Shown here one piece after another: positions 1 through 64,000 of a stretch of 64,000 nucleotides of DNA. Position 1 is the stretch's first letter. Each line of letters starts with the position of its first letter. Made by a program: the position numbers and the translations under genes. The DNA is from Clostridiales bacterium. Lineage in GTDB: Bacteria > Bacillota > Clostridia > Christensenellales > Aristaeellaceae. Below the pieces are notes generated by a model. It had not been told where the DNA came from, searched no databases, and was given only the letters and a program-made list of their open reading frames with translations. The stretch lies in assembly GCA_017569285.1 (NCBI GenBank), contig CP069419.1:2604001-2668000 (forward strand). The letters run 5' to 3'.

Positions 1-155
1 AAGGCCGCGGTGTACAACATCGAAATTTCCTCCAAAGGTGTTTTGGGTTGCATGCATCATAACGCGAAGACAGGACGGTGTCAACCGTTTCGGGAAAAGG
101 AACCTGTTTTTTTCGTGTTCTGCGGGGACCGCGAAAAAACAGGAGGGAAAAACCA
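1..155. other. No confident gene (window edge)
   Basis: This edge stretch has no ribosome binding site or recognisable protein. One forward frame is open from base 1 to a TAA at 160-162, but its translation resembles no family I know and it runs into the promoter of the next gene. It could be the tail of a gene that starts outside the window. Confidence 0.3.
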
Positions 156-185
156 TTGGTAAAAAACAGGCAATTCATGTATAAT
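156..185 (+). promoter_or_regulatory. Promoter of the aldo/keto reductase gene
   Basis: A TTGGTA -35 element (156-161) and a perfect TATAAT -10 (180-185) are separated by 18 bases. They lie about 50 bases upstream of the aldo/keto reductase start codon. Confidence 0.55.
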
Positions 186-234
186 CAAAGACAAGGAAGA
201 ACCGAACAGACAGGCCAGGAAAAGGAGCGTTTTT

Positions 235-1353
235 ATGGCGGATGTTTTCAACAACCAGCTGAAGCTGGGATTCGGACTGATGCGCCTTCCGAAGAATCCG
301 GACGGCAGCATAGATATTCCGCAGGTGTGCGAGATGACGGACCATTTCATCGCTGCCGGCGGCACCTATTTCGATACCGCCTATGTGTACGACAACGGCG
401 GCAGCGAAGCCGCGTTCAAGGCCGCGGTGGCGGACCGGTATCCCCGGGAAGCGTATACTGTGGCGACCAAGCTGAACGCTTCCATGCAGTGCCATGACGA
501 GGAAAGCGCGAAGCAGCAGTTCTACACCAGCTTGGAGCGCACCGGCGCCGGGTATTTCGACTATTACCTGCTGCACGCGCTGCAGGTGAACACATACCAG
601 AAATACGATGAGTACCACATCTGGGACTTTGTAAAGGAACAGAAGGAAAAGGGCCTGATCAAACACTGGGGCTTCTCCTTCCACGCCTATCCCGAGCTGC
701 TGGACCAGCTGCTGACGGATCATCCGGATGCGGAGTTCGTCCAGCTGCAGATCAACTACGCCGACTGGGAGAACCCGGGCGTGGCCTCCCGGCGGAACTG
801 GGAAATCTGCCGGAAGCATGGAAAGCCCGTGATCGTAATGGAGCCCGTGAAGGGCGGCATCCTGGCGGATCCGATTCCCGAGGTGCGGAAGATCCTGGAA
901 GGAATCCATCCGGATGCGTCCTGCGCAAGCTGGGCAATCCGCTTTGTCGCGGAAAAGGAAAACATCGGCGTTGTGCTCAGCGGTATGAGCAGCCTGGCGC
1001 AGATGGATGACAACCTGAGCTTCATGAAGGACTTCAAGCCCCTGGATGAACAGGAAGAGGAAGCCATCCGGAAGGTCCAGGAGGCGCTGAACTCCGACAA
1101 GTCCATTCCGTGCACCGGCTGCCGCTACTGCACGAAGGGCTGCCCGATGAACATCCCGATTCCGGATATCTTCACCGTGGCGAACCGCAAGAAGGGGAGC
1201 CCGCACTTCCGCACCGTGCGCGAATACAACATCGTGACGGTGGGCAAGGGAAGGGCCAGCGAGTGCATCCAGTGCGGCCAGTGCGAAGGCGCCTGCCCGC
1301 AGCGGCTGCCGATCATCTCCCTGCTGCAGGACTGCCTGGATATGGAAACCTGA
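235..1353 (+). CDS. Aldo/keto reductase with C-terminal ferredoxin-type 4Fe-4S domain
   Basis: This 372-residue protein has an N-terminal aldo/keto reductase TIM barrel, with the family-typical LGFGLMRLP opening and FDTAYVYDNG containing the catalytic Tyr region. It ends in a ferredoxin-like tail with two cysteine clusters, CTGCRYCTKGC (around residues 297-307) and CIQCGQCEGAC (around 345-355). Such iron-sulfur aldo/keto reductases are common in anaerobes and presumably couple NAD(P)H-type carbonyl reduction to a low-potential electron donor. The substrate is unknown. The start is set by AAAGGAG spaced correctly before ATG. It stands alone, followed by tRNA-Ala. The family is certain; the reaction is not. 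Confidence 0.93.
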   Translation: MADVFNNQLKLGFGLMRLPKNPDGSIDIPQVCEMTDHFIAAGGTYFDTAYVYDNGGSEAAFKAAVADRYPREAYTVATKLNASMQCHDEESAKQQFYTSLERTGAGYFDYYLLHALQVNTYQKYDEYHIWDFVKEQKEKGLIKHWGFSFHAYPELLDQLLTDHPDAEFVQLQINYADWENPGVASRRNWEICRKHGKPVIVMEPVKGGILADPIPEVRKILEGIHPDASCASWAIRFVAEKENIGVVLSGMSSLAQMDDNLSFMKDFKPLDEQEEEAIRKVQEALNSDKSIPCTGCRYCTKGCPMNIPIPDIFTVANRKKGSPHFRTVREYNIVTVGKGRASECIQCGQCEGACPQRLPIISLLQDCLDMET

Positions 1354-1520
1354 GGCAAAAACCGCGCACGCCAAAAAAATCGCATATATAAGGAAAAATC
1401 GTCTTGCACTTTTTTCCGTCCTGTGCTATACTTTCGCCTGCGGCTGAAAACGCCGCGGCGTCCCAGACCTCCGGACGTTAAAGTCGAGGAAGCTTCCCCG
1501 GGCAACCGGGAAACATACAT

Positions 1521-1593
1521 GGGGCATTAGCACAGTTGGTAGCGCGCGACATTCGCATTGTCGAGGTCAGGGGTTCGACTCCCCTATGCTCCA
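1521..1593 (+). tRNA. tRNA-Ala, anticodon CGC
   Basis: A complete 73-base cloverleaf can be folded by eye. The acceptor GGGGCAT pairs with ATGCTCC with one G-T pair. The anticodon stem CGACA/TGTCG encloses the loop TTCGCAT, so the anticodon is CGC, reading GCG (Ala). The T arm is AGGGG-TTCGACT-CCCCT and the discriminator is A. The D stem GCAC/GCGC has one A-C mismatch. CCA is not encoded after the discriminator. A structured repeat unit follows directly. Confidence 0.95.
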
Positions 1594-1594
1594 C

Positions 1595-1633
1595 AAAGAA
1601 ATCAGCCACCCATCACGGGTGGCTGATTTCTTT
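1595..1633 (+). terminator. Intrinsic terminator after tRNA-Ala(CGC)
   Basis: A 17-base-pair inverted repeat runs from AAAGAAATCAGCCACCC (1595-1611) to GGGTGGCTGATTTCTTT (1617-1633), and its 3' arm is T-rich. It starts right after the tRNA. A different hairpin occupies the same position after tRNA-Ala(GGC). Confidence 0.75.
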
Positions 1634-1635
1634 AT

Positions 1636-1813
1636 GCGGACACGGGGTGTCCGCATCCCTGATTTCGATATTGCACTGAATGCATTGGAGAGGGAAAGCC
1701 GCCGACGACCTCCAGTGGAGGGAGTTTCGTCGGCGGCTTTCTCGCCCGAAACAAGCGATCTCCGCAGTACGGAGTCGCGCCGATTGAGGGCGCGGACCAG
1801 GGGTTCAACTCCC
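1636..1813 (+). repeat. tRNA-associated structured repeat, copy A
   Basis: This is a non-coding unit with ordered hairpins. A conserved block TGCATTGGAGAGGGAAA starts at 1681. A 14-bp stem pairs 1695-1708 with 1727-1740 around an 18-nt loop holding CCTCC-AGT-GGAGG. Then follow a linker CTCGCCCGAAACAAGCG (1741-1757), a hairpin CTCCG-CAGTA-CGGAG (1760-1774), a hairpin CGCGCC-GATTGAG-GGCGCG (1776-1794), and finally a T-arm-like AGGGGTTCAACTCCC (1799-1813). The final element nearly copies the T arm of the adjacent tRNA-Ala(CGC), 230 bp upstream. Copy B at 54115-54245 has the same spacing and compensatory base changes in the stems. A small hairpin GCGGACAC/GTGTCCGC lies at 1636-1654. The function is unknown. 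Confidence 0.8.
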
Positions 1814-1852
1814 AAAATCGAACGAAAGGAACCGTCCCTGCGTTCGAAGTCA

Positions 1853-1879
1853 GCGCCGTCCATTAGGGCGGCGCTTTTA
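1853..1879 (+). terminator. Terminator-like hairpin downstream of repeat copy A
   Basis: GCGCCGTCC (1853-1861) pairs with GGGCGGCGC (1866-1874) around an ATTA loop, with one T-G pair, and is followed by TTTTAT. No gene reads into it from nearby except the tRNA and repeat unit, so it may end the repeat transcript. Confidence 0.55.
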
Positions 1880-2040
1880 TCATCAAGCTCTGAGATGATC
1901 ATGTGGTTGCACGTCAAATATGAAACGGACCTGAACGGAAACGGCTGATCCTGAAGATGTTTTGAGGCTGTCCCCTGGGGGACAGCCTCTTTTATATTTT
2001 CCGGGCGCTCCGAAATCCCTGTGTCCGATGTCCGTCCGGA
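1880..2040 (+). terminator. Gene-free stretch with a second strong terminator hairpin
   Basis: GAGGCTGTCCC pairs with GGGACAGCCTC within 1964-1989, and TTTTATATTTTC follows. Its T run lies on the plus strand, so it terminates rightward transcription arriving toward the convergent CotH-type gene. I see no gene in the rest of this stretch. Confidence 0.6.
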
Positions 2041-4116
2041 TCAGATGGCTTCAGGCGGCATCGGCGGTTTCGGACCGAAGTATTTCTCCATTTCCTTATT
2101 GCTCAGTTTGAAGGCTTTTTTCGTGAAATCCCACAGCCGTGTCGGACGTTTCCGGATCACGTTCCGGAGACGTTCCACCCGCTTCTGCCAGAATTTGTAT
2201 GCGGCTTCCGGCGTCTTCGGCGCTTCGGAAACGATGTGCCTGTCGTTTTCGGGCGCCCAGCGGGTCCAGTGCTGCTCCATCTCCGGTTCAATCAGCGCCA
2301 CCAGTTCTTCCAGCACTTCCATCATCGTGTCCGTTGTCAGTTTCTGATAGATTTCGCCGTATATGGTGAGGTATCGGTCCTTGTACTCCGGAATGGTCAG
2401 CAGCTTCCGGAAGATCGTATTGTCGAAATTCAGCTGGCCCATGCCGCTCTTCTTGGTATAGCTCTTCGGACTGTCGAATCCGGAGTTCCACAGGCCGTAG
2501 TCCAGATCGTTGATCAGCCATTTCCATTTGCTGCCGGGAGTGTTCAGGCGGTACATGCGGAAATTGCCGATATCGCTGTTGCCGAAGAACATCTCGAAAG
2601 CCATAAACGTGAAATAATTGTCCACGTCAACGTTGTCCAGGATATACTGCAGATCCTCCTGTTTTTTGGCTGGGTTGCCGGCTTTGATCTTTTTGATCAT
2701 GGCCTTGTATTCCGTATTGGATCCGCTCTTCACCGCGCCGTTTGCATGCAGCAGGTTCACCTGATCCGCTTCCTCCAGGTCCAGACCTTCGAACTGCGCG
2801 ACCATATATTCGTCCACCCGCTCCCGCAGGTTCATATGGCCCCAGTACTGACCGTTCAGATAGACCGCATAGGGTTTCCATGCCTGATGGGCCACGCTGG
2901 TCCCGAACAGATCCATCAGCCGGCTCTGAAACCCGTCCTGAAGCCTGGTCCACATGCAGTCATTCCCGCTGTTCCGCAGCACAAAGCTTTTATATTCCAC
3001 ATAATCCCGGTCCGGGAACAGTTTTGCCTTGAACGTTTTTTCACCGTATTTGCTTTTTGCCTTGAATTTGAAACTCTTCTGGGGCATGTCCAGCGAATAG
3101 TCGCCGTTCAGGGAGATATCCGCGCCCTGGCAGACAATCCTTTGCCCGGCGTCGTCGTACATTTCCACATAGCTTTCATATTTGACCCCGGAGTTCTTCA
3201 CTTTCCGGTAAACCGTGTTTTTGAAGGGCAGGCCCGCGTCTTTGTTGACGCCCTTTCCAACGGTCAGCATTCCCTGTTTGGGATCCCACAGGTCGTCCGG
3301 ATCCACGGTGACGGATACCACCGGCAGGCTGTGATCCACGTGGATGAAGAACGTTCCGGTCAGCGTTTCGCCGGGCCGGATCATCCCCTCCGCGAAAGCT
3401 TTGGCCCGGATGACGGTGGTTGTGGTGATCTCCAGCGTTTCACCGCCATAAGGCGCGGATTCCCGGGTCGGCTCTGATCCGTCCAGGGTATAAAACACCT
3501 GTGTGTTTTCCGGGACGATGATCTGCAGATACTGGACCGAATCGTAGAAACCGGGCTCCGCCGAGAACGACGGAACCGCTGCATATCCCAGGAAGCCGTC
3601 GCGGTTTGCCGCAAAAGGCGTGGGCGGGTCATAACAGTACAGGCCGCCGTCCGCCGGATTCCGTCCGAAGGAGGTATCCGTCTTCATTTCGGGAAGCGTG
3701 ATCCGGTCATGCACGGCGCCCGCCGCGTCAGTGAGGGTAATCACCTCTCCCTTCTTTTTACTGATCGAGAAAGACGCATGCAGCTCCGCATCCCCGATCT
3801 TTTCCGTGCCCTTGTCGCACAGAATGACCCTGTATTCTCCGGGACGAATGGTGGTTCCGTCAGGGAACAGCCATTTCCGCGGCTTTTCCGGATTGTCGCT
3901 GAGCCCCCATCCGCCCAGATCCACGGCAGTATCTCCGGTATTGAAAATCTCGACCCAGTCGGTATATCCCGCATTCGGATAAGTGGCGACTGAATCATTG
4001 CTGGCCATCACTTCGCTGATGATAATCACCGGATGAAGCGTTTCCTCCGCGATTGACTCATTCCAGGCCATCACCGCCAGAAGCAGAACCACTGCCATGA
4101 TCATCAACCGTTTCAT
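2041..4116 (-). CDS. Secreted CotH-kinase family protein with lamin-tail and chitobiase-like domains
   Basis: The 691-residue product starts with a signal peptide (MKRLMIMAVVLLLAVMAW). Next comes a lamin-tail domain (about 30-150, ISEVMASNDS...DWVEIFN...GGWGLSD). A chitobiase C-terminal-like module follows (YTLDGSEPT, about 200-260). The rest is a CotH-type kinase domain (about 290-650) with GQYWGHMNLRERVDE and the metal-binding-like INDLDYG. CotH proteins are atypical protein kinases known from spore coats, but many gut Clostridia carry secreted versions with lamin-tail domains whose target is unknown. The start is supported by GGAGG eight bases before ATG. The gene is monocistronic, and 137 bp upstream of it hold no gene. 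Family assignment is firm; a sporulation role is not implied. Confidence 0.88.
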   Translation of the reverse strand: MKRLMIMAVVLLLAVMAWNESIAEETLHPVIIISEVMASNDSVATYPNAGYTDWVEIFNTGDTAVDLGGWGLSDNPEKPRKWLFPDGTTIRPGEYRVILCDKGTEKIGDAELHASFSISKKKGEVITLTDAAGAVHDRITLPEMKTDTSFGRNPADGGLYCYDPPTPFAANRDGFLGYAAVPSFSAEPGFYDSVQYLQIIVPENTQVFYTLDGSEPTRESAPYGGETLEITTTTVIRAKAFAEGMIRPGETLTGTFFIHVDHSLPVVSVTVDPDDLWDPKQGMLTVGKGVNKDAGLPFKNTVYRKVKNSGVKYESYVEMYDDAGQRIVCQGADISLNGDYSLDMPQKSFKFKAKSKYGEKTFKAKLFPDRDYVEYKSFVLRNSGNDCMWTRLQDGFQSRLMDLFGTSVAHQAWKPYAVYLNGQYWGHMNLRERVDEYMVAQFEGLDLEEADQVNLLHANGAVKSGSNTEYKAMIKKIKAGNPAKKQEDLQYILDNVDVDNYFTFMAFEMFFGNSDIGNFRMYRLNTPGSKWKWLINDLDYGLWNSGFDSPKSYTKKSGMGQLNFDNTIFRKLLTIPEYKDRYLTIYGEIYQKLTTDTMMEVLEELVALIEPEMEQHWTRWAPENDRHIVSEAPKTPEAAYKFWQKRVERLRNVIRKRPTRLWDFTKKAFKLSNKEMEKYFGPKPPMPPEAI

Positions 4117-4253
4117 CCTTTTTTCCTCCGATCATCGGTTTTCTGCCTGGGGGATATCTTCCGGGACAGATTATACTATAATCCAGGAACCGCGGGCAAC
4201 AAGCCTGGCTGTCAGCGAAACCGGAGGGGCCTGCTGCGGAAAAACCTGCATTG

Positions 4254-5144
4254 TTATGCTTCTTCCGCTCCCCGGAGAATGCTGATCATCTTCCGGTTGA
4301 TCTCCTCCGCCCGCTCATGGTTCAGCCCGTGGCCGGCTTTTTCATAGAACACCGCGTTCATATGGTTCTGCTCCAGGACTTCTCTTCCGCCGATCTTCTC
4401 AAACGGATCTTCCGTTCCGACCAGGTACGTTACCTTGTCCCGGATCTGCCCTACCTCTTCCGGGGTGAAAGCGTGCAGCCTGTGATATCCCATGGCCATA
4501 TTGTTGAAGCCCTTCAGCAGGCTTTTGTAATGGGCCATGATTTCCCTGTTTTCCGTGAATACGGTGTAGTTTTCCCCGCTCAGCTTCCGGAGCAGCCGGG
4601 TTACGTTTCTGTCCGTCGGGAACAGCGCCTCCGGCAGGAAGATCTTCATCATCGCTGACATGGAGTTTTTCTTTCCGCCCACCGGCACAGTGCCGGAAAT
4701 GCTGATGGTTTTCAGCACGCGTTCCGGACGCATCAGGGTATAAATCTGCACCAGGTATCCGCCCATGGATACGCCCGCGAAAAAGGCCTTTTCAATGCCC
4801 AGCGCATCCAGAACGCCGTCCATCCAGCGGACGTTATCGAAGCCCTTGCCGTAGTTCCCGTTGGGCACACTCTTTCCCGGACCTCCCATAGTATCAACGG
4901 CGTAAAGGTGGAAATGCTTCCCCAGTTCCGGCGCGTTATAGATCCACATCAGAGCCGAGTCGTCTCCAACCCCGTGGAAAAGTACCAGCGGCGGGGCACT
5001 CTCTGCTCCGCATTCGATGACGTGGGTTGTTCCGTATTCCGTCTCCACATCTCTTTCCTTTTTCTCACACTGCCAGGAGGCGAGGAGCCGGTCGTAAGTT
5101 TCCAGGACTGCCTGTCCGCTCTTTTCACTTCTGTATTTTCTCAT
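4254..5144 (-). CDS. Alpha/beta hydrolase
   Basis: This 296-residue alpha/beta-fold hydrolase has the oxyanion-hole segment LVLFHGVGDD, the nucleophile elbow GVSMGG and a late catalytic histidine in KAGHGLNHE. No signal peptide is visible, so it should be cytoplasmic. It overlaps the upstream tetR-like gene by four bases (ATGA), so the two are translationally coupled and form one operon. The substrate is unknown. Pairing with a TetR repressor suggests induction by an ester-like or lipophilic compound, which is inference. Confidence 0.88.
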   Translation of the reverse strand: MRKYRSEKSGQAVLETYDRLLASWQCEKKERDVETEYGTTHVIECGAESAPPLVLFHGVGDDSALMWIYNAPELGKHFHLYAVDTMGGPGKSVPNGNYGKGFDNVRWMDGVLDALGIEKAFFAGVSMGGYLVQIYTLMRPERVLKTISISGTVPVGGKKNSMSAMMKIFLPEALFPTDRNVTRLLRKLSGENYTVFTENREIMAHYKSLLKGFNNMAMGYHRLHAFTPEEVGQIRDKVTYLVGTEDPFEKIGGREVLEQNHMNAVFYEKAGHGLNHERAEEINRKMISILRGAEEA

Positions 5145-5734
5145 TTTTCGTCTTCTCCCTTTTCTGAGAATACCCTGTTATAAAAAACCGCCAGGTCCCG
5201 GGCCATTCTGCCCGTATCCCCGGTGAAATAGCCCAGCATGATGATTCCGTGATACTCACCGGCCAGCCGGCCGGCGTCCGTTTCCCGGATTTCCCCGCGG
5301 CCGGCCAGCAGCTCAAACACTTTCGCTTCATGCGCGATCGGGTCAGCAAACATCATCCGCTGCCAGGCTTCCTCCGCCGCAGGCTCATGGAAACGCTCGC
5401 TCTCCAGCATCCGGAGCAGGGGAGCAATCTGTTCATGCCGGAGATAAGCCGTGACATACATGACCCCGGCACGGACAAAGGGTTCACATTCCACCTTTTC
5501 CGTGCTGCCCAGTATCCGGAAAAAGGAGTCCCGTGCTTTTGCGGTCAGCTCATCTGCCCGGACAATCATGTCCCGGACCAGGGCCTGCTTGCTCTCGTAA
5601 TAGTGGTAGATTGTACTGACACTGATACCGACGGATTTCGCCAGGTCCCGCATGGAGACAGCCGCAAAACCTTTTTCGGAAAAGAGCTTCAGCGCTTCCC
5701 GGATAATCAGTTCCTTCCTGTTCTCTTTCGGCAT
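5141..5734 (-). CDS. TetR/AcrR family transcriptional repressor
   Basis: This 197-residue regulator has an N-terminal TetR helix-turn-helix (IREALKLFSEKGFAAVSMRDLAKSVG, then ISVSTIYHYYESKQALV) and a variable ligand-binding C-terminus. I start it at the ATG at 5734, which has a perfect AGGAGG 6 bases upstream. Longer in-frame starts would run through the operator and promoter. A palindromic operator lies 26 bases upstream and overlaps its promoter, so autorepression is likely. The coupled alpha/beta hydrolase is its only obvious target. Confidence 0.92.
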   Translation of the reverse strand: MPKENRKELIIREALKLFSEKGFAAVSMRDLAKSVGISVSTIYHYYESKQALVRDMIVRADELTAKARDSFFRILGSTEKVECEPFVRAGVMYVTAYLRHEQIAPLLRMLESERFHEPAAEEAWQRMMFADPIAHEAKVFELLAGRGEIRETDAGRLAGEYHGIIMLGYFTGDTGRMARDLAVFYNRVFSEKGEDEK

Positions 5735-5759
5735 GGTATCCTCCTGTATATGCAAATAA

Positions 5760-5777
5760 ATCGAACGTTCGTTCGAT
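5760..5777. promoter_or_regulatory. Palindromic TetR operator
   Basis: ATCGAACG-TT-CGTTCGAT is a perfect inverted repeat with 8-base arms and a 2-base centre. It sits between the -10 element and the ribosome binding site of the tetR-like gene, where a bound dimer would block transcription. The size and symmetry fit TetR operators. Confidence 0.8.
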
Positions 5778-5806
5778 ATCGTAACTTTTTTCTCTGAATC
5801 TGTCAA
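5778..5806 (-). promoter_or_regulatory. Promoter of the tetR-hydrolase operon
   Basis: On the minus strand, TTGACA (5806-5801) and TACGAT (5783-5778) are separated by 17 bases. The -10 abuts the palindromic operator. Confidence 0.7.
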
Positions 5807-5925
5807 GCACATAAAAAACGCCGTTCCCTTTGAGGAAACAGCGTTTCGCAGGCATGATGGATGGGCACATATCACTGTTCCCATCGTTTCACTTGTCGCT
5901 GAACATTCTTTCCACTGGCCTGCGA

Positions 5926-6477
5926 TCAGAGGTGCAGCGCTTTGCGGAGCCTGCCGGACAGCAGCAGGGCCAGGGCCAGCTTGACGAGATCCGGCAGGAG
6001 GAAGGGAACCACGCACCAGGCAAGCGCCGTACCCAGGGCGATGGCGCCGGTCTGCCGGGCATACACGAACATGAACCAGGCGGTCCCGAAGGCATAGCAA
6101 AGCAGGAGCCCCAGTACCATGGAGATGATCCGGATGATCCGGCTGTCCATGCTCAGCCGCTCCCCGAGCCAGTAGACGAGCCCCATGAGTATGAAACCCA
6201 GCAGATACCCTCCGGTGGTTCCGAAGAGGATGCCGATGCCGCCGCTGAAGCCCGCGAACACCGGGACGCCCAGGGCGCCCAGCAGAAGATAGACCAGGAT
6301 GGCAGCGGTGCCCCGCCTGCCTCCCAGGAGCCCCAGGCTGCAGAAGACGGCGAAGGTCTGCAGCGTGAACGGCACCGTTGCCGGGATGCTGATCCACGAG
6401 CACACCGCCATCAGCGCGGCACATACCGCCACATAAGCCAGGTCGATTGCCTGGAATCCCTTAGTTTTCCTTTCCAT
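5926..6477 (-). CDS. bioY: BioY biotin transporter (ECF S component)
   Basis: This 183-residue membrane protein has about six hydrophobic segments and the BioY hallmarks PATVPFTLQTFAVF, GGRRGTAAILVYLLLGALGVPVFAGFSGG (in parts) and FGTTGGYLLGF. It binds biotin in the membrane and works alone or with a shared ECF energising module, which is not in this window. I start it at ATG 6477, where GGAAGGG lies eight bases upstream; a longer frame would overlap too much of the upstream gene. It overlaps DUF1284 by 17 bases and ends the birA-DUF1284-bioY operon, so its expression should follow biotin supply through BirA. Confidence 0.95.
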   Translation of the reverse strand: MERKTKGFQAIDLAYVAVCAALMAVCSWISIPATVPFTLQTFAVFCSLGLLGGRRGTAAILVYLLLGALGVPVFAGFSGGIGILFGTTGGYLLGFILMGLVYWLGERLSMDSRIIRIISMVLGLLLCYAFGTAWFMFVYARQTGAIALGTALAWCVVPFLLPDLVKLALALLLSGRLRKALHL

Positions 6478-6862
6478 ATATCCATCCCTTCCGCGTGTTC
6501 CTGCACAGTTCGAACCACTCGCAGCATCCGCAAACCTTCTCAAATGTATTCTTTTCGAGCACCTGCTCCCTGGCAGTGCGGGCCAGGGCGCTCCAGCTGC
6601 GCGTTTCGCCCGCGGAGAAGCCGCAGGCCTCCAGCACACCCCTGTCCAGGCGGTTCACCTTTTCTTCGGAAGCGCACCTGCTGCCGGTCATATGCGGGCA
6701 GGCGGCACATATATCATCCCGTCCTTCGACGAGCGTGACGGCAGTGCCGGGACAGGCTGAAAGCCGGCGGATGAGTGCTTCCATGCCGGCGGCAAAAGCG
6801 TCATCGTACCCGCTGCCGATGTACTTCTGGATGCACAGCAGATGATGGGGCCGTAGCTTCAT
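6461..6862 (-). CDS. DUF1284 family cysteine-rich protein
   Basis: This 133-residue protein opens with MKLRPHHLLCIQKYIG, the DUF1284 signature. It carries several conserved cysteines (DDICAACPHM, SRCAS, KVCGCCEWFELC) that suggest an iron-sulfur or metal site. The family has no established function. It lies between birA and bioY with coding overlaps on both sides (4 bases with birA, 17 with bioY), so it is co-expressed with biotin uptake. The start is supported by GTGAGG eight bases upstream. Confidence 0.85.
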   Translation of the reverse strand: MKLRPHHLLCIQKYIGSGYDDAFAAGMEALIRRLSACPGTAVTLVEGRDDICAACPHMTGSRCASEEKVNRLDRGVLEACGFSAGETRSWSALARTAREQVLEKNTFEKVCGCCEWFELCRNTRKGWIYGKEN

Positions 6863-7878
6863 GAAACGGGCCTCACACTTACTTCGCCGGAAGAAAGGGC
6901 TTCCGCAGAGCCGTCCTCATAGCGGACCAGCAGGCGGCACTCGTCGTCAATGCCGTATGCGATGGCCGGCCGGGTCCCGCCGCCGCGGATGACGTTGACG
7001 GGCCGGCCGATCAGGAAGCTCCTCGCTTTATATTCCTCCGTAAAGCCTCCGGTTTCCAGGTCCGCGTACACTTCGCGGAAGCTCTTCAGGAAAGCAGCCG
7101 CGATCCGGCTCCGGAGGTCCCGACGGCGGGTCAGGGCGATGGGCCCGGCGATGGTCTGCAGTTCCCCGGGGAAGCCTCCCTCCGGTTCGTACACGTTGAA
7201 CCCGATGCCCATGATGGCCCAGTCCATGCCTCCGCTTTCCAGATCGACGGACGCCTCCGTCAGGATGCCGCATGTCTTCCTGCCATCGATCAGGATGTCG
7301 TTGACCCATTTGATGCAGGGCTTCCGCTCCGGACTTTCCCCGGCAGTGCAGGCTTCTATCGCGCGGCAGGCTGCCACAGCCGCCGCCGTGGTGATCCGCA
7401 CCGCCCGGCTGGCGGAAAGATGCGGTGTGAGAAACACGCTCAGATACACGCCGGTGCCCGCGGGGGAGACGAAGGTCCGGCCCATACGGCCCCGGCCGGC
7501 GCTCTGGCTCCCTGCGATGACCGTCCGCCAGGGCGCGGATTCACTGCTCCCGGCGGCCTTCAGTTCGGGGGCCATACGCTTGAGGCAGGTGTTGGTGGAA
7601 TCCACCTCGCTGAGCACCTCCACGTCGAACAGCGGGGCCGCATCGCCCAGATACCGGAGGACAGCGTTTTTGCTGACTGCGTCGCTCTCTTCGCTGAGGC
7701 GGTATCCCTTCCGGGTTACCTCGACACGATAGCCGTCCTCTTCCATCTGGCGGATACATTTCCATACCGCTGCACGGGTGATGCCCAGTTCTTTCGCGAT
7801 GGCGTTTCCCGACAGGTATTCCTGTCCGGCTTCCTCCAGAAGCGCGGAAACCTGCTGTCTGGCGTTCACGGACTGCAT
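6859..7878 (-). CDS. birA: Bifunctional biotin-protein ligase / biotin operon repressor
   Basis: The 339-residue protein has an N-terminal winged helix (EYLSGNAIAKELGITRAAVWKCIRQMEEDGY) and a biotin-protein ligase domain with the biotinyl-AMP loop SAGRGRMGR and the core KWVNDILIDGRK. A C-terminal SH3-like domain ends it. It attaches biotin to carrier proteins and, as biotinyl-AMP-bound dimer, represses transcription. Two starts are possible. ATG 7878 sits very close to its AAGGGAG, while GTG 7869 has a nine-base spacing. A matching operator lies about 55 bases upstream. Confidence 0.95.
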   Translation of the reverse strand: MQSVNARQQVSALLEEAGQEYLSGNAIAKELGITRAAVWKCIRQMEEDGYRVEVTRKGYRLSEESDAVSKNAVLRYLGDAAPLFDVEVLSEVDSTNTCLKRMAPELKAAGSSESAPWRTVIAGSQSAGRGRMGRTFVSPAGTGVYLSVFLTPHLSASRAVRITTAAAVAACRAIEACTAGESPERKPCIKWVNDILIDGRKTCGILTEASVDLESGGMDWAIMGIGFNVYEPEGGFPGELQTIAGPIALTRRRDLRSRIAAAFLKSFREVYADLETGGFTEEYKARSFLIGRPVNVIRGGGTRPAIAYGIDDECRLLVRYEDGSAEALSSGEVSVRPVS

Positions 7879-7911
7879 CTCCCTTCCTGCTGATCACTTT
7901 TTGCGTCCCGT

Positions 7912-7940
7912 AGGATAGCACATAAAACATATTACGTCAA
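7912..7940 (-). promoter_or_regulatory. Promoter of the birA-DUF1284-bioY operon
   Basis: On the minus strand, TTGACG (7940-7935) and TATCCT (7917-7912) are separated by 17 bases. The -35 lies inside the downstream half of the predicted BirA operator. Confidence 0.65.
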
Positions 7941-7966
7941 CTTTATGAACTATAAAAAGTTTACAT
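7934..7966. promoter_or_regulatory. Predicted BirA operator
   Basis: On the minus strand, ATGTAAACT and AGTTGACGT form an inverted repeat (7 of 9 matches) with a 15-base spacer. Firmicute BirA sites are known to have a GTTAAC-type half-site pair with 14-15 bases between. The position over the -35 fits autorepression by biotinyl-AMP-BirA. Confidence 0.65.
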
Positions 7967-8024
7967 AGAGCGATTTCATCCCCGGATCTGCAGATCGGGG
8001 AACGAAAGAATACATGTTCCATGG

Positions 8025-8060
8025 TTGACGCACCGAAATGGAATGGATATACTATGTATA
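8025..8060 (+). promoter_or_regulatory. mazEF promoter with overlapping palindrome
   Basis: TTGACG (8025-8030) and TATACT (8048-8053) are 17 bases apart. The -10 overlaps a perfect 13-base palindrome, TATAC-TAT-GTATA (8048-8060). Toxin-antitoxin modules are usually autoregulated by the antitoxin binding such a site. Confidence 0.65.
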
Positions 8061-8083
8061 TACAAACAAAGAAGGGTGATAAA

Positions 8084-8326
8084 ATGAAAGTCCAGGTAAA
8101 AGAATGGGGAAACAGCCAGGGAATTCGTTTTCCGAAATCTGTACTCCAGGAAGCAGGGATCGCTGTAAACGATACACTGACTGTGGAGGTGGAAGACGGA
8201 AAGATCATCCTGTACCCTTCATTCCGGCATAAAACACTGGAGGAGCGCATCAGGGAATCCGGGCATGAGCTGAGTGGAATCGGGGAAATTGACTGGGGCA
8301 AGCCTCAGGGAAATGAGGTTTGGTAA
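8084..8326 (+). CDS. mazE: MazE-type antitoxin (AbrB/MazE fold)
   Basis: This 80-residue protein has the swapped-hairpin MazE DNA-binding domain, MKVQVKEWGNSQGIRFPKSVLQ, followed by the typical acidic flexible tail ending in IDWGKPQGNEVW. I start it at ATG 8084, preceded by GAAGGGTG; an upstream in-frame ATG would overlap the promoter. The toxin gene follows with no gap (TAA then ATG). It should bind and inhibit MazF and repress the palindrome over the promoter. Confidence 0.92.
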   Translation: MKVQVKEWGNSQGIRFPKSVLQEAGIAVNDTLTVEVEDGKIILYPSFRHKTLEERIRESGHELSGIGEIDWGKPQGNEVW

Positions 8327-8641
8327 ATGAATAAGGCAGAGCAAGGAGATATCCTGCGTATCAGCGGGATTAACTGGCCGGTGATTGTCGTCAGTAACAA
8401 TCACTTTAATACGATCGGAGAGGCAATTGTTTGTCCGATCCTGAGCAATATCACCCCGAACGCAGTACATCTGCCGATCCGGGTTTCCACCACGGCGGGA
8501 AAAATACAGGGACATATTGCCTGTGAACATGTACGTCATGTGGATTTGAACACGAGGAGATACACGAAAGTCACATCCCTGAAACTGACTGATTACCTGG
8601 ATATATCGGATACGCTGATTGCGCTTTTTGATTTCAGATAA
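8327..8641 (+). CDS. mazF: MazF-type endoribonuclease toxin
   Basis: The 104-residue protein has MazF/PemK features: an EQGDILRISGINWPVIVVSN start, a central VCPIL strand, the HLPIRV segment, and HVRHVDLNTR near the end. MazF enzymes cleave mRNA at short sequences; the specificity cannot be read here. It begins immediately after the mazE stop codon, so the pair is translationally coupled. No phage or plasmid genes are adjacent. Confidence 0.92.
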   Translation: MNKAEQGDILRISGINWPVIVVSNNHFNTIGEAIVCPILSNITPNAVHLPIRVSTTAGKIQGHIACEHVRHVDLNTRRYTKVTSLKLTDYLDISDTLIALFDFR

Positions 8642-8694
8642 GGCAGGCTGGTGAACTTCCTGAATACAGCCGACAGGAAAAGGAGAAAGGATAA

Positions 8695-9180
8695 ATGATC
8701 CGTGAAATGCGCCGGGAGGAGATTCCCGAATGTGTCCGGGTGATCCGGCAGAGCCACCGGACGGTGGCGGACCAGTTCGGCTTTACACCCGAAAACGCGC
8801 CGAGGTATGTGGCGTTTGCTACTGATGAGAGAAGGCTGTTCTGGCATATGGAATACGAACACCGCCTGATGTTCGTGGACGAGGAGGACGGCGTGATCCG
8901 CGGGTATTATTCCCTGCTGCTGAAGCCGGACGGCGAATGCGAACTGGGGAACCTTTCCGTGCTGCCGGAATACCGGCACCGGGGCATCGGGACCGCCCTG
9001 CTGGAGCATTCCGTGGAGACCGCCCGGAAGCAGAACTGCACGGTGATGCGCCTGAGCATTGTGGAGGAGAACACGGTATTGCGGAAATGGTATGAACGGA
9101 ATGGGGCGGTGCATACCGGAACGGAGAAGTATGACTTTTTTCCGTTCACCTGCGGGTATATGAAGATTCCGCTGGACTGA
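8695..9180 (+). CDS. GNAT family N-acetyltransferase
   Basis: This 161-residue single-domain GNAT enzyme has the acetyl-CoA-binding motif LSVLPEYRHRGIGTALLEHSVE and the following VEENTVLRKWYERNGAVHTG. The substrate is unknown. An AAAAGGAG site lies correctly before the ATG. It is 54 bases downstream of mazF and could be co-transcribed, but its role looks unrelated. Confidence 0.9.
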   Translation: MIREMRREEIPECVRVIRQSHRTVADQFGFTPENAPRYVAFATDERRLFWHMEYEHRLMFVDEEDGVIRGYYSLLLKPDGECELGNLSVLPEYRHRGIGTALLEHSVETARKQNCTVMRLSIVEENTVLRKWYERNGAVHTGTEKYDFFPFTCGYMKIPLD

Positions 9181-9305
9181 TCCGGTACAGCGAAATCCGC
9201 GGAAAAGTTATCGCAAAATCCCCGCTTTCATGAAGGAAAAGAAAGCACCTGAAGAGAATAAGAAAAGAAGTTTATAACCACAGTTTCATATAAGGAGGTT
9301 TTTTC

Positions 9306-10094
9306 ATGGAAAAGATCCAGGAAATGCTGACCGGCACAGCCGGAAGCATTGTCGGCGCCATTGTGACGCTGATTGTCGGAGTGATTGTGATCAAGCTCCT
9401 GATGAAGGCCCTGCGGAAGCTGAAGAGCTTTGAAAAGCTGGACCAGACGATGACGCGGTTCATCCTGAACTTCATAAAATGGGTGCTGTATGTACTGCTG
9501 ATCATCGCCGTGATCGGAATGCTGGGCGTTCCCATGGCGGAAGTGATCGCAGTGCTGGCCTCTGCCGGCGTGGCGGTCGGCCTGGCCCTGCAGGGCGCGC
9601 TGAGCAACCTGGCCGGCGGCATCCTGCTGATGATCCTGCGGCCGTTCAAGGTTGGGGATTATGTGGAAGCGGGCGGCGCCAGCGGCTTCGTGCAGTCCAT
9701 CAACCTGTTCTATACCGTGGTCCTGACCATTGACAACAAGCGCATCACCGTGCCGAACGGCAACCTGATGAATGCCAACGTGACGAACTATACGGCTGAA
9801 GACAAGCGCCGGGTGGACCTGGTGTTCTCCTGCGCCAAGAGCGAGAAGCCTGCTGAAATCCAACAGTGCATCCTGGACGCCGTAGCCGGCAGCAAATACG
9901 CCCTGGCAGAGCCGGCACCTTTCGCCCGCCTGAGCGGCGGCACCAACGAGGCGATGGAGTTCACCGTACGCGTATGGTGCAAGACGGAAGAGTACTGGGA
10001 CCTGTATTTCGAGCTGAACCAGCTGATCGTGGAAGCCTTCGGGGAGAAGGGCGTCAAGGCGCCTGCGCTCCGCGTGCTGAACGAAAAGGCATAA
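9306..10094 (+). CDS. mscS: Small-conductance mechanosensitive channel, MscS family
   Basis: This 262-residue channel has three N-terminal hydrophobic segments (about 17-37, 56-77 and 82-105). The third, glycine/alanine-rich pore helix reads VLASAGVAVGLALQGALSNLAGG. A soluble beta domain follows with GDYVEAGGASGFVQSINLFYT and VPNGNLMNANVTNYT. Its length matches E. coli MscS (286). It opens on membrane tension during hypo-osmotic shock. Start from AAGGAGG six to seven bases before ATG. Monocistronic, ending at a bidirectional terminator. Confidence 0.95.
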   Translation: MEKIQEMLTGTAGSIVGAIVTLIVGVIVIKLLMKALRKLKSFEKLDQTMTRFILNFIKWVLYVLLIIAVIGMLGVPMAEVIAVLASAGVAVGLALQGALSNLAGGILLMILRPFKVGDYVEAGGASGFVQSINLFYTVVLTIDNKRITVPNGNLMNANVTNYTAEDKRRVDLVFSCAKSEKPAEIQQCILDAVAGSKYALAEPAPFARLSGGTNEAMEFTVRVWCKTEEYWDLYFELNQLIVEAFGEKGVKAPALRVLNEKA

Positions 10095-10112
10095 GCGAAG
10101 GAAAACAAAAAC

Positions 10113-10139
10113 GGAGGCGGGGAATGATTCCCCGCCTCC
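10113..10139. terminator. Bidirectional terminator
   Basis: GGAGGCGGGGAAT and ATTCCCCGCCTCC pair across a minimal loop. T-rich tracts lie on both sides (TTGCTTTTCTT to the right, AAAACAAAAA to the left), so it can end both the mscS gene and the convergent kinase/acetyltransferase gene. Confidence 0.85.
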
Positions 10140-10148
10140 TTGCTTTTC

Positions 10149-11249
10149 TTATTTCAGATCCTTTACATACAGGTGGTCCGAAGAACCGCCGTAGTTTGTG
10201 ATGTCCCGAACATAGGAATACCCGTACCGCTCATACAGGCCGGCGTATTCGGACGGGATATAGCTGCGGCTGAATCCCTGCGCCCGGAGGTAATCATTGG
10301 CACAGGCAATGAGCTTTTCACAGACCCGCAGCCCGCGGTATTCCTCCGATACAAACAAAGTGGAAACCCAGGGATAAATATCCGGCAGCGGATAATAATC
10401 CTCTTTCATCACGGAAGCCATCCCGATGATCCGCCCGCCTTCCGTGGCGGCGAACATGGTCTCCCAATCGGAAAATTCCCAGTTCCGGATCAGGCGGGCT
10501 GTGTGGTCCTTGACTTCCTCCCAGGAACAGTTTTCCACAAACGCGAGCAGCTGTTCCGCCAGGGGCGTTCCGCGGTCCACCTTCCGGACGGAAAAACCAT
10601 CCAGCAGGCGCCAGCCGAAATGCTTTTCCACGAGGGATACCGTTTCATCCACGGTGCGGCGGTCATCCCGCTCCAGCCAGAAGAATTCGCTGCCGCGGAT
10701 ATAGTTCCAGCGGTCAATATTCAGCGAATACAGGGTTTCATTGCAGGTGGCCTTTGCCTTTTCATAGTTGGAGGCGCTGCGGAGGAAATCCCGGAAGGGC
10801 CGGTGATCCGGACGGCTGATGTAGGCATCCACCAGTTCCTTCGGCTCTTTGATCAGGAAGGCGATCCGGGAAGGATCGGTGATCTTCGCCGCGTCTTCCG
10901 CGATGAGGTGGATGTCGCACAGGATGATCCGGTCCTGTGAGAGACGGACCAGGTCCATGAGGACAAAATCCAGCTGCTCCCGGCTGTTGCCCAGGAGCCA
11001 GTTTTTATACTCCTCCACGGTCCGGCCGAAGAACTCATCCGCGTCCCGGAAGGACCGGTTCATGTTCGGCTGGTGCTCCGGATCGGATTTCAGCTGATGA
11101 ATTGTAAACTGGTCATCGATCACGTAGACCGGGATACCGTACTTTTTGCCGAGGGCCCGGGTGATGGTGGTTTTGCCCGCGCAGGGCGTACCGGAAATGA
11201 AATAAACATTCTTTAGGTACTCTTTGATTACGTTGTCCTGGAATATCAT
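10149..11249 (-). CDS. P-loop kinase fused to GNAT acetyltransferase
   Basis: The 366-residue protein joins two domains. The N-terminal half (to about 185) is a P-loop NTPase of the AAA_18/shikimate-kinase-like group with Walker A SGTPCAGKTT. The C-terminal half (about 225-366) is a GNAT fold with STLFVSEEYRGLRVCEKLI and YERYGYSYVRDITNYGG. I start at ATG 11249, which has AAGGAG nine bases upstream, rather than a TTG further out. Neither substrate is known. The fusion suggests a nucleotide- or aminoglycoside-like small molecule handled by both activities, but that is speculation. The gene stands alone. Confidence 0.82.
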   Translation of the reverse strand: MIFQDNVIKEYLKNVYFISGTPCAGKTTITRALGKKYGIPVYVIDDQFTIHQLKSDPEHQPNMNRSFRDADEFFGRTVEEYKNWLLGNSREQLDFVLMDLVRLSQDRIILCDIHLIAEDAAKITDPSRIAFLIKEPKELVDAYISRPDHRPFRDFLRSASNYEKAKATCNETLYSLNIDRWNYIRGSEFFWLERDDRRTVDETVSLVEKHFGWRLLDGFSVRKVDRGTPLAEQLLAFVENCSWEEVKDHTARLIRNWEFSDWETMFAATEGGRIIGMASVMKEDYYPLPDIYPWVSTLFVSEEYRGLRVCEKLIACANDYLRAQGFSRSYIPSEYAGLYERYGYSYVRDITNYGGSSDHLYVKDLK

Positions 11250-11482
11250 GGTGGTTTTCTCCTTATTCAATAGTTTTCAGTTTCGAACGGGCTCGAAGCA
11301 TGAAACTATCAATAAGTTTCATGCCGTCAGATATTCCGCAGCTTCCGGAACATTAACATTTTTGTGTTCCTCCTTCCATCGGGGATAAACCCCGGACTGC
11401 CCACATGGCATTTTTCATTATATAGGGACAGGCTGAAAAGCACAACAGGGGACTCGCAGAACAGGAAAAGCTGTACGAAAAA
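11250..11482. other. Intergenic region with a short inverted repeat
   Basis: ATGAAACT and AGTTTCAT (11300-11322) form an inverted repeat upstream of the P-loop/GNAT gene, a possible operator or leader hairpin. I see no gene in this stretch. Confidence 0.4.
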
Positions 11483-11503
11483 GGCACTCCGGACGGGAGT
11501 GCC
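11483..11503 (-). terminator. Terminator of butyrate kinase
   Basis: GGCACTCC and GGAGTGCC pair around a short loop. On the minus strand the hairpin is followed by TTTTTCG, and it sits 24 bases after the stop codon. Confidence 0.8.
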
Positions 11504-11526
11504 TTCGGCATATGCAGTTTTCAGGA

Positions 11527-12633
11527 TCAGAGATCCAGGCCTTCAAAGCCCTGCCAGACGTTCTTTCCGCTGTAGGTCATGGCTTTGGCTTCGCCGCGCA
11601 GGATCTTCAGCACGGAGAGCGCCAGGGTATCCTGCTCCAGCTCATGGGCGTAGACATGGACCGGTGCGATCCAGCCGCAGCGTTCGGTGATCTTTTCGGC
11701 AATATCATTGAAGCGCATGAGGCCGCCGGTGAGCACGATGGCATCCACCTTGCCGCTGAGAACGGCGCTCATGGCCCCGATGCTCTTGCAGACCTGGTAG
11801 ATCATGGTGTTCCAGACCAGGACGGCCTTTTTGTCACCCTGCTCAACCAGCGCGTGGATTGTATCGGAATTGGAGGTGCCGAACAGGCTGACAAAGCCGC
11901 CGGAGCGGGAGCACATGCGCCGCACATCGTCGATGGAATGCGCCTCGATATAGTCCAGCAGCTGCAGGACGGGGACGCTGCCGATGCGGGTGGGGGCAAA
12001 GGGACCTTCGCCGTCGGCCCCCATGGTGCCGTCGATCATGCGGCCGCCGCTGTGCGCGCCGACGGTGACGCCGCCATCGATATGGGCGGTAATCAGGTTG
12101 GCCTGCTCATAGGGGATGCCCATGGCTTCGGCATCCGCCTGGGCGACAGCTTTGTGGTTGAGGAAATGGGAGTGGGAAACACGGTAGAGGCCGCGGATGC
12201 CCGTAAGGCGCGCATAGTCGCAGTACTCATCCACGTTGGTGGGGTTGAGCGTATAGGCGGGCTTGTGGTAGTTCTGTGAGAACTTCCAGGCCAGCATGAC
12301 GCCCAGCTTGGCAGCATGCTCGCTGCCGCCGACCGCCGCTTCAGTATCATCGTACAGCTTCTGGTCGATGATGGTGACGCCGCTCGGCTGCGTGCACGCG
12401 CTGCCGCCGCGGCCGACGAACACGTCGATTTCAGACGGATCCATATTCTCTTCTTTCAGCATATCCAGGATGACCTGGTAGCGGAAGGGAACCTGGCCGT
12501 TGACATGGGGAAACTGCAGCAGGACCGGCGCGTCGTGGAACCGGCTTTTGCAGAAGACTTCCTTTTCGTTGACAAAGAGACTGATCTTGGTGGATGTGGA
12601 ACCGGGATTGATGACCAGCAGCTTGTATTCCAT
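11527..12633 (-). CDS. buk: Butyrate kinase
   Basis: This 368-residue acetokinase-family enzyme opens with LLVINPGSTSTKISLF, the ASKHA phosphate-1 motif. It continues with VGRGG, HSHFLNHKAV, AHIDGGVTVGAHSGGRMIDGTMG and VLTGGLM. Butyrate kinase converts butyryl phosphate plus ADP to butyrate and ATP; close relatives act on branched-chain acyl phosphates. Its usual partner, phosphotransbutyrylase (ptb), is not adjacent, so the direction and substrate are open. I start at ATG 12633; upstream in-frame TTG has no better ribosome site. Monocistronic, with its own terminator. Confidence 0.92.
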   Translation of the reverse strand: MEYKLLVINPGSTSTKISLFVNEKEVFCKSRFHDAPVLLQFPHVNGQVPFRYQVILDMLKEENMDPSEIDVFVGRGGSACTQPSGVTIIDQKLYDDTEAAVGGSEHAAKLGVMLAWKFSQNYHKPAYTLNPTNVDEYCDYARLTGIRGLYRVSHSHFLNHKAVAQADAEAMGIPYEQANLITAHIDGGVTVGAHSGGRMIDGTMGADGEGPFAPTRIGSVPVLQLLDYIEAHSIDDVRRMCSRSGGFVSLFGTSNSDTIHALVEQGDKKAVLVWNTMIYQVCKSIGAMSAVLSGKVDAIVLTGGLMRFNDIAEKITERCGWIAPVHVYAHELEQDTLALSVLKILRGEAKAMTYSGKNVWQGFEGLDL

Positions 12634-12670
12634 CGTAAGTTTCCCAACCTCATAACACAAAAATCAAAAA

Positions 12671-12699
12671 GACCGCTCTTTATTTCGACATGAGCGGCC
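12671..12699 (-). terminator. Terminator of the 739-residue hybrid kinase
   Basis: GACCGCTC (12671-12678) pairs with GAGCGGCC (12692-12699), allowing one G-T pair. Read leftward, it is followed by TTTTTGATTTTTG. Confidence 0.7.
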
Positions 12700-12737
12700 T
12701 GAACCCTTTGAATAAATAATGTTTTTTGGGGATGGGT

Positions 12738-14957
12738 TTATTCCCCAGGGGTGAATTCCATGACTTCCCCGGCTTCCGCATCATCCTCCGACGGGGGAAG
12801 GACTTTCCGGATCCTATCCGTGATGCGGCAGAACTGCTCCATGGCCAGGGGGTGCGCCTTCTCCACAAAAGATTCGCGTTCTTCCAGGGCCGCGGATTCC
12901 AGGTCGGCGGCCGCTTCCGAAAGGGACGAAGCCCCGATGGTGGCGGAGGCGCTCTTGAGGGAATGGATCATGATACCGTAATTTTTCCAGTCCTTCGCCC
13001 GGATGAATTCTCCCATTCTGGCCTGTTTCGCTTCCGCGCCGCGGACATATTCCCGCAGCAGGCTCCGGTACAGCGCTGCGTCCTGCTGGCAGTACCGCAG
13101 GCCGGTTTCCGGATCCAGGCCGTCGAAGGAGAGGCTTTCGCGCAGGCTGCGGCTTTCGCTGTCTTCCGCTGAAGCTTTTCCCTGGCTGATCCGGACGACC
13201 TTTTCAGCCGGCAGGTAACGGAGGAGTGTTTCCTCCAGCGCGTCGCCGGAAACCGGCTTGGACAGGTAATCCGTGAAGCCCTCGGCGGTGTAGCGTTCCT
13301 TTGCCCCGACGATGGCATCCGCCGTAAGGCAGATGACGGGGGTGAAAGCATTGAGCCCTCCCTCCGCGGAACGGATGCGGCGGAAGGCATCGGTGCCGCT
13401 CATGCCCGGCATACGCTGATCCATCAGGATGAGGTCATAGGCATTCTTCTCCGCCAGGTCCACGGCTTCCAGGCCGCTTTCGGCGGTATCAATCCGGATG
13501 CCGGTTTTCTGCAGCAGGCCGACGGCCACGGCGATGTTCATCCGGGTATCATCCACGATCAGGAGACGGGCGTCCGGCGCGCGGAAGGCTTCATGGCCGG
13601 ATTCACGGCTGTCCTCCTCATTATCCGCACTGATCCGGAAATCGCCGATGGGCTCCGCGGAAACGATCCGCTGGGGAATGGTGACGGTAAAGGCGGAGCC
13701 TTCTCCATAGACGCTTTCCACGCGGATTCCGCCGCCCATCATCTCCAGGAGGCTCCGGCTGATGGCCAGGCCGAGGCCGGTGCCCTCGACGGTGCTGTTC
13801 CGCTCCATATCCACCCGTTCAAACTTCTGGAACAGCTTTTCCTGGTCTTCCTTCCGGATGCCGATGCCGGTATCCCGGACGGTGATCTCCAGCGTGAGGT
13901 ATTCGCCGGCGGCAAAGGTATCCTCCAGGCTGCGGACGGTCATCCGGACGGAACCGTGCTCCGTATACTTGATGGCGTTGCTGACCAGGTTGATGATGAC
14001 CTGGCGTATGCGGTAGACGTCGCCGTACAGGGAGTCCGGAATGGACTCATCCACTTCCACCTCCCAGCCCAGGCCTTTTTCCCGGGCCCGGAAGGCGAAC
14101 ATGTTGCTGATATCCCGGGCCAGGGAGCTCAGCTCATAGTTGTTTTCGGTAATCGTGAGCTTTCCCGCCTCGATGCGGGAGAAGTCCAGCACATCGTTAA
14201 TGATATGCAGCAGGCTGCGGCCGGAGGAACGCATATCCATGCAGTATTCCCGGGTGCGCTTGCTGAGCCCCTTTTCCCGCAGGATCAGCTCGCAGAAACC
14301 GAGGATGGAGTTCATCGGCGTGCGGATTTCATGGCTCATGTTGGCCAGGAACTCGGACTTGGCGCGGTTGGCCTCTTCCGCAGCCTGCAGCGCCTGATCC
14401 TGTCGGGACTGGGCGCGCACCACGTCAATCTGCGCCAGGATACAGATGATGACTTCCGCCAGGAAGATGAAAGGCGCCCGCTGGAATACTAGATCCGGGA
14501 ACTGGTATCCGAACGCGCGGAGGGGACTCCACATATAGACACAGGTAGCGATAGCCACCAGGGCGGAAAAGATGCCGCCGTAAAACATGTTGAAGCAGTA
14601 GAATGCCACCGGGGGAACCAGGAACAGGATGAAGAGGCTGGTGCCGCCGACGCCGCCGTAGACCACAAACACGGCGCAGTTGATTCCGTAGATGAGCATC
14701 AGCAGGATGACGGCCAGCGGAATCAGCCTGGCGTTCTTCCGCGGATCCCGGCGGCTGTAGAGCATGATGAGCATGCTGGCAGCCGCGCCGAGGGCTGTGA
14801 ACAGGGAAAGGTATCCCATGAACTGGTTGGCACGGCTGAAGTTGTCATACGTCAGGTAGAAACCGAAGACCACGCAGAAAGCACAGGCCACGATGGCCCT
14901 GCGGAGGTTGACGTTTTTGTACTTCTGCCATTTGCCGGCTGCCTGGTTCTGAGACAT
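12738..14957 (-). CDS. Hybrid sensor histidine kinase with receiver and Hpt domains
   Basis: The 739-residue protein has five or six membrane segments in its first 190 residues, with no large extracellular sensor. It then has a HisKA domain (phospho-acceptor His in [15 protein letters not shown], about 205), an ATPase domain ([28 protein letters not shown]), a receiver ([10 protein letters not shown], phospho-acceptor Asp in [10 protein letters not shown], about 507) and a C-terminal Hpt ([16 protein letters not shown]). It is thus a complete phosphorelay lacking only an output. The start chosen has GAGG nine bases before ATG; a second ATG nine bases upstream is possible. It diverges from a larger kinase of the same layout. 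Confidence 0.93.
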
Positions 14958-15291
14958 GGAATTCATCCTCACACAAGCTGTTTCTTTTTCACGAACGGCA
15001 TCCCGGGGAAACTGCAAAGGGGAGGAAACCGGGGAAAACCGGGGTTCCGTCCCGCTGGTAATATTCTATCACAGAAATATCGGAACAGGGAATGGTTATT
15101 TCGGAATAAACGGCTTTACGGCAAACGGAAAACAGAAAAAACGGACACGGCTGCCGTAAATGGATCAAGCGGGAAACGGAAAAGGAAATCAGTTGCAGGT
15201 ATTGCAATTGATTGGTATAATAATAGAAATACAAGAAATTGCGCACATTTCGTTTTTCCCCGAAAGCCAATGACCGGATGGGAGCTGAAGC
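14958..15291. promoter_or_regulatory. Divergent control region between two hybrid kinases
   Basis: For the rightward gene, TTGCAG (15193-15198) and TATAAT (15216-15221) are 17 bases apart, about 70 bases before its start codon. For the leftward gene, I see only a possible TAGAAT -10 around 15063-15070. No open reading frame with a ribosome site lies here. Confidence 0.55.
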
Positions 15292-18200
15292 ATGAGGAGT
15301 TTTCGCTTAAAGCTGGTAAGCGTGATCGTTTTTGTCGTGCTTGTGAGTACGGCAATGCTTTTCCTGATCAGTTACCAGCGCACCAGAAGCAGCATGTCCG
15401 TACAGGCGGAAGAGAATTACCGCGTGATCGTGGACAAGTATACCCAGGAACTGGAGGCCTGGGTGAATACCAATGCCACGATTGTGGATTCCCTTGCGGC
15501 GGAGCTTACCATCAACCAGAAATACAATGACAGCTATGACGCGTTCCGTGCATGGCTGAACGAAAACTACGGACGCCTGAACAAAGGCGGCTCCATCTAT
15601 GATATCTATTTCACCTATCCGAACAACAGGATGACCTGTGCTTCGGGTTTTTACGCAGACGGAACGGTGGACTATGTCCATGACCGGGAGTGGTTTACGG
15701 AAGCGGCCCGGACAGGCGAAATGTACTATTCCACGGCATACCGGGATTCGGACACCGGGAAACCGATCGTGACGATTTCAAAGGGAATATACCGGAACAA
15801 TACGCTGCAGGGCGTTCTGGCGGCGGATATCTTTGTGGACGTGCTGGAGGATATCATCCGGGGCGCGGACATCGCACCGGACAGCTACGCGTTCCTGGTG
15901 GACAGAAACCTGGGCATGATCGTGCATCCTGATGAAAACTACACATTTGAAGATACCCCGCACAGCGTGCTGGAAATTGCGGACGCACCCTACGGCGAAG
16001 TGGTTTCCAGGATCCGTTCCGGATCGGACGGGATGGTATACCTGAAGGATTATGACGGTGTGGAGCGGGGATTTACTGTTTCCCGGATGTCCAATACCGG
16101 CTGGTACGTCGGAATTGCCATCAGCGAGAGTGAGCTGAGCCGCGATTTCGGGGTGCTGGTGCGCGGATTCCTGATCGCCGGGCTGGTCGCGATCCTGATC
16201 GGCTGCGGAATCGCGGTGCTGCTGGCACACGTGCTGGACAAGATGAGCACCCAGCAGCAGGAATACGAGGTGAAGGTGCAGGAGCTGCGGAGCCAGGTGG
16301 TCGCCAACACCCCGGTGCGCATGCTGGAGCACCTGAATGAGAACGGGGAGGAGAACGCGGAAATCCCGATGGACCTTCACCGCCAGGCGAGGATCCGGCG
16401 GCTGATCCCGATGACGCTGATCCTGGTGCTGATGATCCTGATGGTGGTTTATTCCACCCGCGCGATCAACGAGGTTTCCGTTGCGAACATCCATGAGGTG
16501 GGACGTGATCGGATTTCCGCCGCTGCCGCGGAGCTGGAGAACTACCTGCGGGTCGGCAAGGCAACCCTGTGGGTAACCGCGGATACGGTGGACCATATGG
16601 CGAACAGCGGATCGACCGCCGATGAAATCCTGGACTACCTGATTGTGGAAACAGAGACCCAGAAGGAACAGTTTGACGTAAACATCAACGGCCTGTACGG
16701 CTATGTGATGGGTGAATACCTGGACGGGCTGCAGTGGGTGCCGCCGGACAACTATGACCCGATCCGCCGCGACTGGTATCAGGCCGCGCTGGAAGCCGGG
16801 GGCGAAGCCACCATTGTGGCGCCCTATGTGGACGCGCAGACGGGATCCGTGATCATCTCCATCAGCCGGATGCTTTCCAACGGGAAGGACGTGTTGTCCA
16901 TCGACCTGATGATGGACTATATCCAGGAGATTGTCTCCGACCTGCAGATCAAGGACAAGGGCTACAGCTTCATCGTGGACGGAAACGGCATGATGATTGC
17001 CCACCGTGACCAGAAACAGGTTGGCGGGTACATGTCCGGGGATGCGGAGATGCTGGAGCTGTTTGACCGGATCCGGGAAGTGAAGGACGGGCATTTTGAA
17101 ATTGCCGCGGGCCGGGAACAGAGCACGGTGTTTGTGAAGGAAATCATGGACCAGTGGTACCTGGCGATCGTGATCGGCAGCGAGGAACTGATGGGCGATG
17201 TCAACCGGCAGCTGATCGTGAACATCCTGATCTGTACGATTACCTTCGCGCTGATCGCAATCTTCTTCCTGATCAGCCGAAAGACGGAAAACAACTATTT
17301 CCGGCGCATTGAGGAGATGCGGGCGGAGGAACAGAAGCAGGCGTATGAGGCGAGGGCACTCAAACTGGGCAAGGAGGCCGCGGACCGGGCCAACCAGGCC
17401 AAGAGCGACTTCCTGGCGAACATGTCGCATGAGATCCGGACGCCCATCAATGCCGTGCTCGGCATGAACGAGATGATCCTGCGGGAGACCGACGCCGCAC
17501 AGGGCGACCAGAGCACGGAGCGCTGGCTGGAATCCTTCGGGAATATCCGCAACTACGCGGGGAACATCGGCAGCGCCGGCAATAACCTGCTTTCCATCAT
17601 CAACAGCGTGCTGGATTTCTCCAAGATTGAAGCGGGACGGATGGAGATTAAGGAAGAGGAATACAGCCTGACATCCCTGCTGAATGACGCGTGCAACCTG
17701 GTTTATTTCCGCGCGAGGAACAAGGGACTGGACTTCCTGACAGAGGTGGAGGAAACCATTCCGGACCGGCTGACCGGCGACAAGATCCATGCGCAGCAGA
17801 TTATTACCAACCTGCTGAGCAACGCGGTGAAATATACCGAGCAGGGCGCCATCCGCCTGAGCGTGCGGGCGGAGACGGGAAACCGCAAAGGAGCGAAAGA
17901 CATTACCCTAGTGATTGCGGTGAAGGATACGGGCATCGGAATCCACCAGGAGGATATTGAGCGGCTGTTTGAGAAATTCCAGCGGATGGACCTGGAAAAG
18001 ACGGGCACGGTGGAAGGAACCGGCCTCGGCCTTGCGATTACGCAGAAGCTGCTTTCCATGATGAAGGGCGATATCCATGTGGAGAGCGCCTACGGGAAAG
18101 GCTCCGAATTTACGGTGCGGATTCCCCAGCGGATTGCCGGCACCGAGCCGGTGGGCGAGTTCCGCATGTCCTTTGTGAATGACTTTACCGCGTCGCAGCC

Positions 18201-19062
18201 GTACAGTGCGGCATTCCGCGCGCCGAAGGCGCAGATCCTGATTGTGGACGATACGCGCATGAACCTGACGGTGGCCATCGGCCTGCTGAGCAAGACACGG
18301 ATGAAGATTGACACGGCCACCGGCGGGGCGGGCGCCCTGGAGATGACCCGGTCCACGGCGTATGACCTGATCCTGATGGACCAGCGGATGCCGGGAATGG
18401 ACGGCCTGGAGACCATGCGCGGAATCCGGGCGCAGGAGAACGGGCTGAACCGGGAGACTCCCGTGATCTGCATGACGGCGGACGCCGTGCAGGGCGCACG
18501 GGAACGCTACCTGGCAGAAGGCTTTACGGACTATATTTCCAAGCCGATTGACAGCAAGGAGCTGGAGCTGATGCTGAAGAAGTACCTGCCGCCGGCCAAG
18601 GTGGAGGGCGGCGGGGAAGCCGCCCCGGCCGGCGGGGAAGCCGCCGGTGTGCCGGACAGCCTGGAATGGCTGCGGGAAGCCGGGGTGAAAACGGAGGACG
18701 GCTTGCGCTTCTGCCAGGGAGATGAGGCACTGTACCGGACCATCCTGGGCGAATACCTGCAAGGCGCGGAGGCACATATGGCGGACCTCCGGAAATACTT
18801 TGAAGCCGGGGACTGGAAGAACTACGGCATCCAGGTGCACACGCTGAAGGGCACATCCAGGACCATCGGCGCGGAATCGCTTTCCGACATAGCCGCGGAA
18901 CTGGAAAAGGCCAGCAACCGGGAGGATGAGGAGGTCATCCGCCGGATGCACGGGATCATGATGCAGGAATACCTCGGGTTTACGGGAATCCTGGCAAGGC
19001 ACATGCCGGCGGTCCGGAAGGAACCGGAAGCGGACGGCATCCTGGAATTCCTGCCGGAGTAA
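15292..19062 (+). CDS. Hybrid sensor histidine kinase with two tandem dCache sensors
   Basis: This 1256-residue protein has an unusual double sensor. A membrane helix (7-27) leads into a first dCache domain (about 35-280, with DREWFTEA and [16 protein letters not shown]), then a second helix (about 285-308). After a cytoplasmic linker, a third helix (about 370-390) precedes a second dCache domain (about 400-640, with [12 protein letters not shown] and [16 protein letters not shown]) and a fourth helix (about 643-663). The kinase core follows: [15 protein letters not shown] (His about 712), [28 protein letters not shown] receiver ([13 protein letters not shown], Asp about 1029) and Hpt ([16 protein letters not shown], about 1183) end it. 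The R-x-W-Y/F, Y and D residues resemble amino-acid-binding dCache motifs. The adjacent operon with a lone receiver may take the output. Confidence 0.93.
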
Positions 19063-19080
19063 CCGAAAGGGAAAACAAAA

Positions 19081-19109
19081 ATGACACGCCCTTATGCAGG
19101 GCGTGTCAT
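19081..19109. terminator. Bidirectional terminator
   Basis: ATGACACGCCC and GGGCGTGTCAT pair across a 7-base loop, with TTTTATC to the right and AAAACAAAA to the left. It separates the convergent dCache kinase and the secreted-protein gene. Confidence 0.85.
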
Positions 19110-19125
19110 TTTATCATCCGGCTGA

Positions 19126-19911
19126 TCAGCCGTTGTCGCTCTCATCCGGCAGGAGGTCGTAGTTGACCAGCTCCAGGGATTCGCTTTCCAGGAACAGGCT
19201 GCCGTTTTCCGTGAAGGACAGCGTTTCCGACAGGTCCGCGGCGGCTTCCGTATCCCCGTCAAAGCGGGCGGCATACGTCTCGGGATCCAGGCATTCGAGC
19301 TTTTTGGTTTCCGCGTCGTACAGGCCCTTCAGCACGATGTCGGGGGCAGCGTTCTCCGCTTCGGAGTGGATGAGCACGTCGTAGCCGTAGTCGTCTTCAC
19401 TGTCGTTCCAGGAGATTTCCACCCAGAGGTTCTTTTCCTGGTTGACCCAGGTGCCGTCGAACCGGCCGATATCGGAGAAGACGAGGTCCGTGCCGTCCTG
19501 GCCGCGGCCATCCTGCCAGGTCAGCATTCCGTTTTCATCGATTGCGAATACCGTCACCTGGTTTTCCTCATCGAAATCGTCATATTCGAATTCTTCGACC
19601 GATTCCGCGCCTTCCTTGTCCGTGAAGCCGTACTTCAGGGACGCGATGGACTCCAGCACGTCCTTTTCCTCATTGTAGCAGCAGGCGTATTCCCACACGG
19701 TACCCTTCTGCTCCGCCGGATCGTACTCGCGGATATCCACGCGGTAGCCTTCCTCTTCGTAGACGATGCTGACAGTCATGCCGAAGATCGCCCAGTCGGA
19801 ATCAAACTTCTTTCCGCCTTCCGGCTCGGGAATCTCATCCGCGAACGCGGCGCATGCCGGCAGGGCCAGCATCATCACAGCCAGGATCATGCCCAGGATC
19901 TTTTTCATCAT
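19126..19911 (-). CDS. Secreted acidic protein of unknown function
   Basis: This 261-residue protein has a signal peptide (MMKKILGMILAVMMLALPACAAFA, in two parts); the cysteine might allow lipidation but the lipobox is poor. The mature part is strongly acidic and rich in aromatic residues (YEEEGYRVDIREYD, EFEYDDFDEENQV, WNDSEDDYGYD), with beta-rich character. I recognise no domain. The start is ATG 19911 because GGGAGG lies at the right distance. It ends at the terminator shared with the dCache kinase and has no co-directional partner close by. Confidence 0.75.
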   Translation of the reverse strand: MMKKILGMILAVMMLALPACAAFADEIPEPEGGKKFDSDWAIFGMTVSIVYEEEGYRVDIREYDPAEQKGTVWEYACCYNEEKDVLESIASLKYGFTDKEGAESVEEFEYDDFDEENQVTVFAIDENGMLTWQDGRGQDGTDLVFSDIGRFDGTWVNQEKNLWVEISWNDSEDDYGYDVLIHSEAENAAPDIVLKGLYDAETKKLECLDPETYAARFDGDTEAAADLSETLSFTENGSLFLESESLELVNYDLLPDESDNG

Positions 19912-19981
19912 AAAATAAAGCCTCCCTTTCATATTCCGGACAGAATGCCCCGGAAGTTATCGGCAGGCTTTATTATACCGC

Positions 19982-20392
19982 TTATCGGTCAATCGGTCCA
20001 GTGTACGTCATATCGCCGATATTCCGGCGCGCGCGGAGGCTGCGGACATAATCCACTTCCTCCTGCAGGGCGTCCCGGGAGACCGGCTTCAGGAGATACC
20101 CGGCCGGATGGACCGTCCAGGATTCCACCGCATACCGGGGATGGCCGGTGACGAAAACAATATCTGTCCTGGGACGCATCTCCCGGATCCTCTCGGACAG
20201 CCGGATTCCGTCCGTTTCCGGCATGCTGATATCCAGGAACACCAGGTCGCACGGGTTGTCACGAAGCCAGGACAGGACTTCAAGAGGTTTGTCCATGCCG
20301 TGCACTTCGCTGATTTCAGGGATATCCCGGCAAAGGGAAACAAGATACTGAAGTGTCAGCTTTTCATCATCCACGCACAGTACCCTCAGCAT
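19982..20392 (-). CDS. Stand-alone receiver-domain response regulator
   Basis: This 136-residue protein is a single receiver domain: acidic pair in VLCVDDEKLT, phospho-acceptor Asp in LVFLDISMPETDG, Thr in FVTGHP, Lys in LLKPVS. Its style resembles the receivers of LytTR-type regulators, but no DNA-binding domain follows. It lies 74 bases after the second paralog of the STAS operon and is probably co-transcribed, suggesting that phosphorylation feeds into or out of that module. It could take phosphate from the Hpt domains of the two hybrid kinases 5-7 kb away. That link is inference. Confidence 0.88.
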   Translation of the reverse strand: MLRVLCVDDEKLTLQYLVSLCRDIPEISEVHGMDKPLEVLSWLRDNPCDLVFLDISMPETDGIRLSERIREMRPRTDIVFVTGHPRYAVESWTVHPAGYLLKPVSRDALQEEVDYVRSLRARRNIGDMTYTGPIDR

Positions 20393-20466
20393 ATTTTCCC
20401 CTCCTTTCCCATCCCGGCAGGATTGTTCAGCCGGGAAATGATGCGGCCTGCCCGGTCGGACAACCG

Positions 20467-21063
20467 TTACGCCAGCTTCTTCAGGATCACCAGTTCGACG
20501 ATCCCGCTGCGGATATAGACCTTGACATCATCCGCGACATTCTTCACCACGGATTTTTCCAGTTCATCCCAGGCTTCCCGGGCACCCGGGGCATTCTGCG
20601 CCACCCGGCTGTACAGGGCGCTTTCATACCGGCGCAGGGACCATTCCCAGTCCAGCATCGGGGAGCTTTCCATCGCATCCGGAAGGAACAGGCCGGAAAC
20701 GTCCGCGGCATCCTCATCGGATTCCCAGTCAAAGAACGCCCGCAGGCGGCCCATGATGCCTTTGGCAGATTCGTTTTTGCCGGTGCTGGAGACGGAGAGC
20801 AGGCGGGTGCGCTCCTCCTCGGACAGGGTGGTCTTCACCTGCAGGTGCAGTTCATATTCATCGTCCTGGTCCTCAATCCAGAAGAGGCCTTCGGTTTCGC
20901 CGGTAATGGAGCGCATCAGGCCCATCGCTTCCTCAGCCAGGAGCCGGAGATGCAGGGCTTTTTTGGCGGAAAGACCTTTATAAGCGGCGACTTTGTCCAC
21001 CTGCAGCAGGGCGGATTCCATCCGGGCGCCCCGGCTGGAAACGGCAATCACATCTGTTCTCAT
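20467..21063 (-). CDS. Unknown protein, paralog 1 of the STAS-flanking pair
   Basis: This 198-residue protein is a clear paralog of the protein at 21410-21994: both begin M-[RK]-T-D-V, share KVAAYKGLSAK-ALHLRLLAEE and end in EAWDELEKSVV--VADDVKV. The LRLLAEEAMGLMRSI helix recalls the N-box of RsbW/GHKL anti-sigma kinases, and GKNESAKGIMGRLR could be a degenerate lid, but no DxGxG motif is present. I therefore do not call it an ATPase. Lying next to a STAS protein, it may be a partner-switch component. AGAGGAG precedes the ATG. Confidence 0.7.
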   Translation of the reverse strand: MRTDVIAVSSRGARMESALLQVDKVAAYKGLSAKKALHLRLLAEEAMGLMRSITGETEGLFWIEDQDDEYELHLQVKTTLSEEERTRLLSVSSTGKNESAKGIMGRLRAFFDWESDEDAADVSGLFLPDAMESSPMLDWEWSLRRYESALYSRVAQNAPGAREAWDELEKSVVKNVADDVKVYIRSGIVELVILKKLA

Positions 21064-21075
21064 GGCAGGCTCCTC

Positions 21076-21369
21076 TTACTCAATCGTCAGGATATCGGTA
21101 AAACCGGTGACTTCCAGCACTTCACTTACGATCTCGTTGATATGGGTGACCTTCATGCCGCCCTTGCAGTTCATGATCTTGTGGGCGGAAAGCAGCACGC
21201 GCAGACCAGCTGAAGAAATATACTCCAGCTTGCTGCAGTCCAGGACCAGGCTTTCCGCGCCGTCCAGGGAGGCGAGTTCCGCTTCCAGCTGCGGGGCGGT
21301 CATGGTATCCAGGCGGCCTTCCAGGGCAATCTCCAGGGTGCTTCCGTTCATTTTCTTGGTGATGTTCAT
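21076..21369 (-). CDS. STAS-domain anti-sigma factor antagonist
   Basis: This 97-residue single STAS domain resembles SpoIIAA/RsbV: an LEIALEGRLDTMTAPQLEAEL start and a core LVLDCSKLEYISSAGLRVLLS with the Ser position normally phosphorylated by the cognate anti-sigma kinase. The start at ATG 21369 has a strong AAAGGAGG. It lies between two paralogous unknown proteins (40 and 12 bases away), and no classical RsbW/SpoIIAB gene or sigma factor is next to it. By family knowledge it should release a target by binding its partner when dephosphorylated; here the partner is presumably one or both paralogs. Confidence 0.9.
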   Translation of the reverse strand: MNITKKMNGSTLEIALEGRLDTMTAPQLEAELASLDGAESLVLDCSKLEYISSAGLRVLLSAHKIMNCKGGMKVTHINEIVSEVLEVTGFTDILTIE

Positions 21370-21409
21370 GGGTTTTCCTCCTTTTTTATGGTCCATCATG
21401 TACGGCTGT

Positions 21410-21994
21410 TCAGCCATTCAGCTTTTTGTAAATCGCCATTTCCACGGTCCGGCCCCGGATGGCGACCTTCACATCGTCCGCCACATGCGCGACAACGGAT
21501 TTTTCCAGCTCATCCCAGGCTTCCAGGGCGCCGGGATCCTTTTTTGCGTACTGCTCCAGCTGGCCCCGGTAGTCCACCATGGACCAGGTCATGCTCTCAG
21601 GTGCGATGGTGCTGCCGGGCATGAACAGCCCGTGCATCACCGGCGCGCCGCCGGACAGGTCGAAGAAGCTGCGGAGCTTGCCCATCAGGCCGCGGGCCGC
21701 CTCGTTCTTCCCCTCCGTGGATGCCGCGATCAGCTGCCGGCGCTGTTCCTCATCAATCAGCGTGCGGACCTTCAGGTGCAGTTCATACACATCATCACTG
21801 TCCTCAATCCAGAACTCGCCGTCCGCTTCACCGGCGATGGAACGCATCATTCCCAGCATTTCCTCGGCCAGCAGGCGGAGGTGGAGCGCGTTTTTGGCTG
21901 AAAGGCCTTTATAGGCAGCCACTTTGCTGACCTGGTTCAGGGCTTCCTCCATCCGGGCCCCGCTGTTGGAAACGATCATGACATCTGTTTTCAT
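21410..21994 (-). CDS. Unknown protein, paralog 2 of the STAS-flanking pair
   Basis: This 194-residue protein starts at ATG 21994 (AAGGAG upstream) and shares roughly half its residues with the protein at 20467-21063. Conserved parts are GARMEEALNQVSKVAAYKGL, LHLRLLAEE, EFWIEDSDDVYELHLKVRT, GKNEAARGLMGKLRSFFD and EAWDELEKSVVAHVADDVKV. The second half of each differs in an acidic insert. It is first in the operon paralog-STAS-paralog-receiver. A divergent, non-canonical GHKL kinase is my best guess, but the nucleotide-binding motifs cannot be recognised. Confidence 0.7.
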   Translation of the reverse strand: MKTDVMIVSNSGARMEEALNQVSKVAAYKGLSAKNALHLRLLAEEMLGMMRSIAGEADGEFWIEDSDDVYELHLKVRTLIDEEQRRQLIAASTEGKNEAARGLMGKLRSFFDLSGGAPVMHGLFMPGSTIAPESMTWSMVDYRGQLEQYAKKDPGALEAWDELEKSVVAHVADDVKVAIRGRTVEMAIYKKLNG

Positions 21995-22051
21995 CTGACT
22001 TTCTCCTTTTCTGCGGCAGCTGCCGCGGTGGGCTCTCACTGGAACAAACCC

Positions 22052-22083
22052 ATTATATCGTCCGATGTCCAACAGATGTCCAA
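22052..22083 (-). promoter_or_regulatory. Promoter and direct repeats upstream of the STAS operon
   Basis: On the minus strand, a perfect TATAAT -10 (22057-22052) is preceded by two exact copies of TTGGACATC (plus strand GATGTCCAA at 22064-22072 and 22075-22083). Their period is 11 bases, one helical turn, and no good -35 is at 17 bases. This is the arrangement expected for a site bound by an activator as a head-to-tail dimer. Confidence 0.6.
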
Positions 22084-22235
22084 TAGAACGAATACATTTC
22101 TTGCTGGTTTTGAACGAAAAAAGATATTTTTCCGGAATATGTGCATGAAAACGCTTCCGCTTTGGGGAAAACCTGCTTTTCCGGGAAAAGAAAAACGGCC
22201 GGTCCAAAGACCGGCCGGATGCGGATCCGGGAGGA

Positions 22236-22610
22236 TTATTCTTCCGCACCGTACGTGCACAGGGCGCCGATGTCGAAATCCGCGATATTCAGGATGGAAG
22301 CATTGCCTTCCAGGTCCCGGTAAATGTAGATGATCACGTAGGAGGGCGCCGCATCAGGATAAACCACAGCGGCCTGGCAGAGTACCGCATAGTTGGTGCC
22401 GGCCACTACCTGGGAGCCCAGGAAGGCAACCGGGGTATAGTTCACACCGACCAGCCCTTCGAGCGCCTGGTCCACGATGGCTTTGATTTCATCAGTTACC
22501 GCAGGATCGGCGGAGGGGGTCCAGCCACCGGCCAGGGGCGCTTCCGCAACGGCGGCGACGGAGGTAATCATCATCATGACTGCGAACAGGACTGCGATCA
22601 GCTTCTTCAT
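22236..22610 (-). CDS. Secreted cystatin-like protein
   Basis: This 124-residue protein has a signal peptide (about 1-23) and a mature domain of about 100 residues that reads like a cystatin. It has a glycine pair near the N-terminus (GGW, 28-30), a helix (DEIKAIVDQALEGL), then a strand leading to QVVAGTNY (67-74), the Q-x-V-x-G papain-inhibitor loop, then two more strands. In eukaryotic cystatins this loop and the N-terminal glycine plug the active site of C1 proteases. Bacterial inhibition is not shown, and the cystatin-type fold also serves other roles. AAGGAAG precedes the ATG. It stands alone. Confidence 0.72.
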   Translation of the reverse strand: MKKLIAVLFAVMMMITSVAAVAEAPLAGGWTPSADPAVTDEIKAIVDQALEGLVGVNYTPVAFLGSQVVAGTNYAVLCQAAVVYPDAAPSYVIIYIYRDLEGNASILNIADFDIGALCTYGAEE

Positions 22611-22860
22611 TTTCTTAACTTCCTTTCCGGACCGTTTTGTTCGGTCTCACTCATTTGGACGGCAGACGCGGGGAAAAAGTTCCCGAAAAAACCAAAAAGT
22701 TTTTTGGAATATTTCTGATTTCGGGAAAGACTCCCGGAATTCCTCCGTTCGGGAAGGCGGATTCTACTTTCCGTAGGTAGTATTGCGGATCGTCCTGCGC
22801 TACAATGATGACAGCCGCCGGGAAAGGCGGCGGATCAAACCCGCAGGGAGGCAAAAAGCA

Positions 22861-23532
22861 ATGAACCAGTATGTGACCGGTGCGGCTATCCGGGAGCTGC
22901 GCCTGCAGAAGAATATGACCCAGCTGCAGCTGGCGGAGAAGCTGAACGTGAGCGACAAGGCGGTTTCCAAATGGGAGACCGGAAAGGGATACCCGGACAT
23001 TACCCTGCTGGAATCCATTGCGGACGCATTCGGGATCTCTGTGACGGAGCTGATTTCCGGCAACCGGGTTTCCAACCGGAATGTGGCGGCAAACATGATG
23101 AAGTCCGGGTTTTATATGTGCCCGGTATGCGGAAATGTAATCCACACGATGGGCGAAGCCGTGATCCAGTGCCACGGTGTCCAGCTGCTGCGGGAAGAGG
23201 CGGAGCAGACAGATGAAAGGCATATGGTCTTCATTGAGCGCGTGGAGGATGAATACTACGTCCGGATTGACCATGAGATGACGAAGCAGCATTTCATCTC
23301 CTTTATCGCGGCGGTGTCGCCGGACCGGCTGCAGCTGGTGAAGCTGTATCCGGAAGGAAACGCAGAGGCGCGGTTTCCGATGCGCGGGGTGAAGAAGATC
23401 GTTTTCCGGTGCAACCGGGACGGCCTGTTTGCCACGGACATCGTGAAGGGAATTGACGACCGGAAGAGCGGATATGACGACACGGCGGAACGCCGCGCAC
23501 TGGAGGAAACGGCGAAAAAGCTTTTTGGATAA
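22861..23532 (+). CDS. HTH regulator fused to a desulfoferrodoxin-like domain
   Basis: This 223-residue protein has an N-terminal XRE-type helix-turn-helix (IRELRLQKNMTQLQLAEKL, then NVSDKAVSKWETGKGYPD). A CPVC pair (87/90) follows, then a region like the catalytic domain of superoxide reductase. His121 (RHMVFIE), His138 and His144 (DHEMTKQHFISFI) and Cys184 (FRCNRDGLF) match four of the five iron ligands of desulfoferrodoxin; the fifth His is Asp187. It may sense oxidants or iron rather than act as an enzyme. I start at ATG 22861, which has GGGAGG, rather than further upstream. Confidence 0.8.
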   Translation: MNQYVTGAAIRELRLQKNMTQLQLAEKLNVSDKAVSKWETGKGYPDITLLESIADAFGISVTELISGNRVSNRNVAANMMKSGFYMCPVCGNVIHTMGEAVIQCHGVQLLREEAEQTDERHMVFIERVEDEYYVRIDHEMTKQHFISFIAAVSPDRLQLVKLYPEGNAEARFPMRGVKKIVFRCNRDGLFATDIVKGIDDRKSGYDDTAERRALEETAKKLFG

Positions 23533-23581
23533 AGGAGCCTGGCTTGACACGGCTTCCGGCATGCGATATACCATAAATAAG

Positions 23582-23610
23582 GAAACCCCGCGTTTCATAC
23601 GCGGGGTTTC
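23582..23610 (+). terminator. Terminator-like hairpin
   Basis: GAAACCCCGCG and CGCGGGGTTTC pair across a 7-base loop between the HTH fusion gene and the ACT-domain gene. The T run is weak (GTTTCTG), so termination may be incomplete. Confidence 0.55.
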
Positions 23611-23640
23611 TGACAGAAAACGAACGGGAGGGAAGCCCGT

Positions 23641-24012
23641 ATGAAGCTGAAGGAACTTCCGTATGACCTGACCGTATGCAAAACCGCATCCCTGGCGGAT
23701 ATCCGCACGGATGCCGGATTCTTTTTTATCGGAAGAACCGATGAGGAAATCTCCCTGGTGTGCCGCACGGAGGATACGCCGGTTCATACCACGGACCGGG
23801 AAGACGGATGGCGGGGATTCCGGATTGAGGGGATCCTGGACTTCTCCCTGACGGGGATCCTGGCAAGGATTTCCGGGATTCTCGCAGAGGGAAAAATCGG
23901 CATCTTTGCTGTTTCCACTTACAACACCGATTACGTGCTGGTGAAAAAGGAAAACATGCGCCGGGCAATGGACGCCCTGGCGGCGGCCGGATACGAAACC
24001 GAAGACGAATGA
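23641..24012 (+). CDS. ACT-domain protein
   Basis: This 123-residue protein has an N-terminal strand-rich part and a C-terminal ACT-like fold (FSLTGILARISGILAEGKIGIFAVSTYNTDYVLVKKENMRRAMDAL), as in the ACT_7/CASTOR-like family. ACT domains usually bind amino acids. No catalytic domain is attached, so it is probably a small ligand-sensing protein. A GGGAGG site precedes the ATG, and the Nudix gene follows after 16 bases, suggesting one transcript. Confidence 0.85.
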   Translation: MKLKELPYDLTVCKTASLADIRTDAGFFFIGRTDEEISLVCRTEDTPVHTTDREDGWRGFRIEGILDFSLTGILARISGILAEGKIGIFAVSTYNTDYVLVKKENMRRAMDALAAAGYETEDE

Positions 24013-24028
24013 CACGGAGGACGGGACC

Positions 24029-24514
24029 ATGAAGCTGCGGAACATGACGGGGATCTACCTTTCCTGCAACGGGCAGATGCTGCTGCTTTACCGGCAGGGT
24101 GGGCGTGTGGTCTCCAACCAGTGGATCGCATCCGCCGGCGGGCACTTTGAGCCGGAAGAACTGAACGACCCAAAGGCCTGTGTGCTGCGGGAGATGAAGG
24201 AAGAGCTGAACCTGGCGGAGGACGACCTGACGGGCATGCGGATGCGGTACATCGCCCTGCGGAACGTGAACGGCGAGATCCGGCAGAATTACTATTTCTT
24301 TGCGGATCTGAAGCCGGAACATTACGCCCTGTTTACGTCCAGCGAGGGGAAATGCCGCTGGGTGGATTATCCGGACATCATGAACTATGAGATGCCGCTG
24401 ACGGCCAAGTATGTGATGGAACACTACCTCCGGGAAGGACAGTATACCGATGCGCTGTACAGTGCGGTGAATGACGGGAAGGATTACCACTTTACCGAAA
24501 TTCGGGAAAGCTGA
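24029..24514 (+). CDS. Nudix hydrolase
   Basis: This 161-residue protein carries a Nudix box with the usual spacing: GGHFEPEELNDPKACVLREM then KEELNL, giving G-x5-E-x7-R-E-x-x-E-E. Nudix enzymes hydrolyse nucleoside diphosphates linked to another group; the substrate is unknown. A GGAGG site lies eight bases before the ATG. It follows the ACT-domain gene closely and ends before a strong terminator. Confidence 0.92.
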   Translation: MKLRNMTGIYLSCNGQMLLLYRQGGRVVSNQWIASAGGHFEPEELNDPKACVLREMKEELNLAEDDLTGMRMRYIALRNVNGEIRQNYYFFADLKPEHYALFTSSEGKCRWVDYPDIMNYEMPLTAKYVMEHYLREGQYTDALYSAVNDGKDYHFTEIRES

Positions 24515-24549
24515 AAAACCGGATGGGGAAAAGCACAGGGGTACAGAAG

Positions 24550-24577
24550 AAGGCCGCCGGAGAATTCCGGCGGCCTT
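24550..24577. terminator. Bidirectional terminator
   Basis: AAGGCCGCCGG and CCGGCGGCCTT pair across a 6-base loop, followed by TTCC. It lies between the convergent Nudix and nucleoside-hydrolase genes. Confidence 0.8.
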
Positions 24578-24590
24578 TTCCGTCTGTCGG

Positions 24591-25472
24591 TTATTGCTGT
24601 GCGGAGAAGCGCAGCTTGGCGAAGAAGTCCTCCAGCAGGTAGCGGCTGTCCATATCGCGGTAGACCAGGATCTCCCGGACACCGGGAATTTCGATGCCGT
24701 AGGACGTATCCTCCCGGACTTCGCGGACCCGTTGGAAGGAGGTCCTGCCGCAGCGGGGATTGAGCACGGCTGCCACGGAGGGGGAATCCCCCAGGGACCA
24801 GCTTTCGCCCATGTTCCAGTCGGCAGCGGGGGAAGCATTGTATTTGGCCAGCTGATCAAACAGGTACCGGCCGCCCGGGCCGCAGGGACGCACCCGCTCC
24901 TGCAGCTCCGCGATGCCGACGCGGATGCTGCCGTAGACATTTGAAGGGATCTGCCAGACCGGTGCGTCGGACTGCAGGACGAAATTGGCCGCAGCCGGAT
25001 CATTGCCGAAGTTGAATTCCTTCCAGGGAATTTCTTCCTCCTCATAGGGATGGCCGCCGATGGTGACTACCGTCAGGCGGGAGGTGATTTCCGGCTGCTC
25101 CCGGATGGCCCGGGCCATATTGGTGAGGGCACTCATGCACAGGACGTACAGCGGATGCGGGTCATCGTTCAGCGCTTCCCGGATGATGAGGGAAACGCCT
25201 TCCGAGACAGAGGGATCATCCGGGCCGTCCTGCCCGGCGTGTACCGGCATATCCAGCCCCATGGCGGAGACCAGTTTCCGGGCGGCGGCCCGGCTCTTTT
25301 CCATGGAACCGGGCTGCGCGAAATGCTCGGCAACGATTCCCCGGACGATCAGCTTCGGGCTGAGCAGCGCATAGGCGATGGCAAACGGGTCATCGGCCTC
25401 ACAGGCGGTATCCGAGTCGATGATGATTCGGCATTTTTTCTTTTCGGGAACCTCAAAATGATATGGAAGCAC
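24591..25472 (-). CDS. Inosine/uridine-preferring nucleoside hydrolase family protein
   Basis: This 293-residue protein has the nucleoside-hydrolase calcium-binding motif in a variant form, IIIDSDTACEADDPFAI (D-x-D...DD). It also has the later GNDPAAANFVL segment with the Asp near the ribose site. The family cleaves the N-glycosidic bond of nucleosides for salvage. The divergent motif puts it outside the well-characterised pyrimidine subgroup, so substrate is unsure. The start is a GTG at 25472, supported by AAAGGAG nine bases upstream. Confidence 0.85.
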   Translation of the reverse strand: MLPYHFEVPEKKKCRIIIDSDTACEADDPFAIAYALLSPKLIVRGIVAEHFAQPGSMEKSRAAARKLVSAMGLDMPVHAGQDGPDDPSVSEGVSLIIREALNDDPHPLYVLCMSALTNMARAIREQPEITSRLTVVTIGGHPYEEEEIPWKEFNFGNDPAAANFVLQSDAPVWQIPSNVYGSIRVGIAELQERVRPCGPGGRYLFDQLAKYNASPAADWNMGESWSLGDSPSVAAVLNPRCGRTSFQRVREVREDTSYGIEIPGVREILVYRDMDSRYLLEDFFAKLRFSAQQ

Positions 25473-25636
25473 AGGATGATGCTCCTTTCATGCGGGATTG
25501 ATGCGGTTCGTCTTTTGCCTCACTTTAGCAGACATCCCGCCCTTTTGCAAGCCCGGGACAGGACGGGATTTCACAGATGGCATATCGGTATGGTATAATG
25601 CCGCGGTAAGCAGAGAACCGACAGGGGGATCAGCAG

Positions 25637-26416
25637 ATGACAGCACAGGAAATCCTGGCAATCGCCATGCGGCAGTCCGCGGCGGACTGCGCCTGTTCGG
25701 AAGAAGACTTCCGGCAGGACAGGAACGTTGTGGTTGAATCGAAGGAAACGGAGGGAACCAGCCGGTTCCTGAAGGTGCCGCATATCTGCGCGCTGTTTTC
25801 CTACGGCAGCAATATCGTGGCTTCCTGCCGAGCGGACCTGATTCCGGAAGTGACGGCATTTGTGAACGGGCAGGCGGCACCTTACCGGTGCTTTGACACC
25901 CCGGGACTGTATGAGCTGAACCGCATCCTGGAAAAGGCCGGCGCCCGGGTGGACTGGATGCATAACTTTTACCTGCCGGATCCGGAACGGATATACGGGA
26001 CGGAGCTGCCCTGCGCGTATGAGACGCGGGAAATGCATCCGGAGGATTTCACGGAACTGTATGTGCCGGACTGGAGCCAGGGTGTACCCAAATGGAGCAA
26101 CGCGCTGAGCCATGAGCGGAAGGAACTGGACGTGCTGGGCGTCGGCGCCTTTGACGGCGGGCAACTGATCGGCCTGGCAGCCTGCTCTGCGGACTGCCCG
26201 GAAATGTGGCAGATCGGGATTGACGTGCTGCCGGAATACCGGCGGCAGGGGATTGCCTCCGCACTGACCAACCGGCTGGCCCGGGCAATCCTGGAACGCG
26301 GAAAAGTGCCTTTCTACGCGGCGGCATGGGCGAACGTCCGGTCGGTGAAAAATGGGCTCCGGAGCGGATTCCGGCCGGCCTGGTCCGTGATTACGGCAGG
26401 AAAGAAAGAAGGATAA
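25637..26416 (+). CDS. GNAT family N-acetyltransferase
   Basis: This 259-residue protein has a C-terminal GNAT domain with IGIDVLPEYRRQGIASALTNRLA and a terminal AWANVRSVKNGLRSGFRPAW. The N-terminal 110 residues are an extra domain with no motif I recognise. The substrate is unknown. The ribosome site (GGGGGATC) is modest. It diverges from the nucleoside hydrolase and ends at a hairpin terminator. Confidence 0.85.
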   Translation: MTAQEILAIAMRQSAADCACSEEDFRQDRNVVVESKETEGTSRFLKVPHICALFSYGSNIVASCRADLIPEVTAFVNGQAAPYRCFDTPGLYELNRILEKAGARVDWMHNFYLPDPERIYGTELPCAYETREMHPEDFTELYVPDWSQGVPKWSNALSHERKELDVLGVGAFDGGQLIGLAACSADCPEMWQIGIDVLPEYRRQGIASALTNRLARAILERGKVPFYAAAWANVRSVKNGLRSGFRPAWSVITAGKKEG

Positions 26417-26422
26417 AAAAGC

Positions 26423-26452
26423 GGCAGTCCTGCGGGATCCTGCAGGACTGCC
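26423..26452 (+). terminator. Terminator hairpin after the GNAT gene
   Basis: GGCAGTCCTGC and GCAGGACTGCC pair across an 8-base loop directly after the stop codon. The T tract is short (CTTAT) on the plus strand, while A6 precedes it, so it may also work leftward for the small gene at 26497. Confidence 0.65.
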
Positions 26453-26496
26453 TTATGGATAACCCGGCTTTCCCGGTCCGGGATGGGGGGATCCGG

Positions 26497-26691
26497 TCAG
26501 GAAAGCTTCAGGTCATGCACGATGCTGTTCAGCTCCGGAATCGGCTTTTCCATGCAGAACATCCGCATGCGCCCGAAGCCGGAAAGACAGACACAACACT
26601 CCCCGGTAACCGTATCCCGGTGGAAATGCAGTCCGGGACGGCGGTATTGCATGCCGCGGCGACGGATGACATACAGACGGTGTTTCCGCAT
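26497..26691 (-). CDS. Small basic Arg/Cys-rich protein of unknown function
   Basis: A 64-residue frame starts at ATG 26691 and is preceded nine bases upstream by a perfect AAGGAGG, the strongest sign it is real. The product is basic in its first half (RKHRLYVIRRRGMQYRRPG) and has CCVC and a later cysteine in the second (GECCVCLSGFGRMRMFC). No signal peptide or known domain is visible. It might bind a metal or nucleic acid. It lies between a GNAT gene and an AraC regulator. Confidence 0.55.
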   Translation of the reverse strand: MRKHRLYVIRRRGMQYRRPGLHFHRDTVTGECCVCLSGFGRMRMFCMEKPIPELNSIVHDLKLS

Positions 26692-26795
26692 CAAAATCAG
26701 CCTCCTTACCTATTAGACGATTCAGGAGGCTGTTTTGTTACGTAAAAATGAAAAAATTTTAAAAAATGAAAATACGGACATCCTGATTCCGGAAT

Positions 26796-27632
26796 TCAGG
26801 ACATTTTCCGGTATGCGCGGGGCGTGATGCCGTATTTTTTCTTGAAGGAATCCTTGAAATAATTGCTGTCGGAAAAACCGCAGCGCAGCGCGATATCGGT
26901 GATGGAATCGGCGGTGGTAACCAGCTCCTGCGCGGCATGGTGCAGGCGGATGAAGACGATATACTCGTGCAGGCCGATGCCGGCGCTGAGGCGGAACCTG
27001 CGGGTGAGGTAATTGGGCGAGAAGCCGACCGCGGCGGCGACGTCATCGGTGGTGATGGGGTGCATATAGTTTTCACCGATATACCGGGCGGCTTCCAGGA
27101 CCTGCCGGTCATTGGTGCGGATATCCGTCGCGGTTCCGGGGAGGAAGGCACATTCCCGGGCACAGTTGAGCAGCAGGATATGGAGCAGGCTGCGGCGGAA
27201 GAACGGGGAAAGGGAATCCCGGCTGGCATCCTCGGCGGCGAGGTGCCCGATGATCTGTTCCATCCCCGCTTTGGCGGGTTCCGGCACCCGGAAAATCCCG
27301 GCTTCGGAGAAAAACTGTTCCCGGCCGGGCATACAGGAGAGGACATCCTCCGATACGTCCTCCCGGCGGAACAGGATGACCGAGCGCAGGCAGGAGCCGT
27401 GAAGGTACCGGGTATAATGCAGCACCATCGGCGGGATGAGGATAAAATCCCCCGCGTGCAGGTCGCTGAAGCGTTCATCGATCAGGACGCGGCATTCCCC
27501 GCTGTGGACATAATACAGCTCGTAACAGCTGTGGCAGTGGTGGCCGGTCATGACAAAGCTGGGGTCGCGCATGTGGGTTTCCGCGTGAACCCCGTCGGTT
27601 CCGTGAACGGTGAAGGAAGCATTGTCCGCCAT
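26796..27632 (-). CDS. AraC family transcriptional regulator
   Basis: This 278-residue regulator has an N-terminal cupin-like sensor (HHCHSCYELYYVHSGECRVLI, DFILIPPMVLHY) and two C-terminal helix-turn-helix units ending in ITDIALRCGFSDSNYFKDSFKKKYGITPRAYRK, the AraC signature. Such proteins usually control carbohydrate uptake or efflux. It diverges from the heterodimeric ABC exporter with 158 bases between the starts, making that transporter its likely target. Confidence 0.92.
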   Translation of the reverse strand: MADNASFTVHGTDGVHAETHMRDPSFVMTGHHCHSCYELYYVHSGECRVLIDERFSDLHAGDFILIPPMVLHYTRYLHGSCLRSVILFRREDVSEDVLSCMPGREQFFSEAGIFRVPEPAKAGMEQIIGHLAAEDASRDSLSPFFRRSLLHILLLNCARECAFLPGTATDIRTNDRQVLEAARYIGENYMHPITTDDVAAAVGFSPNYLTRRFRLSAGIGLHEYIVFIRLHHAAQELVTTADSITDIALRCGFSDSNYFKDSFKKKYGITPRAYRKMS

Positions 27633-27790
27633 TTTTTTCTCTCCCGTCAGTGTTGGAAAATCTGTATTATATGGAAATCATAACGTTATTTCAGCAGAAA
27701 TGCAACAAAAACAATGATAGAATACTCAGACGGTAAAGGATGATTTTGGCCGGGATGCCGGCTGACCGGGAACAGAGGAGTATCGGATTT

Positions 27791-29581
27791 ATGCTGAAAA
27801 GACAGATCGGGTGGCTGTGGGAGAATATGGACCCGAAATACCGCCGGCGCCATATTATCGCCCTGTGCATCTGTGTTTTCTCGTGTATCCTGCTGCTGGT
27901 GAACCCCACCGTTTCGCAGCGGATTATCGACGAGGTGATCATGACCGGGAACAGGGATCCCCTGCTGGGGCTGCTGGCCATCATGCTGGCGGTGAAGCTG
28001 GGGCGGGAAGGTTCCCGGTACCTGATGGTGATCTTCCTGGAGACGGACTCCCAGAACGTGATTTACAACCTGCGGCGGAGCCTGTTTACGAAGATGCAGT
28101 ACAACGACATGCGCTTTTTCGACCGGCACCGCACCGGCGACCTGATGACGCGCATGAGCTCCGACCTGGACTGGTGCCGGCATTTCCTGGCGTACATTGA
28201 CTACCGGATCATCGACGCCGTCTGCACATATGTGTTCTCGACGCTGTACCTGCTGACAGTGAACTGGAAGCTGACGCTGCTGCTGATGATCATCACGCCG
28301 ATCCTGATGGTGATCACCCGGTTCCTTTCGAAGTACATCCGGCCGCGGTTTGTGTTTATGCGCGAGAAACTGTCGGAAATGAATACTGCGGCGCAGGAAA
28401 ACATTGCCGGCAACCGCGTGGTGAAGGCATTCGCCCGGGAAGACTACGAGCGGGAACGCTTTGAGGAGAAGAACTCCGCGTTTATGGGCGCGCACCTGCG
28501 GATCAACAAGCTGTGGCTGACGTTCTTCCCGATGATCGAGCTGCTGGTGAACGCGATCCAGCTGGTGACCGTGTTTGTAGGCGGCATCTTCGTGATTACC
28601 GGGGAACTGGAATCCGTCGGCCAGCTGGCGATTTTCACCGGCCTGAGCTGGGCGGTTTCCAACCCGATGCGGGAGCTGGGCAACCTGATCAACGACCTGT
28701 CGCGCTTCTCCACATCTGCCGCGAAGGTGATGGAACTGCAGTACGCGCAGTCCGAGATTGCCGACGCGGAAGACGCGGAGGACCATGACCGGGTGCGGGG
28801 ACAGATTGAGTTTGACCACGTCTCCTTCGCGATTGACGGAAAGCCCATCCTGAAGGACGTGACCTTCCGGGTGGAAGCGGGACAGACCGTGGCGGTGATG
28901 GGCCCCACGGGAAGCGGCAAGACGACCCTGATCAGCCTGCTGGCGCGGTTCTACGACGTCAGCGATGGACAGGTACTGGTGGACGGCTGCAACGTGAAGC
29001 AGTGGAAGCTGCACCAGCTGCGCGCCGGCATCGGAACAGCCACGCAGGACGTGTTCCTGTTCTCTGATACGGTGGAGGGCAATATCGCGTTCGGCGCGCA
29101 GGACCTGACGCTGGACGAGGTGAAGGACTATGCCCGCCGGGCGGACGCGGCCGAGTTTGTGGACAAGTTGCCGGAAGGGTATGACACGATCATCGGCGAG
29201 CGCGGCGTGGGGCTTTCCGGCGGCCAGCGGCAGCGGATCGCGCTGGCGCGGGCCATGGCTGTGAAGCCGGGCATCCTGGTGCTGGACGATACCACGTCCG
29301 CCGTGGACAGCGAGACGGAGCAGTACATCCAGCAGCAGCTGCGGGAACTGCCCTTTGAATGCACGAAGTTCATCATTGCGCAGCGGATTTCCTCCATGCG
29401 GGACGCGGACCTGATCCTGGTGGTAGAGGACGGCACGGTGACCGAGCAGGGAACCCACCGGGAACTGCTGGAAAAGCGCGGGTACTACTGGCAGACCTAC
29501 TGCCTGCAGTACGGAATTCCGATGGACGGAAGCGCGGCAGGGGCAACGGGAGAGGAGGCGCTGCAGCATGGCCAGGAATAA
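27791..29581 (+). CDS. ABC exporter half-transporter, subunit with non-canonical Walker B
   Basis: This 596-residue protein has six transmembrane helices (about 20-320) and an ATPase domain with GPTGSGKT, signature LSGGQRQR and Walker B ILVLDDTTSAVD. The catalytic Glu after the Walker B Asp is replaced by Asp, as in the degenerate site of heterodimeric exporters such as TM287/288. I start at ATG 27791, because AGAGGAG lies about ten bases upstream. It overlaps the next gene by 14 bases, and the two products should form one exporter of drugs, lipids or peptides. AraC regulator diverges upstream. Confidence 0.93.
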   Translation: MLKRQIGWLWENMDPKYRRRHIIALCICVFSCILLLVNPTVSQRIIDEVIMTGNRDPLLGLLAIMLAVKLGREGSRYLMVIFLETDSQNVIYNLRRSLFTKMQYNDMRFFDRHRTGDLMTRMSSDLDWCRHFLAYIDYRIIDAVCTYVFSTLYLLTVNWKLTLLLMIITPILMVITRFLSKYIRPRFVFMREKLSEMNTAAQENIAGNRVVKAFAREDYERERFEEKNSAFMGAHLRINKLWLTFFPMIELLVNAIQLVTVFVGGIFVITGELESVGQLAIFTGLSWAVSNPMRELGNLINDLSRFSTSAAKVMELQYAQSEIADAEDAEDHDRVRGQIEFDHVSFAIDGKPILKDVTFRVEAGQTVAVMGPTGSGKTTLISLLARFYDVSDGQVLVDGCNVKQWKLHQLRAGIGTATQDVFLFSDTVEGNIAFGAQDLTLDEVKDYARRADAAEFVDKLPEGYDTIIGERGVGLSGGQRQRIALARAMAVKPGILVLDDTTSAVDSETEQYIQQQLRELPFECTKFIIAQRISSMRDADLILVVEDGTVTEQGTHRELLEKRGYYWQTYCLQYGIPMDGSAAGATGEEALQHGQE

Positions 29582-31379
29582 ATTTGACGTGGACGAGCGG
29601 CTGGAATCACCGTTTCAGCTGAAGCACCTGAAGCGGGCCTCGAAGTATATCGTCCGGCATAAATACAAGATGCTGTTGGCGCTGCTGATGAGCGCGCTGG
29701 CCAGCGTGGCCACGCTGTACATTCCCCAGATCACCCGGTGGGTGATCGACGAGGCGATTCCCGCGGGGAACACGCCGGAGAACATGGCGCAGATCGGCCA
29801 GCGGGCGCTGATGTTTGTGGGCATCGTGGCGATGAGCATCGTGTTTTTCACGGTGCGGTCCCGGATGATGGCGCACGTGAGCCAGCAGATTATCCACGAT
29901 ATCCGGAGCGACCTGTTCGCACACCTGCAGAAGCTGCCGTTCAGCTACTACGACAGCCGGCCGGCCGGAAAGATCCTGGTGCGGGTGATCAACTACGTGA
30001 ACTCCGTGTCGGACATCCTGTCCAACGGTATCGTCAATATGATCATTGAGATCATCACGCTGGTGTTCATCGTGGTGTACATGTTTGCCACGGACGCGAC
30101 GCTGGCAACGGTGATCATCGCCGGGCTGCCGATCTTCATCGGGATCATCATCCTGATCAAGCCGCGGCAGCGCAAGGCATGGCAGAACCAGAGCAACAAG
30201 AACAGTAACTACAACGCGTACCTGGCCGAGTCCATCGACGGCGTGCGGGTGAGTCAGCTGTTTGAGCGGCAGCAGGTGAACATCTCCATCATGGAGAAGC
30301 TGGCCACGGCCTGCCGGCAGGCATGGCTGCGGGCGGTGCGGATCAGCAACACGGTATGGCTGAGCAGCGAAACGATGACGCAGCTGGTGCTGACGTTTGT
30401 GTATATCGCGGGGGCTTACTGGATCGGCGGTGGGAAGATGGCATCCGCCGGCGTGATCCTGGCGATGACCGGGTATGTAAGCCGCTTCTGGCAGCCGATC
30501 ACGAACCTGGCGAACATCTACAACAACTTTGTGAACAACATCGCGTACCTGGAGCGCATCTTTGAGACGATGGACGAGCCGGTGGTGGTGGACGACGTGC
30601 CGGGCGCGGAGGAACTGCCGCCGATTACCGGCGAGGTGGACTATGAGGACGTGACCTTCGCCTATGAAGAGGGTATCAACGTGCTGGAGCATATGAACCT
30701 GCACGTGAAGCCCGGGGAGAGTATCGCCCTGGTGGGCCCCACCGGCGCGGGCAAGAGCACGATCATTAATATGCTGTGCCGCTTCTACAACCTGAACGGC
30801 GGGCGGATCCTGCTGCACGCGGAGGACGGAAAGACGCATGATATCAGCCAGGTGACGCTGCACTCCCTGCGGTCCCAGCTGGGCATCATGCTGCAGGACA
30901 GCTTCATCTTCTCCGGTACGCTGATGGACAACATCCGCTACGGCCGGCTGGACGCTACCGACGCCGAGGTGAGGGAAGCCGCGCGGCGGGTGCGGGCGGA
31001 TGAGTTTATCCGGAAGCTGCCGGACGGATACAAAACCGAAATCCGCGAGCGCGGCGGCAACCTGAGCCAGGGTGAGAAACAGCTGGTGGCATTTGCCCGG
31101 ACGCTGCTGAGCGACCCGGCGATCCTGATCCTCGACGAGGCAACCTCCTCCATCGATACGCAGACTGAGAAGCTGCTGCAGGAGGGCATCCAGGAAATGC
31201 TGAAGGGACGGACGAGCATCATCGTGGCGCACCGGCTGTCCACCATCAAGAACTGCGACCGGATCCTGTACATCAGCGACAAGGGAATCGCCGAAATGGG
31301 CAGCCACGACGAGCTGATGGCAAAGCATGGGCTGTATTACCAGCTGTACACCGCGCAGGTGCGCGAGGACGTGGCCTGA
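29568..31379 (+). CDS. ABC exporter half-transporter, subunit with canonical ATPase
   Basis: This 603-residue partner has the exporter membrane domain (about 30-320) and an ATPase domain with GPTGAGKS, signature NLSQGEKQ and a canonical Walker B ILILDEATSSID. The intact Glu contrasts with the Asp in the upstream subunit, giving an asymmetric heterodimer with one strong hydrolysis site. It is translationally coupled by a 14-base overlap. The transcript ends at a hairpin that also contains the promoter of the next gene. Confidence 0.93.
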   Translation: MARNKFDVDERLESPFQLKHLKRASKYIVRHKYKMLLALLMSALASVATLYIPQITRWVIDEAIPAGNTPENMAQIGQRALMFVGIVAMSIVFFTVRSRMMAHVSQQIIHDIRSDLFAHLQKLPFSYYDSRPAGKILVRVINYVNSVSDILSNGIVNMIIEIITLVFIVVYMFATDATLATVIIAGLPIFIGIIILIKPRQRKAWQNQSNKNSNYNAYLAESIDGVRVSQLFERQQVNISIMEKLATACRQAWLRAVRISNTVWLSSETMTQLVLTFVYIAGAYWIGGGKMASAGVILAMTGYVSRFWQPITNLANIYNNFVNNIAYLERIFETMDEPVVVDDVPGAEELPPITGEVDYEDVTFAYEEGINVLEHMNLHVKPGESIALVGPTGAGKSTIINMLCRFYNLNGGRILLHAEDGKTHDISQVTLHSLRSQLGIMLQDSFIFSGTLMDNIRYGRLDATDAEVREAARRVRADEFIRKLPDGYKTEIRERGGNLSQGEKQLVAFARTLLSDPAILILDEATSSIDTQTEKLLQEGIQEMLKGRTSIIVAHRLSTIKNCDRILYISDKGIAEMGSHDELMAKHGLYYQLYTAQVREDVA

Positions 31380-31390
31380 ACCGAATGAAA

Positions 31391-31434
31391 AGCCCGGGAG
31401 AAATGTAAAGGAAGCTTGACAATTCTCCCGGGCT
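31391..31434 (+). terminator. Terminator of the exporter operon, enclosing the next promoter
   Basis: AGCCCGGGAGAA (31391-31402) pairs perfectly with TTCTCCCGGGCT (31423-31434) across a 20-base loop and is followed by GTTTTAT. The -35 and one operator of the downstream gene lie in the loop. Confidence 0.7.
31404..31421. promoter_or_regulatory. Upstream operator copy
   Basis: TGTAAAGGAAGCTTGACA matches the downstream palindrome at 31451 in 16 of 18 positions and overlaps the -35 element. It is probably a weaker site for the same regulator. Confidence 0.6.
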
Positions 31435-31444
31435 GTTTTATACT
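31416..31444 (+). promoter_or_regulatory. Promoter of the HTH/zinc-ribbon gene
   Basis: TTGACA (31416-31421) and TATACT (31439-31444) are 17 bases apart. It is flanked by two operator copies. Confidence 0.8.
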
Positions 31445-31450
31445 CAAACA

Positions 31451-31468
31451 TGTAAAGGAACCTTTACA
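31451..31468. promoter_or_regulatory. Palindromic operator
   Basis: TGTAAAGGAACCTTTACA is an inverted repeat with perfect 8-base arms. It lies just downstream of the -10, about where transcription starts, so binding should block the promoter. Confidence 0.75.
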
Positions 31469-31488
31469 GAACAAAAGGAGATGAGCCG

Positions 31489-32007
31489 GTGAAAAACAGG
31501 GTGGAGGAGCTGCGCCGGGAGCGCGGCCTGAACCAGGGGGAGTTTGCCCGGGCAATCCATGTTTCCCGGCAGACGGTGAGCGCCATCGAGACGGGGAAGT
31601 ACAACCCGGCGCTGGACCTGGCGTTTGTGATCGCGGGATATTTCGGAAAGACCATTGAGGACGTATTTGAATACAGGGGAGGGAAAACCATGTACTGCGA
31701 AAAATGCAGCCGTGTGTTTGACGGCGAGCGCTGCCCCGCCTGCGGCAGCCGGCGGGTGCGACAGCCCGCGGAGGGGGACCTGTGCTTCCTGGCGGAGCAG
31801 GATTACCTGACCACCTCCATGCTGGAGGACGTGCTGAAACAGGAAGGCATCCCGTTCCTGACCAAAGGTGTGATGGGCGCGGGGCTGGCCATCAAGACGG
31901 GGCCCACGCTGGAGCGGACCCGCTTCTATGTGCCGTTTGAGCACCTGCAGCAGGCGGAAGAGGTGCGGGACGAACTGATGGGCGGCGGAGAGGAAACAGA
32001 TGAATAA
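31489..32007 (+). CDS. XRE-type HTH fused to zinc ribbon and DUF2007-like domain
   Basis: This 172-residue protein joins a short HTH (RVEELRRERGLNQGEFARAIHVSRQTVSAIETGKY) to a zinc ribbon (CEKCSRVFDGERCPACGS, about 66-83). A C-terminal DUF2007-like segment follows (LCFLAEQDYLTTSMLEDVLKQEGIPFL). HTH proteins of this type are normally 65-70 residues, ending after IEDVFEY, and an internal ATG follows that point, so this looks like a fusion of two genes. Two copies of a palindrome surround its promoter, suggesting autoregulation. The start is GTG at 31489 with AAAAGGAG upstream. Confidence 0.8.
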   Translation: MKNRVEELRRERGLNQGEFARAIHVSRQTVSAIETGKYNPALDLAFVIAGYFGKTIEDVFEYRGGKTMYCEKCSRVFDGERCPACGSRRVRQPAEGDLCFLAEQDYLTTSMLEDVLKQEGIPFLTKGVMGAGLAIKTGPTLERTRFYVPFEHLQQAEEVRDELMGGGEETDE

Positions 32008-32012
32008 GGAAG

Positions 32013-32039
32013 CGGACCGCGGAAACGCGGTCCGTTTTT
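32013..32039 (+). terminator. Intrinsic terminator
   Basis: CGGACCGCG-GAAA-CGCGGTCCG followed by TTTTTG, six bases after the HTH/zinc-ribbon stop codon. Confidence 0.9.
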
Positions 32040-32092
32040 GCGTGCATCCGGCTGTCTATTCCGAGCGACATGAAAAAAACAATCATTCTATA

Positions 32093-32122
32093 TTGACAAC
32101 ACCCGGGGGCGTTTGATATGAT
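32093..32122 (+). promoter_or_regulatory. Promoter of the ABC-2 exporter operon
   Basis: TTGACA (32093-32098) and TATGAT (32117-32122) are 18 bases apart, about 90 bases before the ATPase start codon. Confidence 0.65.
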
Positions 32123-32212
32123 ACGCATCCACACGCTTGCGACGCCGAAGGGCCGTAAGCCTCTGCGAAAATTGAAAATGCGGGACCGGGAGGGGTTCCG
32201 CGGAGGTGTGAA

Positions 32213-33178
32213 ATGAGCTACATTTCAGTACAGGGGCTCTGCAAGCATTTTGACGTCCGCCAGAAACGGGAGAAAGGCTCCCTGCTGCGGAAGAAGGAAC
32301 GGGTGCAGGCCCTGCAGGACGTCTCGTTCGACGTGGAGCAGGGGGAACTGGTCGGGTACATCGGACCCAACGGCGCGGGCAAATCCACCACGGTGAAAAT
32401 CCTGAGCGGCATAATGGTGCCGGATTCGGGGATTGTATCGGTGGGCGGGCTGACCCCGTGGGAGAACCGGAAGGAGCATGTGCGCCGGATCGGCGTGGTG
32501 TTCGGGCAGCGGATGCAGCTGTGGTGGGACGTGCCGATTGCCGACAGCTATGACCTGCTGAAGGACATCTACCGGATTCCGGACAGCGAATACCGGCAGC
32601 GGCTGGATGAGCTGACAGGGGCGCTGGACCTGGGCGGGATCATCCGCACGCCGCTGCGGCAGCTGAGCCTGGGACAGCGGATGCGGGCGGAGCTGTGCGG
32701 ATCGCTGCTGCACCGGCCGGAACTGCTGTTCCTGGATGAGCCGACCATCGGCCTGGACGCGGTGAGCAAGCTGGCGCTGCGGGATTTCCTGAAGTGGGAA
32801 AACCGCGAGCACGGCACCACGATTATGCTGACCACCCACGACATGGAGGACATCGCCGCGCTGTGCAGCCGGGTGATGGTGCTGGGGCACGGCCGGAAGC
32901 TGTACGATGGGGACCTGGCGGAGCTGCTGGGCCGGTTTGACCGGCTGCGCACGCTGAGCGCCAGCTACGACCGGGCACCGGAAATCCCGGAGCTGCCGGG
33001 AGCGGAACGGGTGGAACTGGAAGGCGAAACCCTGAAGATTACCTACTCAACCGACAAAATGGAAATCGGGACGCTGCTCCCGCTGCTGCAGAAGGCCGGG
33101 GAAATCCGGGAGATGACCGTGCAGCCGCAGAACATCGACCACCTGATTGCCGCCATGTACCAGGAGATGGGATTATGA
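32213..33178 (+). CDS. ABC-2 type exporter ATP-binding protein
   Basis: This 321-residue ATPase has Walker A GPNGAGKST, signature LSLGQRMRAEL, Walker B LLFLDEPTIGLD and H-loop TTHDMED. It belongs to the DrrA/YbhF-like group whose members pair with two DUF-type ABC-2 permeases. The GGAGGTG site precedes the ATG. It overlaps the next gene by four bases (ATGA). The cargo is unknown. Confidence 0.93.
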   Translation: MSYISVQGLCKHFDVRQKREKGSLLRKKERVQALQDVSFDVEQGELVGYIGPNGAGKSTTVKILSGIMVPDSGIVSVGGLTPWENRKEHVRRIGVVFGQRMQLWWDVPIADSYDLLKDIYRIPDSEYRQRLDELTGALDLGGIIRTPLRQLSLGQRMRAELCGSLLHRPELLFLDEPTIGLDAVSKLALRDFLKWENREHGTTIMLTTHDMEDIAALCSRVMVLGHGRKLYDGDLAELLGRFDRLRTLSASYDRAPEIPELPGAERVELEGETLKITYSTDKMEIGTLLPLLQKAGEIREMTVQPQNIDHLIAAMYQEMGL

Positions 33179-33966
33179 ACGCATATTACGCCATATTCCG
33201 CCTGAGACGGCGGCTGGAGACCCAGTACCGCGGCGCGGCACTGGGCGGACTGATCTGCCAGGTGTTCTTCGGGCTGGTCCTGATTGCGCTGTACCGGGCG
33301 CTGTACGCCGGGAAACCGCAGGACATGCCGCTGGAGCATGTGGTGACCTATGTATGGATCAACCAGGCGTTTTTCCGGATGATTCTTTCGTCCGACCCGG
33401 AACTGATGGACAAGATCCGCACGGGCGGAATCGCCTATGACATGTGCCGGCCGATGAGTCTGTACGGGTTTTACTACGCCCGGATCATGGCCCAGAAGAT
33501 GATGGGCACCTTCCTGCGGGGAGCACCGATGATCGTGATCGCGGCGCTGCTGCCGGAGGGCTGGGGAATCAGCCTGCCGGCATCCCTGCCCGGATTCCTG
33601 TGGGCGGTGGCCGCAATGCTCCTCGGCCTGCTGTGCGTATGCGCAATGGAGAACATCACGATGGGCTTTACCATGCGGACGCTGGACAGCCGGGGAATGC
33701 AGGCGATGCTGAACCTGCTGATGATGATCCTGACCGGCAACGTACTGCCGCTGACGCTGTATCCGGACAGCTGGCAGCCGGTGATTACCGCGCTGCCGTA
33801 CGCACAGATGCTGGACGCGCCGATCCGCCTGTATACGGGGATGTACGCGCCGGAAGCCGCATGGCTGATCCTGCTGCGGCAGGCGGCATGGGTCGCGGTG
33901 CTGGTATGTGCGGGCAGCCTGATGTGGCGGGCCAACCAACGGCGGCTGGTGATCCAGGGAGGCTGA
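33175..33966 (+). CDS. ABC-2 type exporter permease, subunit 1
   Basis: This 263-residue protein has about six hydrophobic helices and the family pattern of paired ABC-2 permeases: an early QYRGAALGGLICQVFFGLV segment and VTYVWINQAFFRMI. It is coupled by ATGA overlap to the ATPase and by a one-base stop/start overlap region to the next permease. Together the three proteins should form one exporter of unknown cargo. Confidence 0.88.
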   Translation: MNAYYAIFRLRRRLETQYRGAALGGLICQVFFGLVLIALYRALYAGKPQDMPLEHVVTYVWINQAFFRMILSSDPELMDKIRTGGIAYDMCRPMSLYGFYYARIMAQKMMGTFLRGAPMIVIAALLPEGWGISLPASLPGFLWAVAAMLLGLLCVCAMENITMGFTMRTLDSRGMQAMLNLLMMILTGNVLPLTLYPDSWQPVITALPYAQMLDAPIRLYTGMYAPEAAWLILLRQAAWVAVLVCAGSLMWRANQRRLVIQGG

Positions 33967-33971
33967 TGAAG

Positions 33972-34772
33972 ATGAACACACTGCGGTTATACCGAAAATC
34001 CATGGCCATGCTGATCCGGAGCCATATGCAGTACCCGGCGTCCTTCCTGATGCAGACGCTGGCGCAGCTGGTGATGGAGGGCGGCGAAATGCTGGCGGTA
34101 ATCCTGCTGGTAAACCGGTTTGACCACCTGAACCAGTGGATGCCCGGAGACCTGTACTTCTTTTTCGGGGTAATGTCGGTTTCCTTCTATATTACGGAGT
34201 GCTTCGGCCGGGGAGTGACCGGCGCATTCCCGTACATGGTGCGGAGCGGGCAGCTGGATACGGTGATGCTGCGCCCGCGGGGCGTGCTGACCCAGGTGCT
34301 GTGCGCGGACGCGGATCCCCGGCGGATTGCCTGTATCGCCGTGGGCACGGTGAGCCTGGTGATCGGCAGCCGGATGAGCGGAATCGTGTGGACGGCGCCA
34401 AAGGTACTGATGCTGTTGGAAAGCATCTGCTGCGCGTTCTGGCTGATCCTGGGCCTGTTTATGATCGAAGCGATCCTGTGCGTGTACAGCGTGAAATCCG
34501 TGGAGCTGGCCAACGCGCTGACCTACGGCGGGCGGAGCGCCTGCCAGTATCCGATTGATACCTACCCCCGGCCGCTGCGCGTGCTGTTTACCGTGGTGGC
34601 GCCGTTCGCACTGGTGATGCATGTGCCGGCATCCCATATCCTGGGCAAGCCGCTGTTCGGCTGGCCGGAATGGACCGGATTCGTGACGCCGCTGGCGGGG
34701 CTGGCGCTGTTCGGCGTGATGTATACGCTTTTCCGCATGGCGATGCGGCACTACCGCTCCACCGGCAGCTGA
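33972..34772 (+). CDS. ABC-2 type exporter permease, subunit 2
   Basis: This 266-residue membrane protein resembles the ABC-2 permease family that follows such ATPases: SHMQYPASFLMQTLAQLV, GDLYFFFGVMSVSFYITE, and LRPRGVLTQVL with a membrane-rich C-terminal half. Two ATGs compete. The one at 33972 has GGGAGG about nine bases upstream, the one at 33966 only three to four, so I prefer 33972. In either case it overlaps or abuts the previous gene. Confidence 0.88.
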   Translation: MNTLRLYRKSMAMLIRSHMQYPASFLMQTLAQLVMEGGEMLAVILLVNRFDHLNQWMPGDLYFFFGVMSVSFYITECFGRGVTGAFPYMVRSGQLDTVMLRPRGVLTQVLCADADPRRIACIAVGTVSLVIGSRMSGIVWTAPKVLMLLESICCAFWLILGLFMIEAILCVYSVKSVELANALTYGGRSACQYPIDTYPRPLRVLFTVVAPFALVMHVPASHILGKPLFGWPEWTGFVTPLAGLALFGVMYTLFRMAMRHYRSTGS

Positions 34773-34793
34773 GCCGGACCGGACGGAGAGTGC

Positions 34794-34822
34794 TTGCGCG
34801 GGGCTGAAAAGCGTGATATGAT
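34794..34822 (+). promoter_or_regulatory. Promoter of the secreted SH3 protein
   Basis: TTGCGC (34794-34799) and TATGAT (34817-34822) are 17 bases apart, 90 bases before the start codon. Confidence 0.5.
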
Positions 34823-34912
34823 TAAATTTGCGACAGTGAAAGAACTATATATTCCGGACACTGTTCCGAACCTGACGAAGACTCAGACGATTGAGACGGG
34901 AGAGGACGGACC

Positions 34913-35902
34913 ATGAAACTGAAATCCCTGCGGATGCTGATTATCTGCCTGCTCTGCATGTGTGTGGCAGCGGTATGCCTGGCCGAAGGCGCCGGCTCCG
35001 CGGCTTCCTCCAGCGAGGCGGAAAGCACCTCCAGCGAGCACAGCGAGACGAAGGTCTCCGTGGAAGTGACGAGCACGAGCGACCAGAGCTCCAGCTCTTC
35101 CTCCGACAGCACGGCGTCGGCTTCCGGCACCGGCGGTGAAGGCGGAGCCGGGGCGGGAGCGGCAGGCGCCTCCGCAGGCGCGGGAAGCGGCGGCGGAAGT
35201 ACGACCAGCACCTCCGTAACCGTGACCACCACGACCACAACCGGCGGCGGAAGCAGCTCCGGCGCGGCCGGATCCGCGGCTGCAGCCGGCGGGGACGGAG
35301 CGGGAGCCGCGAGCAGCGCGGCAGCCGGAAGCGGTTCCTGGATTCCGCCGTACCCGGTATCCACGCCGAAGCCGGTGTACCACCGGGTGGACACCCTGGT
35401 GAGCAGTGTGCCGGTGAAGGGAAGCGGATATACCGTGATCGGCCAGGTGAATGTGCGGACGCTGCCGAGCGTATACGCGCCCCGGGCGACCACGATCCGG
35501 AGATCCGGTACGACGGTGAAGGTGCTGGAAGAGGCGCTGAACAGCGCCGGCCAGACCTGGTACGCGGTGAAGCTGCAGAGCGGTGTGCTGGGATACATCC
35601 GGGGCGACCTGCTGCGCGTGGACATCGTATATGTGAGCGAGGAAGACCCCGCACCGGCTCCTGTGATTACCCCCGCGCCGACCCCTGTGGCGGCAGTCAC
35701 CCCGGAAGTGATCTACATGCTGGCCACCCCGGCACCGACGCCCACGCCGATTATCATCTACGTCCAGCCGGACATGCTGTCCACGCCGGCACCGGAAGTG
35801 ACGCCGGAAGTGATTTACATCACCCCGGAACCGACCGCGGAACCGCCGGTTTCATCTCCCGCGAAGGTGACGAAGCAGCCGACCGCCGGAGCCAGTTTCT
35901 GA
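34913..35902 (+). CDS. Secreted SH3-domain protein with Ser/Ala/Gly-rich and Pro-rich linkers
   Basis: This 329-residue protein has a signal peptide (to about residue 24) and a long low-complexity Ser/Thr/Ala/Gly region (about 26-140). A bacterial SH3-like domain follows (about 165-230; GQVNVRTLPS, GTTVKVLEEALNSAGQTWYAVKL). The tail is rich in Pro and Thr and contains near-repeats of TPEVIYMLATPAPTP and TPEVIYITPEPT. Such proteins sit in or on the cell wall, the SH3 domain often binding peptidoglycan. No enzymatic domain is visible. GGGAGAGG precedes the ATG. Confidence 0.82.
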   Translation: MKLKSLRMLIICLLCMCVAAVCLAEGAGSAASSSEAESTSSEHSETKVSVEVTSTSDQSSSSSSDSTASASGTGGEGGAGAGAAGASAGAGSGGGSTTSTSVTVTTTTTTGGGSSSGAAGSAAAAGGDGAGAASSAAAGSGSWIPPYPVSTPKPVYHRVDTLVSSVPVKGSGYTVIGQVNVRTLPSVYAPRATTIRRSGTTVKVLEEALNSAGQTWYAVKLQSGVLGYIRGDLLRVDIVYVSEEDPAPAPVITPAPTPVAAVTPEVIYMLATPAPTPTPIIIYVQPDMLSTPAPEVTPEVIYITPEPTAEPPVSSPAKVTKQPTAGASF

Positions 35903-35916
35903 CAAGTAAATCCCTG

Positions 35917-35947
35917 GCACGCCGCAGTGAAAGCGGCGTGCTTTTTT
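35917..35947 (+). terminator. Intrinsic terminator
   Basis: GCACGCCGC (35917-35925) pairs with GCGGCGTGC (35933-35941) and TTTTTTA follows. Confidence 0.9.
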
Positions 35948-36047
35948 ATACCGGAAAACGGTGGCCAAAGCGGCGGGACTGTGGTATGATGGGCATGAAA
36001 TCTTGGACAAAATGAAAATATGAATACCGGAACGGGGAGGAATCGCG

Positions 36048-37061
36048 ATGAAGGCGCTGTTAATCGGCGGCACAGGCCAGATCAGCATGGCAATCACGAA
36101 GAAACTGGTGAAGGACGGCTGGGAGGTATACCTGCTGAACCGGGGAAACCGGTCGGCGGAACTGCCGGAAGGCGTGCATTCCATTGTGGCGGACATCAAT
36201 GACGAGGCCGCCGTGCTGGAAAAGACAAAGGGCATCATGTTCGACTCGGTATGCGAGTTCATCGGCTTTGTGCCCGCCCAGGTGGAACGGGACTGGCGGC
36301 TGTTCCGCGGGAAAACACGGCAGTATATCTACATCAGCTCGGCATCAGCCTACCACAAGCCGGTGGGCGACTATATGATCACCGAGGGAACGGCGCTGGC
36401 GAACCCGTACTGGGAGTATTCCCGGAACAAGATCGCCTGCGAGGATTTCCTGATGGGCAAATTCCGGGAGGAAGGCTTCCCGGTGACGATTGTGCGGCCC
36501 AGCCACACGTATGACGAGCGGAACCTCCCGCTGGGCGTGCACGGGGCCAAGGGCCCCTGGCAGGTGCTGAAACGGATGATGGAAGGGAAACCCGTGATTA
36601 TCCAGGGCGATGGTACCAGCCTGTGGACGGTGACATTCAACAAGGACTTCGCCGTGGGCTTCACCGGCCTGATGGGCAATGTGCACGCGATCGGCGAGGC
36701 GTTCCAAATCACCTCGGACGAGACGCTGACGTGGAACCAGATTTACCAGACCATCGCGGATGCGCTGGGCGTGAAGCTGAACGCGTACCACGTTGCCTCC
36801 GACTTCCTGGCGGAAACGGGGAAACAGTATGACTTCAACGGCGCCCTGAACGGGGACAAGGCCCACTCCGTGGTGTTTGACAACACGAAGCTGAAGCGCC
36901 TGGTGCCGCAGATGACGACGACGATCCCGTTCCACGAGGGCGCCCGGATCTCCATCAGTTACATCCTGAGCCATCCGGAACTGCAGGTGGAAGACCCGGA
37001 ATTCGACGCGTGGAGCGACCGGGTGATAGAAGCCCTGGAGGCGGCAAAAGCCCGGATCTGA
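36048..37061 (+). CDS. NAD-dependent epimerase/dehydratase (extended SDR)
   Basis: This 337-residue protein has the nucleotide-binding turn LLIGGTGQISMAI at the N-terminus and a YSRNK (Y-x-x-x-K) motif around residue 124. The extended-SDR sugar-nucleotide fold continues to the C-terminus (FDNTKLKRLVPQ). The members of this subgroup are often annotated as NAD-dependent epimerases without known substrate. GGGGAGG lies before the ATG. It is alone between terminator-separated genes. Confidence 0.9.
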   Translation: MKALLIGGTGQISMAITKKLVKDGWEVYLLNRGNRSAELPEGVHSIVADINDEAAVLEKTKGIMFDSVCEFIGFVPAQVERDWRLFRGKTRQYIYISSASAYHKPVGDYMITEGTALANPYWEYSRNKIACEDFLMGKFREEGFPVTIVRPSHTYDERNLPLGVHGAKGPWQVLKRMMEGKPVIIQGDGTSLWTVTFNKDFAVGFTGLMGNVHAIGEAFQITSDETLTWNQIYQTIADALGVKLNAYHVASDFLAETGKQYDFNGALNGDKAHSVVFDNTKLKRLVPQMTTTIPFHEGARISISYILSHPELQVEDPEFDAWSDRVIEALEAAKARI

Positions 37062-37111
37062 CGGTACGGACGGGCTCCGGGGCGAAATAATGTACAAACG
37101 TTGGATTTCCA

Positions 37112-37140
37112 TTGACACCGCACGGGCGGGAGGGTAAAAT
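37112..37140 (+). promoter_or_regulatory. Promoter of purA-purB
   Basis: TTGACA (37112-37117) and TAAAAT (37135-37140) are 17 bases apart. The 80-base leader that follows shows a repeated GACGTCTTTG / AGGCGTCTTTC pattern but I do not recognise a riboswitch. Confidence 0.7.
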
Positions 37141-37220
37141 ACGATAGCAAAGGCAGGACGTCTTTGCCGGAACCGGTGAAGGCGTCTTTCTTTATGGAAA
37201 TCGGGAGGAGTAGAAAGCAA

Positions 37221-38510
37221 ATGGCTTGTACCGCGATTGTCGGAATCAACTGGGGCGACGAAGGCAAAGGCCGCATGGTGGACCTGCTGACGGAGGAGTA
37301 TGATGTTGTCGTGCGCTTCCAGGGTGGCGGAAACGCCGGGCATACCGTAATCAACGAGTTCGGAAAGTTCGCGCTGCACCTGCTGCCGTCCGGCGTTTTC
37401 CGCAAGGGCGTCATGAACATCCTGGGCAACGGCGTGGCCGTGGACCCCGAAAACCTGCTGGCTGAGATCGGCCAGCTGGCGGAGAAGGGCGTGAAGGTGA
37501 CCCCGGAAAACCTGATGATCAGTGACCGGGCATCGCTGCTGCTGCCGTGGCACCGGAAGCTGGACGAGCTGGAAGAGCTGCGCCTGAAGGACAAGAAGTT
37601 CGGTTCCACCAAGCAGGGAATCGCGCCGTTCTACTCCGATAAATACCAGAAAAAGACCGTGCTGGCGGGCGAGCTGTTCTATCCGGAAAAGCTGAAGGCC
37701 CACCTGCGCGACCTGCTGGAGTGGAAGAACCTGACGCTGACCGGCGTGTACGGCGCCGAGCCGGTGACCGAGGAAGAGATCGGGGCCTGGGTGGAAAGCT
37801 GCTGCAAGCCCCTGGTTCCCTATATTGCCGACACGCAGGAATACCTGTGGGACGCGCAGCAGGACGGAAAACGCATCCTGTTTGAGGCGCAGCTGGGCTC
37901 CCTGCGCGACCTGGACTACGGCATCCATCCCTACACGACGTCCTCCAACACGCTGGCGAGCTACGCGCCGGTCGGATCCGGCCTGCCCGCAGCAAAGCTG
38001 GAAAAGGTGGTCGGCGTGGTGAAGGCCTATTCCACCTGCGTGGGCGAAGGTCCGTTCGTCTGTGAAATGTTCGGCGAGGAAGCCGAGGCGCTGCGCCAGG
38101 CGGGCAATGAATACGGCGCCAAGACCGGCCGTCCGCGCCGGGTGGGCCCGATCGACCTGGTGGCCACACGCTACGGCGTGCGGGTGCAAGGCGCGACGGA
38201 ACTGGCCCTGACCAAGCTGGACGTGCTGAGCGGCATGGACGAGATTCCCGTGTGCGTGCGGTACGAACTGGACGGCAAAGAGACCGACAAGTTCCCCTTC
38301 CCGGCGGTGCTAGGCGACTGCAAGCCCGTGATCACCAAGGTGAAGGGCTGGAAGCAGGATATCAGCGGCTGCCGGACCTGGGATGAGCTGCCGGAAGAGA
38401 CCAAGGCCTATGTGAACATGGTGGAGAAGGCGATCGGCCGGCCGTTTGTGTACATTTCCGTCGGCCCGGAACGCGACAGCATTATCCGCAGAACCGGAAG
38501 CGAGGGATAA
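37221..38510 (+). CDS. purA: Adenylosuccinate synthetase
   Basis: This 429-residue enzyme opens with the GTP-binding P-loop variant VGINWGDEGKGRMVDLL and contains VRFQGGGNAGHTV and GPIDLVATRYGVRVQGATELALTKLDVL. It joins IMP and aspartate at GTP cost to give adenylosuccinate. The length matches the family (about 430). I start at ATG 37221, with GGGAGGAG upstream. purB follows after three bases, so both AMP-branch steps are in one operon. Confidence 0.98.
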   Translation: MACTAIVGINWGDEGKGRMVDLLTEEYDVVVRFQGGGNAGHTVINEFGKFALHLLPSGVFRKGVMNILGNGVAVDPENLLAEIGQLAEKGVKVTPENLMISDRASLLLPWHRKLDELEELRLKDKKFGSTKQGIAPFYSDKYQKKTVLAGELFYPEKLKAHLRDLLEWKNLTLTGVYGAEPVTEEEIGAWVESCCKPLVPYIADTQEYLWDAQQDGKRILFEAQLGSLRDLDYGIHPYTTSSNTLASYAPVGSGLPAAKLEKVVGVVKAYSTCVGEGPFVCEMFGEEAEALRQAGNEYGAKTGRPRRVGPIDLVATRYGVRVQGATELALTKLDVLSGMDEIPVCVRYELDGKETDKFPFPAVLGDCKPVITKVKGWKQDISGCRTWDELPEETKAYVNMVEKAIGRPFVYISVGPERDSIIRRTGSEG

Positions 38511-38513
38511 GAG

Positions 38514-39929
38514 ATGACAGACCGTTACGAAACACCGCTGGGATCCCGCTATGCGTCCAATGAGATGCTGGCGCTGTTTTCCCAGGATACCCGATACCAG
38601 ACCTGGCGGAAGCTGTGGGTCGCGCTGGCCCGCGCCGAGATGGAGCTGGGCCTGCCGGTGACGGCGGAACAGGTGGCTGAGCTGGAAGCGCATATCACGG
38701 ACATCGACTACGAGGTGGTCCGCGTGCGCGAGAAGGAAGTCCGCCACGACGTGATGGCGCACGTGTATGCCTACGGCAAGGTGGCGCCAGGCGCGGCGGG
38801 AATTATCCACCTGGGCGCGACAAGCTGCTATGTGACGGACAACGCCGACCTGGTGATCTACCGCGACGCGCTGAAGCTGATCCGCAAGGGTCTGCTGGGC
38901 GTGATGAAGAACCTGTGCGATTTCGCCGAAAAAACCAAGGCAATCCCGACCCTGGGCTACACCCATTACCAGCCGGCGCAGCCGGTGACCGTGGGCAAGC
39001 GGGCGTCCCTGTGGCTGCAGGATTTCATGACCGACCTGGAAGAGATCGATTTCGTGATTGACCACCTGCCGTTCCTCGGCTGCCGCGGAACCACCGGCAC
39101 CGAAGCCAGCTTTATGGAGCTGTTTGAGGGCGACACCGCGAAGATCGACGAGATGAACCGCAAAATCGCGGCGGAATTCGGATTTGAGAAGCGGTTTGAC
39201 GTTTCCGGGCAGACCTATCCCCGGAAGGCGGACAGCCGCATCCTGAACGTGCTGAGCGCGATTGGCCAGAGCTGCTACCGCATGGCGAACGACATGCGCC
39301 TGCTGCAGCATGACCGGCAGCTCGAAGAACCCTTCGAGAGCACCCAGATCGGGTCCTCCGCGATGGCGTACAAGCGGAACCCCATGCGCAGCGAGCGCGT
39401 GTGCTCCCTGAGCCGCTACCTGATGACCCTGCCGCAGAACGCGGCGATGACGGCCTCCACCCAGTGGATGGAGCGCACCCTGGACGACTCCGCCAACCGG
39501 CGGATCTCCCTGCCGGAAGGTTTCCTGTGCGCCGACGCTGTGCTGCGCCTGGTGCGGAACATCTCCGACGGCATCCGGGTGAACGAAAAGATTATCGAAG
39601 CGACGCTGCGGGAGTATATGCCCTTTATCGCCACGGAGAACCTGCTGATGGAAGCGGTGAAGCGCGGCGGAAACCGGCAGGAGCTGCATGAAGTGATCCG
39701 CGAGAGCTCCATGGCTGCGACCGAGCGGATGAAGAACGGCGAAAGCTGCGACCTGCTGGAGCGGCTGGCGGCCGTACCGGCCTTCGGAATGACGGCGGAC
39801 GAAATGCGCGAGGTGCTGGACCCGAAGAAATACACCGGCCGCTGCGCGGAGCAGACCGAGGCGCTGGTACAAAAAATCCGCCCGATGCTGGAAGAAGCAC
39901 CGGCGGATGAAGTGAGCATTGAGGTGTAA
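38514..39929 (+). CDS. purB: Adenylosuccinate lyase
   Basis: This 471-residue member of the fumarase/aspartase superfamily has HLGATSCYVTDNADL, THYQPAQPVTVGKRA and the signature loop GSSAMAYKRNPMRSERV. It cleaves adenylosuccinate to AMP and fumarate, and also SAICAR in purine synthesis. It directly follows purA. Convergent with a glycosyltransferase gene; I see no clear terminator between them. Confidence 0.98.
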   Translation: MTDRYETPLGSRYASNEMLALFSQDTRYQTWRKLWVALARAEMELGLPVTAEQVAELEAHITDIDYEVVRVREKEVRHDVMAHVYAYGKVAPGAAGIIHLGATSCYVTDNADLVIYRDALKLIRKGLLGVMKNLCDFAEKTKAIPTLGYTHYQPAQPVTVGKRASLWLQDFMTDLEEIDFVIDHLPFLGCRGTTGTEASFMELFEGDTAKIDEMNRKIAAEFGFEKRFDVSGQTYPRKADSRILNVLSAIGQSCYRMANDMRLLQHDRQLEEPFESTQIGSSAMAYKRNPMRSERVCSLSRYLMTLPQNAAMTASTQWMERTLDDSANRRISLPEGFLCADAVLRLVRNISDGIRVNEKIIEATLREYMPFIATENLLMEAVKRGGNRQELHEVIRESSMAATERMKNGESCDLLERLAAVPAFGMTADEMREVLDPKKYTGRCAEQTEALVQKIRPMLEEAPADEVSIEV

Positions 39930-39946
39930 GCAGATCGGAAGCCGTG

Positions 39947-41134
39947 TCAGACAATGCGCAGGCGCTTGTCCTTCAGGGCACCCTCTTTACCGAGGGCGAT
40001 GAGGCGGGTGTACCGCTCCACGGCATTCTCCAGGATTTTATCCCAGGGCACGGGAATGGTTTCCCGTGCCTTTTCTCCTGCCTTCGCGAGGAGATCCGGC
40101 TGCGACAGGGCGCCGGTGAGCACGCGGGCAAGGTCCTTCGGGTCGTTCTCGCAGAGGAAACCGTTTTCCCCGTCCCGGATGTATTCTGCCGCGGTGCTGC
40201 CGCGGACCATGACCGACGGCGTGCCCATGACGGCCGCTTCCCGCACCACCATGGAGGTGGTGTCGTAGAGGGAGGGGAAGGCAAAGACCGAAGCCCGGGC
40301 GTACAGCGCGTCGAGCAGGGACGTATCGGAAATGTGGCCGAGCATCTGGGAGCGGTCCTGGATGTTGAGCTCGTGGATCTTGCGGTCGATATTGTTCATA
40401 TCCACGCCCTGGCCGGCCAGCAGCAGGCGGAAGTTCGTGCCGGCCTGTTTCATTTCGGCGCAGGCTTCCAGGATGGTGAGGATGTTCTTTTTCCAGTCCA
40501 TCTGGCCGACGAAGAGGATCACAGGATCATCGCCGAGGTTCCAGCGGCGGGAGACGCCCTCCACATCCGCGGGGGAAACGGTGCGCATGGTGGCGCCGTT
40601 GGGCATGACGATGACGTCGCCCTCATAGCCGTAATCCTTCAGCACGTCCGCCGCGTTTTTTCCGACGGCCCAGACCTCGTCGCAACGGTTATAGAAATTG
40701 ACGACAAACTTGGTGCCCATCCGGGCGATGGACTCCGACTTGGTCGCCTTGAGGAAATCATCGTAGTACTTGGAGTGGAAGGTGGCCACGAGGGGCAGCT
40801 TCCGCAGGGTGGCGATGCGCAGCGCCTCCGACCCGGCGGTGAAGGGGCTGTGGGCGTGGATCAGGTCCAGCTGGATCATGCGTATGCGGCGGCGGTAGTG
40901 CGGATCCCAGACGGCTTCGCCGATCTGGTACTGCTTCATGCCGGGCAGGCCCGCGCCCATAAAATCGACCAGCTCAAAGGGGAAACCGCCCTGGAAGCCG
41001 GTATCGTACATCGGGGCGACCACGGTAACCTGGTGCCCCATTTTGCACAGCGTATCCGCATAGGCATAGACAACACGGCCCACCCCGTCGACAATGGGGA
41101 GGAACGTATCTGTAAACTGCCCGAGTCTCAGCAT
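39947..41134 (-). CDS. GT4-type glycosyltransferase, glycolipid-synthase-like
   Basis: This 395-residue protein has the two Rossmann domains of GT-B enzymes: FTDTFLPIVDGVGRVVYAYADTL at the N-terminus, HAHSPFTAGSEAL in the middle, VGQMDWKKNILTILEA, and the nucleotide-sugar site VVREAAVMGTPSVMVRGSTAAE. It resembles processive diacylglycerol or mannosyl glycosyltransferases of Firmicutes. The lipid acceptor is inferred. GGAAGGTG precedes the ATG. Confidence 0.88.
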   Translation of the reverse strand: MLRLGQFTDTFLPIVDGVGRVVYAYADTLCKMGHQVTVVAPMYDTGFQGGFPFELVDFMGAGLPGMKQYQIGEAVWDPHYRRRIRMIQLDLIHAHSPFTAGSEALRIATLRKLPLVATFHSKYYDDFLKATKSESIARMGTKFVVNFYNRCDEVWAVGKNAADVLKDYGYEGDVIVMPNGATMRTVSPADVEGVSRRWNLGDDPVILFVGQMDWKKNILTILEACAEMKQAGTNFRLLLAGQGVDMNNIDRKIHELNIQDRSQMLGHISDTSLLDALYARASVFAFPSLYDTTSMVVREAAVMGTPSVMVRGSTAAEYIRDGENGFLCENDPKDLARVLTGALSQPDLLAKAGEKARETIPVPWDKILENAVERYTRLIALGKEGALKDKRLRIV

Positions 41135-41266
41135 TTCAGTTTCACCTTCCGAGGGTCATTATCTCATAATTGCGGATAAAATGCAAACACGTACGCAACA
41201 ATAGACGAAATGATTGAAATCAACAGTAAAAAGTGATATGCTGACGGTACGAAGGGAGAGAAGAAT

Positions 41267-43855
41267 ATGATGAAGCGGATGCTGTCTTTGCTGACCGCCC
41301 TGCTGATGCTGCTGGCGGTAATTCCCGTTTCCGCGGGCGCGGAAGAGTATACCCTCCCGATGGAGGAAGGCAAAAACCAGATTATTTTCTATTGGGACGC
41401 GGAGGACGCGAACCTGGACAACTGCGACATGTGGATCTGGTTCCCGAACGCCGACGGGCGCGGGTACCTGTTCCATCCGTGTGAATACGGCGCAAAGGTC
41501 GTGCTGAATGTTCCGGCGGACGTCGACAAGGTCGGGTTCATCGTGCGCCGCGACTGCTCCGAACCCGGCGGCACCAGCTGGGGATCCGCCGTCAAGGATT
41601 ATGACGGCGACCGGTTTGCCAATATCACCGGGGAAGTGACGGAGGTTTACCTGAAGTCGGCGGACGGCCACCAGTACCTGAGCCGCGACGGCGGGAAGAC
41701 CCTGTACGAGGAACTGACATTCACGCTGGCCGCCATCTCGGGAATGAATGAAATCCAGTATTTCATCAACCCGGCGGCGCGCCTCGAGTCCATGGACCAG
41801 GTCCGCGTGACCGAAGGGGACAGGAAGCTGGAGGTGACCGGTTTGTCCAGCCTGAACAACAGCGTGGTGACCGGCAAGATCACCCTGGGCGAGGAACTGG
41901 ACCTTTCGAAGATCTACACGGTGGAGATCGAGGGCTACGGCGCGAAGGACGCCGTACCGACGAAGGTGTTTGACTCCCCGGCATTCAAGGAACGCTATAC
42001 CTATGAAGGTGACGACCTTGGCGCGGTGCTGACTGAGACGGGCACCCGGTTCAAGGTATGGGCGCCGACCGCGAACCGCGTACGGCTGAAGCTGTACGAA
42101 GCCGGCAACGGCGGGGACGCGTTTGACACGATCGAAATGGAACGCGGGGAGCAGGGCGTGTGGAGCGCGGAAACCGCCACCGGCGCCGGCACTTACTACA
42201 CCTACCTGGTGAACACCTCCGCGGGCGAACAGGAAGCGGTGGACCCGTATGCCCGGGCCGTTGGCGTGAACGGCGACCGCGGCATGGTGGCCGACCTGGA
42301 CGCGACCGACCCGGAGGGCTTCGCGGAAGACCGGTACTACGACGGGATCAATGCCTACAACGAAGCGGTGATCTGGGAAGTGCACGTACGCGACTTCTCC
42401 AACAAGCTGGCTTCCTCGCAGTATCCCGGCAAGTATCTCGCGTTTACCGAGAAGGGGCTGAAAAACAGCAGCGGCGAAGCGGCCGGCATCGACTACCTGG
42501 CGGACCTGGGCGTGACCCATGTGCACCTGCAGCCGGTTTACGACTTCGCGACGGTGGATGAATCCAAAGAAGGCACCGGGTTCAACTGGGGCTATGACCC
42601 GAAGAACTACAACGCGCCGGAAGGCAGCTACTCCACCGACCCGTTCCACGGCGAAGTGCGGATCAGGGAGTTCAAGCAGATGGTGCAGGCCCTGCACGAA
42701 AACGGAATGGGCGTCGTGATGGACGTGGTGTACAACCACACCTATTCCGCCGATTCCTGCCTGAACCGGATCGTACCGTACTACTATTACCGGTACGACG
42801 GAATGGGCAAGCTTTCCAACGGCTCCGGATGCGGCAACGAAACGGCGTCCGAACGGCCGATGATGCGCAAGTATATCGTGGACTCCGTGCGCTACTGGGC
42901 GGAGGAGTACCACGTGGACGGCTTCCGGTTTGACCTGATGGCGCTGCATGATACCGACACGATGCAGGCGGTGGAACAGGCGGTGCACGCGGTGAACCCG
43001 AAGGCGATCATCTACGGTGAAGGCTGGACCGGCGGTACCACGCCGCTGATGGAGCCCCTGCGCGCAAGCCAGGCGAACATCCGGAAGGTGACGGCGTCCG
43101 AGGGCGCGATCGGCGCGGTGTCCGTGTTCAACGACAGCATCCGCGACGGCCTGAAGGGCAGCGTGTTTGACGCGAAGGAAAAGGGCTATGTGAGCGGCAA
43201 CGTGTCCAAGGGCAATGCCGAGAACGTGATCTTCGGCCTGACCGGCGGCATCAAGAGCAAGGCGGTTTCCTGGCACGTGAAGGACAACGGCGTGATCAAC
43301 TACATGTCCTGCCACGACAACCACACGCTGTTTGACCGGCTGCTTTCCTCCAACCCGGACGACAGCCTGGAAGCCCGGCTGCGGATGAACCGCTTCGGCA
43401 TCTCCATCATCATGATCGGGAAGGGCACCCCGTTCTTCCTGGCCGGCGAGGAGTTGCTGCGCACCAAGAACGGCGACTCGAACAGCTACAACTCCGGCGA
43501 TGAGGTGAACAATATCCGCTGGGACGAGCTGGCCGCGGGCAGCGACACGATGGCGATGCGCGACTTCTACCGCAGCCTGATCGCGATGCGGAAGGCAAAC
43601 CCGTTCCTGACGAAGGCGGAGCTCACCTGCACCGTGGGACGCGAGAACGCAATTGAAGCAGTGTACACCGAAGGCGAAAAGACCGTGGCCTACGCGCTGG
43701 TCAATCCGTCCGGATCGACCTTCACGCAGACGCTGCCGGAAGGAAACTGGACCGTGCTGATGCAAAATGAAACGGTTTCCCCGGAAGGCGGGGAAACCGT
43801 GAGCGGCACTGTCCAGGTGGAAGGACGGAGCGTCCTGCTGGTAAAGGCCGAGTAA
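41267..43855 (+). CDS. pulA: Secreted type I pullulanase (GH13)
   Basis: This 862-residue enzyme has a signal peptide (1-25), an N-terminal starch-binding-type domain (about 30-130) and a CBM48-like module (about 250-345). The GH13 catalytic domain follows. It shows the type I pullulanase signature FNWGYDP (about 440), VVMDVVYNHT, DGFRFDLM with the nucleophile Asp (about 557), YGEGWTGG with the acid/base Glu (about 584), and SCHDNHT with the transition-state Asp. It hydrolyses alpha-1,6 branches of pullulan, starch and glycogen outside the cell. Monocistronic; the ribosome site is GGGAGAG. Confidence 0.93.
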   Translation: MMKRMLSLLTALLMLLAVIPVSAGAEEYTLPMEEGKNQIIFYWDAEDANLDNCDMWIWFPNADGRGYLFHPCEYGAKVVLNVPADVDKVGFIVRRDCSEPGGTSWGSAVKDYDGDRFANITGEVTEVYLKSADGHQYLSRDGGKTLYEELTFTLAAISGMNEIQYFINPAARLESMDQVRVTEGDRKLEVTGLSSLNNSVVTGKITLGEELDLSKIYTVEIEGYGAKDAVPTKVFDSPAFKERYTYEGDDLGAVLTETGTRFKVWAPTANRVRLKLYEAGNGGDAFDTIEMERGEQGVWSAETATGAGTYYTYLVNTSAGEQEAVDPYARAVGVNGDRGMVADLDATDPEGFAEDRYYDGINAYNEAVIWEVHVRDFSNKLASSQYPGKYLAFTEKGLKNSSGEAAGIDYLADLGVTHVHLQPVYDFATVDESKEGTGFNWGYDPKNYNAPEGSYSTDPFHGEVRIREFKQMVQALHENGMGVVMDVVYNHTYSADSCLNRIVPYYYYRYDGMGKLSNGSGCGNETASERPMMRKYIVDSVRYWAEEYHVDGFRFDLMALHDTDTMQAVEQAVHAVNPKAIIYGEGWTGGTTPLMEPLRASQANIRKVTASEGAIGAVSVFNDSIRDGLKGSVFDAKEKGYVSGNVSKGNAENVIFGLTGGIKSKAVSWHVKDNGVINYMSCHDNHTLFDRLLSSNPDDSLEARLRMNRFGISIIMIGKGTPFFLAGEELLRTKNGDSNSYNSGDEVNNIRWDELAAGSDTMAMRDFYRSLIAMRKANPFLTKAELTCTVGRENAIEAVYTEGEKTVAYALVNPSGSTFTQTLPEGNWTVLMQNETVSPEGGETVSGTVQVEGRSVLLVKAE

Positions 43856-44947
43856 TCAGTTGGCGTCGTAAATCGTGATCCGGGTCCCGTCCGGACCGGT
43901 GAGGAAGAATCCCCGCCGGCGGGAGCACGGATCCTCAAAATCAGGAGAACATTCAATCCCGTTCGTCTGCAGCCTTTCGCGGACGGACGGGATTTTTGCC
44001 GCGTAGAAGGAAAGCTCCTGGCCTTCCGGAACCGGGCGGGAAGGATCAAAGCGGAACTCCGCCTGGCAGCGGCCGAGCTGCAGGAGGATCACCTGCGTGC
44101 CGGCTTCCTTGTCCCGCAGGCGGGCGATCAAGCGGAAGCCCAGGCGCCCGGTGTAGAATTCCATGACTTTGTCCGGCTCCGCGGTGTACAGCACGGTGCG
44201 GGATACGGCAATGCCCCGGCGGAAGGAATAGAGCGTTTTCCGGAGGGCCTGGCGCCGCCAGGCCTGGTAGCCGTGCAGGGAGTCCTTCCAGGCCGGATGG
44301 GTGAGCATATACGCAAAGGAGATGTACAGGAATTCCCCGATGATGCCGCCGATGGTGTTGGCGATGATGTCATCCAGGTCATACAGGCCGCGCCGGCTCA
44401 TCAGCTGGATGTTTTCCACCAGGAAGGACAGCAGGAAGCAGACCAGCGCCGGGCGCATCCGCACGCGCTGGCGGCACCAGCGGAACACATAGGGCAGCAG
44501 GTAGCCGAGGGGAATAAAGACCACGATGTTGAGGTAGAACTGGATTATGTCCTCCGGGCGGACCAGGCGGACATTGCGGAAGGCTTCCGTAAAGCCGTCC
44601 GAGAAGATCCGGCGGATGACATCGCTGAAGCCGTGGTCCGTGGTGAACGCGTCCCGCAGGTCCTGCAGGGGGGCAACGTGCACGGAGTAATGGGTCATGG
44701 CGGTGCGGGAGAAGAAGACCAGGTAGGCGAACACCACCATGTAAACGGCAAGTCCCAGGGTGAGGATGCGCTGGCGGATGCGCAGCAGGCGGTCCGCGTC
44801 CGGGTTGCTGCTGAGCCCGCCGTGCAGGTTCAGCCCGAGGCGGGAGGAGATTTTCCGGTCCAGCCAGGGGAGCATGAGCACCATCACGGCGACCATGGCG
44901 GTGACGCAGATGACGGTGGTGAGGTTGTTGATGTCATTCGCGCTCAA
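43856..44947 (-). CDS. VanZ-like membrane protein fused to a glyoxalase (VOC) domain
   Basis: This 363-residue protein has a VanZ-like membrane part (about 1-215; YLNIVVFIPLGYLLPYVF, FLVENIQLMSRRGLYDLDDIIANTIGGIIGE). A vicinal-oxygen-chelate domain follows (about 235-363; VLYTAEPDKVMEFYTGRLGFRLIA, FFLTGPDGTRITIYD). VanZ relatives affect teicoplanin resistance; VOC domains bind a metal or a small ligand. The start is TTG at 44947, supported by GGGAGGTGG nine bases upstream, and it overlaps the phospholipase-like gene's stop by four bases (TTGA). The fusion is uncommon. Confidence 0.82.
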   Translation of the reverse strand: MSANDINNLTTVICVTAMVAVMVLMLPWLDRKISSRLGLNLHGGLSSNPDADRLLRIRQRILTLGLAVYMVVFAYLVFFSRTAMTHYSVHVAPLQDLRDAFTTDHGFSDVIRRIFSDGFTEAFRNVRLVRPEDIIQFYLNIVVFIPLGYLLPYVFRWCRQRVRMRPALVCFLLSFLVENIQLMSRRGLYDLDDIIANTIGGIIGEFLYISFAYMLTHPAWKDSLHGYQAWRRQALRKTLYSFRRGIAVSRTVLYTAEPDKVMEFYTGRLGFRLIARLRDKEAGTQVILLQLGRCQAEFRFDPSRPVPEGQELSFYAAKIPSVRERLQTNGIECSPDFEDPCSRRRGFFLTGPDGTRITIYDAN

Positions 44948-45903
44948 ACCCGTCCACCTCCCGGAAGTTTCTCCGCGCTTTGCGGCGGGAGCAGGGAAGG
45001 AATCCGCAGGTTGCGCGGATCGTCCGCCGGCAGGCCGCTGAGGTAGGAGCGGCTGCCGATGATCCCGGCCAGTTCTTCCCGCGTAATGCCTTCGTGGTAC
45101 ACATAGCGGTATGCCGCGCCGATCATCTCCAGCGCCTTTTCCAGCGCCTGCTTCCGCAGGTCAGCAAAGGAAGCCGTGGAGACGATTGATTCATCGTGGC
45201 TGTGGTGCCACTGCGCGTGGGATTCGTTTTCCACGTCCGCATCGTTGAAGTGGGACAGGGTGTAGGTGAGGGATTTCAGGCGCGCGTTCCCGCTCAGACG
45301 TGCGAGGCGGGTGAACCACCCGTTCGGATTTTCGATGACCCGGTAGGTGAGCCGGAAGCGCTTCCAGGCCGCATTGAGGCCTTTCCAGCAGTTTTTCCAG
45401 CCGTAGACCTCCCGGAAGACTGCGTCGATATCGGGACGGACGGATTCCGGCAGGCGGCAGTGTGGAAGGAACGACGAGGTGACCGGATGGCGTCCGTTCC
45501 AGCGCGAGGTACGGAGCAGCTCCCGGTAATCCAGGCTGTGCTCAAAGCTCATATGGCCGCGGGGCAGTTTGGTTTCCCACTCCGTTTTGTAAACGACATA
45601 GGGATGGGCGGCGGCATCCAGCGCGTAATGGCAGAGGAAACCGGCCAGGTAGGAAAACAGCGCGTCCGGGGACGGCAGGGAGGCAGCCCGGTCTGCCAGC
45701 GCCATGAGGAAAGTGCCGGGACGCGTGGTATGCATCCGGCGGCCGCGGCCTTCCCGCCGCTTCCAGGGCTGGTACATGAACCAGACATCCGGCCCGAAAA
45801 GCGCGAACGTCCAGGGGGCATCCTCCAGCACGGAACGGACCGCATCCGGCAGCGCCTGCCGGACCTCCCGGCCGAATTCCGCGTGAATAACCACGTCCGG
45901 CAT
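44944..45903 (-). CDS. Zinc-dependent phospholipase C family protein
   Basis: This 319-residue protein has the features of the Zn-dependent phospholipase C family: MPDVVIHAEFGREV, LFGPDVWFMYQPW, GFLCHYALDAAAHPYVVYK and several His/Asp clusters (HMSFEHSLDYRELL, HSHD). No signal peptide is seen, so it should be intracellular. I start at ATG 45903 with GGGAGG upstream. Its stop overlaps the TTG start of the VanZ-glyoxalase gene. Members may cleave or bind lipids; activity is not demonstrated for this type. Confidence 0.82.
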   Translation of the reverse strand: MPDVVIHAEFGREVRQALPDAVRSVLEDAPWTFALFGPDVWFMYQPWKRREGRGRRMHTTRPGTFLMALADRAASLPSPDALFSYLAGFLCHYALDAAAHPYVVYKTEWETKLPRGHMSFEHSLDYRELLRTSRWNGRHPVTSSFLPHCRLPESVRPDIDAVFREVYGWKNCWKGLNAAWKRFRLTYRVIENPNGWFTRLARLSGNARLKSLTYTLSHFNDADVENESHAQWHHSHDESIVSTASFADLRKQALEKALEMIGAAYRYVYHEGITREELAGIIGSRSYLSGLPADDPRNLRIPSLLPPQSAEKLPGGGRV

Positions 45904-46042
45904 GGATGATTCCTCCCGTTTCATTCGTCTGATATACAGTGAGTATATCATCTTTCGCGGGGTGCAACAAGACAGGGCGGGCGGAATGTGATATAATCAA
46001 ATAAATGGAGGATTCGGCCATCGGGCCGGGAAGGAGACAACG

Positions 46043-47083
46043 ATGAAGCGGATTCGGAGAGCCGCGGCATTCGCGGCGGCACTGCTGCTCCTCTTTACGG
46101 GAGCGGCTGCGGAGGGTACGGAGCCGGCGGCGCCGGCGGCGCAGGCACAGGCGGCCGGCGGGAACCTGCGGAAGGGCTCCAAGGGCGACGAGGTGACGCG
46201 GCTGCAGGAACGCCTGCAGGAGCTGGGTTACCTGGACAGCAAACCGGACGGGATTTTCGGCAATGACACCGTGAGCGCGGTGAAGGCGTTCCAGCGCCGG
46301 AACGGACTGTCGGCAGACGGCCAGGCCGGCCCGCTGACGCAGGAACGGCTGTACGCGGAGGACGCGGTGGCCGCGCCGGAGATTGTCCTGACCGATACGC
46401 TGGAAGGGGAACTGCCGATGCTGGTGAACAAGAAGCATATGGTGGAAGAATACTTCCAGCCGGCAGACCTGGTGCTGCTGACGGAGGTCCTGGACAGCAA
46501 GCTGTGCAAGGTCAAGTACAAGGATACCCAGCTGGTCCGTGAAGCGGCCGAAGCCCTTGAGAAAATGCTGGAGGCCGCCAAAGAGGACGGCGTGAAGAAA
46601 TGGCAGGTCAGCGCCGGATACCGCACCTGGGAAGAACAGAATGGCATGCTGAACACCAAGACCGAGAGCTACCTGAAAAAGCATAAGGACTGGAGCCGCC
46701 GGAATGCCCGGAACGCGGCGCTGAAAACCGTGGCGGAGCCCGGGGCCAGCGAGCATCACCTGGGGCTGGCGGTGGACATCAACGTGCCCGGCACCAGCGC
46801 GTTCAAAGGGACCAAACAGCAGAAATGGCTGCACAAGCACTGCTGGGAATACGGCTTCATTGTCCGCTACACAGCCGACAAGGAAAAGATTACCGGGTTT
46901 GCCGCGGAGGAGTGGCACATCCGGTACGTGGGTGTCGAGCACGCCCAGAAGATCAGAGAACTGGGGCTGTGCCTCGAGGAATACATCGAGTGGATGGAGT
47001 CCGGCTATATCCAGAGTGATGAAACTGAAATTACGGAAATCGTGCTGGATGACGAAGAAACAGCCGGAGAAAAGGCATCATGA
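46043..47083 (+). CDS. Secreted D-alanyl-D-alanine carboxypeptidase with peptidoglycan-binding domain
   Basis: This 346-residue protein has a signal peptide (to about 23), a PG_binding_1 module (about 40-105; LRKGSKGDEVTRLQERLQELGYL, DGIFGNDTVSAVKAFQRRNGL) and a VanY/DacB-type LD-carboxypeptidase-like domain (about 150-320). The latter contains SEHHLGLAVDI and EEWHIRYVG, which hold the zinc-binding His/Asp. It trims peptidoglycan stem peptides. GGAAGGAG precedes the ATG. It overlaps the next gene by four bases. Confidence 0.92.
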   Translation: MKRIRRAAAFAAALLLLFTGAAAEGTEPAAPAAQAQAAGGNLRKGSKGDEVTRLQERLQELGYLDSKPDGIFGNDTVSAVKAFQRRNGLSADGQAGPLTQERLYAEDAVAAPEIVLTDTLEGELPMLVNKKHMVEEYFQPADLVLLTEVLDSKLCKVKYKDTQLVREAAEALEKMLEAAKEDGVKKWQVSAGYRTWEEQNGMLNTKTESYLKKHKDWSRRNARNAALKTVAEPGASEHHLGLAVDINVPGTSAFKGTKQQKWLHKHCWEYGFIVRYTADKEKITGFAAEEWHIRYVGVEHAQKIRELGLCLEEYIEWMESGYIQSDETEITEIVLDDEETAGEKAS

Positions 47084-47529
47084 TGAAAAAACGGAAACCC
47101 GCCCTGTGGATTGCGTGCGGGCTGGCTGCCCTGGCACTGGTCACGGGCGGGATCCTTCTGCTGACCCGCGGAAACGGCGGGGAAGCGCATGAAGGCGGGA
47201 TCCGGCTGCTGCTGGACGGCGCGGAGATGACGGAAACGGTCCGGGATCCGGAGGGCGGAGACGGCCTGCGGGTGATTGTGACCGTGGACGGAAATGAGGC
47301 AGCGAACCTGCCCTTCGGCATGGAGCACACGCTGCAGGTGATCCAGGACAGCGGAAGGAACACGGTGCGGATTACAAAGGACGCCGTGTACATGGAAGAA
47401 GCGGACTGCCACGGGCAGGACTGCGTGAAAATGGAACCGGTCACGAGAGACAACCTGGAGATGCGGGTGATGGGCGGATTTATCATCTGCCTGCCGCACC
47501 GGGTGTCGGTGGAGGTTCGGGGCAAGTAA
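47080..47529 (+). CDS. NusG domain II-like exported protein
   Basis: This 149-residue protein has one N-terminal membrane segment (WIACGLAALALVTGGILLL) and an outside domain of the NusG_II family with HGQDCVKMEP and MGGFIICLPHRVSV. The family is common in Clostridia and often sits in electron-transfer or FAD-transfer clusters, but here it lies between a carboxypeptidase and YitT. Its role is unknown. The ATGA overlap couples it to the upstream gene; a second ATG three bases further is possible. Confidence 0.85.
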   Translation: MMKKRKPALWIACGLAALALVTGGILLLTRGNGGEAHEGGIRLLLDGAEMTETVRDPEGGDGLRVIVTVDGNEAANLPFGMEHTLQVIQDSGRNTVRITKDAVYMEEADCHGQDCVKMEPVTRDNLEMRVMGGFIICLPHRVSVEVRGK

Positions 47530-47555
47530 AAGGCAAAGATCCGAGAGGCACAGAC

Positions 47556-48422
47556 ATGAGAAAATACCTGAGAACCCATAAGCGGGAAATCCTGATGGCA
47601 TACGCGCAGATCTTCATCGGCAGCGTGATCGGGGCGGCGGCATATCCCACATTCCTGATTCCGAACAACATCGCCCCGGGCGGGCTGACCGGCGTGGCCA
47701 CGATCCTGAATTACCTGGCCGGATGGCCGGTCGGTATCACGGCCCTGGTGCTGAACATCCCGCTGTTCCTGATCGGATACCGGACGATGGGCAAGGTGTT
47801 CGCCTTCCGGAGCCTGGTGGCAACGGCGCTGTTCACCATCCTGATCGATATCCTGCCCCTGAAGCCCGTGAGCGAGGATCCGCTGCTCGGAACGCTGTTC
47901 GGCGGCGTGGTGCTGGGCATCGGGCTCGGCCTGATCCTGCGCGGCGGCGCGACGACGGGCGGATCGGACATGATTGCCCGGATGGTGCACCGGCGGTTCA
48001 GCTTCATTACGGTGGGCATGTTCCTGTTTGCGCTGGACTTCCTGGTCGTGCTGGCGGCCGCGATTTTCATCGGCGGAACCCAGGCGCTCTACGCGATGAT
48101 CGACATTTACGTATGCAGCCGCGTGATCGACGCGGTGATGGTCGGCTTCGGCGGCAACAAGGCCTGCTTTGTGATGACCGATGCATGGCAGAAAGTAACA
48201 GGCCGCGTCCTGAATGAAATCGAACGCGGTTGTACACTGCTGGAAGCCAAGGGTGCCTATTCCGGCACAAGCCGGCCGGTGGTGATGTGCGTGATGTCCC
48301 GGCAGGAAATGACTGCCCTCAAGCGCATCGTGCAGGAGGAGGACGAGAAGGCCTTCATGTTCATCACAGACGCGCACGAGGCGCTGGGAGAAGGCTTCTC
48401 CCGGCTGGACGGAAAGGACTGA
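47556..48422 (+). CDS. YitT family membrane protein
   Basis: This 288-residue protein has five membrane segments with the YitT pattern (FLIPNNIAPGGLTGVATILN, RGGATTGGSDMIARMVHRRF) and a C-terminal soluble DUF2179 domain (GCTLLEAKGAYSGTSRPVVMCVMSRQEM). The biological role of the family is unknown. It follows the NusG-II gene after 26 bases, so it likely shares its transcript. It ends next to the convergent MocR-like gene with no spacer (48422/48423). Confidence 0.92.
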   Translation: MRKYLRTHKREILMAYAQIFIGSVIGAAAYPTFLIPNNIAPGGLTGVATILNYLAGWPVGITALVLNIPLFLIGYRTMGKVFAFRSLVATALFTILIDILPLKPVSEDPLLGTLFGGVVLGIGLGLILRGGATTGGSDMIARMVHRRFSFITVGMFLFALDFLVVLAAAIFIGGTQALYAMIDIYVCSRVIDAVMVGFGGNKACFVMTDAWQKVTGRVLNEIERGCTLLEAKGAYSGTSRPVVMCVMSRQEMTALKRIVQEEDEKAFMFITDAHEALGEGFSRLDGKD

Positions 48423-49493
48423 TCAGCCGGATACCCGCCGGCGCTCATTGCGGCGGATGCGGTTGATGTGGCGTTCAAAATCCCCGCTGTTGATGAGTTC
48501 CGCGAGCACATACTGCTCGAAGGCGGGCACGGAACAGGAGTAGAAACCGAGCCTTTGGGTGAACTCCGGAACCAGGCGGAGCGGAAGCACCATGTAGCCC
48601 ACACGGACGGAGGGCGAAACGGTGCGCGTAAACGTATTGAGGTAAATGACATTCTGCGACGGGGCGGCGGCAAACACGGTTTCCTCCACCTTGCGGAGGA
48701 GGGAGAACTCGGATTCGTAATCGTCCTCGACGATGTACCGGTCCGGGCCGGAGGCCCAGCGCAGGTATTCCCGCCGCTTGGAGGCGGAGGCGGTGACGCC
48801 GCTGGGGAAGCTGCGGAACGGCGTGATATGCAGGACGGATGCCTGCGTGGACGCCAGCGCTTCCGACCGGATCCCGTCACTGCCCAGCGGCAGGAGATCA
48901 CAGGCAACCCCTTTCGAGCGGTAAATCCGCTCGATTTTTTCGTAGGAAGGGGATTCGATGCCGTACAGCCGGCCGCTGCCGAGCAGCTCCACCACCAGGC
49001 CGTAGAGGTATTCCGCACCGGAACCGATGACGATCTGTTCCGGGGATACCCGGATGCCCCGGTTCCGCGCCAGGTAGCGGCTGACCGCGTCGCGCAGCTC
49101 CAGGCAGCCGGTGTTCGGCGGCTTCACCAGGATGGCTTCCCCGTAATCCGAAAGAACGCGGCGCATGACCCGGGCCAGGGCCGGGAACGGGAAGGAATCA
49201 TGGCTGCCGGTTTCGGAAGGCGGAAGGGCACGGAATGCCGGGCGGACGGGCAGGGAGAAGCCGTCCGACTCCCGGTAGATGACATAATAGCCGCTCTTCG
49301 GCCGGGATTCGGCATATCCCTCCTCGCACAGCAGCTCATAGCAGTGGTCCACGGTGACCGGGCTGATGCCCCGGTCCTGGGCGAGGGAACGGCGGGAGGG
49401 AAGCCGGCTGCCGCAGGCGCGGGTGCCGGACAGGATCTCCTCCCGCAGGGTCTCATACAGCGCCAGGTAGGCGGGTTTTCTCTTCTCTTCCAT
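48423..49493 (-). CDS. MocR/PdxR-like GntR regulator without the PLP lysine
   Basis: This 356-residue protein has a GntR winged helix (LRLPSRRSLAQDRGISPVTV-type, residues about 25-70) and an aminotransferase-like domain with IVIGSGAEYLYGL, HITPFRSFPSGVT and IVEDDYESEF. Where the PLP Schiff-base Lys is expected, the sequence is NTFTRTVSPSVRVGY: the usual SK is TR. The C-terminus ends at RRNERRRVSG, about 90 residues before a normal MocR end. It may not use PLP in the usual way. It diverges from an ECF S component and two TACCAG repeats lie between them. Confidence 0.82.
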   Translation of the reverse strand: MEEKRKPAYLALYETLREEILSGTRACGSRLPSRRSLAQDRGISPVTVDHCYELLCEEGYAESRPKSGYYVIYRESDGFSLPVRPAFRALPPSETGSHDSFPFPALARVMRRVLSDYGEAILVKPPNTGCLELRDAVSRYLARNRGIRVSPEQIVIGSGAEYLYGLVVELLGSGRLYGIESPSYEKIERIYRSKGVACDLLPLGSDGIRSEALASTQASVLHITPFRSFPSGVTASASKRREYLRWASGPDRYIVEDDYESEFSLLRKVEETVFAAAPSQNVIYLNTFTRTVSPSVRVGYMVLPLRLVPEFTQRLGFYSCSVPAFEQYVLAELINSGDFERHINRIRRNERRRVSG

Positions 49494-49586
49494 CTGGTAT
49501 TATAAAAAACTCCTTTTCTGGTACTTTTCATATAGCCAAGCAGAGTCTATACTACACGGCAAGCAAAGTCAAGGAGTTGGTTGGAG
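49494..49586. promoter_or_regulatory. Divergent control region with MocR-like direct repeats
   Basis: CTGGTAT (49494-49500) and CTGGTAC (49518-49524) are direct repeats 24 bases apart. On the minus strand they read ATACCAG and GTACCAG; GabR, a MocR regulator, is known to bind ATACCA direct repeats. A ribosome site AAGGAG (49571-49576) precedes the S-component start. Confidence 0.55.
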
Positions 49587-50144
49587 ATGTCGAAGTCCAA
49601 GGTTCAGCTGATCAGGATTGTTTTCGGGGCCGTGCTGGCGGCCATGGTTTTTGTCGTGACGATGTTCCGGTTCCCGCTGCTGGGATCCAAGGTGCATTTT
49701 GCCAACGCGGTGTGCCTGCTGAGCGGCCTGCTGCTGGGACCGGTGTGGGGCGGATTTGCCGCCGGCATGGGATCCATGCTGTATGACCTGTTCCTGTACA
49801 ACGAGGGAATTATCAACCTGCTGATTACCTTCGTGTCCAAGTTCGCAATGGCCTGGGTGACCGCGATGCTGTTCCGGGCATTCGGCGAAAAGCGCCGCAA
49901 GCCGGTGAACCTGGTGATCGTGTGCGCGGCCGGCGCGCTGACCTATGTGGCACTGTACATGGTGAAATCGGCCATCTACGGCGCGATCGCGGGCAATGCC
50001 TGGGCGGCGGTGGCCAGCAAGTTCCCGGCGTCCATCATCAACGCGGCGGTGGCGACCATCGCGGCACCGATCTTCTACGGTGCGGTCCTGCCGGCCCTGA
50101 AGAGCGCCGGAATCCTGCAGGAACTGGAAGCCGCAAAAGGGTAA
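49587..50144 (+). CDS. ECF transporter S component
   Basis: This 185-residue membrane protein has about six helices and S-component signatures of the ECF riboflavin-type family (PF07155-like): FPLLGSKVHFANAVCLLSGLL then GPVWGGFAAGMGSMLYDL. It captures a vitamin and needs an ECF energising module encoded elsewhere. The substrate is unknown. The divergent MocR-like gene suggests a B6 vitamer or related compound, which is inference. I start at ATG 49587, ten bases after AAGGAG, not at an upstream TTG. Confidence 0.88.
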   Translation: MSKSKVQLIRIVFGAVLAAMVFVVTMFRFPLLGSKVHFANAVCLLSGLLLGPVWGGFAAGMGSMLYDLFLYNEGIINLLITFVSKFAMAWVTAMLFRAFGEKRRKPVNLVIVCAAGALTYVALYMVKSAIYGAIAGNAWAAVASKFPASIINAAVATIAAPIFYGAVLPALKSAGILQELEAAKG

Positions 50145-50165
50145 AAAACAGACAGCAAAATTGTC

Positions 50166-50194
50166 TTGACATCTTTGCGTTTCGGGATTAAGAT
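50166..50194 (+). promoter_or_regulatory. Promoter of the thiamine operon
   Basis: TTGACA (50166-50171) and TAAGAT (50189-50194) are 17 bases apart and lie directly before the riboswitch. Confidence 0.75.
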
Positions 50195-50287
50195 ACTCCC
50201 CGAGCTAGGGGAGCGAAACGCTGAGATTGTAAGTAATTACAGACCCTCATTACCTGATCCGGTTAATGCCGGCGTAGGGAAGCGAGT
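50195..50287 (+). ncRNA. TPP riboswitch
   Basis: The THI-element core is present: GCTGAGA, then GACCC, ACCTGATCCGGTTAATGCCGG and CGTAGGGAAGC, with the outer stem ACTC/GAGT. It controls the thiamine-precursor transporter and thiamine pyrophosphokinase. A terminator hairpin follows 27 bases later, so TPP should cause premature termination. Confidence 0.97.
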
Positions 50288-50313
50288 TTTAACAGCTGTG
50301 CAATTCTGACATG

Positions 50314-50345
50314 ACAGAACTCCCCCGTGGAGTTCTGTTTTTTTG
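50314..50345 (+). terminator. Expression-platform terminator of the TPP riboswitch
   Basis: ACAGAACTCC (50314-50323) pairs with GGAGTTCTGT (50329-50338) and a run of seven Ts follows, before the first gene of the operon. Confidence 0.92.
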
Positions 50346-50393
50346 CGTTTTCCGCCCCGGGCACCCCGGGAAAAAAGAAAGGAGAAAAGAAAA

Positions 50394-50690
50394 ATGGAAT
50401 CCAGTGTTGCCATCCAGGTTTTGCCGAAGGTACAGGATACAAAGGAAGTGTGCCGGATCGTGGACGAGGTGATCGCCTACATTGCGGGCACGGGGTACAA
50501 CTATTTTGTGGGGCCGTTTGAAACCACGATTGAGGGGCCGTACGATGCGCTGATGGACATCGTGAAGGAATGCCAGCATGTGGCCGTCCGGGCCGGCGCG
50601 CCGGGCGTTTCCGCGTACATCAAGGTGGCCTATAAACCGGAAGGTGAGGTCCTCTCCATTGATCAGAAAATCGGAAAGTATCAGAAATAA
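50394..50690 (+). CDS. Thiamine-binding MTH1187/YkoF-like protein
   Basis: This 98-residue protein belongs to the MTH1187/YqgV thiamine-binding family: VAIQVLPKVQDTKEVCRIVDEVIAYIA at the start and YNYFVGPFETTIEGPYDALMDIV. YkoF-type members bind thiamine or hydroxymethylpyrimidine in the cytoplasm. I start at ATG 50394, after AAAGGAG. It is first in the riboswitch-controlled operon and overlaps the permease gene by 32 bases if that starts at its TTG. Confidence 0.9.
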   Translation: MESSVAIQVLPKVQDTKEVCRIVDEVIAYIAGTGYNYFVGPFETTIEGPYDALMDIVKECQHVAVRAGAPGVSAYIKVAYKPEGEVLSIDQKIGKYQK

Positions 50691-51444
50691 GCTGCTGCCG
50701 GCCGGGGCACTGTGCCTGCTGGTGCTGGTGTGGTGGGGACTGGCTGCATCCGGGTTGATTCCCAATTATATGCTGCCCTCCCCGGCAGACGTTTTCAGCG
50801 CCTTTGTGCGGGACTTCCCGGTCCTGCTCAGCCATGCGGGCGTCTCCCTGACGGAGGCAGCGTACGGGCTGGGAATCGGAACGCTGCTGGCATTTGCGCT
50901 GGCATGCGCCATGGACCGGTTTGAGCTGCTGGAAAAGGCCGGGCTTCCTCTGCTGGTGATCACCCAGACAATTCCGACGGTGGCCATCGCGCCGCTGCTG
51001 GTGCTGTGGATGGGCTTCGGCATGGAGCCCAAGATCACCCTGGTGGTGATCACCACGTTTTTCCCGATCGCGATCGGCCTGCTGGACGGATTCAAGCGAG
51101 CGGACCCGGATGCCATCGCTCTGCTGAAGTCCATGAACGCTACCCGCGGGCAGATCTTCCGGCATGTGAAGCTGCCGGCGGCCCTGCCGCATTTCTTCTC
51201 GGGCCTCCGCGTCTCCGCCTCCTATGCGGTGGTGGGCGCGGTGATTGCCGAATGGCTGGGCGGGTTTGAAGGGCTCGGCGTCTACATGACCCGCGTCCGG
51301 AAGGCTTATGCCTTTGACAAGATGTTCGCGGTGATCATCCTGGTAGTAATTGTAAGCCTCCTGCTGATGAAGCTGGTCAGCATCATCCGGAACGCGGCCA
51401 TGCCGTGGCTCCGGTACCGGCAGGAGGGAACCGGCAGCAACTGA
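50659..51444 (+). CDS. thiX: Thiamine-precursor ABC transporter permease
   Basis: This 261-residue permease has about six membrane segments and the BPD-type cytoplasmic loop (LLKSMNATRGQIFRHVKLPAALPHFFSGLRV). It resembles ThiX/SsuC-type permeases. The TTG at 50659 is my start: AAGGTGAGG lies nine bases upstream, and no ATG fits. It overlaps the end of the thiamine-binding protein gene, giving tight coupling. With ThiY and ThiZ it should import formylaminopyrimidine or hydroxymethylpyrimidine. Confidence 0.9.
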   Translation: MIRKSESIRNKLLPAGALCLLVLVWWGLAASGLIPNYMLPSPADVFSAFVRDFPVLLSHAGVSLTEAAYGLGIGTLLAFALACAMDRFELLEKAGLPLLVITQTIPTVAIAPLLVLWMGFGMEPKITLVVITTFFPIAIGLLDGFKRADPDAIALLKSMNATRGQIFRHVKLPAALPHFFSGLRVSASYAVVGAVIAEWLGGFEGLGVYMTRVRKAYAFDKMFAVIILVVIVSLLLMKLVSIIRNAAMPWLRYRQEGTGSN

Positions 51445-51473
51445 GGCCGGAAAAATGAAAGGACTGTATTGAA

Positions 51474-52466
51474 ATGAAAAGGATTCTGACTGTACTGCTT
51501 GCTGTGATGCTTCTTCCCGTGATTTCCACCGCAGCGGCGGATGACGCCCTGGTTCCCGTGACGTTCTGCCTGGACTGGACCCCCAACACAAACCATACCG
51601 GCGTGTATGCCGCGCAGGCACTTGGATACTACCGGGAAGCCGGCCTGGACGTGAAAATCGTGCAGCCGCCGGAAGACGGCGCGACCCTGATGTGCGCCGC
51701 CGGACAGGCGCAGTTCTCCGTGACCGCGCAGGACAGCATGGCGGCCGCCCTGGACCGGGATGATCCGCTGTGCGTGACCGCGGTGGCCGCGGTGCTGCAG
51801 CACAACACCTCCGGCATCATCTCCCGGAAGGGCGACGGGATTACCTCCCCGAAGGGAATGGAAGGCAAGGTCTACTCCACCTGGGAAAGCCCCGTGGAGC
51901 TGGCAATGCTGCGCTGGTGCATGGAGAAGGACGGCGCCGATTTCGACAAGGTTCGCCTGATCCCGAACAACATCACGGATGAACCCGGCGCCCTGCAGGC
52001 GCACCAGACGGATTCCATCTGGGTGTTCTACGGATGGGGCGCGATCGGCGCCGGGCTGCGAAACATCGAATGCGACTACTGGGACTTCGCTTCCCTGGGC
52101 AAAGAACTGGACTATTACACCCCGGTGATCCTGGGGAACAACGACTTCCTGCAGAATTCCCCGGAGACCGCCCGGGCATTCCTGGAAGCGACCGCCAAAG
52201 GCTACCGCTACGCGGCGGAGCATCCGCAGGAAGCCGCGGATATGCTGATCGCCGGGGACAATACCCGGTCGCTGGAGGACTCCCGGGAGCTGGTTTACGC
52301 CAGCCAGGAATGGATTTCCGCGCAGTATATCGCGGACGCGGCCGACTGGGGCGTGTTTGACCCGGAAAGATGGGATGCCTTCTACGGCTGGCTGTTTGAG
52401 AACAACCTGACCGCCCATGACCTGCGCGGCATCGGATACAGCAACGACTACCTGCCGAAGGACTGA
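51474..52466 (+). CDS. thiY: Thiamine-precursor substrate-binding protein
   Basis: This 330-residue exported protein has a signal peptide (MKRILTVLLAVMLLPVISTA) and an NMT1/THI5-like binding domain: TFCLDWTPNTNHTGVYAAQALGYYREAGLDV and AAGQAQFSVTAQDS. It closely follows the ThiY pattern for pyrimidine precursors of thiamine. No lipobox Cys is obvious, so anchoring is uncertain. It lies between the permease and ATPase under the TPP riboswitch. Confidence 0.93.
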   Translation: MKRILTVLLAVMLLPVISTAAADDALVPVTFCLDWTPNTNHTGVYAAQALGYYREAGLDVKIVQPPEDGATLMCAAGQAQFSVTAQDSMAAALDRDDPLCVTAVAAVLQHNTSGIISRKGDGITSPKGMEGKVYSTWESPVELAMLRWCMEKDGADFDKVRLIPNNITDEPGALQAHQTDSIWVFYGWGAIGAGLRNIECDYWDFASLGKELDYYTPVILGNNDFLQNSPETARAFLEATAKGYRYAAEHPQEAADMLIAGDNTRSLEDSRELVYASQEWISAQYIADAADWGVFDPERWDAFYGWLFENNLTAHDLRGIGYSNDYLPKD

Positions 52467-52470
52467 TACG

Positions 52471-53211
52471 ATGGAACTGCTGGAAACAAGCGGGATTTCC
52501 AAATCATTTGATTCCCGGGAAGTGATCCGCGACATCTCCGTCCGGCTTTCGGAAGGGGAGATCGTGTCCCTGCTGGGATTGAGCGGATCCGGGAAAACCA
52601 CGCTGCTGAACATCATTTCCGGGCTGGTCCGGCCCGATGCCGGAAAGGTTTTCCTTTCCGGCACGGATATCACCGGCCGGCCCGGCCAGGTGAGCTATAT
52701 GCTGCAGAAGGACCTGCTGCTGGAGCACAAGCGCGTGATTGACAATGTGACGCTGCCGCTGGTGATCCGCGGAATGAAGAAGGAAGAAGCCGCGAAACAG
52801 GCGAATGTTTATTTTGAACAGTTCGGGCTGGCCGGAACGGAGAAGATGTATCCCGCACAGCTGTCCGGCGGCATGCGCCAGCGCGCGGCTCTGCTGCGGA
52901 CCTACCTGGCATCCCATGGCGTGGTGTTGCTGGACGAGCCGTTTTCAGCGCTGGATATGATCACCAAAGGCCAGATGCACCGGTGGTACCTGGAGGTCGC
53001 CCGGAAGATCGGACTGTCCACCCTGCTGATTACCCATGACGTGGACGAAGCGATTATGCTGTCCGACCGGATTTACCTGCTGACGGGAACGCCCGGGGAG
53101 ATCCGGCATGAAATCCGGGTTCCCGCGGAACGGGACGACCGGAAGGACTTTGACCTGAAACCGGCATTCCTGAAATGCAAGCAGGAAATCCGGGAGATCC
53201 TGGGAGCCTGA
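52471..53211 (+). CDS. thiZ: Thiamine-precursor ABC transporter ATPase
   Basis: This 246-residue ATPase has Walker A GLSGSGKTT, signature LSGGMRQRAALLR, Walker B VVLLDEPFSALD and the H-loop ITHDVDEA, typical for nitrate/taurine/ThiZ-type importers. It starts at ATG 52471, four bases after the thiY stop. Together with the two preceding genes it makes a complete importer. Confidence 0.93.
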   Translation: MELLETSGISKSFDSREVIRDISVRLSEGEIVSLLGLSGSGKTTLLNIISGLVRPDAGKVFLSGTDITGRPGQVSYMLQKDLLLEHKRVIDNVTLPLVIRGMKKEEAAKQANVYFEQFGLAGTEKMYPAQLSGGMRQRAALLRTYLASHGVVLLDEPFSALDMITKGQMHRWYLEVARKIGLSTLLITHDVDEAIMLSDRIYLLTGTPGEIRHEIRVPAERDDRKDFDLKPAFLKCKQEIREILGA

Positions 53212-53232
53212 AAAAAGGGGAGGGAACCTGCC

Positions 53233-53871
53233 ATGAAGCGATGCGTGATTATCGGCGGCGCCGGAATCACCCGGTATGACCGGATCAACCGTTTCCTGCG
53301 GGAGGATGATTTCGGCATATTCTGCGACTGCGGGCTGCGGCATCTTACCCTCCTGCAGGTGAAGCCGGGCCTGATCGTCGGGGATTTTGACTCCCATGAG
53401 AAACCGGATACGGACGTGGAAACCATCGTGCTGCCCCGCGAGAAGGATGATACGGATACCTTCTTTGCGGTGAAGGAAGCGGTGCGGCGGGGATATGACG
53501 ACTTCCTCCTGATCGGCGTGATCGGCGAACGACTGGATCACACCCTGGCAAACCTCTCCATCCTGCAGTACCTGGACGCGGCGGGGAAAACCGCCTGCAT
53601 TCTGGACGACTGGTCCGAGACGCGCATCATCTCCCGCGGTGAGGCGGAAGTCAGCGATGACTGCGCGTATTTCTCCCTCCTGGCCGTCGGCGGCCTCGCG
53701 GCGGGAATCCGGATCACCGGGGCGAAATACCCCCTGGAGGACGGAACGATCACCGGGGAATTCCAGTACGGCGTGAGCAACGAGGTCCTGCCCGGGCAAA
53801 CCGCCCGCATCTCCCTGCGGGAAGGCCGGCTCCTGCTGGTAAAGGTTTTCCAGGATGAATTCCCGTCGTAA
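53233..53871 (+). CDS. thiN: Thiamine pyrophosphokinase
   Basis: This 212-residue enzyme has the TPK motifs GDFDS (around 49-53) and EKDDTDTFFAVKEA, then GERLDHTLANLSIL. It transfers pyrophosphate from ATP to thiamine, giving TPP. It closes the riboswitch operon 21 bases after thiZ. The presence of thiN with importers and no thiamine biosynthesis genes in this window suggests salvage. GGGGAGGG precedes the ATG. Confidence 0.95.
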   Translation: MKRCVIIGGAGITRYDRINRFLREDDFGIFCDCGLRHLTLLQVKPGLIVGDFDSHEKPDTDVETIVLPREKDDTDTFFAVKEAVRRGYDDFLLIGVIGERLDHTLANLSILQYLDAAGKTACILDDWSETRIISRGEAEVSDDCAYFSLLAVGGLAAGIRITGAKYPLEDGTITGEFQYGVSNEVLPGQTARISLREGRLLLVKVFQDEFPS

Positions 53872-53952
53872 CCCAAAGCACAACGCCAAACGAAAAAATC
53901 CGAAAAAACCGCTTTACAAACTGCGCCGGATATGATAATATATCCGCTGTTC

Positions 53953-54025
53953 GGGGCATTAGCGCAGTTGGTAGCGCACAACACTGGCAGTGTTGGGGTC
54001 AGGAGTTCGAATCTCCTATGCTCCA
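53953..54025 (+). tRNA. tRNA-Ala, anticodon GGC
   Basis: A complete 73-base cloverleaf: acceptor GGGGCAT/ATGCTCC (one G-T), D stem GCGC/GCGC, anticodon stem CAACA/TGTTG with loop CTGGCAG, so anticodon GGC for Ala GCC. The T arm is AGGAG-TTCGAAT-CTCCT and the discriminator A. CCA is not encoded. It shares most of its sequence with tRNA-Ala(CGC) and is followed by a tandem repeat array. Confidence 0.95.
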
Positions 54026-54033
54026 CAAAAAAC

Positions 54034-54063
54034 CAGACATCCCTTGTGGATGTCTGATTTTTT
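54034..54063 (+). terminator. Intrinsic terminator after tRNA-Ala(GGC)
   Basis: CAGACATCC (54034-54042) pairs with GGATGTCTG (54048-54056), followed by ATTTTTTTG. It lies in the same place as the terminator after tRNA-Ala(CGC) but has a different sequence. Confidence 0.85.
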
Positions 54064-54114
54064 TGTTTTGGAGCACAGTCGATTCGCCCTCCTGCCTCCC
54101 AACACTCGCGCCAG

Positions 54115-54248
54115 TGCAGTGGAGGGGGAAAAGCTCTGTCGACCGCCGGTGGCGGAAATTTCGACAGAGCTTTTCTCGCCCGAAACAAGCGATCTGCCCA
54201 GTGGGCAGTTGCGCCGATTGAGGGCGCGGACAGGAGTTCGAATTTAGT
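54115..54248 (+). repeat. tRNA-associated structured repeat, copy B
   Basis: This copy matches copy A (1681-1813) in layout and spacing. The start block is TGCAGTGGAGGGGGAAA, and a 14-bp stem pairs 54129-54142 with 54161-54174 around an 18-nt loop with CCGCC-GGT-GGCGG. The same linker CTCGCCCGAAACAAGCG starts at 54175, then hairpins CTGCC-CAGTG-GGCAG (54194-54208) and GCGCC-GATTGAG-GGCGC. It ends with AGGAGTTCGAAT (54232 on), part of the T arm of the adjacent tRNA. Five stem positions differ from copy A and all are compensated. Confidence 0.82.
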
Positions 54249-54283
54249 TCAACCGACCGCCTGCGGCGGGAATCTCATCGAAT

Positions 54284-54367
54284 CTTTTCTCAACCGAAAG
54301 GGAGCAGTCTCCCCAGTGGGGAGCTGCGACCATTGAGGTTGCGGACAGGAGTTCGAATCTCCTATGC
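54284..54367 (+). repeat. tRNA-associated structured repeat, copy C (partial)
   Basis: The long 5' stem is degraded, but the linker (CTCAACCGAAAGGGAGCAG), the hairpin CTCCCC-AGT-GGGGAG (54309-54323) and the hairpin TGCGAC-CATTGAG-GTTGCG remain. It ends in AGGAGTTCGAATCTCCTATG (54347-54366), identical to the tRNA-Ala(GGC) T arm plus the start of its acceptor strand. Confidence 0.72.
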
Positions 54368-54417
54368 AATTAGCCACCCAATGGACTGTCGGCGAAGCCG
54401 AAATGAAGTGAGTTCGT

Positions 54418-54493
54418 CAGCCGAAACGAGCAGTGCGACCGTTCCAAGGGAGTAATGCGACGATTGAGGTTGCGGACAGGAGTTCGAATCTCC
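54418..54493 (+). repeat. tRNA-associated structured repeat, copy D (degenerate)
   Basis: It retains CAGCCGAAACGAGCAG, the hairpin TGCGAC-GATTGAG-GTTGCG (around 54457-54475) and a final AGGAGTTCGAATCTCC (54478-54493). The middle hairpin is degenerate. No copy follows. Confidence 0.62.
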
Positions 54494-54706
54494 AGGTGAT
54501 TACTTGGGCAACTACATCGATTGAGAGCATAAACGAAGATAAAATCTCAGAATTGGCAGCAGACGGGCGGGCACAAAAGGACCGTCCCCATGTGTTGAAA
54601 CCCCTGCCACCCTGCACACGAATAATACAGTTTTCCTATCCTTTTTCAGGCCTATCTATGATATAATTATTTGAATAAAGGCTTTTCCTGAAAGGAGCGG
54701 TGCCGC
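54494..54706 (+). promoter_or_regulatory. Gene-free region with the promoter of the L,D-transpeptidase
   Basis: A TATAAT -10 is at 54662-54667; the best -35 upstream is poor. AAAGGAG (54691-54697) lies nine bases before the GTG start at 54707. The remainder shows no gene; the short open frames fall in repeat sequence or lack ribosome sites. Confidence 0.5.
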
Positions 54707-56110
54707 GTGCGGATCCGGAAGCGGATGATCCTGCCGGCTATACTGGCTGCAGTGCTGCTTCTTTTTGCGTGCGCAGCGGGGGAAGAAACACTGCTGAAGG
54801 TGAAAATGCCGGAAAAGGTGAAGGGTTATACCACCAGCCAGATCCGGATCCAGTCGCCCGTGGCCGGGAAAGCCGTGCTCCGCCTGGTGGACATGAAAAA
54901 GTACGTGTGGCGGACAATGGAAGCCGACCTTTCGGAAGGGGAGAACAGCATCCCCTGGAACGGGCTGGGCGAAAACCTGGAGCGGATGTTTGCCGGACCG
55001 TACCGGATTGAGGTGACGCTGGCGGGGGACGACGGACAGGAACGGACGGCGTCCGCCCAGTTTACGATCAGCGGAACCACCCCGACGCTGGTATATGCGC
55101 TGCCATCCTCGGAAACGCTGTACCTGGACGGAAGCGAACGCTGGTTTGCGGAATACTACGTCAGTGCCATGTGCAACGTGGATATGGACGTGCTGCGGGA
55201 CGGGAAGAAGATCTGGACCAAGACGGACTGGATTACCGCGGAGGACGGGGACAGCCTTTTCTGGAACGGGAGCATCGGGCGGGGAAAAACGCTGGAGCCC
55301 GGGGACTATACGCTGTTCTTCCGCTCCAGGGCAAATCCGGATTATTCATTCACGTATCCCCTGCGTGTGGAGCAGACACGGGAAAGCATGCCGGAGATCG
55401 GGGTGACCGGTCCGGTGATTCCCGAGCGCGGGATGACGGACGAGGAAATCTGGGAAATCATGATGAAGCCGTCCGTGGTGATTGAAGGCAAAAGCGTTTA
55501 CACCCGGTACGACCTGTACCAGCAGCCGAGCCGGCGCAGCAAGGTGGTCGGATCCCTGCGGTGCGCGACCCAGGGACTGGAAGTGCTGGAAGAAGACGGG
55601 GACTGGGTATGCGTAAGCGCCTGGACCCATACGGACGGAAGCCGGGTGACCGGGTACCTGCGGAAGGATATGCTGACGGTGTATATGCCCGGAAAGCATT
55701 ACGGGGTACTGGTGGACAAGCGGGACCAGACGATGGCCGTATACGAGGACGGGAAGAAGATCGCGACCCTGCCGGTATCCACCGGGAAGGTGAGCGGAAT
55801 CTATACCTATCGGGAAACCCCGGCCGGCGCGTTCCTGACGAACCTGCGGATGGGCGCCAGCTTCGCGCAGGAGGGATTCCGGTATGAGTACCCGATCCGG
55901 TACGACGCCGGGAACATCATCCACGGGGTCGGCTTTACCCGGAGCGGCCGGATGCGGGATTACAGCGAGACGCTGCCGATGCTGGGGCAGAAGGCATCCC
56001 ACGGATGCGTGCGGGTCGGCCCGTTCGTGACGGAAGACTGCAAAATCAACATCTACTGGCTGTGGACGCACCTGCCGTACCACACCCGGGTGATTATCCT
56101 GGATAACTGA
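54707..56110 (+). CDS. Secreted L,D-transpeptidase (YkuD)
   Basis: This 467-residue protein has a signal peptide with a possible lipobox (LLLFACAAG). Two beta-rich regions follow (about 30-215), then an SH3-like segment (about 255-325), and a YkuD domain (about 330-465) with HGVGF and catalytic SHGCVRVG. It forms 3-3 cross-links or attaches proteins to peptidoglycan. The start is GTG at 54707, set by AAAGGAG nine bases upstream. Confidence 0.9.
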   Translation: MRIRKRMILPAILAAVLLLFACAAGEETLLKVKMPEKVKGYTTSQIRIQSPVAGKAVLRLVDMKKYVWRTMEADLSEGENSIPWNGLGENLERMFAGPYRIEVTLAGDDGQERTASAQFTISGTTPTLVYALPSSETLYLDGSERWFAEYYVSAMCNVDMDVLRDGKKIWTKTDWITAEDGDSLFWNGSIGRGKTLEPGDYTLFFRSRANPDYSFTYPLRVEQTRESMPEIGVTGPVIPERGMTDEEIWEIMMKPSVVIEGKSVYTRYDLYQQPSRRSKVVGSLRCATQGLEVLEEDGDWVCVSAWTHTDGSRVTGYLRKDMLTVYMPGKHYGVLVDKRDQTMAVYEDGKKIATLPVSTGKVSGIYTYRETPAGAFLTNLRMGASFAQEGFRYEYPIRYDAGNIIHGVGFTRSGRMRDYSETLPMLGQKASHGCVRVGPFVTEDCKINIYWLWTHLPYHTRVIILDN

Positions 56111-56135
56111 AAGAAACCTGGAGGAGGACAGACCG

Positions 56136-57011
56136 ATGCGGATCAGTGAACTGCTGAAGCGGGAAGGCGTGACATTCTCACTGGAGGTATTCCCGCCGAA
56201 AACATCGGAGAAATATACCGAGACCGCGGAAAAGGCCATGGAGATTGCCCGGCTGAACCCGGATTTCATGAGCGTGACCTACGGCGCCGGCGGCGGAACG
56301 GGCGAATTTACCGCGGGGATCGCCGAGGAGATCCAGAACCGGTTCGGCGTGCCGACCCTGGCCCACCTGACCTGCGTTTCCTCCGGACGGGAACACGTGA
56401 TGAAAATGCTGGAGGTATACCGGGAGAAGGGGATCGAGAACATCCTGGCGCTGCGCGGCGATATCCCGGCGGACGGGAAGGTATCCACGGATTACCGGTA
56501 CGCGGTGGAGCTGATCCGCGATATCCGGGAGAATGGGGATTTCTGCATCGGCGGCGCGTGCTATCCGGAAGGACATGTGGAAAGTGAGAACAAGCGCGAG
56601 GACCTGCGGCACCTGAAGGAGAAGGCGGACGCGGGACTGGACTTCCTGACCACACAGATGTTCTTCAACAACGACATTTTCTACAACTTCCTGTACCGGG
56701 CGCGGGAAGCGGGAATCGATATTCCGGTGATCGCCGGTATCATGCCGATTACCAGTGCGAAGATGCTCAAGCGCAGTATCGCCATGTCCGGAACAGACGT
56801 GCCGCAGAGGTTCCGGGCGATTGTGGACTGTTTCGGAACGGATCCGGAGGCGATGACACAGGCGGGAATTGTGTACGCGTCCGAACAGATTATTGACCTG
56901 ATCGCGAACGGGATCCGCCATATTCACGTATATACGATGAACAAACCGGACGTGGCCGGACGGATTATGAAGAACCTGTCGAAAATCCTGTGGGACGGAG
57001 ATCACGCATGA
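56136..57011 (+). CDS. metF: Methylenetetrahydrofolate reductase
   Basis: This 291-residue TIM-barrel flavoenzyme has SLEVFPPKTSEKY, FMSVTYGAGGGTGEFT, LALRGDIP and DFLTTQMFFNND, the MetF signature. It reduces methylene-THF to methyl-THF for the methionine synthase encoded downstream. The first of three coupled genes: it overlaps the activation-domain gene by four bases. GGAGGAG precedes the ATG. Confidence 0.97.
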   Translation: MRISELLKREGVTFSLEVFPPKTSEKYTETAEKAMEIARLNPDFMSVTYGAGGGTGEFTAGIAEEIQNRFGVPTLAHLTCVSSGREHVMKMLEVYREKGIENILALRGDIPADGKVSTDYRYAVELIRDIRENGDFCIGGACYPEGHVESENKREDLRHLKEKADAGLDFLTTQMFFNNDIFYNFLYRAREAGIDIPVIAGIMPITSAKMLKRSIAMSGTDVPQRFRAIVDCFGTDPEAMTQAGIVYASEQIIDLIANGIRHIHVYTMNKPDVAGRIMKNLSKILWDGDHA

Positions 57012-57664
57012 AGCTGAACGTGGATGACGCCGTCCGTTACATGGGCGCCGGGAAGGGAAACGCCGAAATCCGGGAGATGACCGCGGAGATCGCGGAGGAG
57101 CTGGAAAAGGCAGTGAAGCCCCGGTTTACCTGGCGGACGTTCCATATTGAGATGCAGGAGGGCGGCGTGCTGTTCCGGGAGGCGGGGGAAATCCTGCCCG
57201 GGAAGCTGGCCGTGAACATGCTGCAGGAATGCGAAACCGCCGTGCTGATGGTATGCACGCTGGGCGCGGAGTTTGACGCAATGCAGCGGGCCTGGTCGGC
57301 CCGGGACATGGCGCGGGCGGTGGTGCTGGACGCGTGCGGAAGCGCCCTGGTCGAAGCCGGATGCGACGCGGCGGAGGAAGAGCTGGCCGGGCGTTTTCCC
57401 GGCATGTACCGGACGGACCGGTTCAGCTCCGGATACGGGGATATCCCGCTGGAAACGCAGGACTGGATCCTGCGGGCGGTGGATGCCGGAAGGCGGCTGG
57501 GCGTGACCGTGACCGCCAGCTGCCTGATGATTCCGTCCAAATCGGTGACCGCGGTGATCGGCCTGTCGGACAAACCGCAGGGCGCGAAGATCCGCGGATG
57601 CGCGTACTGCACACTCCGGGAGGAGTGCGCGTACCGGAAAAGGGGGACTGTATGTGGAGCTTAA
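57008..57664 (+). CDS. Methionine synthase activation-domain protein
   Basis: This 218-residue protein resembles the vitamin B12-dependent methionine synthase activation domain: VLDACGSALVEAGCD, RFSSGYGDIPLETQ, PSKSVTAVIGLS. In E. coli this is the C-terminal part of MetH and binds AdoMet to reactivate cob(II)alamin. Here it is a separate gene, and a C-terminal GCAYCTLREECAYRKRG adds a Cys cluster. It overlaps metF by four bases and metH by eleven. Confidence 0.92.
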   Translation: MKLNVDDAVRYMGAGKGNAEIREMTAEIAEELEKAVKPRFTWRTFHIEMQEGGVLFREAGEILPGKLAVNMLQECETAVLMVCTLGAEFDAMQRAWSARDMARAVVLDACGSALVEAGCDAAEEELAGRFPGMYRTDRFSSGYGDIPLETQDWILRAVDAGRRLGVTVTASCLMIPSKSVTAVIGLSDKPQGAKIRGCAYCTLREECAYRKRGTVCGA

Positions 57665-60020
57665 ATGCCCGCTGATCCTGGACGGCGGCATGGGAACCAT
57701 GCTGCAGCGGAACGGACTGAAGCCGGGAGAGATTCCGGAACTGCTGAATATTACCGACCCGGACAGAATCCGGGCGGTTCACCGCGCGTATGTGCAGGCG
57801 GGAAGCCGGGTGGTGTATTCGAATACCTTCGGCGCCAACCGGATGAAGATGGAAAAGACCGGGTATACGGTGGAGGAGATCGTGGCCGCGGGCGTCCGCA
57901 TCGCGAAGGAATGCGCGGCGGAAACCGGGGCGATGGCGGCGCTGGACATCGGGCCGCTGGGCGTGATGCTTGCTCCGCTGGGCACCCTGAAATTTGAGGA
58001 AGCCTACGACATGTTCGCGCAGATCGCACGGGCGGGCGCGGAAGCCGGCGCGGACCTGGTTGTGATTGAAACGATGAGCGACCTGTACGAGGCGAAGGCC
58101 GCCCTGCTGGCCGCGAAGGAAAACACCGGCCTGCCGGTGTTCGTGACGATGAGCTTTGACGCGACGGGACGGACGTTTACCGGATGCACGCCGGCCTCGA
58201 TGGCCCGGACCATGGAAGGCCTGGGCGCGGACGCCGTGGGCGTCAACTGTTCCCTGGGACCGGCGGAGATGGCGGGCATCGTAAAGGAAATCCGGATGAA
58301 CACCTCCCTGCCGGTGATTGCCAAGCCGAACGCGGGCCTGCCGGATCCGGTGACGGGCGCGTACAACGTGGGCCCGGAGGAATTCGGCGGGCTGATGGTG
58401 TCCCTGGCGGAAGCCGGCGCCGATATCCTGGGCGGCTGCTGCGGAACGGATCCGGACTTCATCCGGGAGACGGTGAAGACCGCCGCGGACCGGACACCGC
58501 GGACTTTCCGTCCGGCGCGCGGCGCGGTCTGCACGCCGCCGGTATGCAAGGAAACCGGGCGGGTGATGGTGATCGGCGAGCGGATCAACCCCACGGGCAA
58601 GAAACGCCTGCAGCAGGCGCTGCTGGAGGAGGACCTGGATTACCTGGTGGAGCTGGCTGTGAACCAGATGGACGCCGGAGCGGATATCCTGGACGTGAAC
58701 GTGGGCTATCCCGGCGTCGACGAGGTATCGCTGCTGCCGCGGGCGGTGCAGGCGATCCAGGCGGCGGTGGATCTGCCGCTGCAGCTGGACACGACGAACC
58801 CGAAGGCCCTGGAGGCTGCCCTGCGGATCTACAACGGCAAAGCGGCCGTCAACTCCGTGAACGGCAAGGAAGAAAGCATGGAGACGGTGCTGCCGCTGGT
58901 GAAGAAATATGGCGCGGCAGTCGTCGGGCTGACCCTGGACGAGAAGGGCATTCCGCAGACGGCGGAGGGCCGTTTTGAGATCGCGAAGCGGATTATGGAC
59001 CGGGCGCTGGCCATTGGGATTCCGAAGGAGGACATCTGGATTGACTGCCTGACGCTGACGGTATCCGCGCAGCAGGAGCAGGCGATGGAAACGCTGAAGG
59101 CGGTACGGCGCGTGACGGAAGAGCTCGGGCTGAACACCGTGCTGGGTGTGAGCAATATCTCCTTCGGCCTGCCGAATCGGATGCTGGTGACCCAGGCGTT
59201 CCTGATGAGCGCGTTTGAGGCGGGACTGAAGCTGCCGATTATCAACCCGAACCAGAAGGAAATGATGGACATGGTCGCCGCACGGCGGGTACTGAGCGGC
59301 GAGGATGAAAGCTGCCGGGCCTATGTGGACCGGTTTGCCGAGGCGGCGGCGGAGGTGAAGGCCGCGCCGGCGGCCGCCGGGAAGGAACTGACGCTGCAGG
59401 ACGCGATCCGGCGGGGAATGAAGAAGGAAGCCGCGCGGATCACGGCGGATGCGCTGAAGGCCGGCAGCGGGATGGAAATCGTGGAGCAGGAGCTGATTCC
59501 GGCCCTGGAAAAGACCGGGGAAGCCTATGAAAAGGGATCGGTGTTCCTGCCGCAGCTGCTGAGTGCCGCGCAGGCCGCGCAGGCTGCGTTCGAGCAGATC
59601 AAGGAAGCGGTGCTGAAGCAGGGCGGCAAGACCCAGGACCGGGGCACGCTGATTATGGCGACGGTACAGGGCGACATCCACGATATCGGAAAGAACATCG
59701 TGGTGACGGTGCTGGAAAACTACGGCTGGCGGGTGATTGACCTCGGGCGGGACGTGCCGCCGGAGGTGATTGTGCGCGAGACCGTGGAGAAGAACATCCG
59801 CCTGGTCGGGCTCAGCGCGCTGATGACGACCACGTTGCCGGCTATGGAGGAAACCGTGCGGCAGCTGAAGGCACTGGATAATCCGCCCCGCGTGATGGTG
59901 GGCGGTGCCGTGGTGACGGCCGACTATGCCGCGCGGATCGGCGCGGATGATTACGCAAAGGACGTGCGGGATTCCGTGAAGATCGCGATGGACGCATTCG
60001 GGGATAAACCGGCCGGCTGA
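57654..60020 (+). CDS. metH: Cobalamin-dependent methionine synthase without activation domain
   Basis: This 788-residue enzyme has a homocysteine-binding domain (zinc Cys in GVNCSLGP and GGCCGTDP), a pterin domain (GERINPTGKKRLQQALLE, about 305-560), a cap domain and a B12-binding domain with TVQGDIHDIGKNIV (His ligand). It transfers the methyl group from methyl-THF to homocysteine. It ends where the E. coli enzyme would continue into its activation domain, supplied here by the preceding gene. The start is GTG at 57654 with AAGGGGG upstream. Confidence 0.97.
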   Translation: MELKCPLILDGGMGTMLQRNGLKPGEIPELLNITDPDRIRAVHRAYVQAGSRVVYSNTFGANRMKMEKTGYTVEEIVAAGVRIAKECAAETGAMAALDIGPLGVMLAPLGTLKFEEAYDMFAQIARAGAEAGADLVVIETMSDLYEAKAALLAAKENTGLPVFVTMSFDATGRTFTGCTPASMARTMEGLGADAVGVNCSLGPAEMAGIVKEIRMNTSLPVIAKPNAGLPDPVTGAYNVGPEEFGGLMVSLAEAGADILGGCCGTDPDFIRETVKTAADRTPRTFRPARGAVCTPPVCKETGRVMVIGERINPTGKKRLQQALLEEDLDYLVELAVNQMDAGADILDVNVGYPGVDEVSLLPRAVQAIQAAVDLPLQLDTTNPKALEAALRIYNGKAAVNSVNGKEESMETVLPLVKKYGAAVVGLTLDEKGIPQTAEGRFEIAKRIMDRALAIGIPKEDIWIDCLTLTVSAQQEQAMETLKAVRRVTEELGLNTVLGVSNISFGLPNRMLVTQAFLMSAFEAGLKLPIINPNQKEMMDMVAARRVLSGEDESCRAYVDRFAEAAAEVKAAPAAAGKELTLQDAIRRGMKKEAARITADALKAGSGMEIVEQELIPALEKTGEAYEKGSVFLPQLLSAAQAAQAAFEQIKEAVLKQGGKTQDRGTLIMATVQGDIHDIGKNIVVTVLENYGWRVIDLGRDVPPEVIVRETVEKNIRLVGLSALMTTTLPAMEETVRQLKALDNPPRVMVGGAVVTADYAARIGADDYAKDVRDSVKIAMDAFGDKPAG

Positions 60021-60069
60021 CATACCGCCGGAATGCATATTCCAACCAACGACAAAGGAGGCATTATCG

Positions 60070-60462
60070 ATGCAGGAAGTCTATGAATTTCTGAAGAACT
60101 GCGGAACCTACTACCTGGCGACCGTGGACGGGGACCAGCCCCGGGTGCGGCCGTTCGGCACAATCGACATCTTCGAGGGAAAGCTGTACATCCAGACCGG
60201 CAAGGTGAAGGACGTATCCAAACAGCTGCTGAAGAACCCGAAGGCGGAGATCTGCGCGTTCGCGAACGGGACGTGGGTCCGCGTGGCGGGCGAGCTGATC
60301 CCGGACGAGCGGATTGAAGCGAAGCAGCATATGCTGGACGCCTATCCCTCCCTGCAGGGCATGTACAAGGCGGACGATGACAACACCGAGGTGCTGTACT
60401 TCCGCAACGCGACGGCGACGTTCTCCAGTTTCGGCGGAGTGCCGAAGACCGTGACCTTCTGA
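60070..60462 (+). CDS. Pyridoxamine 5'-phosphate oxidase-like flavin-binding protein
   Basis: This 130-residue split-barrel protein is of the PNPOx-like/NimA-related group: MQEVYEFLKNCGTYYLATVDGDQPRVRPFG and the later KNPKAEICAF. It likely binds FMN, F420 or a flavin. The substrate is unknown. AAGGAGG lies before the ATG. It follows metH by 49 bases and is likely unrelated. Confidence 0.85.
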   Translation: MQEVYEFLKNCGTYYLATVDGDQPRVRPFGTIDIFEGKLYIQTGKVKDVSKQLLKNPKAEICAFANGTWVRVAGELIPDERIEAKQHMLDAYPSLQGMYKADDDNTEVLYFRNATATFSSFGGVPKTVTF

Positions 60463-60480
60463 GTACGGAGACATAAGAAA

Positions 60481-60515
60481 ACCGGCACGGGAGCAATTCC
60501 CGTGCCGGTTGTGTT
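60481..60515. terminator. Bidirectional terminator
   Basis: ACCGGCACGGG (60481-60491) pairs with CCCGTGCCGGT (60499-60509) with TGTGTTTTT following. On the minus side AAGAAAA precedes it, so it can also end the convergent symporter gene. Confidence 0.88.
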
Positions 60516-60522
60516 TTTGGGA

Positions 60523-62106
60523 TCAGGCGTCTTCGGCCACTTCGATGGAATCCTTGGCGCTGACCAGGACCTTGCGGTCGTAGCAGGCAAAGATTGCATC
60601 GACCTGGTCCTTCGAGGGAGCTTTGGTGATCAGGCTGACGAGGGGCACCAGCACCAGGCCGGCGATCATGCAGAAGGCGCCGGCGTTGATCGGCGATTGC
60701 AGGAGGCCGAGGTTGACGTTGATGACCTTCAGGTTGCCCAGCATGTCGATGATCATGAAGACAGTGGAGAAGACCATGGAAGCCCAGCAGCCGGCCTTGG
60801 TGGTGCGCTTCCAGTACAGGCCGTAGAGGAAGGGCGCGAGGAACGCGCCGGCCATGGCGCCCCAGCTGACGCCCATCGCCTGGGCGATGAAGGCCACGCT
60901 GGACTTGGCCTGGACGATAGCCAGGGCCGCGGAGATCACGATGAAGACCACGATCAGGATCCGCATGACCAGGAGCTGCTTCTTCTCATCCATCTTCTTC
61001 ATGAGCTTTCCCTTCAGCAGGTCCAGCGTGACGGTGGAGGAGGAGGTGAGCACCAGGGAGGACAGCGTGGACATGGACGCGGAGAGCACCAGGATGATGA
61101 CCACCGCGATCAGGAACGGGGAGAGGGATTCCAGCATTGTGGGGATGATGGAGTCATAGCCGTTGGCGGCAATGTCGATCTTATCGGAGAACAGGCGCCC
61201 GAAGCCGCCCAGGAAGTAGCAGCCGCCGGCCACCACGATGGCAAAGAAGGTGGAAATGATGGTTCCCTTGTGGATGGCGCCCTCACTGCGGATGGCGTAG
61301 AACTTGCCGACCATCTGCGGCAGGCCCCAGGTACCCAGGGAGGTGAGCAGGACAACGCCGAGCAGGCTCAGCGGATCCGGACCGAAGAAGGAGTTGAAGA
61401 TGCCGGGAACATCGCCGTTGGCGATCGAGGGATCCTGCGCGGCAGCCAGACCGTTCAGGGAGGCGATGAAGCCGCCGTTGTTTCCGAGGACCGCGCCGAT
61501 GACGGCCACGATACCGAACAGCATGATGATGCCCTGGATGAAGTCGTTGACCGCGGTGGCCATGTAGCCGCCGACGATGACGTAGACCGCGGTGAGCACC
61601 GCCATGACGATGACGCAGACGGAGTAGTCAATCCCGAACGCCATCCGGAACAGGCGGCTCAGGCCGTTGTACAGGGAGGCGGTGTAGGGGATCATAAAGA
61701 TGAAGATAATGATGGAGGCGGCAATCTTCAGCGAGGTGGCGGAGAAGCGCTTCTCGAAGAAGTCCGGCATGGTGGCGCTGGAAAGATGCTGCGTCATGAC
61801 GCGGGTGCGCCGGCCGAGGATAACCCAGGCCAGGAGCGAACCGATCAGGGCGTTGCCGATACCGACCCAGGTGGAGGCAATACCGAACTTCCAGCCGAAC
61901 TGGCCGGCATAGCCGACGAAGATGACGGCGGAGAAATAGGAAGTGCCGTAGGCAAAGGCCGTGAGCCAGGGGCCGACGTTCCGGCCGCCGAGCACGAAGC
62001 CGTTGACATCGGTGGAGTGCTTGCGACAGTAGAAGCCGACATAGATCATGACACCGAAGAAGACCAGGAGCATGCCGAGTTTGAGCGCGAGTTCACCGAA
62101 AGACAC
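60523..62106 (-). CDS. Sodium:solute symporter (PutP/PanF-type)
   Basis: This 527-residue SSS family transporter has about 13 membrane segments and typical motifs: DVNGFVLGGRNVGPWLTAFAYGTSYFSAV, then GYMATAVNDFIQGIIM, and VVIILVLSASMSTLSSLVLTSSS with the Na2-site Ser/Thr. Sodium drives uptake of an amino acid or similar solute. I start at GTG 62106, with AAGGG upstream; earlier in-frame ATGs lie inside the T-box terminator. The T-box leader implies the substrate is, or yields, an amino acid. Confidence 0.9.
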   Translation of the reverse strand: MSFGELALKLGMLLVFFGVMIYVGFYCRKHSTDVNGFVLGGRNVGPWLTAFAYGTSYFSAVIFVGYAGQFGWKFGIASTWVGIGNALIGSLLAWVILGRRTRVMTQHLSSATMPDFFEKRFSATSLKIAASIIIFIFMIPYTASLYNGLSRLFRMAFGIDYSVCVIVMAVLTAVYVIVGGYMATAVNDFIQGIIMLFGIVAVIGAVLGNNGGFIASLNGLAAAQDPSIANGDVPGIFNSFFGPDPLSLLGVVLLTSLGTWGLPQMVGKFYAIRSEGAIHKGTIISTFFAIVVAGGCYFLGGFGRLFSDKIDIAANGYDSIIPTMLESLSPFLIAVVIILVLSASMSTLSSLVLTSSSTVTLDLLKGKLMKKMDEKKQLLVMRILIVVFIVISAALAIVQAKSSVAFIAQAMGVSWGAMAGAFLAPFLYGLYWKRTTKAGCWASMVFSTVFMIIDMLGNLKVINVNLGLLQSPINAGAFCMIAGLVLVPLVSLITKAPSKDQVDAIFACYDRKVLVSAKDSIEVAEDA

Positions 62107-62136
62107 AGACAACCCTTCTTTCCGGGTCCGCGTATG

Positions 62137-62400
62137 AAAAAAGCCCCTGTGTTCCATGAACACAGAGGGCGAATTTCTCGCGGTACCACCTCAGTTTTAC
62201 TGCCGTGAAGGCAGCCTCAGGATACAAACATATCCGTAACGCGGTAACGGGCGAACCCGGCGTTCCTACTACCCGCGGGGCGGGATTGGGATTGCAGCTC
62301 CGGAGGGTAATTCGGCAAGACGGCCCGGCCGCCTTGCACCCACCGGCGGCTCTCTGAACAGGCTGATATCTTCCTACTGGGACTCCTTCATCGCACCGCA
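62137..62400 (-). ncRNA. T-box riboswitch leader
   Basis: Read leftward, the leader has the stem I AGTAGGAAGA start, the AG-bulge AGAGAG, the GGTGCAAG segment, a specifier region GCCGAATTACCC and the T-box ACTGAGGTGGTACCGCG at 62194-62178. A terminator follows (62170-62143). The TGGT bulge would pair with an uncharged tRNA ending ACCA. The specifier could be TAC (Tyr) or TTA (Leu), and I cannot fix it by eye. It should allow symporter expression only when its tRNA is uncharged. Confidence 0.93.
62143..62170 (-). terminator. T-box terminator hairpin
   Basis: GCCCCTGTGTTC and GAACACAGAGGGC pair with one bulged base around CAT. Read leftward it is followed by TTTTTT. Confidence 0.9.
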
Positions 62401-62429
62401 ATGATAAACCAGCGGGTTTTCGGCGTCAA
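62401..62429 (-). promoter_or_regulatory. Promoter of the T-box/symporter transcript
   Basis: On the minus strand, TTGACG (62429-62424) and TATCAT (62406-62401) are 17 bases apart, directly upstream of the T-box. Confidence 0.75.
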
Positions 62430-62484
62430 TAGCCTGAACAATGAAAAAACAGAGGCCGGCCGGACGCGGCTGGGGGAAGGAATA

Positions 62485-62512
62485 TTGACAGGATTTCCGG
62501 ACGTGATATAAT
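62485..62512 (+). promoter_or_regulatory. Promoter of thiT
   Basis: TTGACA (62485-62490) and TATAAT (62507-62512) are 16 bases apart, just before the second TPP riboswitch. It diverges from the T-box promoter 56 bases away. Confidence 0.75.
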
Positions 62513-62535
62513 AACCGCGTTCCGTCGGAACAAAG

Positions 62536-62630
62536 ACGCTGGGGGCGCCCCGCAAGGGGCTGAGAGGGGCTGGAGCCCGACCCTTGGAACCTGTGTAGGT
62601 CATCCTACCGTAGGGAAGCGGCTTGCGTCG
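62536..62630 (+). ncRNA. TPP riboswitch
   Basis: Outer stem GACGC/GCGTC (62536-62540 with 62626-62630), GGGGCTGAGAGG, GACCC, ACCTGTGTAGGTCATCCTACC and CGTAGGGAAGC match the THI element. It controls thiT. Confidence 0.96.
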
Positions 62631-62635
62631 TTTCC

Positions 62636-62663
62636 CCACGTGCGAAAGCATGTGGGTTTTTTG
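62636..62663 (+). terminator. Expression-platform terminator of the second TPP riboswitch
   Basis: CCCACGTGC-GAAA-GCATGTGGG followed by TTTTTTG, six bases after the riboswitch. Confidence 0.9.
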
Positions 62664-62703
62664 TATGGCGGAAACGACCGGATATAAAAGGAGAGGAAAC
62701 AAA

Positions 62704-63291
62704 ATGCAGAACAAAACAGTACGGAAACTTGTGGAGAGCGCCCTGTTCATTGCGATCGCAACGGTGCTGAGCATGCTGAAGATCGACCTGCCCTTCGGCG
62801 GCGGTGTCACCATCGTGAGCATGCTGCCCCTGGTACTGGTCAGCCACCGCTGGGGATGGAAGTGGGGCGTGCTGACCGCTTTCGCCTACAGCCTGATCCA
62901 GCTGCTGCTGGGCCTGGACAACGTCGGCTACGCAACCACTTTCGCGACGGCACTGGGTGTCATTTTCCTGGATTATGTGATTGCCTATACCGTGATCGGC
63001 TTCTCCGGCGCGCTGGAGAAGCCTTTCGGCAAGACCCTGAAGGCCGTGCTGATCGGAATTGCGGTGGTGTTTGTGGGACGGTTCCTGTGCCACTTCATCA
63101 CGGGCGTATGGATCTGGGGCGGCTGGATGCCCGAATCCTTCATGAACATGACGATGACCAGCCCCTGGATGTATTCCCTGCTGTACAACGGCTGGTACAT
63201 GCTGGCGGAGCTTGTGGTTACCGAGGTGGCGGCTGCACTGCTCTACAAGCCCCTGAAACGGTACATTCACCGGGAAGACATCGCCGCCTGA
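62704..63291 (+). CDS. thiT: ThiT thiamine transporter (ECF S component)
   Basis: This 195-residue membrane protein has six helices and ThiT features: LSMLKIDLPFGGGVTIVSMLPLVLVSHRWG and the thiamine-binding aromatic segment FVGRFLCHFITGVWIWGGW. It needs an ECF module not in this window. The TPP riboswitch directly upstream supports thiamine as substrate. I start at ATG 62704 with AAAAGGAG. Confidence 0.95.
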   Translation: MQNKTVRKLVESALFIAIATVLSMLKIDLPFGGGVTIVSMLPLVLVSHRWGWKWGVLTAFAYSLIQLLLGLDNVGYATTFATALGVIFLDYVIAYTVIGFSGALEKPFGKTLKAVLIGIAVVFVGRFLCHFITGVWIWGGWMPESFMNMTMTSPWMYSLLYNGWYMLAELVVTEVAAALLYKPLKRYIHREDIAA

Positions 63292-63305
63292 CAACAGAGG
63301 GAAGC

Positions 63306-63338
63306 TCCGGTCCGGATTCATTCCGGACCGGACTTTTT
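63306..63338 (+). terminator. Intrinsic terminator of thiT
   Basis: TCCGGTCCGGA-TTCAT-TCCGGACCGGA followed by CTTTTTGCG. Confidence 0.9.
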
Positions 63339-63367
63339 GCGCCTGTATTCAGGGCTGCACAGCGAAT

Positions 63368-63396
63368 TTGACAAAGTATTTTGGCTGTGATAGGAT
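63368..63396 (+). promoter_or_regulatory. Promoter of the DUF3048 gene
   Basis: TTGACA (63368-63373) and TAGGAT (63391-63396) are 17 bases apart, 45 bases before the start codon. Confidence 0.7.
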
Positions 63397-63440
63397 ACGA
63401 ACGGCTATGCGGGTATGCAGGCCGGAAAGGAGTGTATGAC

Positions 63441-64000
63441 TTGAAGAAAGCAGTAAGCATCCTGCTGACAATCGTGATGGTATTCGCGTTAACGGCTGCG
63501 ATGGCAGAACCAACGAAGATCGATGGACTGGCGCAGAGAAATATTACAATCAACAAAGCGGGGGAGAACACGGTACCTGCCGGTATCAGCCCCACGACCG
63601 GACGCGACCTTGCTGAAGCCGGCAAGGACGTGAAGGATGGTTTTGTGGGAATGGCTGTGACCGGCCAGTATATGCCCCTGATGGTGCAGGTGACGAACAG
63701 CGGTTCCGGGATCGGCAACCGCGCTCCCCTTTTCGCGAGCTATGCGGACGTGATTTATGAAGCTCCCAAGGACTACAAGGGTGTTACCCGGCTGACAATG
63801 GTATATTCCGATACCATCCCCGAGTGGGTCGGATGCACGCGCAGCATGCGGGTGATGCATGTGTGGCTCCGTGAGGAGTGGAATGCTCCGATCGTATACC
63901 ACGGACACCAGGCTGCCGGCGGCGGCGATACGGATGTTTCCACGGCAATCCGCGCGCTGGGATGGCATGTGCCGGAAGCGCCGGGTTCCCCCGGAGCCAG
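63441..64000 (+). CDS. DUF3048 (YerB-like) exported protein, 3' end outside window
   Basis: The reading frame is open to the window end (186 codons). It starts at TTG 63441, with AAAGGAG eight bases upstream. A signal peptide (KKAVSILLTIVMVFALTAAMA) leads into a DUF3048 domain: QYMPLMVQVTNSGSGIGNRAP, YADVIYEAPKDYKGVTRLTMVY and WVGCTRSMRVMHV. YerB-type lipoproteins are cell-envelope proteins of unknown role. The upstream ATG runs into a stop at once. Confidence 0.88.
   Translation, partial: MKKAVSILLTIVMVFALTAAMAEPTKIDGLAQRNITINKAGENTVPAGISPTTGRDLAEAGKDVKDGFVGMAVTGQYMPLMVQVTNSGSGIGNRAPLFASYADVIYEAPKDYKGVTRLTMVYSDTIPEWVGCTRSMRVMHVWLREEWNAPIVYHGHQAAGGGDTDVSTAIRALGWHVPEAPGSPGA

What the first reader, a model, noticed from the sequence alone, without database searches (positions are those of the whole stretch)
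1636..54493. A structured repeat unit with covarying hairpins lies downstream of both tRNA-Ala genes
Copies A (1681-1813) and B (54115-54248) have the same order of elements and nearly the same spacing: 60 bases from the start block to the CTCGCCC linker in both, then 58 and 57 bases to the T-arm-like end. A 14-bp stem differs at five positions and every change is compensated; so are changes in the CCTCC/GGAGG versus CCGCC/GGCGG hairpin and in CTCCG/CGGAG versus CTGCC/GGCAG. Loops and linkers stay conserved (CTCGCCCGAAACAAGCG, GATTGAG). This pattern is expected of a functional RNA or a structured DNA element, not of random sequence. I do not know a named family with this layout.
Basis: seen in the sequence. 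Interest (0 to 1): 0.82.

Follow-up and report, generated by a model that had tools for sequence, protein, structure and literature searches.

The report
Mobile folded DNA repeat beside tRNAs
The structured units beside the two alanine tRNA genes are copies of a roughly 102-base, two-hairpin mobile repeat that is scattered through the genomes of one genus of uncultured Clostridia, lands in tRNA genes, at gene ends and even in frame inside proteins, and is moved by something still unknown.

Summary
In detail: the copies are real, A-C fold better than shuffles, and the stems covary strongly. But the unit is misjudged. The 'T-arm-like end' is the local tRNA's own T-arm, i.e. the insertion target.

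A covariance model finds 47 matches in this genome and matches in 37 of 37 genomes of the genus; in 297 genomes of the order only this family is hit. The tRNA-Ala(GGC) site is filled in 11 of 26 readable loci, empty in 12, remnant in 3. Copies also sit at transporter stop codons, in a 5S rRNA terminator, inside one another, and in frame (34 codons) in a mutS-like gene and phage-like genes. So it is a REP/RPE-like mobile palindrome, not a tRNA-linked functional RNA.

Full-length stems show no G-U excess over A-C, and the closest copies mostly carry uncompensated changes: this fits a DNA hairpin needed for propagation, with inserted copies decaying. The mover is unknown: no RVT_1 reverse transcriptase in four near-closed genomes, and most RAYT genes examined carry a different repeat. 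No Rfam family matches.

The parts
1521..1594 (+). tRNA-Ala(CGC), intact; host gene next to unit A
   Evidence: ARAGORN, Rfam
1656..1693 (+). inverted piece of the tRNA 3' half (about 1656-1682) followed by a short forward piece (1683-1693) ending in GG, left flank of unit A
   Evidence: read by eye against the tRNA
1694..1796 (+). unit A, type I, 103 bp
   Evidence: blastn, model R1, covariation
1694..1741 (+). domain 1 of A: arms 1694-1708 / 1727-1741, inner stem 1709-1713 / 1717-1721, bulge 1722-1726
1743..1792 (+). domain 2 of A: stem 1743-1747 / 1788-1792, GAAAC..GATTGAG internal loop, distal hairpin
   Evidence: covariation; not in the single-sequence minimum-energy fold of A
1797..1813 (+). 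T-arm piece of the local tRNA-Ala(CGC): target, not unit
   Evidence: filled/empty comparison
53953..54026 (+). tRNA-Ala(GGC), intact; host gene next to units B-D
54069..54127 (+). inverted piece of the tRNA 3' half (about 54069-54117) and a short forward piece, left flank of unit B
   Evidence: read by eye
54128..54230 (+). unit B, type I, 103 bp (domain 1 54128-54175, domain 2 54177-54226)
54231..54245 (+). T-arm piece of tRNA-Ala(GGC) after B
54250..54345 (+). unit C, type I with a broken 5' arm in domain 1
   Evidence: model match 80.7 bits
54346..54367 (+). T-arm and acceptor piece of tRNA-Ala(GGC) after C
54383..54476 (+). unit D, truncated type II
   Evidence: weak model match E=0.017, fold z -1.16; subtype by eye against L235-L240
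54477..54493 (+). T-arm piece of tRNA-Ala(GGC) after D

Best explanation
A non-autonomous, selfish mobile palindromic element of one family of uncultured Clostridia. Shown: a unit of about 102 bp (103 for A and B) with two covarying hairpin domains, preceded by GG and ending in GCGG(A), dispersed, often tandem, present or absent at the same site in related species, found in tRNA T-stem regions, terminators, transporter gene ends, phage-like genes and other copies. Inferred: something acting in trans recognises the folded DNA (single strand or cruciform) and inserts it 3' of GG; selection for being copied keeps the stems of propagating copies perfectly paired, while inserted copies decay; the T-arm ends and inverted tRNA pieces are host sequence rearranged around insertions in the T-stem so that an intact tRNA gene remains.
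For: 47 model matches in the genome, 37 of 37 genus genomes, 45, 33 and 35 matches in three more near-closed genomes. Filled and empty versions of one site: tRNA-Ala(GGC) 11 filled, 12 empty, 3 remnants of 26 readable loci; host hairpin CCAGGG..CCCTGG empty in L186, L182, L105 and filled in L111, L114, L130, L137, L158 and L190. Seven copies of equal score (110.2 bits) on seven contigs of one assembly. GG before the unit: G at -2 in 89 and at -1 in 94 of 94 non-redundant copies. In-frame copies in a mutS-like gene, four tandem ones in G031. Close copies carry mostly one-sided stem changes (26 vs 8 two-sided; 21 vs 7), distant ones mostly two-sided. G-T 35 vs A-C 30 of 3072 cells, and 4 vs 8 of 2062, in full-length rows. 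Both DNA strands of A and B fold better than 200 of 200 shuffles.
Against: No mover and no autonomous copy found. No replication-strand bias, as a lagging-strand single-strand mover would predict (90 of 160, P=0.13). Hairpin context at the target is only weakly enriched (14 of 94 vs 6.4% of 1880 controls with a stem of 6 bp or more, Fisher P=0.005; Mann-Whitney P=0.06). In the single-sequence folds of A and B the domain-2 long stem is not the minimum-energy choice. Over all rows of A3, misfit subtypes included, G-T exceeds A-C (67 vs 11). The long duplicated flanks at tRNA and 5S sites are not derived from a simple insertion. No movement was observed.
Confidence: 0.72

Rival explanations
1. 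A functional structured RNA (regulatory, processing or stabilising), kept for its action in tRNA operons and transporter mRNAs.
For: Strong covariation and conserved loops. 17 of 19 tRNA-near rows lie in the tRNA's orientation. Eight chosen copies overlap the stop codon of a gene ending in KG; the two sent to Pfam are BPD_transp_1 permeases. In one TAA-stop case (L042) and in L011 the basal stem appears to pair across the stop codon.
Against: No G-U excess in full-length copies; presence/absence between related species; copies in frame in protein genes on either strand; recent copies carry uncompensated changes. Gene-orientation counts were unusable.
Confidence: 0.12
2. A REP/MITE moved by a Y1 (HUH) tyrosine transposase of the IS200/RAYT kind acting on single-stranded hairpins.
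For: Y1 genes in 28 of 45 genomes. Insertion 3' of a short fixed sequence without obvious target duplication at the simple sites. Strong DNA hairpins.
Against: Of 20 regions around RAYT-like genes only 3 hold any model match at E<=10, while 13 have the GGGACGGT(T)C repeat on both sides of the gene (my count). The IS200-like copies inspected have other ends. 17 of 45 genomes show no Y1, among them G032 (91% complete) with 18 unit matches. No strand bias.
Confidence: 0.2
3. Arms kept identical by template switching or hairpin conversion during replication, so that covariation says nothing about function; spread by replication accidents rather than an enzyme.
For: Two-sided Watson-Crick changes dominate between distant copies. 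Inverted tRNA pieces next to the units look like fold-back copying. Repeat conversion has been proposed for coding palindromes (passages of PMC6649704).
Against: Close copies show mostly one-sided changes, so correction is not fast. Fixed edges, conserved internal loops, and replacement of tandem G.A steps by ordinary pairs point to a recognised structure.
Confidence: 0.15
4. A SINE-like retroelement moved by a reverse transcriptase.
For: Short, structured, dispersed, next to tRNAs.
Against: No RVT_1 match in G000, G002, G023 or G036, which hold 33-47 unit matches each; RVT_1 in 14 of 45 genomes.
Confidence: 0.03

Closest known systems
Rickettsia palindromic elements (RPE; passages of PMC3767692)
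   Same: 100-150 bp repeats of palindromic kind that also sit inside open reading frames without destroying them
   Different: Different phylum; here two hairpin domains, exchangeable domain 1, tRNA T-stem sites, tandem in-frame arrays; no sequence relation was tested
REP elements, GTAG and CGTC superfamilies (abstract and passages of PMC3733652)
   Same: Dispersed palindromes, partly intragenic; CGTC REPs are reported to lack a dedicated transposase
   Different: REPs are 20-40 bp single stem-loops with a GTAG or CGTC tag at one end; this unit is about 102 bp and composite. CGTC occurs inside its stem in some copies, not as an unpaired end
IS200/IS605-type MITEs (recalled)
   Same: End hairpins, no target duplication, insertion 3' of a short fixed sequence
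   Different: No matching transposase ends found; no replication-strand bias
Coding palindromes of Nematomorpha mitochondria (passages of PMC6649704)
   Same: Paired arms inside coding sequence
   Different: Those are long perfect repeats without the conserved loops and edges seen here

Membership tests
Rickettsia palindromic elements (as a kind) | repeat of about 100-150 bp that folds on itself | tested here: met
   102-104 bp tandem periods, folding and covariation
Rickettsia palindromic elements (as a kind) | in-frame copies inside protein genes | tested here: met
   mutS-like gene in 2 of 29 readable loci; phage-like genes
Rickettsia palindromic elements (as a family) | sequence homology to RPE-1 to RPE-8 | not tested
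   no RPE sequence was compared
REP/RAYT system | unit flanks the RAYT gene | tested here: not met
   3 unit matches in 20 RAYT regions; a different repeat on both sides in 13 of 20
REP/RAYT system | 20-40 bp stem-loop with an unpaired GTAG or CGTC end | tested here: not met
   edges GG|NCGAAC..GCGGA
IS200/IS605-type element | lagging-strand orientation bias | tested here: not met
   90 of 160, P=0.13; 74 of 133 clusters, P=0.22; terminus assumed opposite dnaA
IS200/IS605-type element | cutting of folded element DNA by a Y1 transposase | not testable with these tools
   needs biochemistry
Rfam RNA families | score above a family's gathering cut-off over the unit | tested here: not met
RT-based retroelement | reverse transcriptase in genomes rich in units | tested here: not met
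   0 PF00078 matches in G000, G002, G023, G036

The most novel reading that the evidence does not exclude
A new class of mobile element that is read as folded DNA by an enzyme of a kind not yet tied to short repeats: exchangeable hairpin domains around one conserved tandem-GA loop, insertion 3' of GG, use of tRNA T-stems with rebuilding of an intact tRNA gene, and 34-codon units open on either strand that seed tandem protein repeats.
Probability: 0.3. Interest if true: 0.8.

Novelty: new variant of a known kind. Interest (0 to 1): 0.58.

Why it matters
How RPE-like palindromes spread, and why they sit in frame inside proteins, is an open question known mainly from intracellular bacteria (the last part is recalled). 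This family is abundant, partly young, polymorphic between related Clostridia, and has sharp edges and empty sites, so the search for its mover becomes practical. It also shows that strong covariation beside tRNA genes need not mean a functional RNA: pair statistics and the decay of recent copies point to selection for propagation instead.

Tried and rejected
Rfam at gathering and permissive thresholds: no family over the unit. Blastn of copy B against plasmids and phages: no match; pattern scans of viral contigs: 2 and 7 contigs, 7 in all. Autonomous copy with a gene between the domains: none seen in 393 loci (1.88 Mb), where a pattern called 136 domain-1 hits complete and I read the other 78 by eye; a structured middle module of about 70 bp was seen instead. 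Reverse transcriptase and RAYT as movers: see rivals. Orientation relative to genes from simple reading-frame calls was dropped as unreliable, because long spurious antisense frames swamp it. A general rule of insertion into hairpin loops, expected, was only weakly supported. Integron attC sites, hammerhead ribozymes, kink-turns and IS110 bridge RNAs were considered from memory and not tested. Literature: seven search listings showed no title on this unit; I read passages of PMC3767692, PMC6649704 and PMC3733652, and the abstract of the last; no other paper was opened.
Full report
WHAT IS THERE. Downstream of tRNA-Ala(CGC) (1521-1594) and tRNA-Ala(GGC) (53953-54026) lie one and three units. 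A (1694-1796) and B (54128-54230) are full-length; C has a broken first arm; D is a truncated member of a second subtype. Two corrections matter. First, CTCGCCCGAAACAAGCG is not just a linker: CGCCC pairs with the GGGCG that follows GATTGA, and this stem covaries across copies (CAACC/GGTTG, CAGCC/GGCTG, CGCCC/GGGCG). It rests on covariation; in the single-sequence folds of A and B it is not the minimum-energy choice. Second, the T-arm-like end is not part of the unit.

THE UNIT. Domain 1 is a hairpin of variable but matched arms, an inner 5-bp stem with a 3-nt loop, and a 5-nt bulge (often AAATT). Domain 2 is a 5-bp stem, an internal loop CGAAA..ATTGAG that can be drawn as tandem G.A pairs, and a distal hairpin. 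In several copies the tandem G.A steps are replaced by ordinary pairs (e.g. CAAACTTTA/TATAAAGTTTG in L381). Tandem copies repeat at 102-104 bp (four copies in L131). A second form of domain 1 (type II) and an inserted third module occur with the same kind of domain 2, so the family is modular.

IT IS DISPERSED. Blastn with copy B gives 18 matches in this genome. A covariance model from 14 copies gives 47 at E<=0.1, A-D included. It hits 37 of 37 genomes of the genus and 0 of 24 from other families of the order. In 297 genomes drawn from the order it hits 5 of 5 listed for the genus, 2 of 18 other listed members of the family (two other genera, about 34-42 bits) and 0 of the remaining 274; that call scored few candidates per genome with strict filters, so misses are possible. 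The full range is therefore not known.

WHERE IT SITS. (i) tRNA genes: 19 of 143 rows from four near-closed genomes lie within 310 bp of a tRNA (Ala, Arg, Pro, Val, Met, Ser, Asn), 17 in its orientation; a few loci were fetched twice and are counted twice, and not every match was fetched. In L015 a tRNA-Ser copy is interrupted in the T-stem by a type II unit, and an intact copy follows. In the tRNA-Ala(GGC) locus the filled layout, read by eye, is: tRNA, terminator, inverted tRNA 3' half, forward tRNA piece, unit, T-arm piece; in L238, L239 and L254 the last piece runs on into the acceptor end and another terminator. Of 26 readable loci 11 are filled (six type I-like, five type II), 3 carry remnants and 12 are empty (L230 was cut off and left out; loci without the motif I searched for were not printed). 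(ii) Gene ends: eight copies that I chose overlap the stop codon of a gene ending in KG; the two sent to Pfam match BPD_transp_1. (iii) Hairpins: the loop of a host repeat CCAGGG..CCCTGG, with empty relatives L186, L182 and L105; hairpins of other units (L098, L119, L334, L350, by eye); the terminator after a 5S rRNA gene, which is duplicated on both sides of the unit (L148; 5S at 487-603; duplication read by eye). (iv) Proteins: one copy in a mutS-like gene of this genome (Pfam MutS_V below its cut-off; the name mutS2 is recalled) and four tandem 34-residue repeats in G031, against 27 of 29 readable loci without a unit, 17 of them with the plain 26-residue form and 10 with other linkers. Phage-like genes carry it in frame on either strand: a DUF2213 / head-maturation-protease-like gene whose PHROG match spans the unit; an endolysin-like gene on a viral contig, matched only downstream of the unit; and a tail-completion-like gene, matched only downstream. 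For the last two, that the upstream part belongs to the same gene is inferred.

EDGES. From 200 model matches 94 non-redundant copies with flanks remained; the two bases left of the unit are G in 89 and 94 of 94, and the base after GCGG is A in 64 of 94. L103 beside the empty form GCGCAGGTCTGGGGG seen in relatives reads GCGCAGG | unit | TCTGGGGG, without target duplication (by eye). The tRNA and 5S sites do show long duplicated flanks, which I cannot derive from the same mechanism. Stems across joined flanks are only weakly enriched.

RNA OR DNA. In the 120-match alignment 31 of 32 pairs have two-sided changes. In full-length rows, however, G-T (35, 13 of them at one doubtful pair) does not clearly exceed A-C (30); in the top 80 rows of the other set it is 4 to 8. 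All rows of that other set, misfit subtypes included, give 67 to 11, so the claim rests on the full-length rows. RNA helices normally tolerate G-U (general knowledge), so this favours DNA. Close pairs of copies carry mostly one-sided changes (26 vs 8, 21 vs 7), distant pairs mostly two-sided (730 vs 8209, 3031 vs 13884; the pairs are not independent): inserted copies seem to decay and propagating ones to be kept paired. Both DNA strands of A and B fold better than all 200 shuffles.

WHAT MOVES IT. Unknown. PF00078 has no match in the four near-closed genomes. Y1 transposases exist in 28 of 45 genomes, but among 20 regions around RAYT-like genes 13 have a different repeat, GGGACGGT(T)C, on both sides of the gene (my count), and only 3 hold a unit match. 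No replication-strand bias (90 of 160). No autonomous copy was seen.

COMPARISON. It works like an RPE or REP: a selfish palindrome with intragenic copies. By the tests above it is not part of a RAYT-REP system; homology to RPE was not tested. The searches listed under Tried and rejected showed no report of it.

Noticed in passing
window 1828-1838 and 54579-54589; L279-L298: A second short repeat, GGGACGGT(T)C / GA(A)CCGTCCC, lies beside both arrays and brackets 13 of 20 RAYT-like genes examined in the genus: probably the RAYTs' own REP/TIR.
   Followed up: partly
L394 (G031), mutS-like gene: Four tandem in-frame units encode a 34-residue protein repeat in a MutS-like protein.
   Followed up: partly
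L393-L422, mutS-like gene: The same spot in the protein carries unrelated linkers of varied length in 10 of 29 readable loci.
   Followed up: no
L015 425-806: A tRNA-Ser copy interrupted by a type II unit, followed by an intact copy with the same upstream sequence.
   Followed up: partly
L242, L244: Sequence that looks like a reverse-strand tyrosine integrase gene lies downstream of tRNA-Ala(GGC) in two genomes (by eye).
   Followed up: no
L130, L137, L158, L186, L190: Units sit in the loop of another, longer dispersed repeat of about 200 bp with a terminator-like end.
   Followed up: no
window 50197-50297, 62531-62633, 62162-62400: Two TPP riboswitches and a T-box leader, ordinary Rfam matches.
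   Followed up: no
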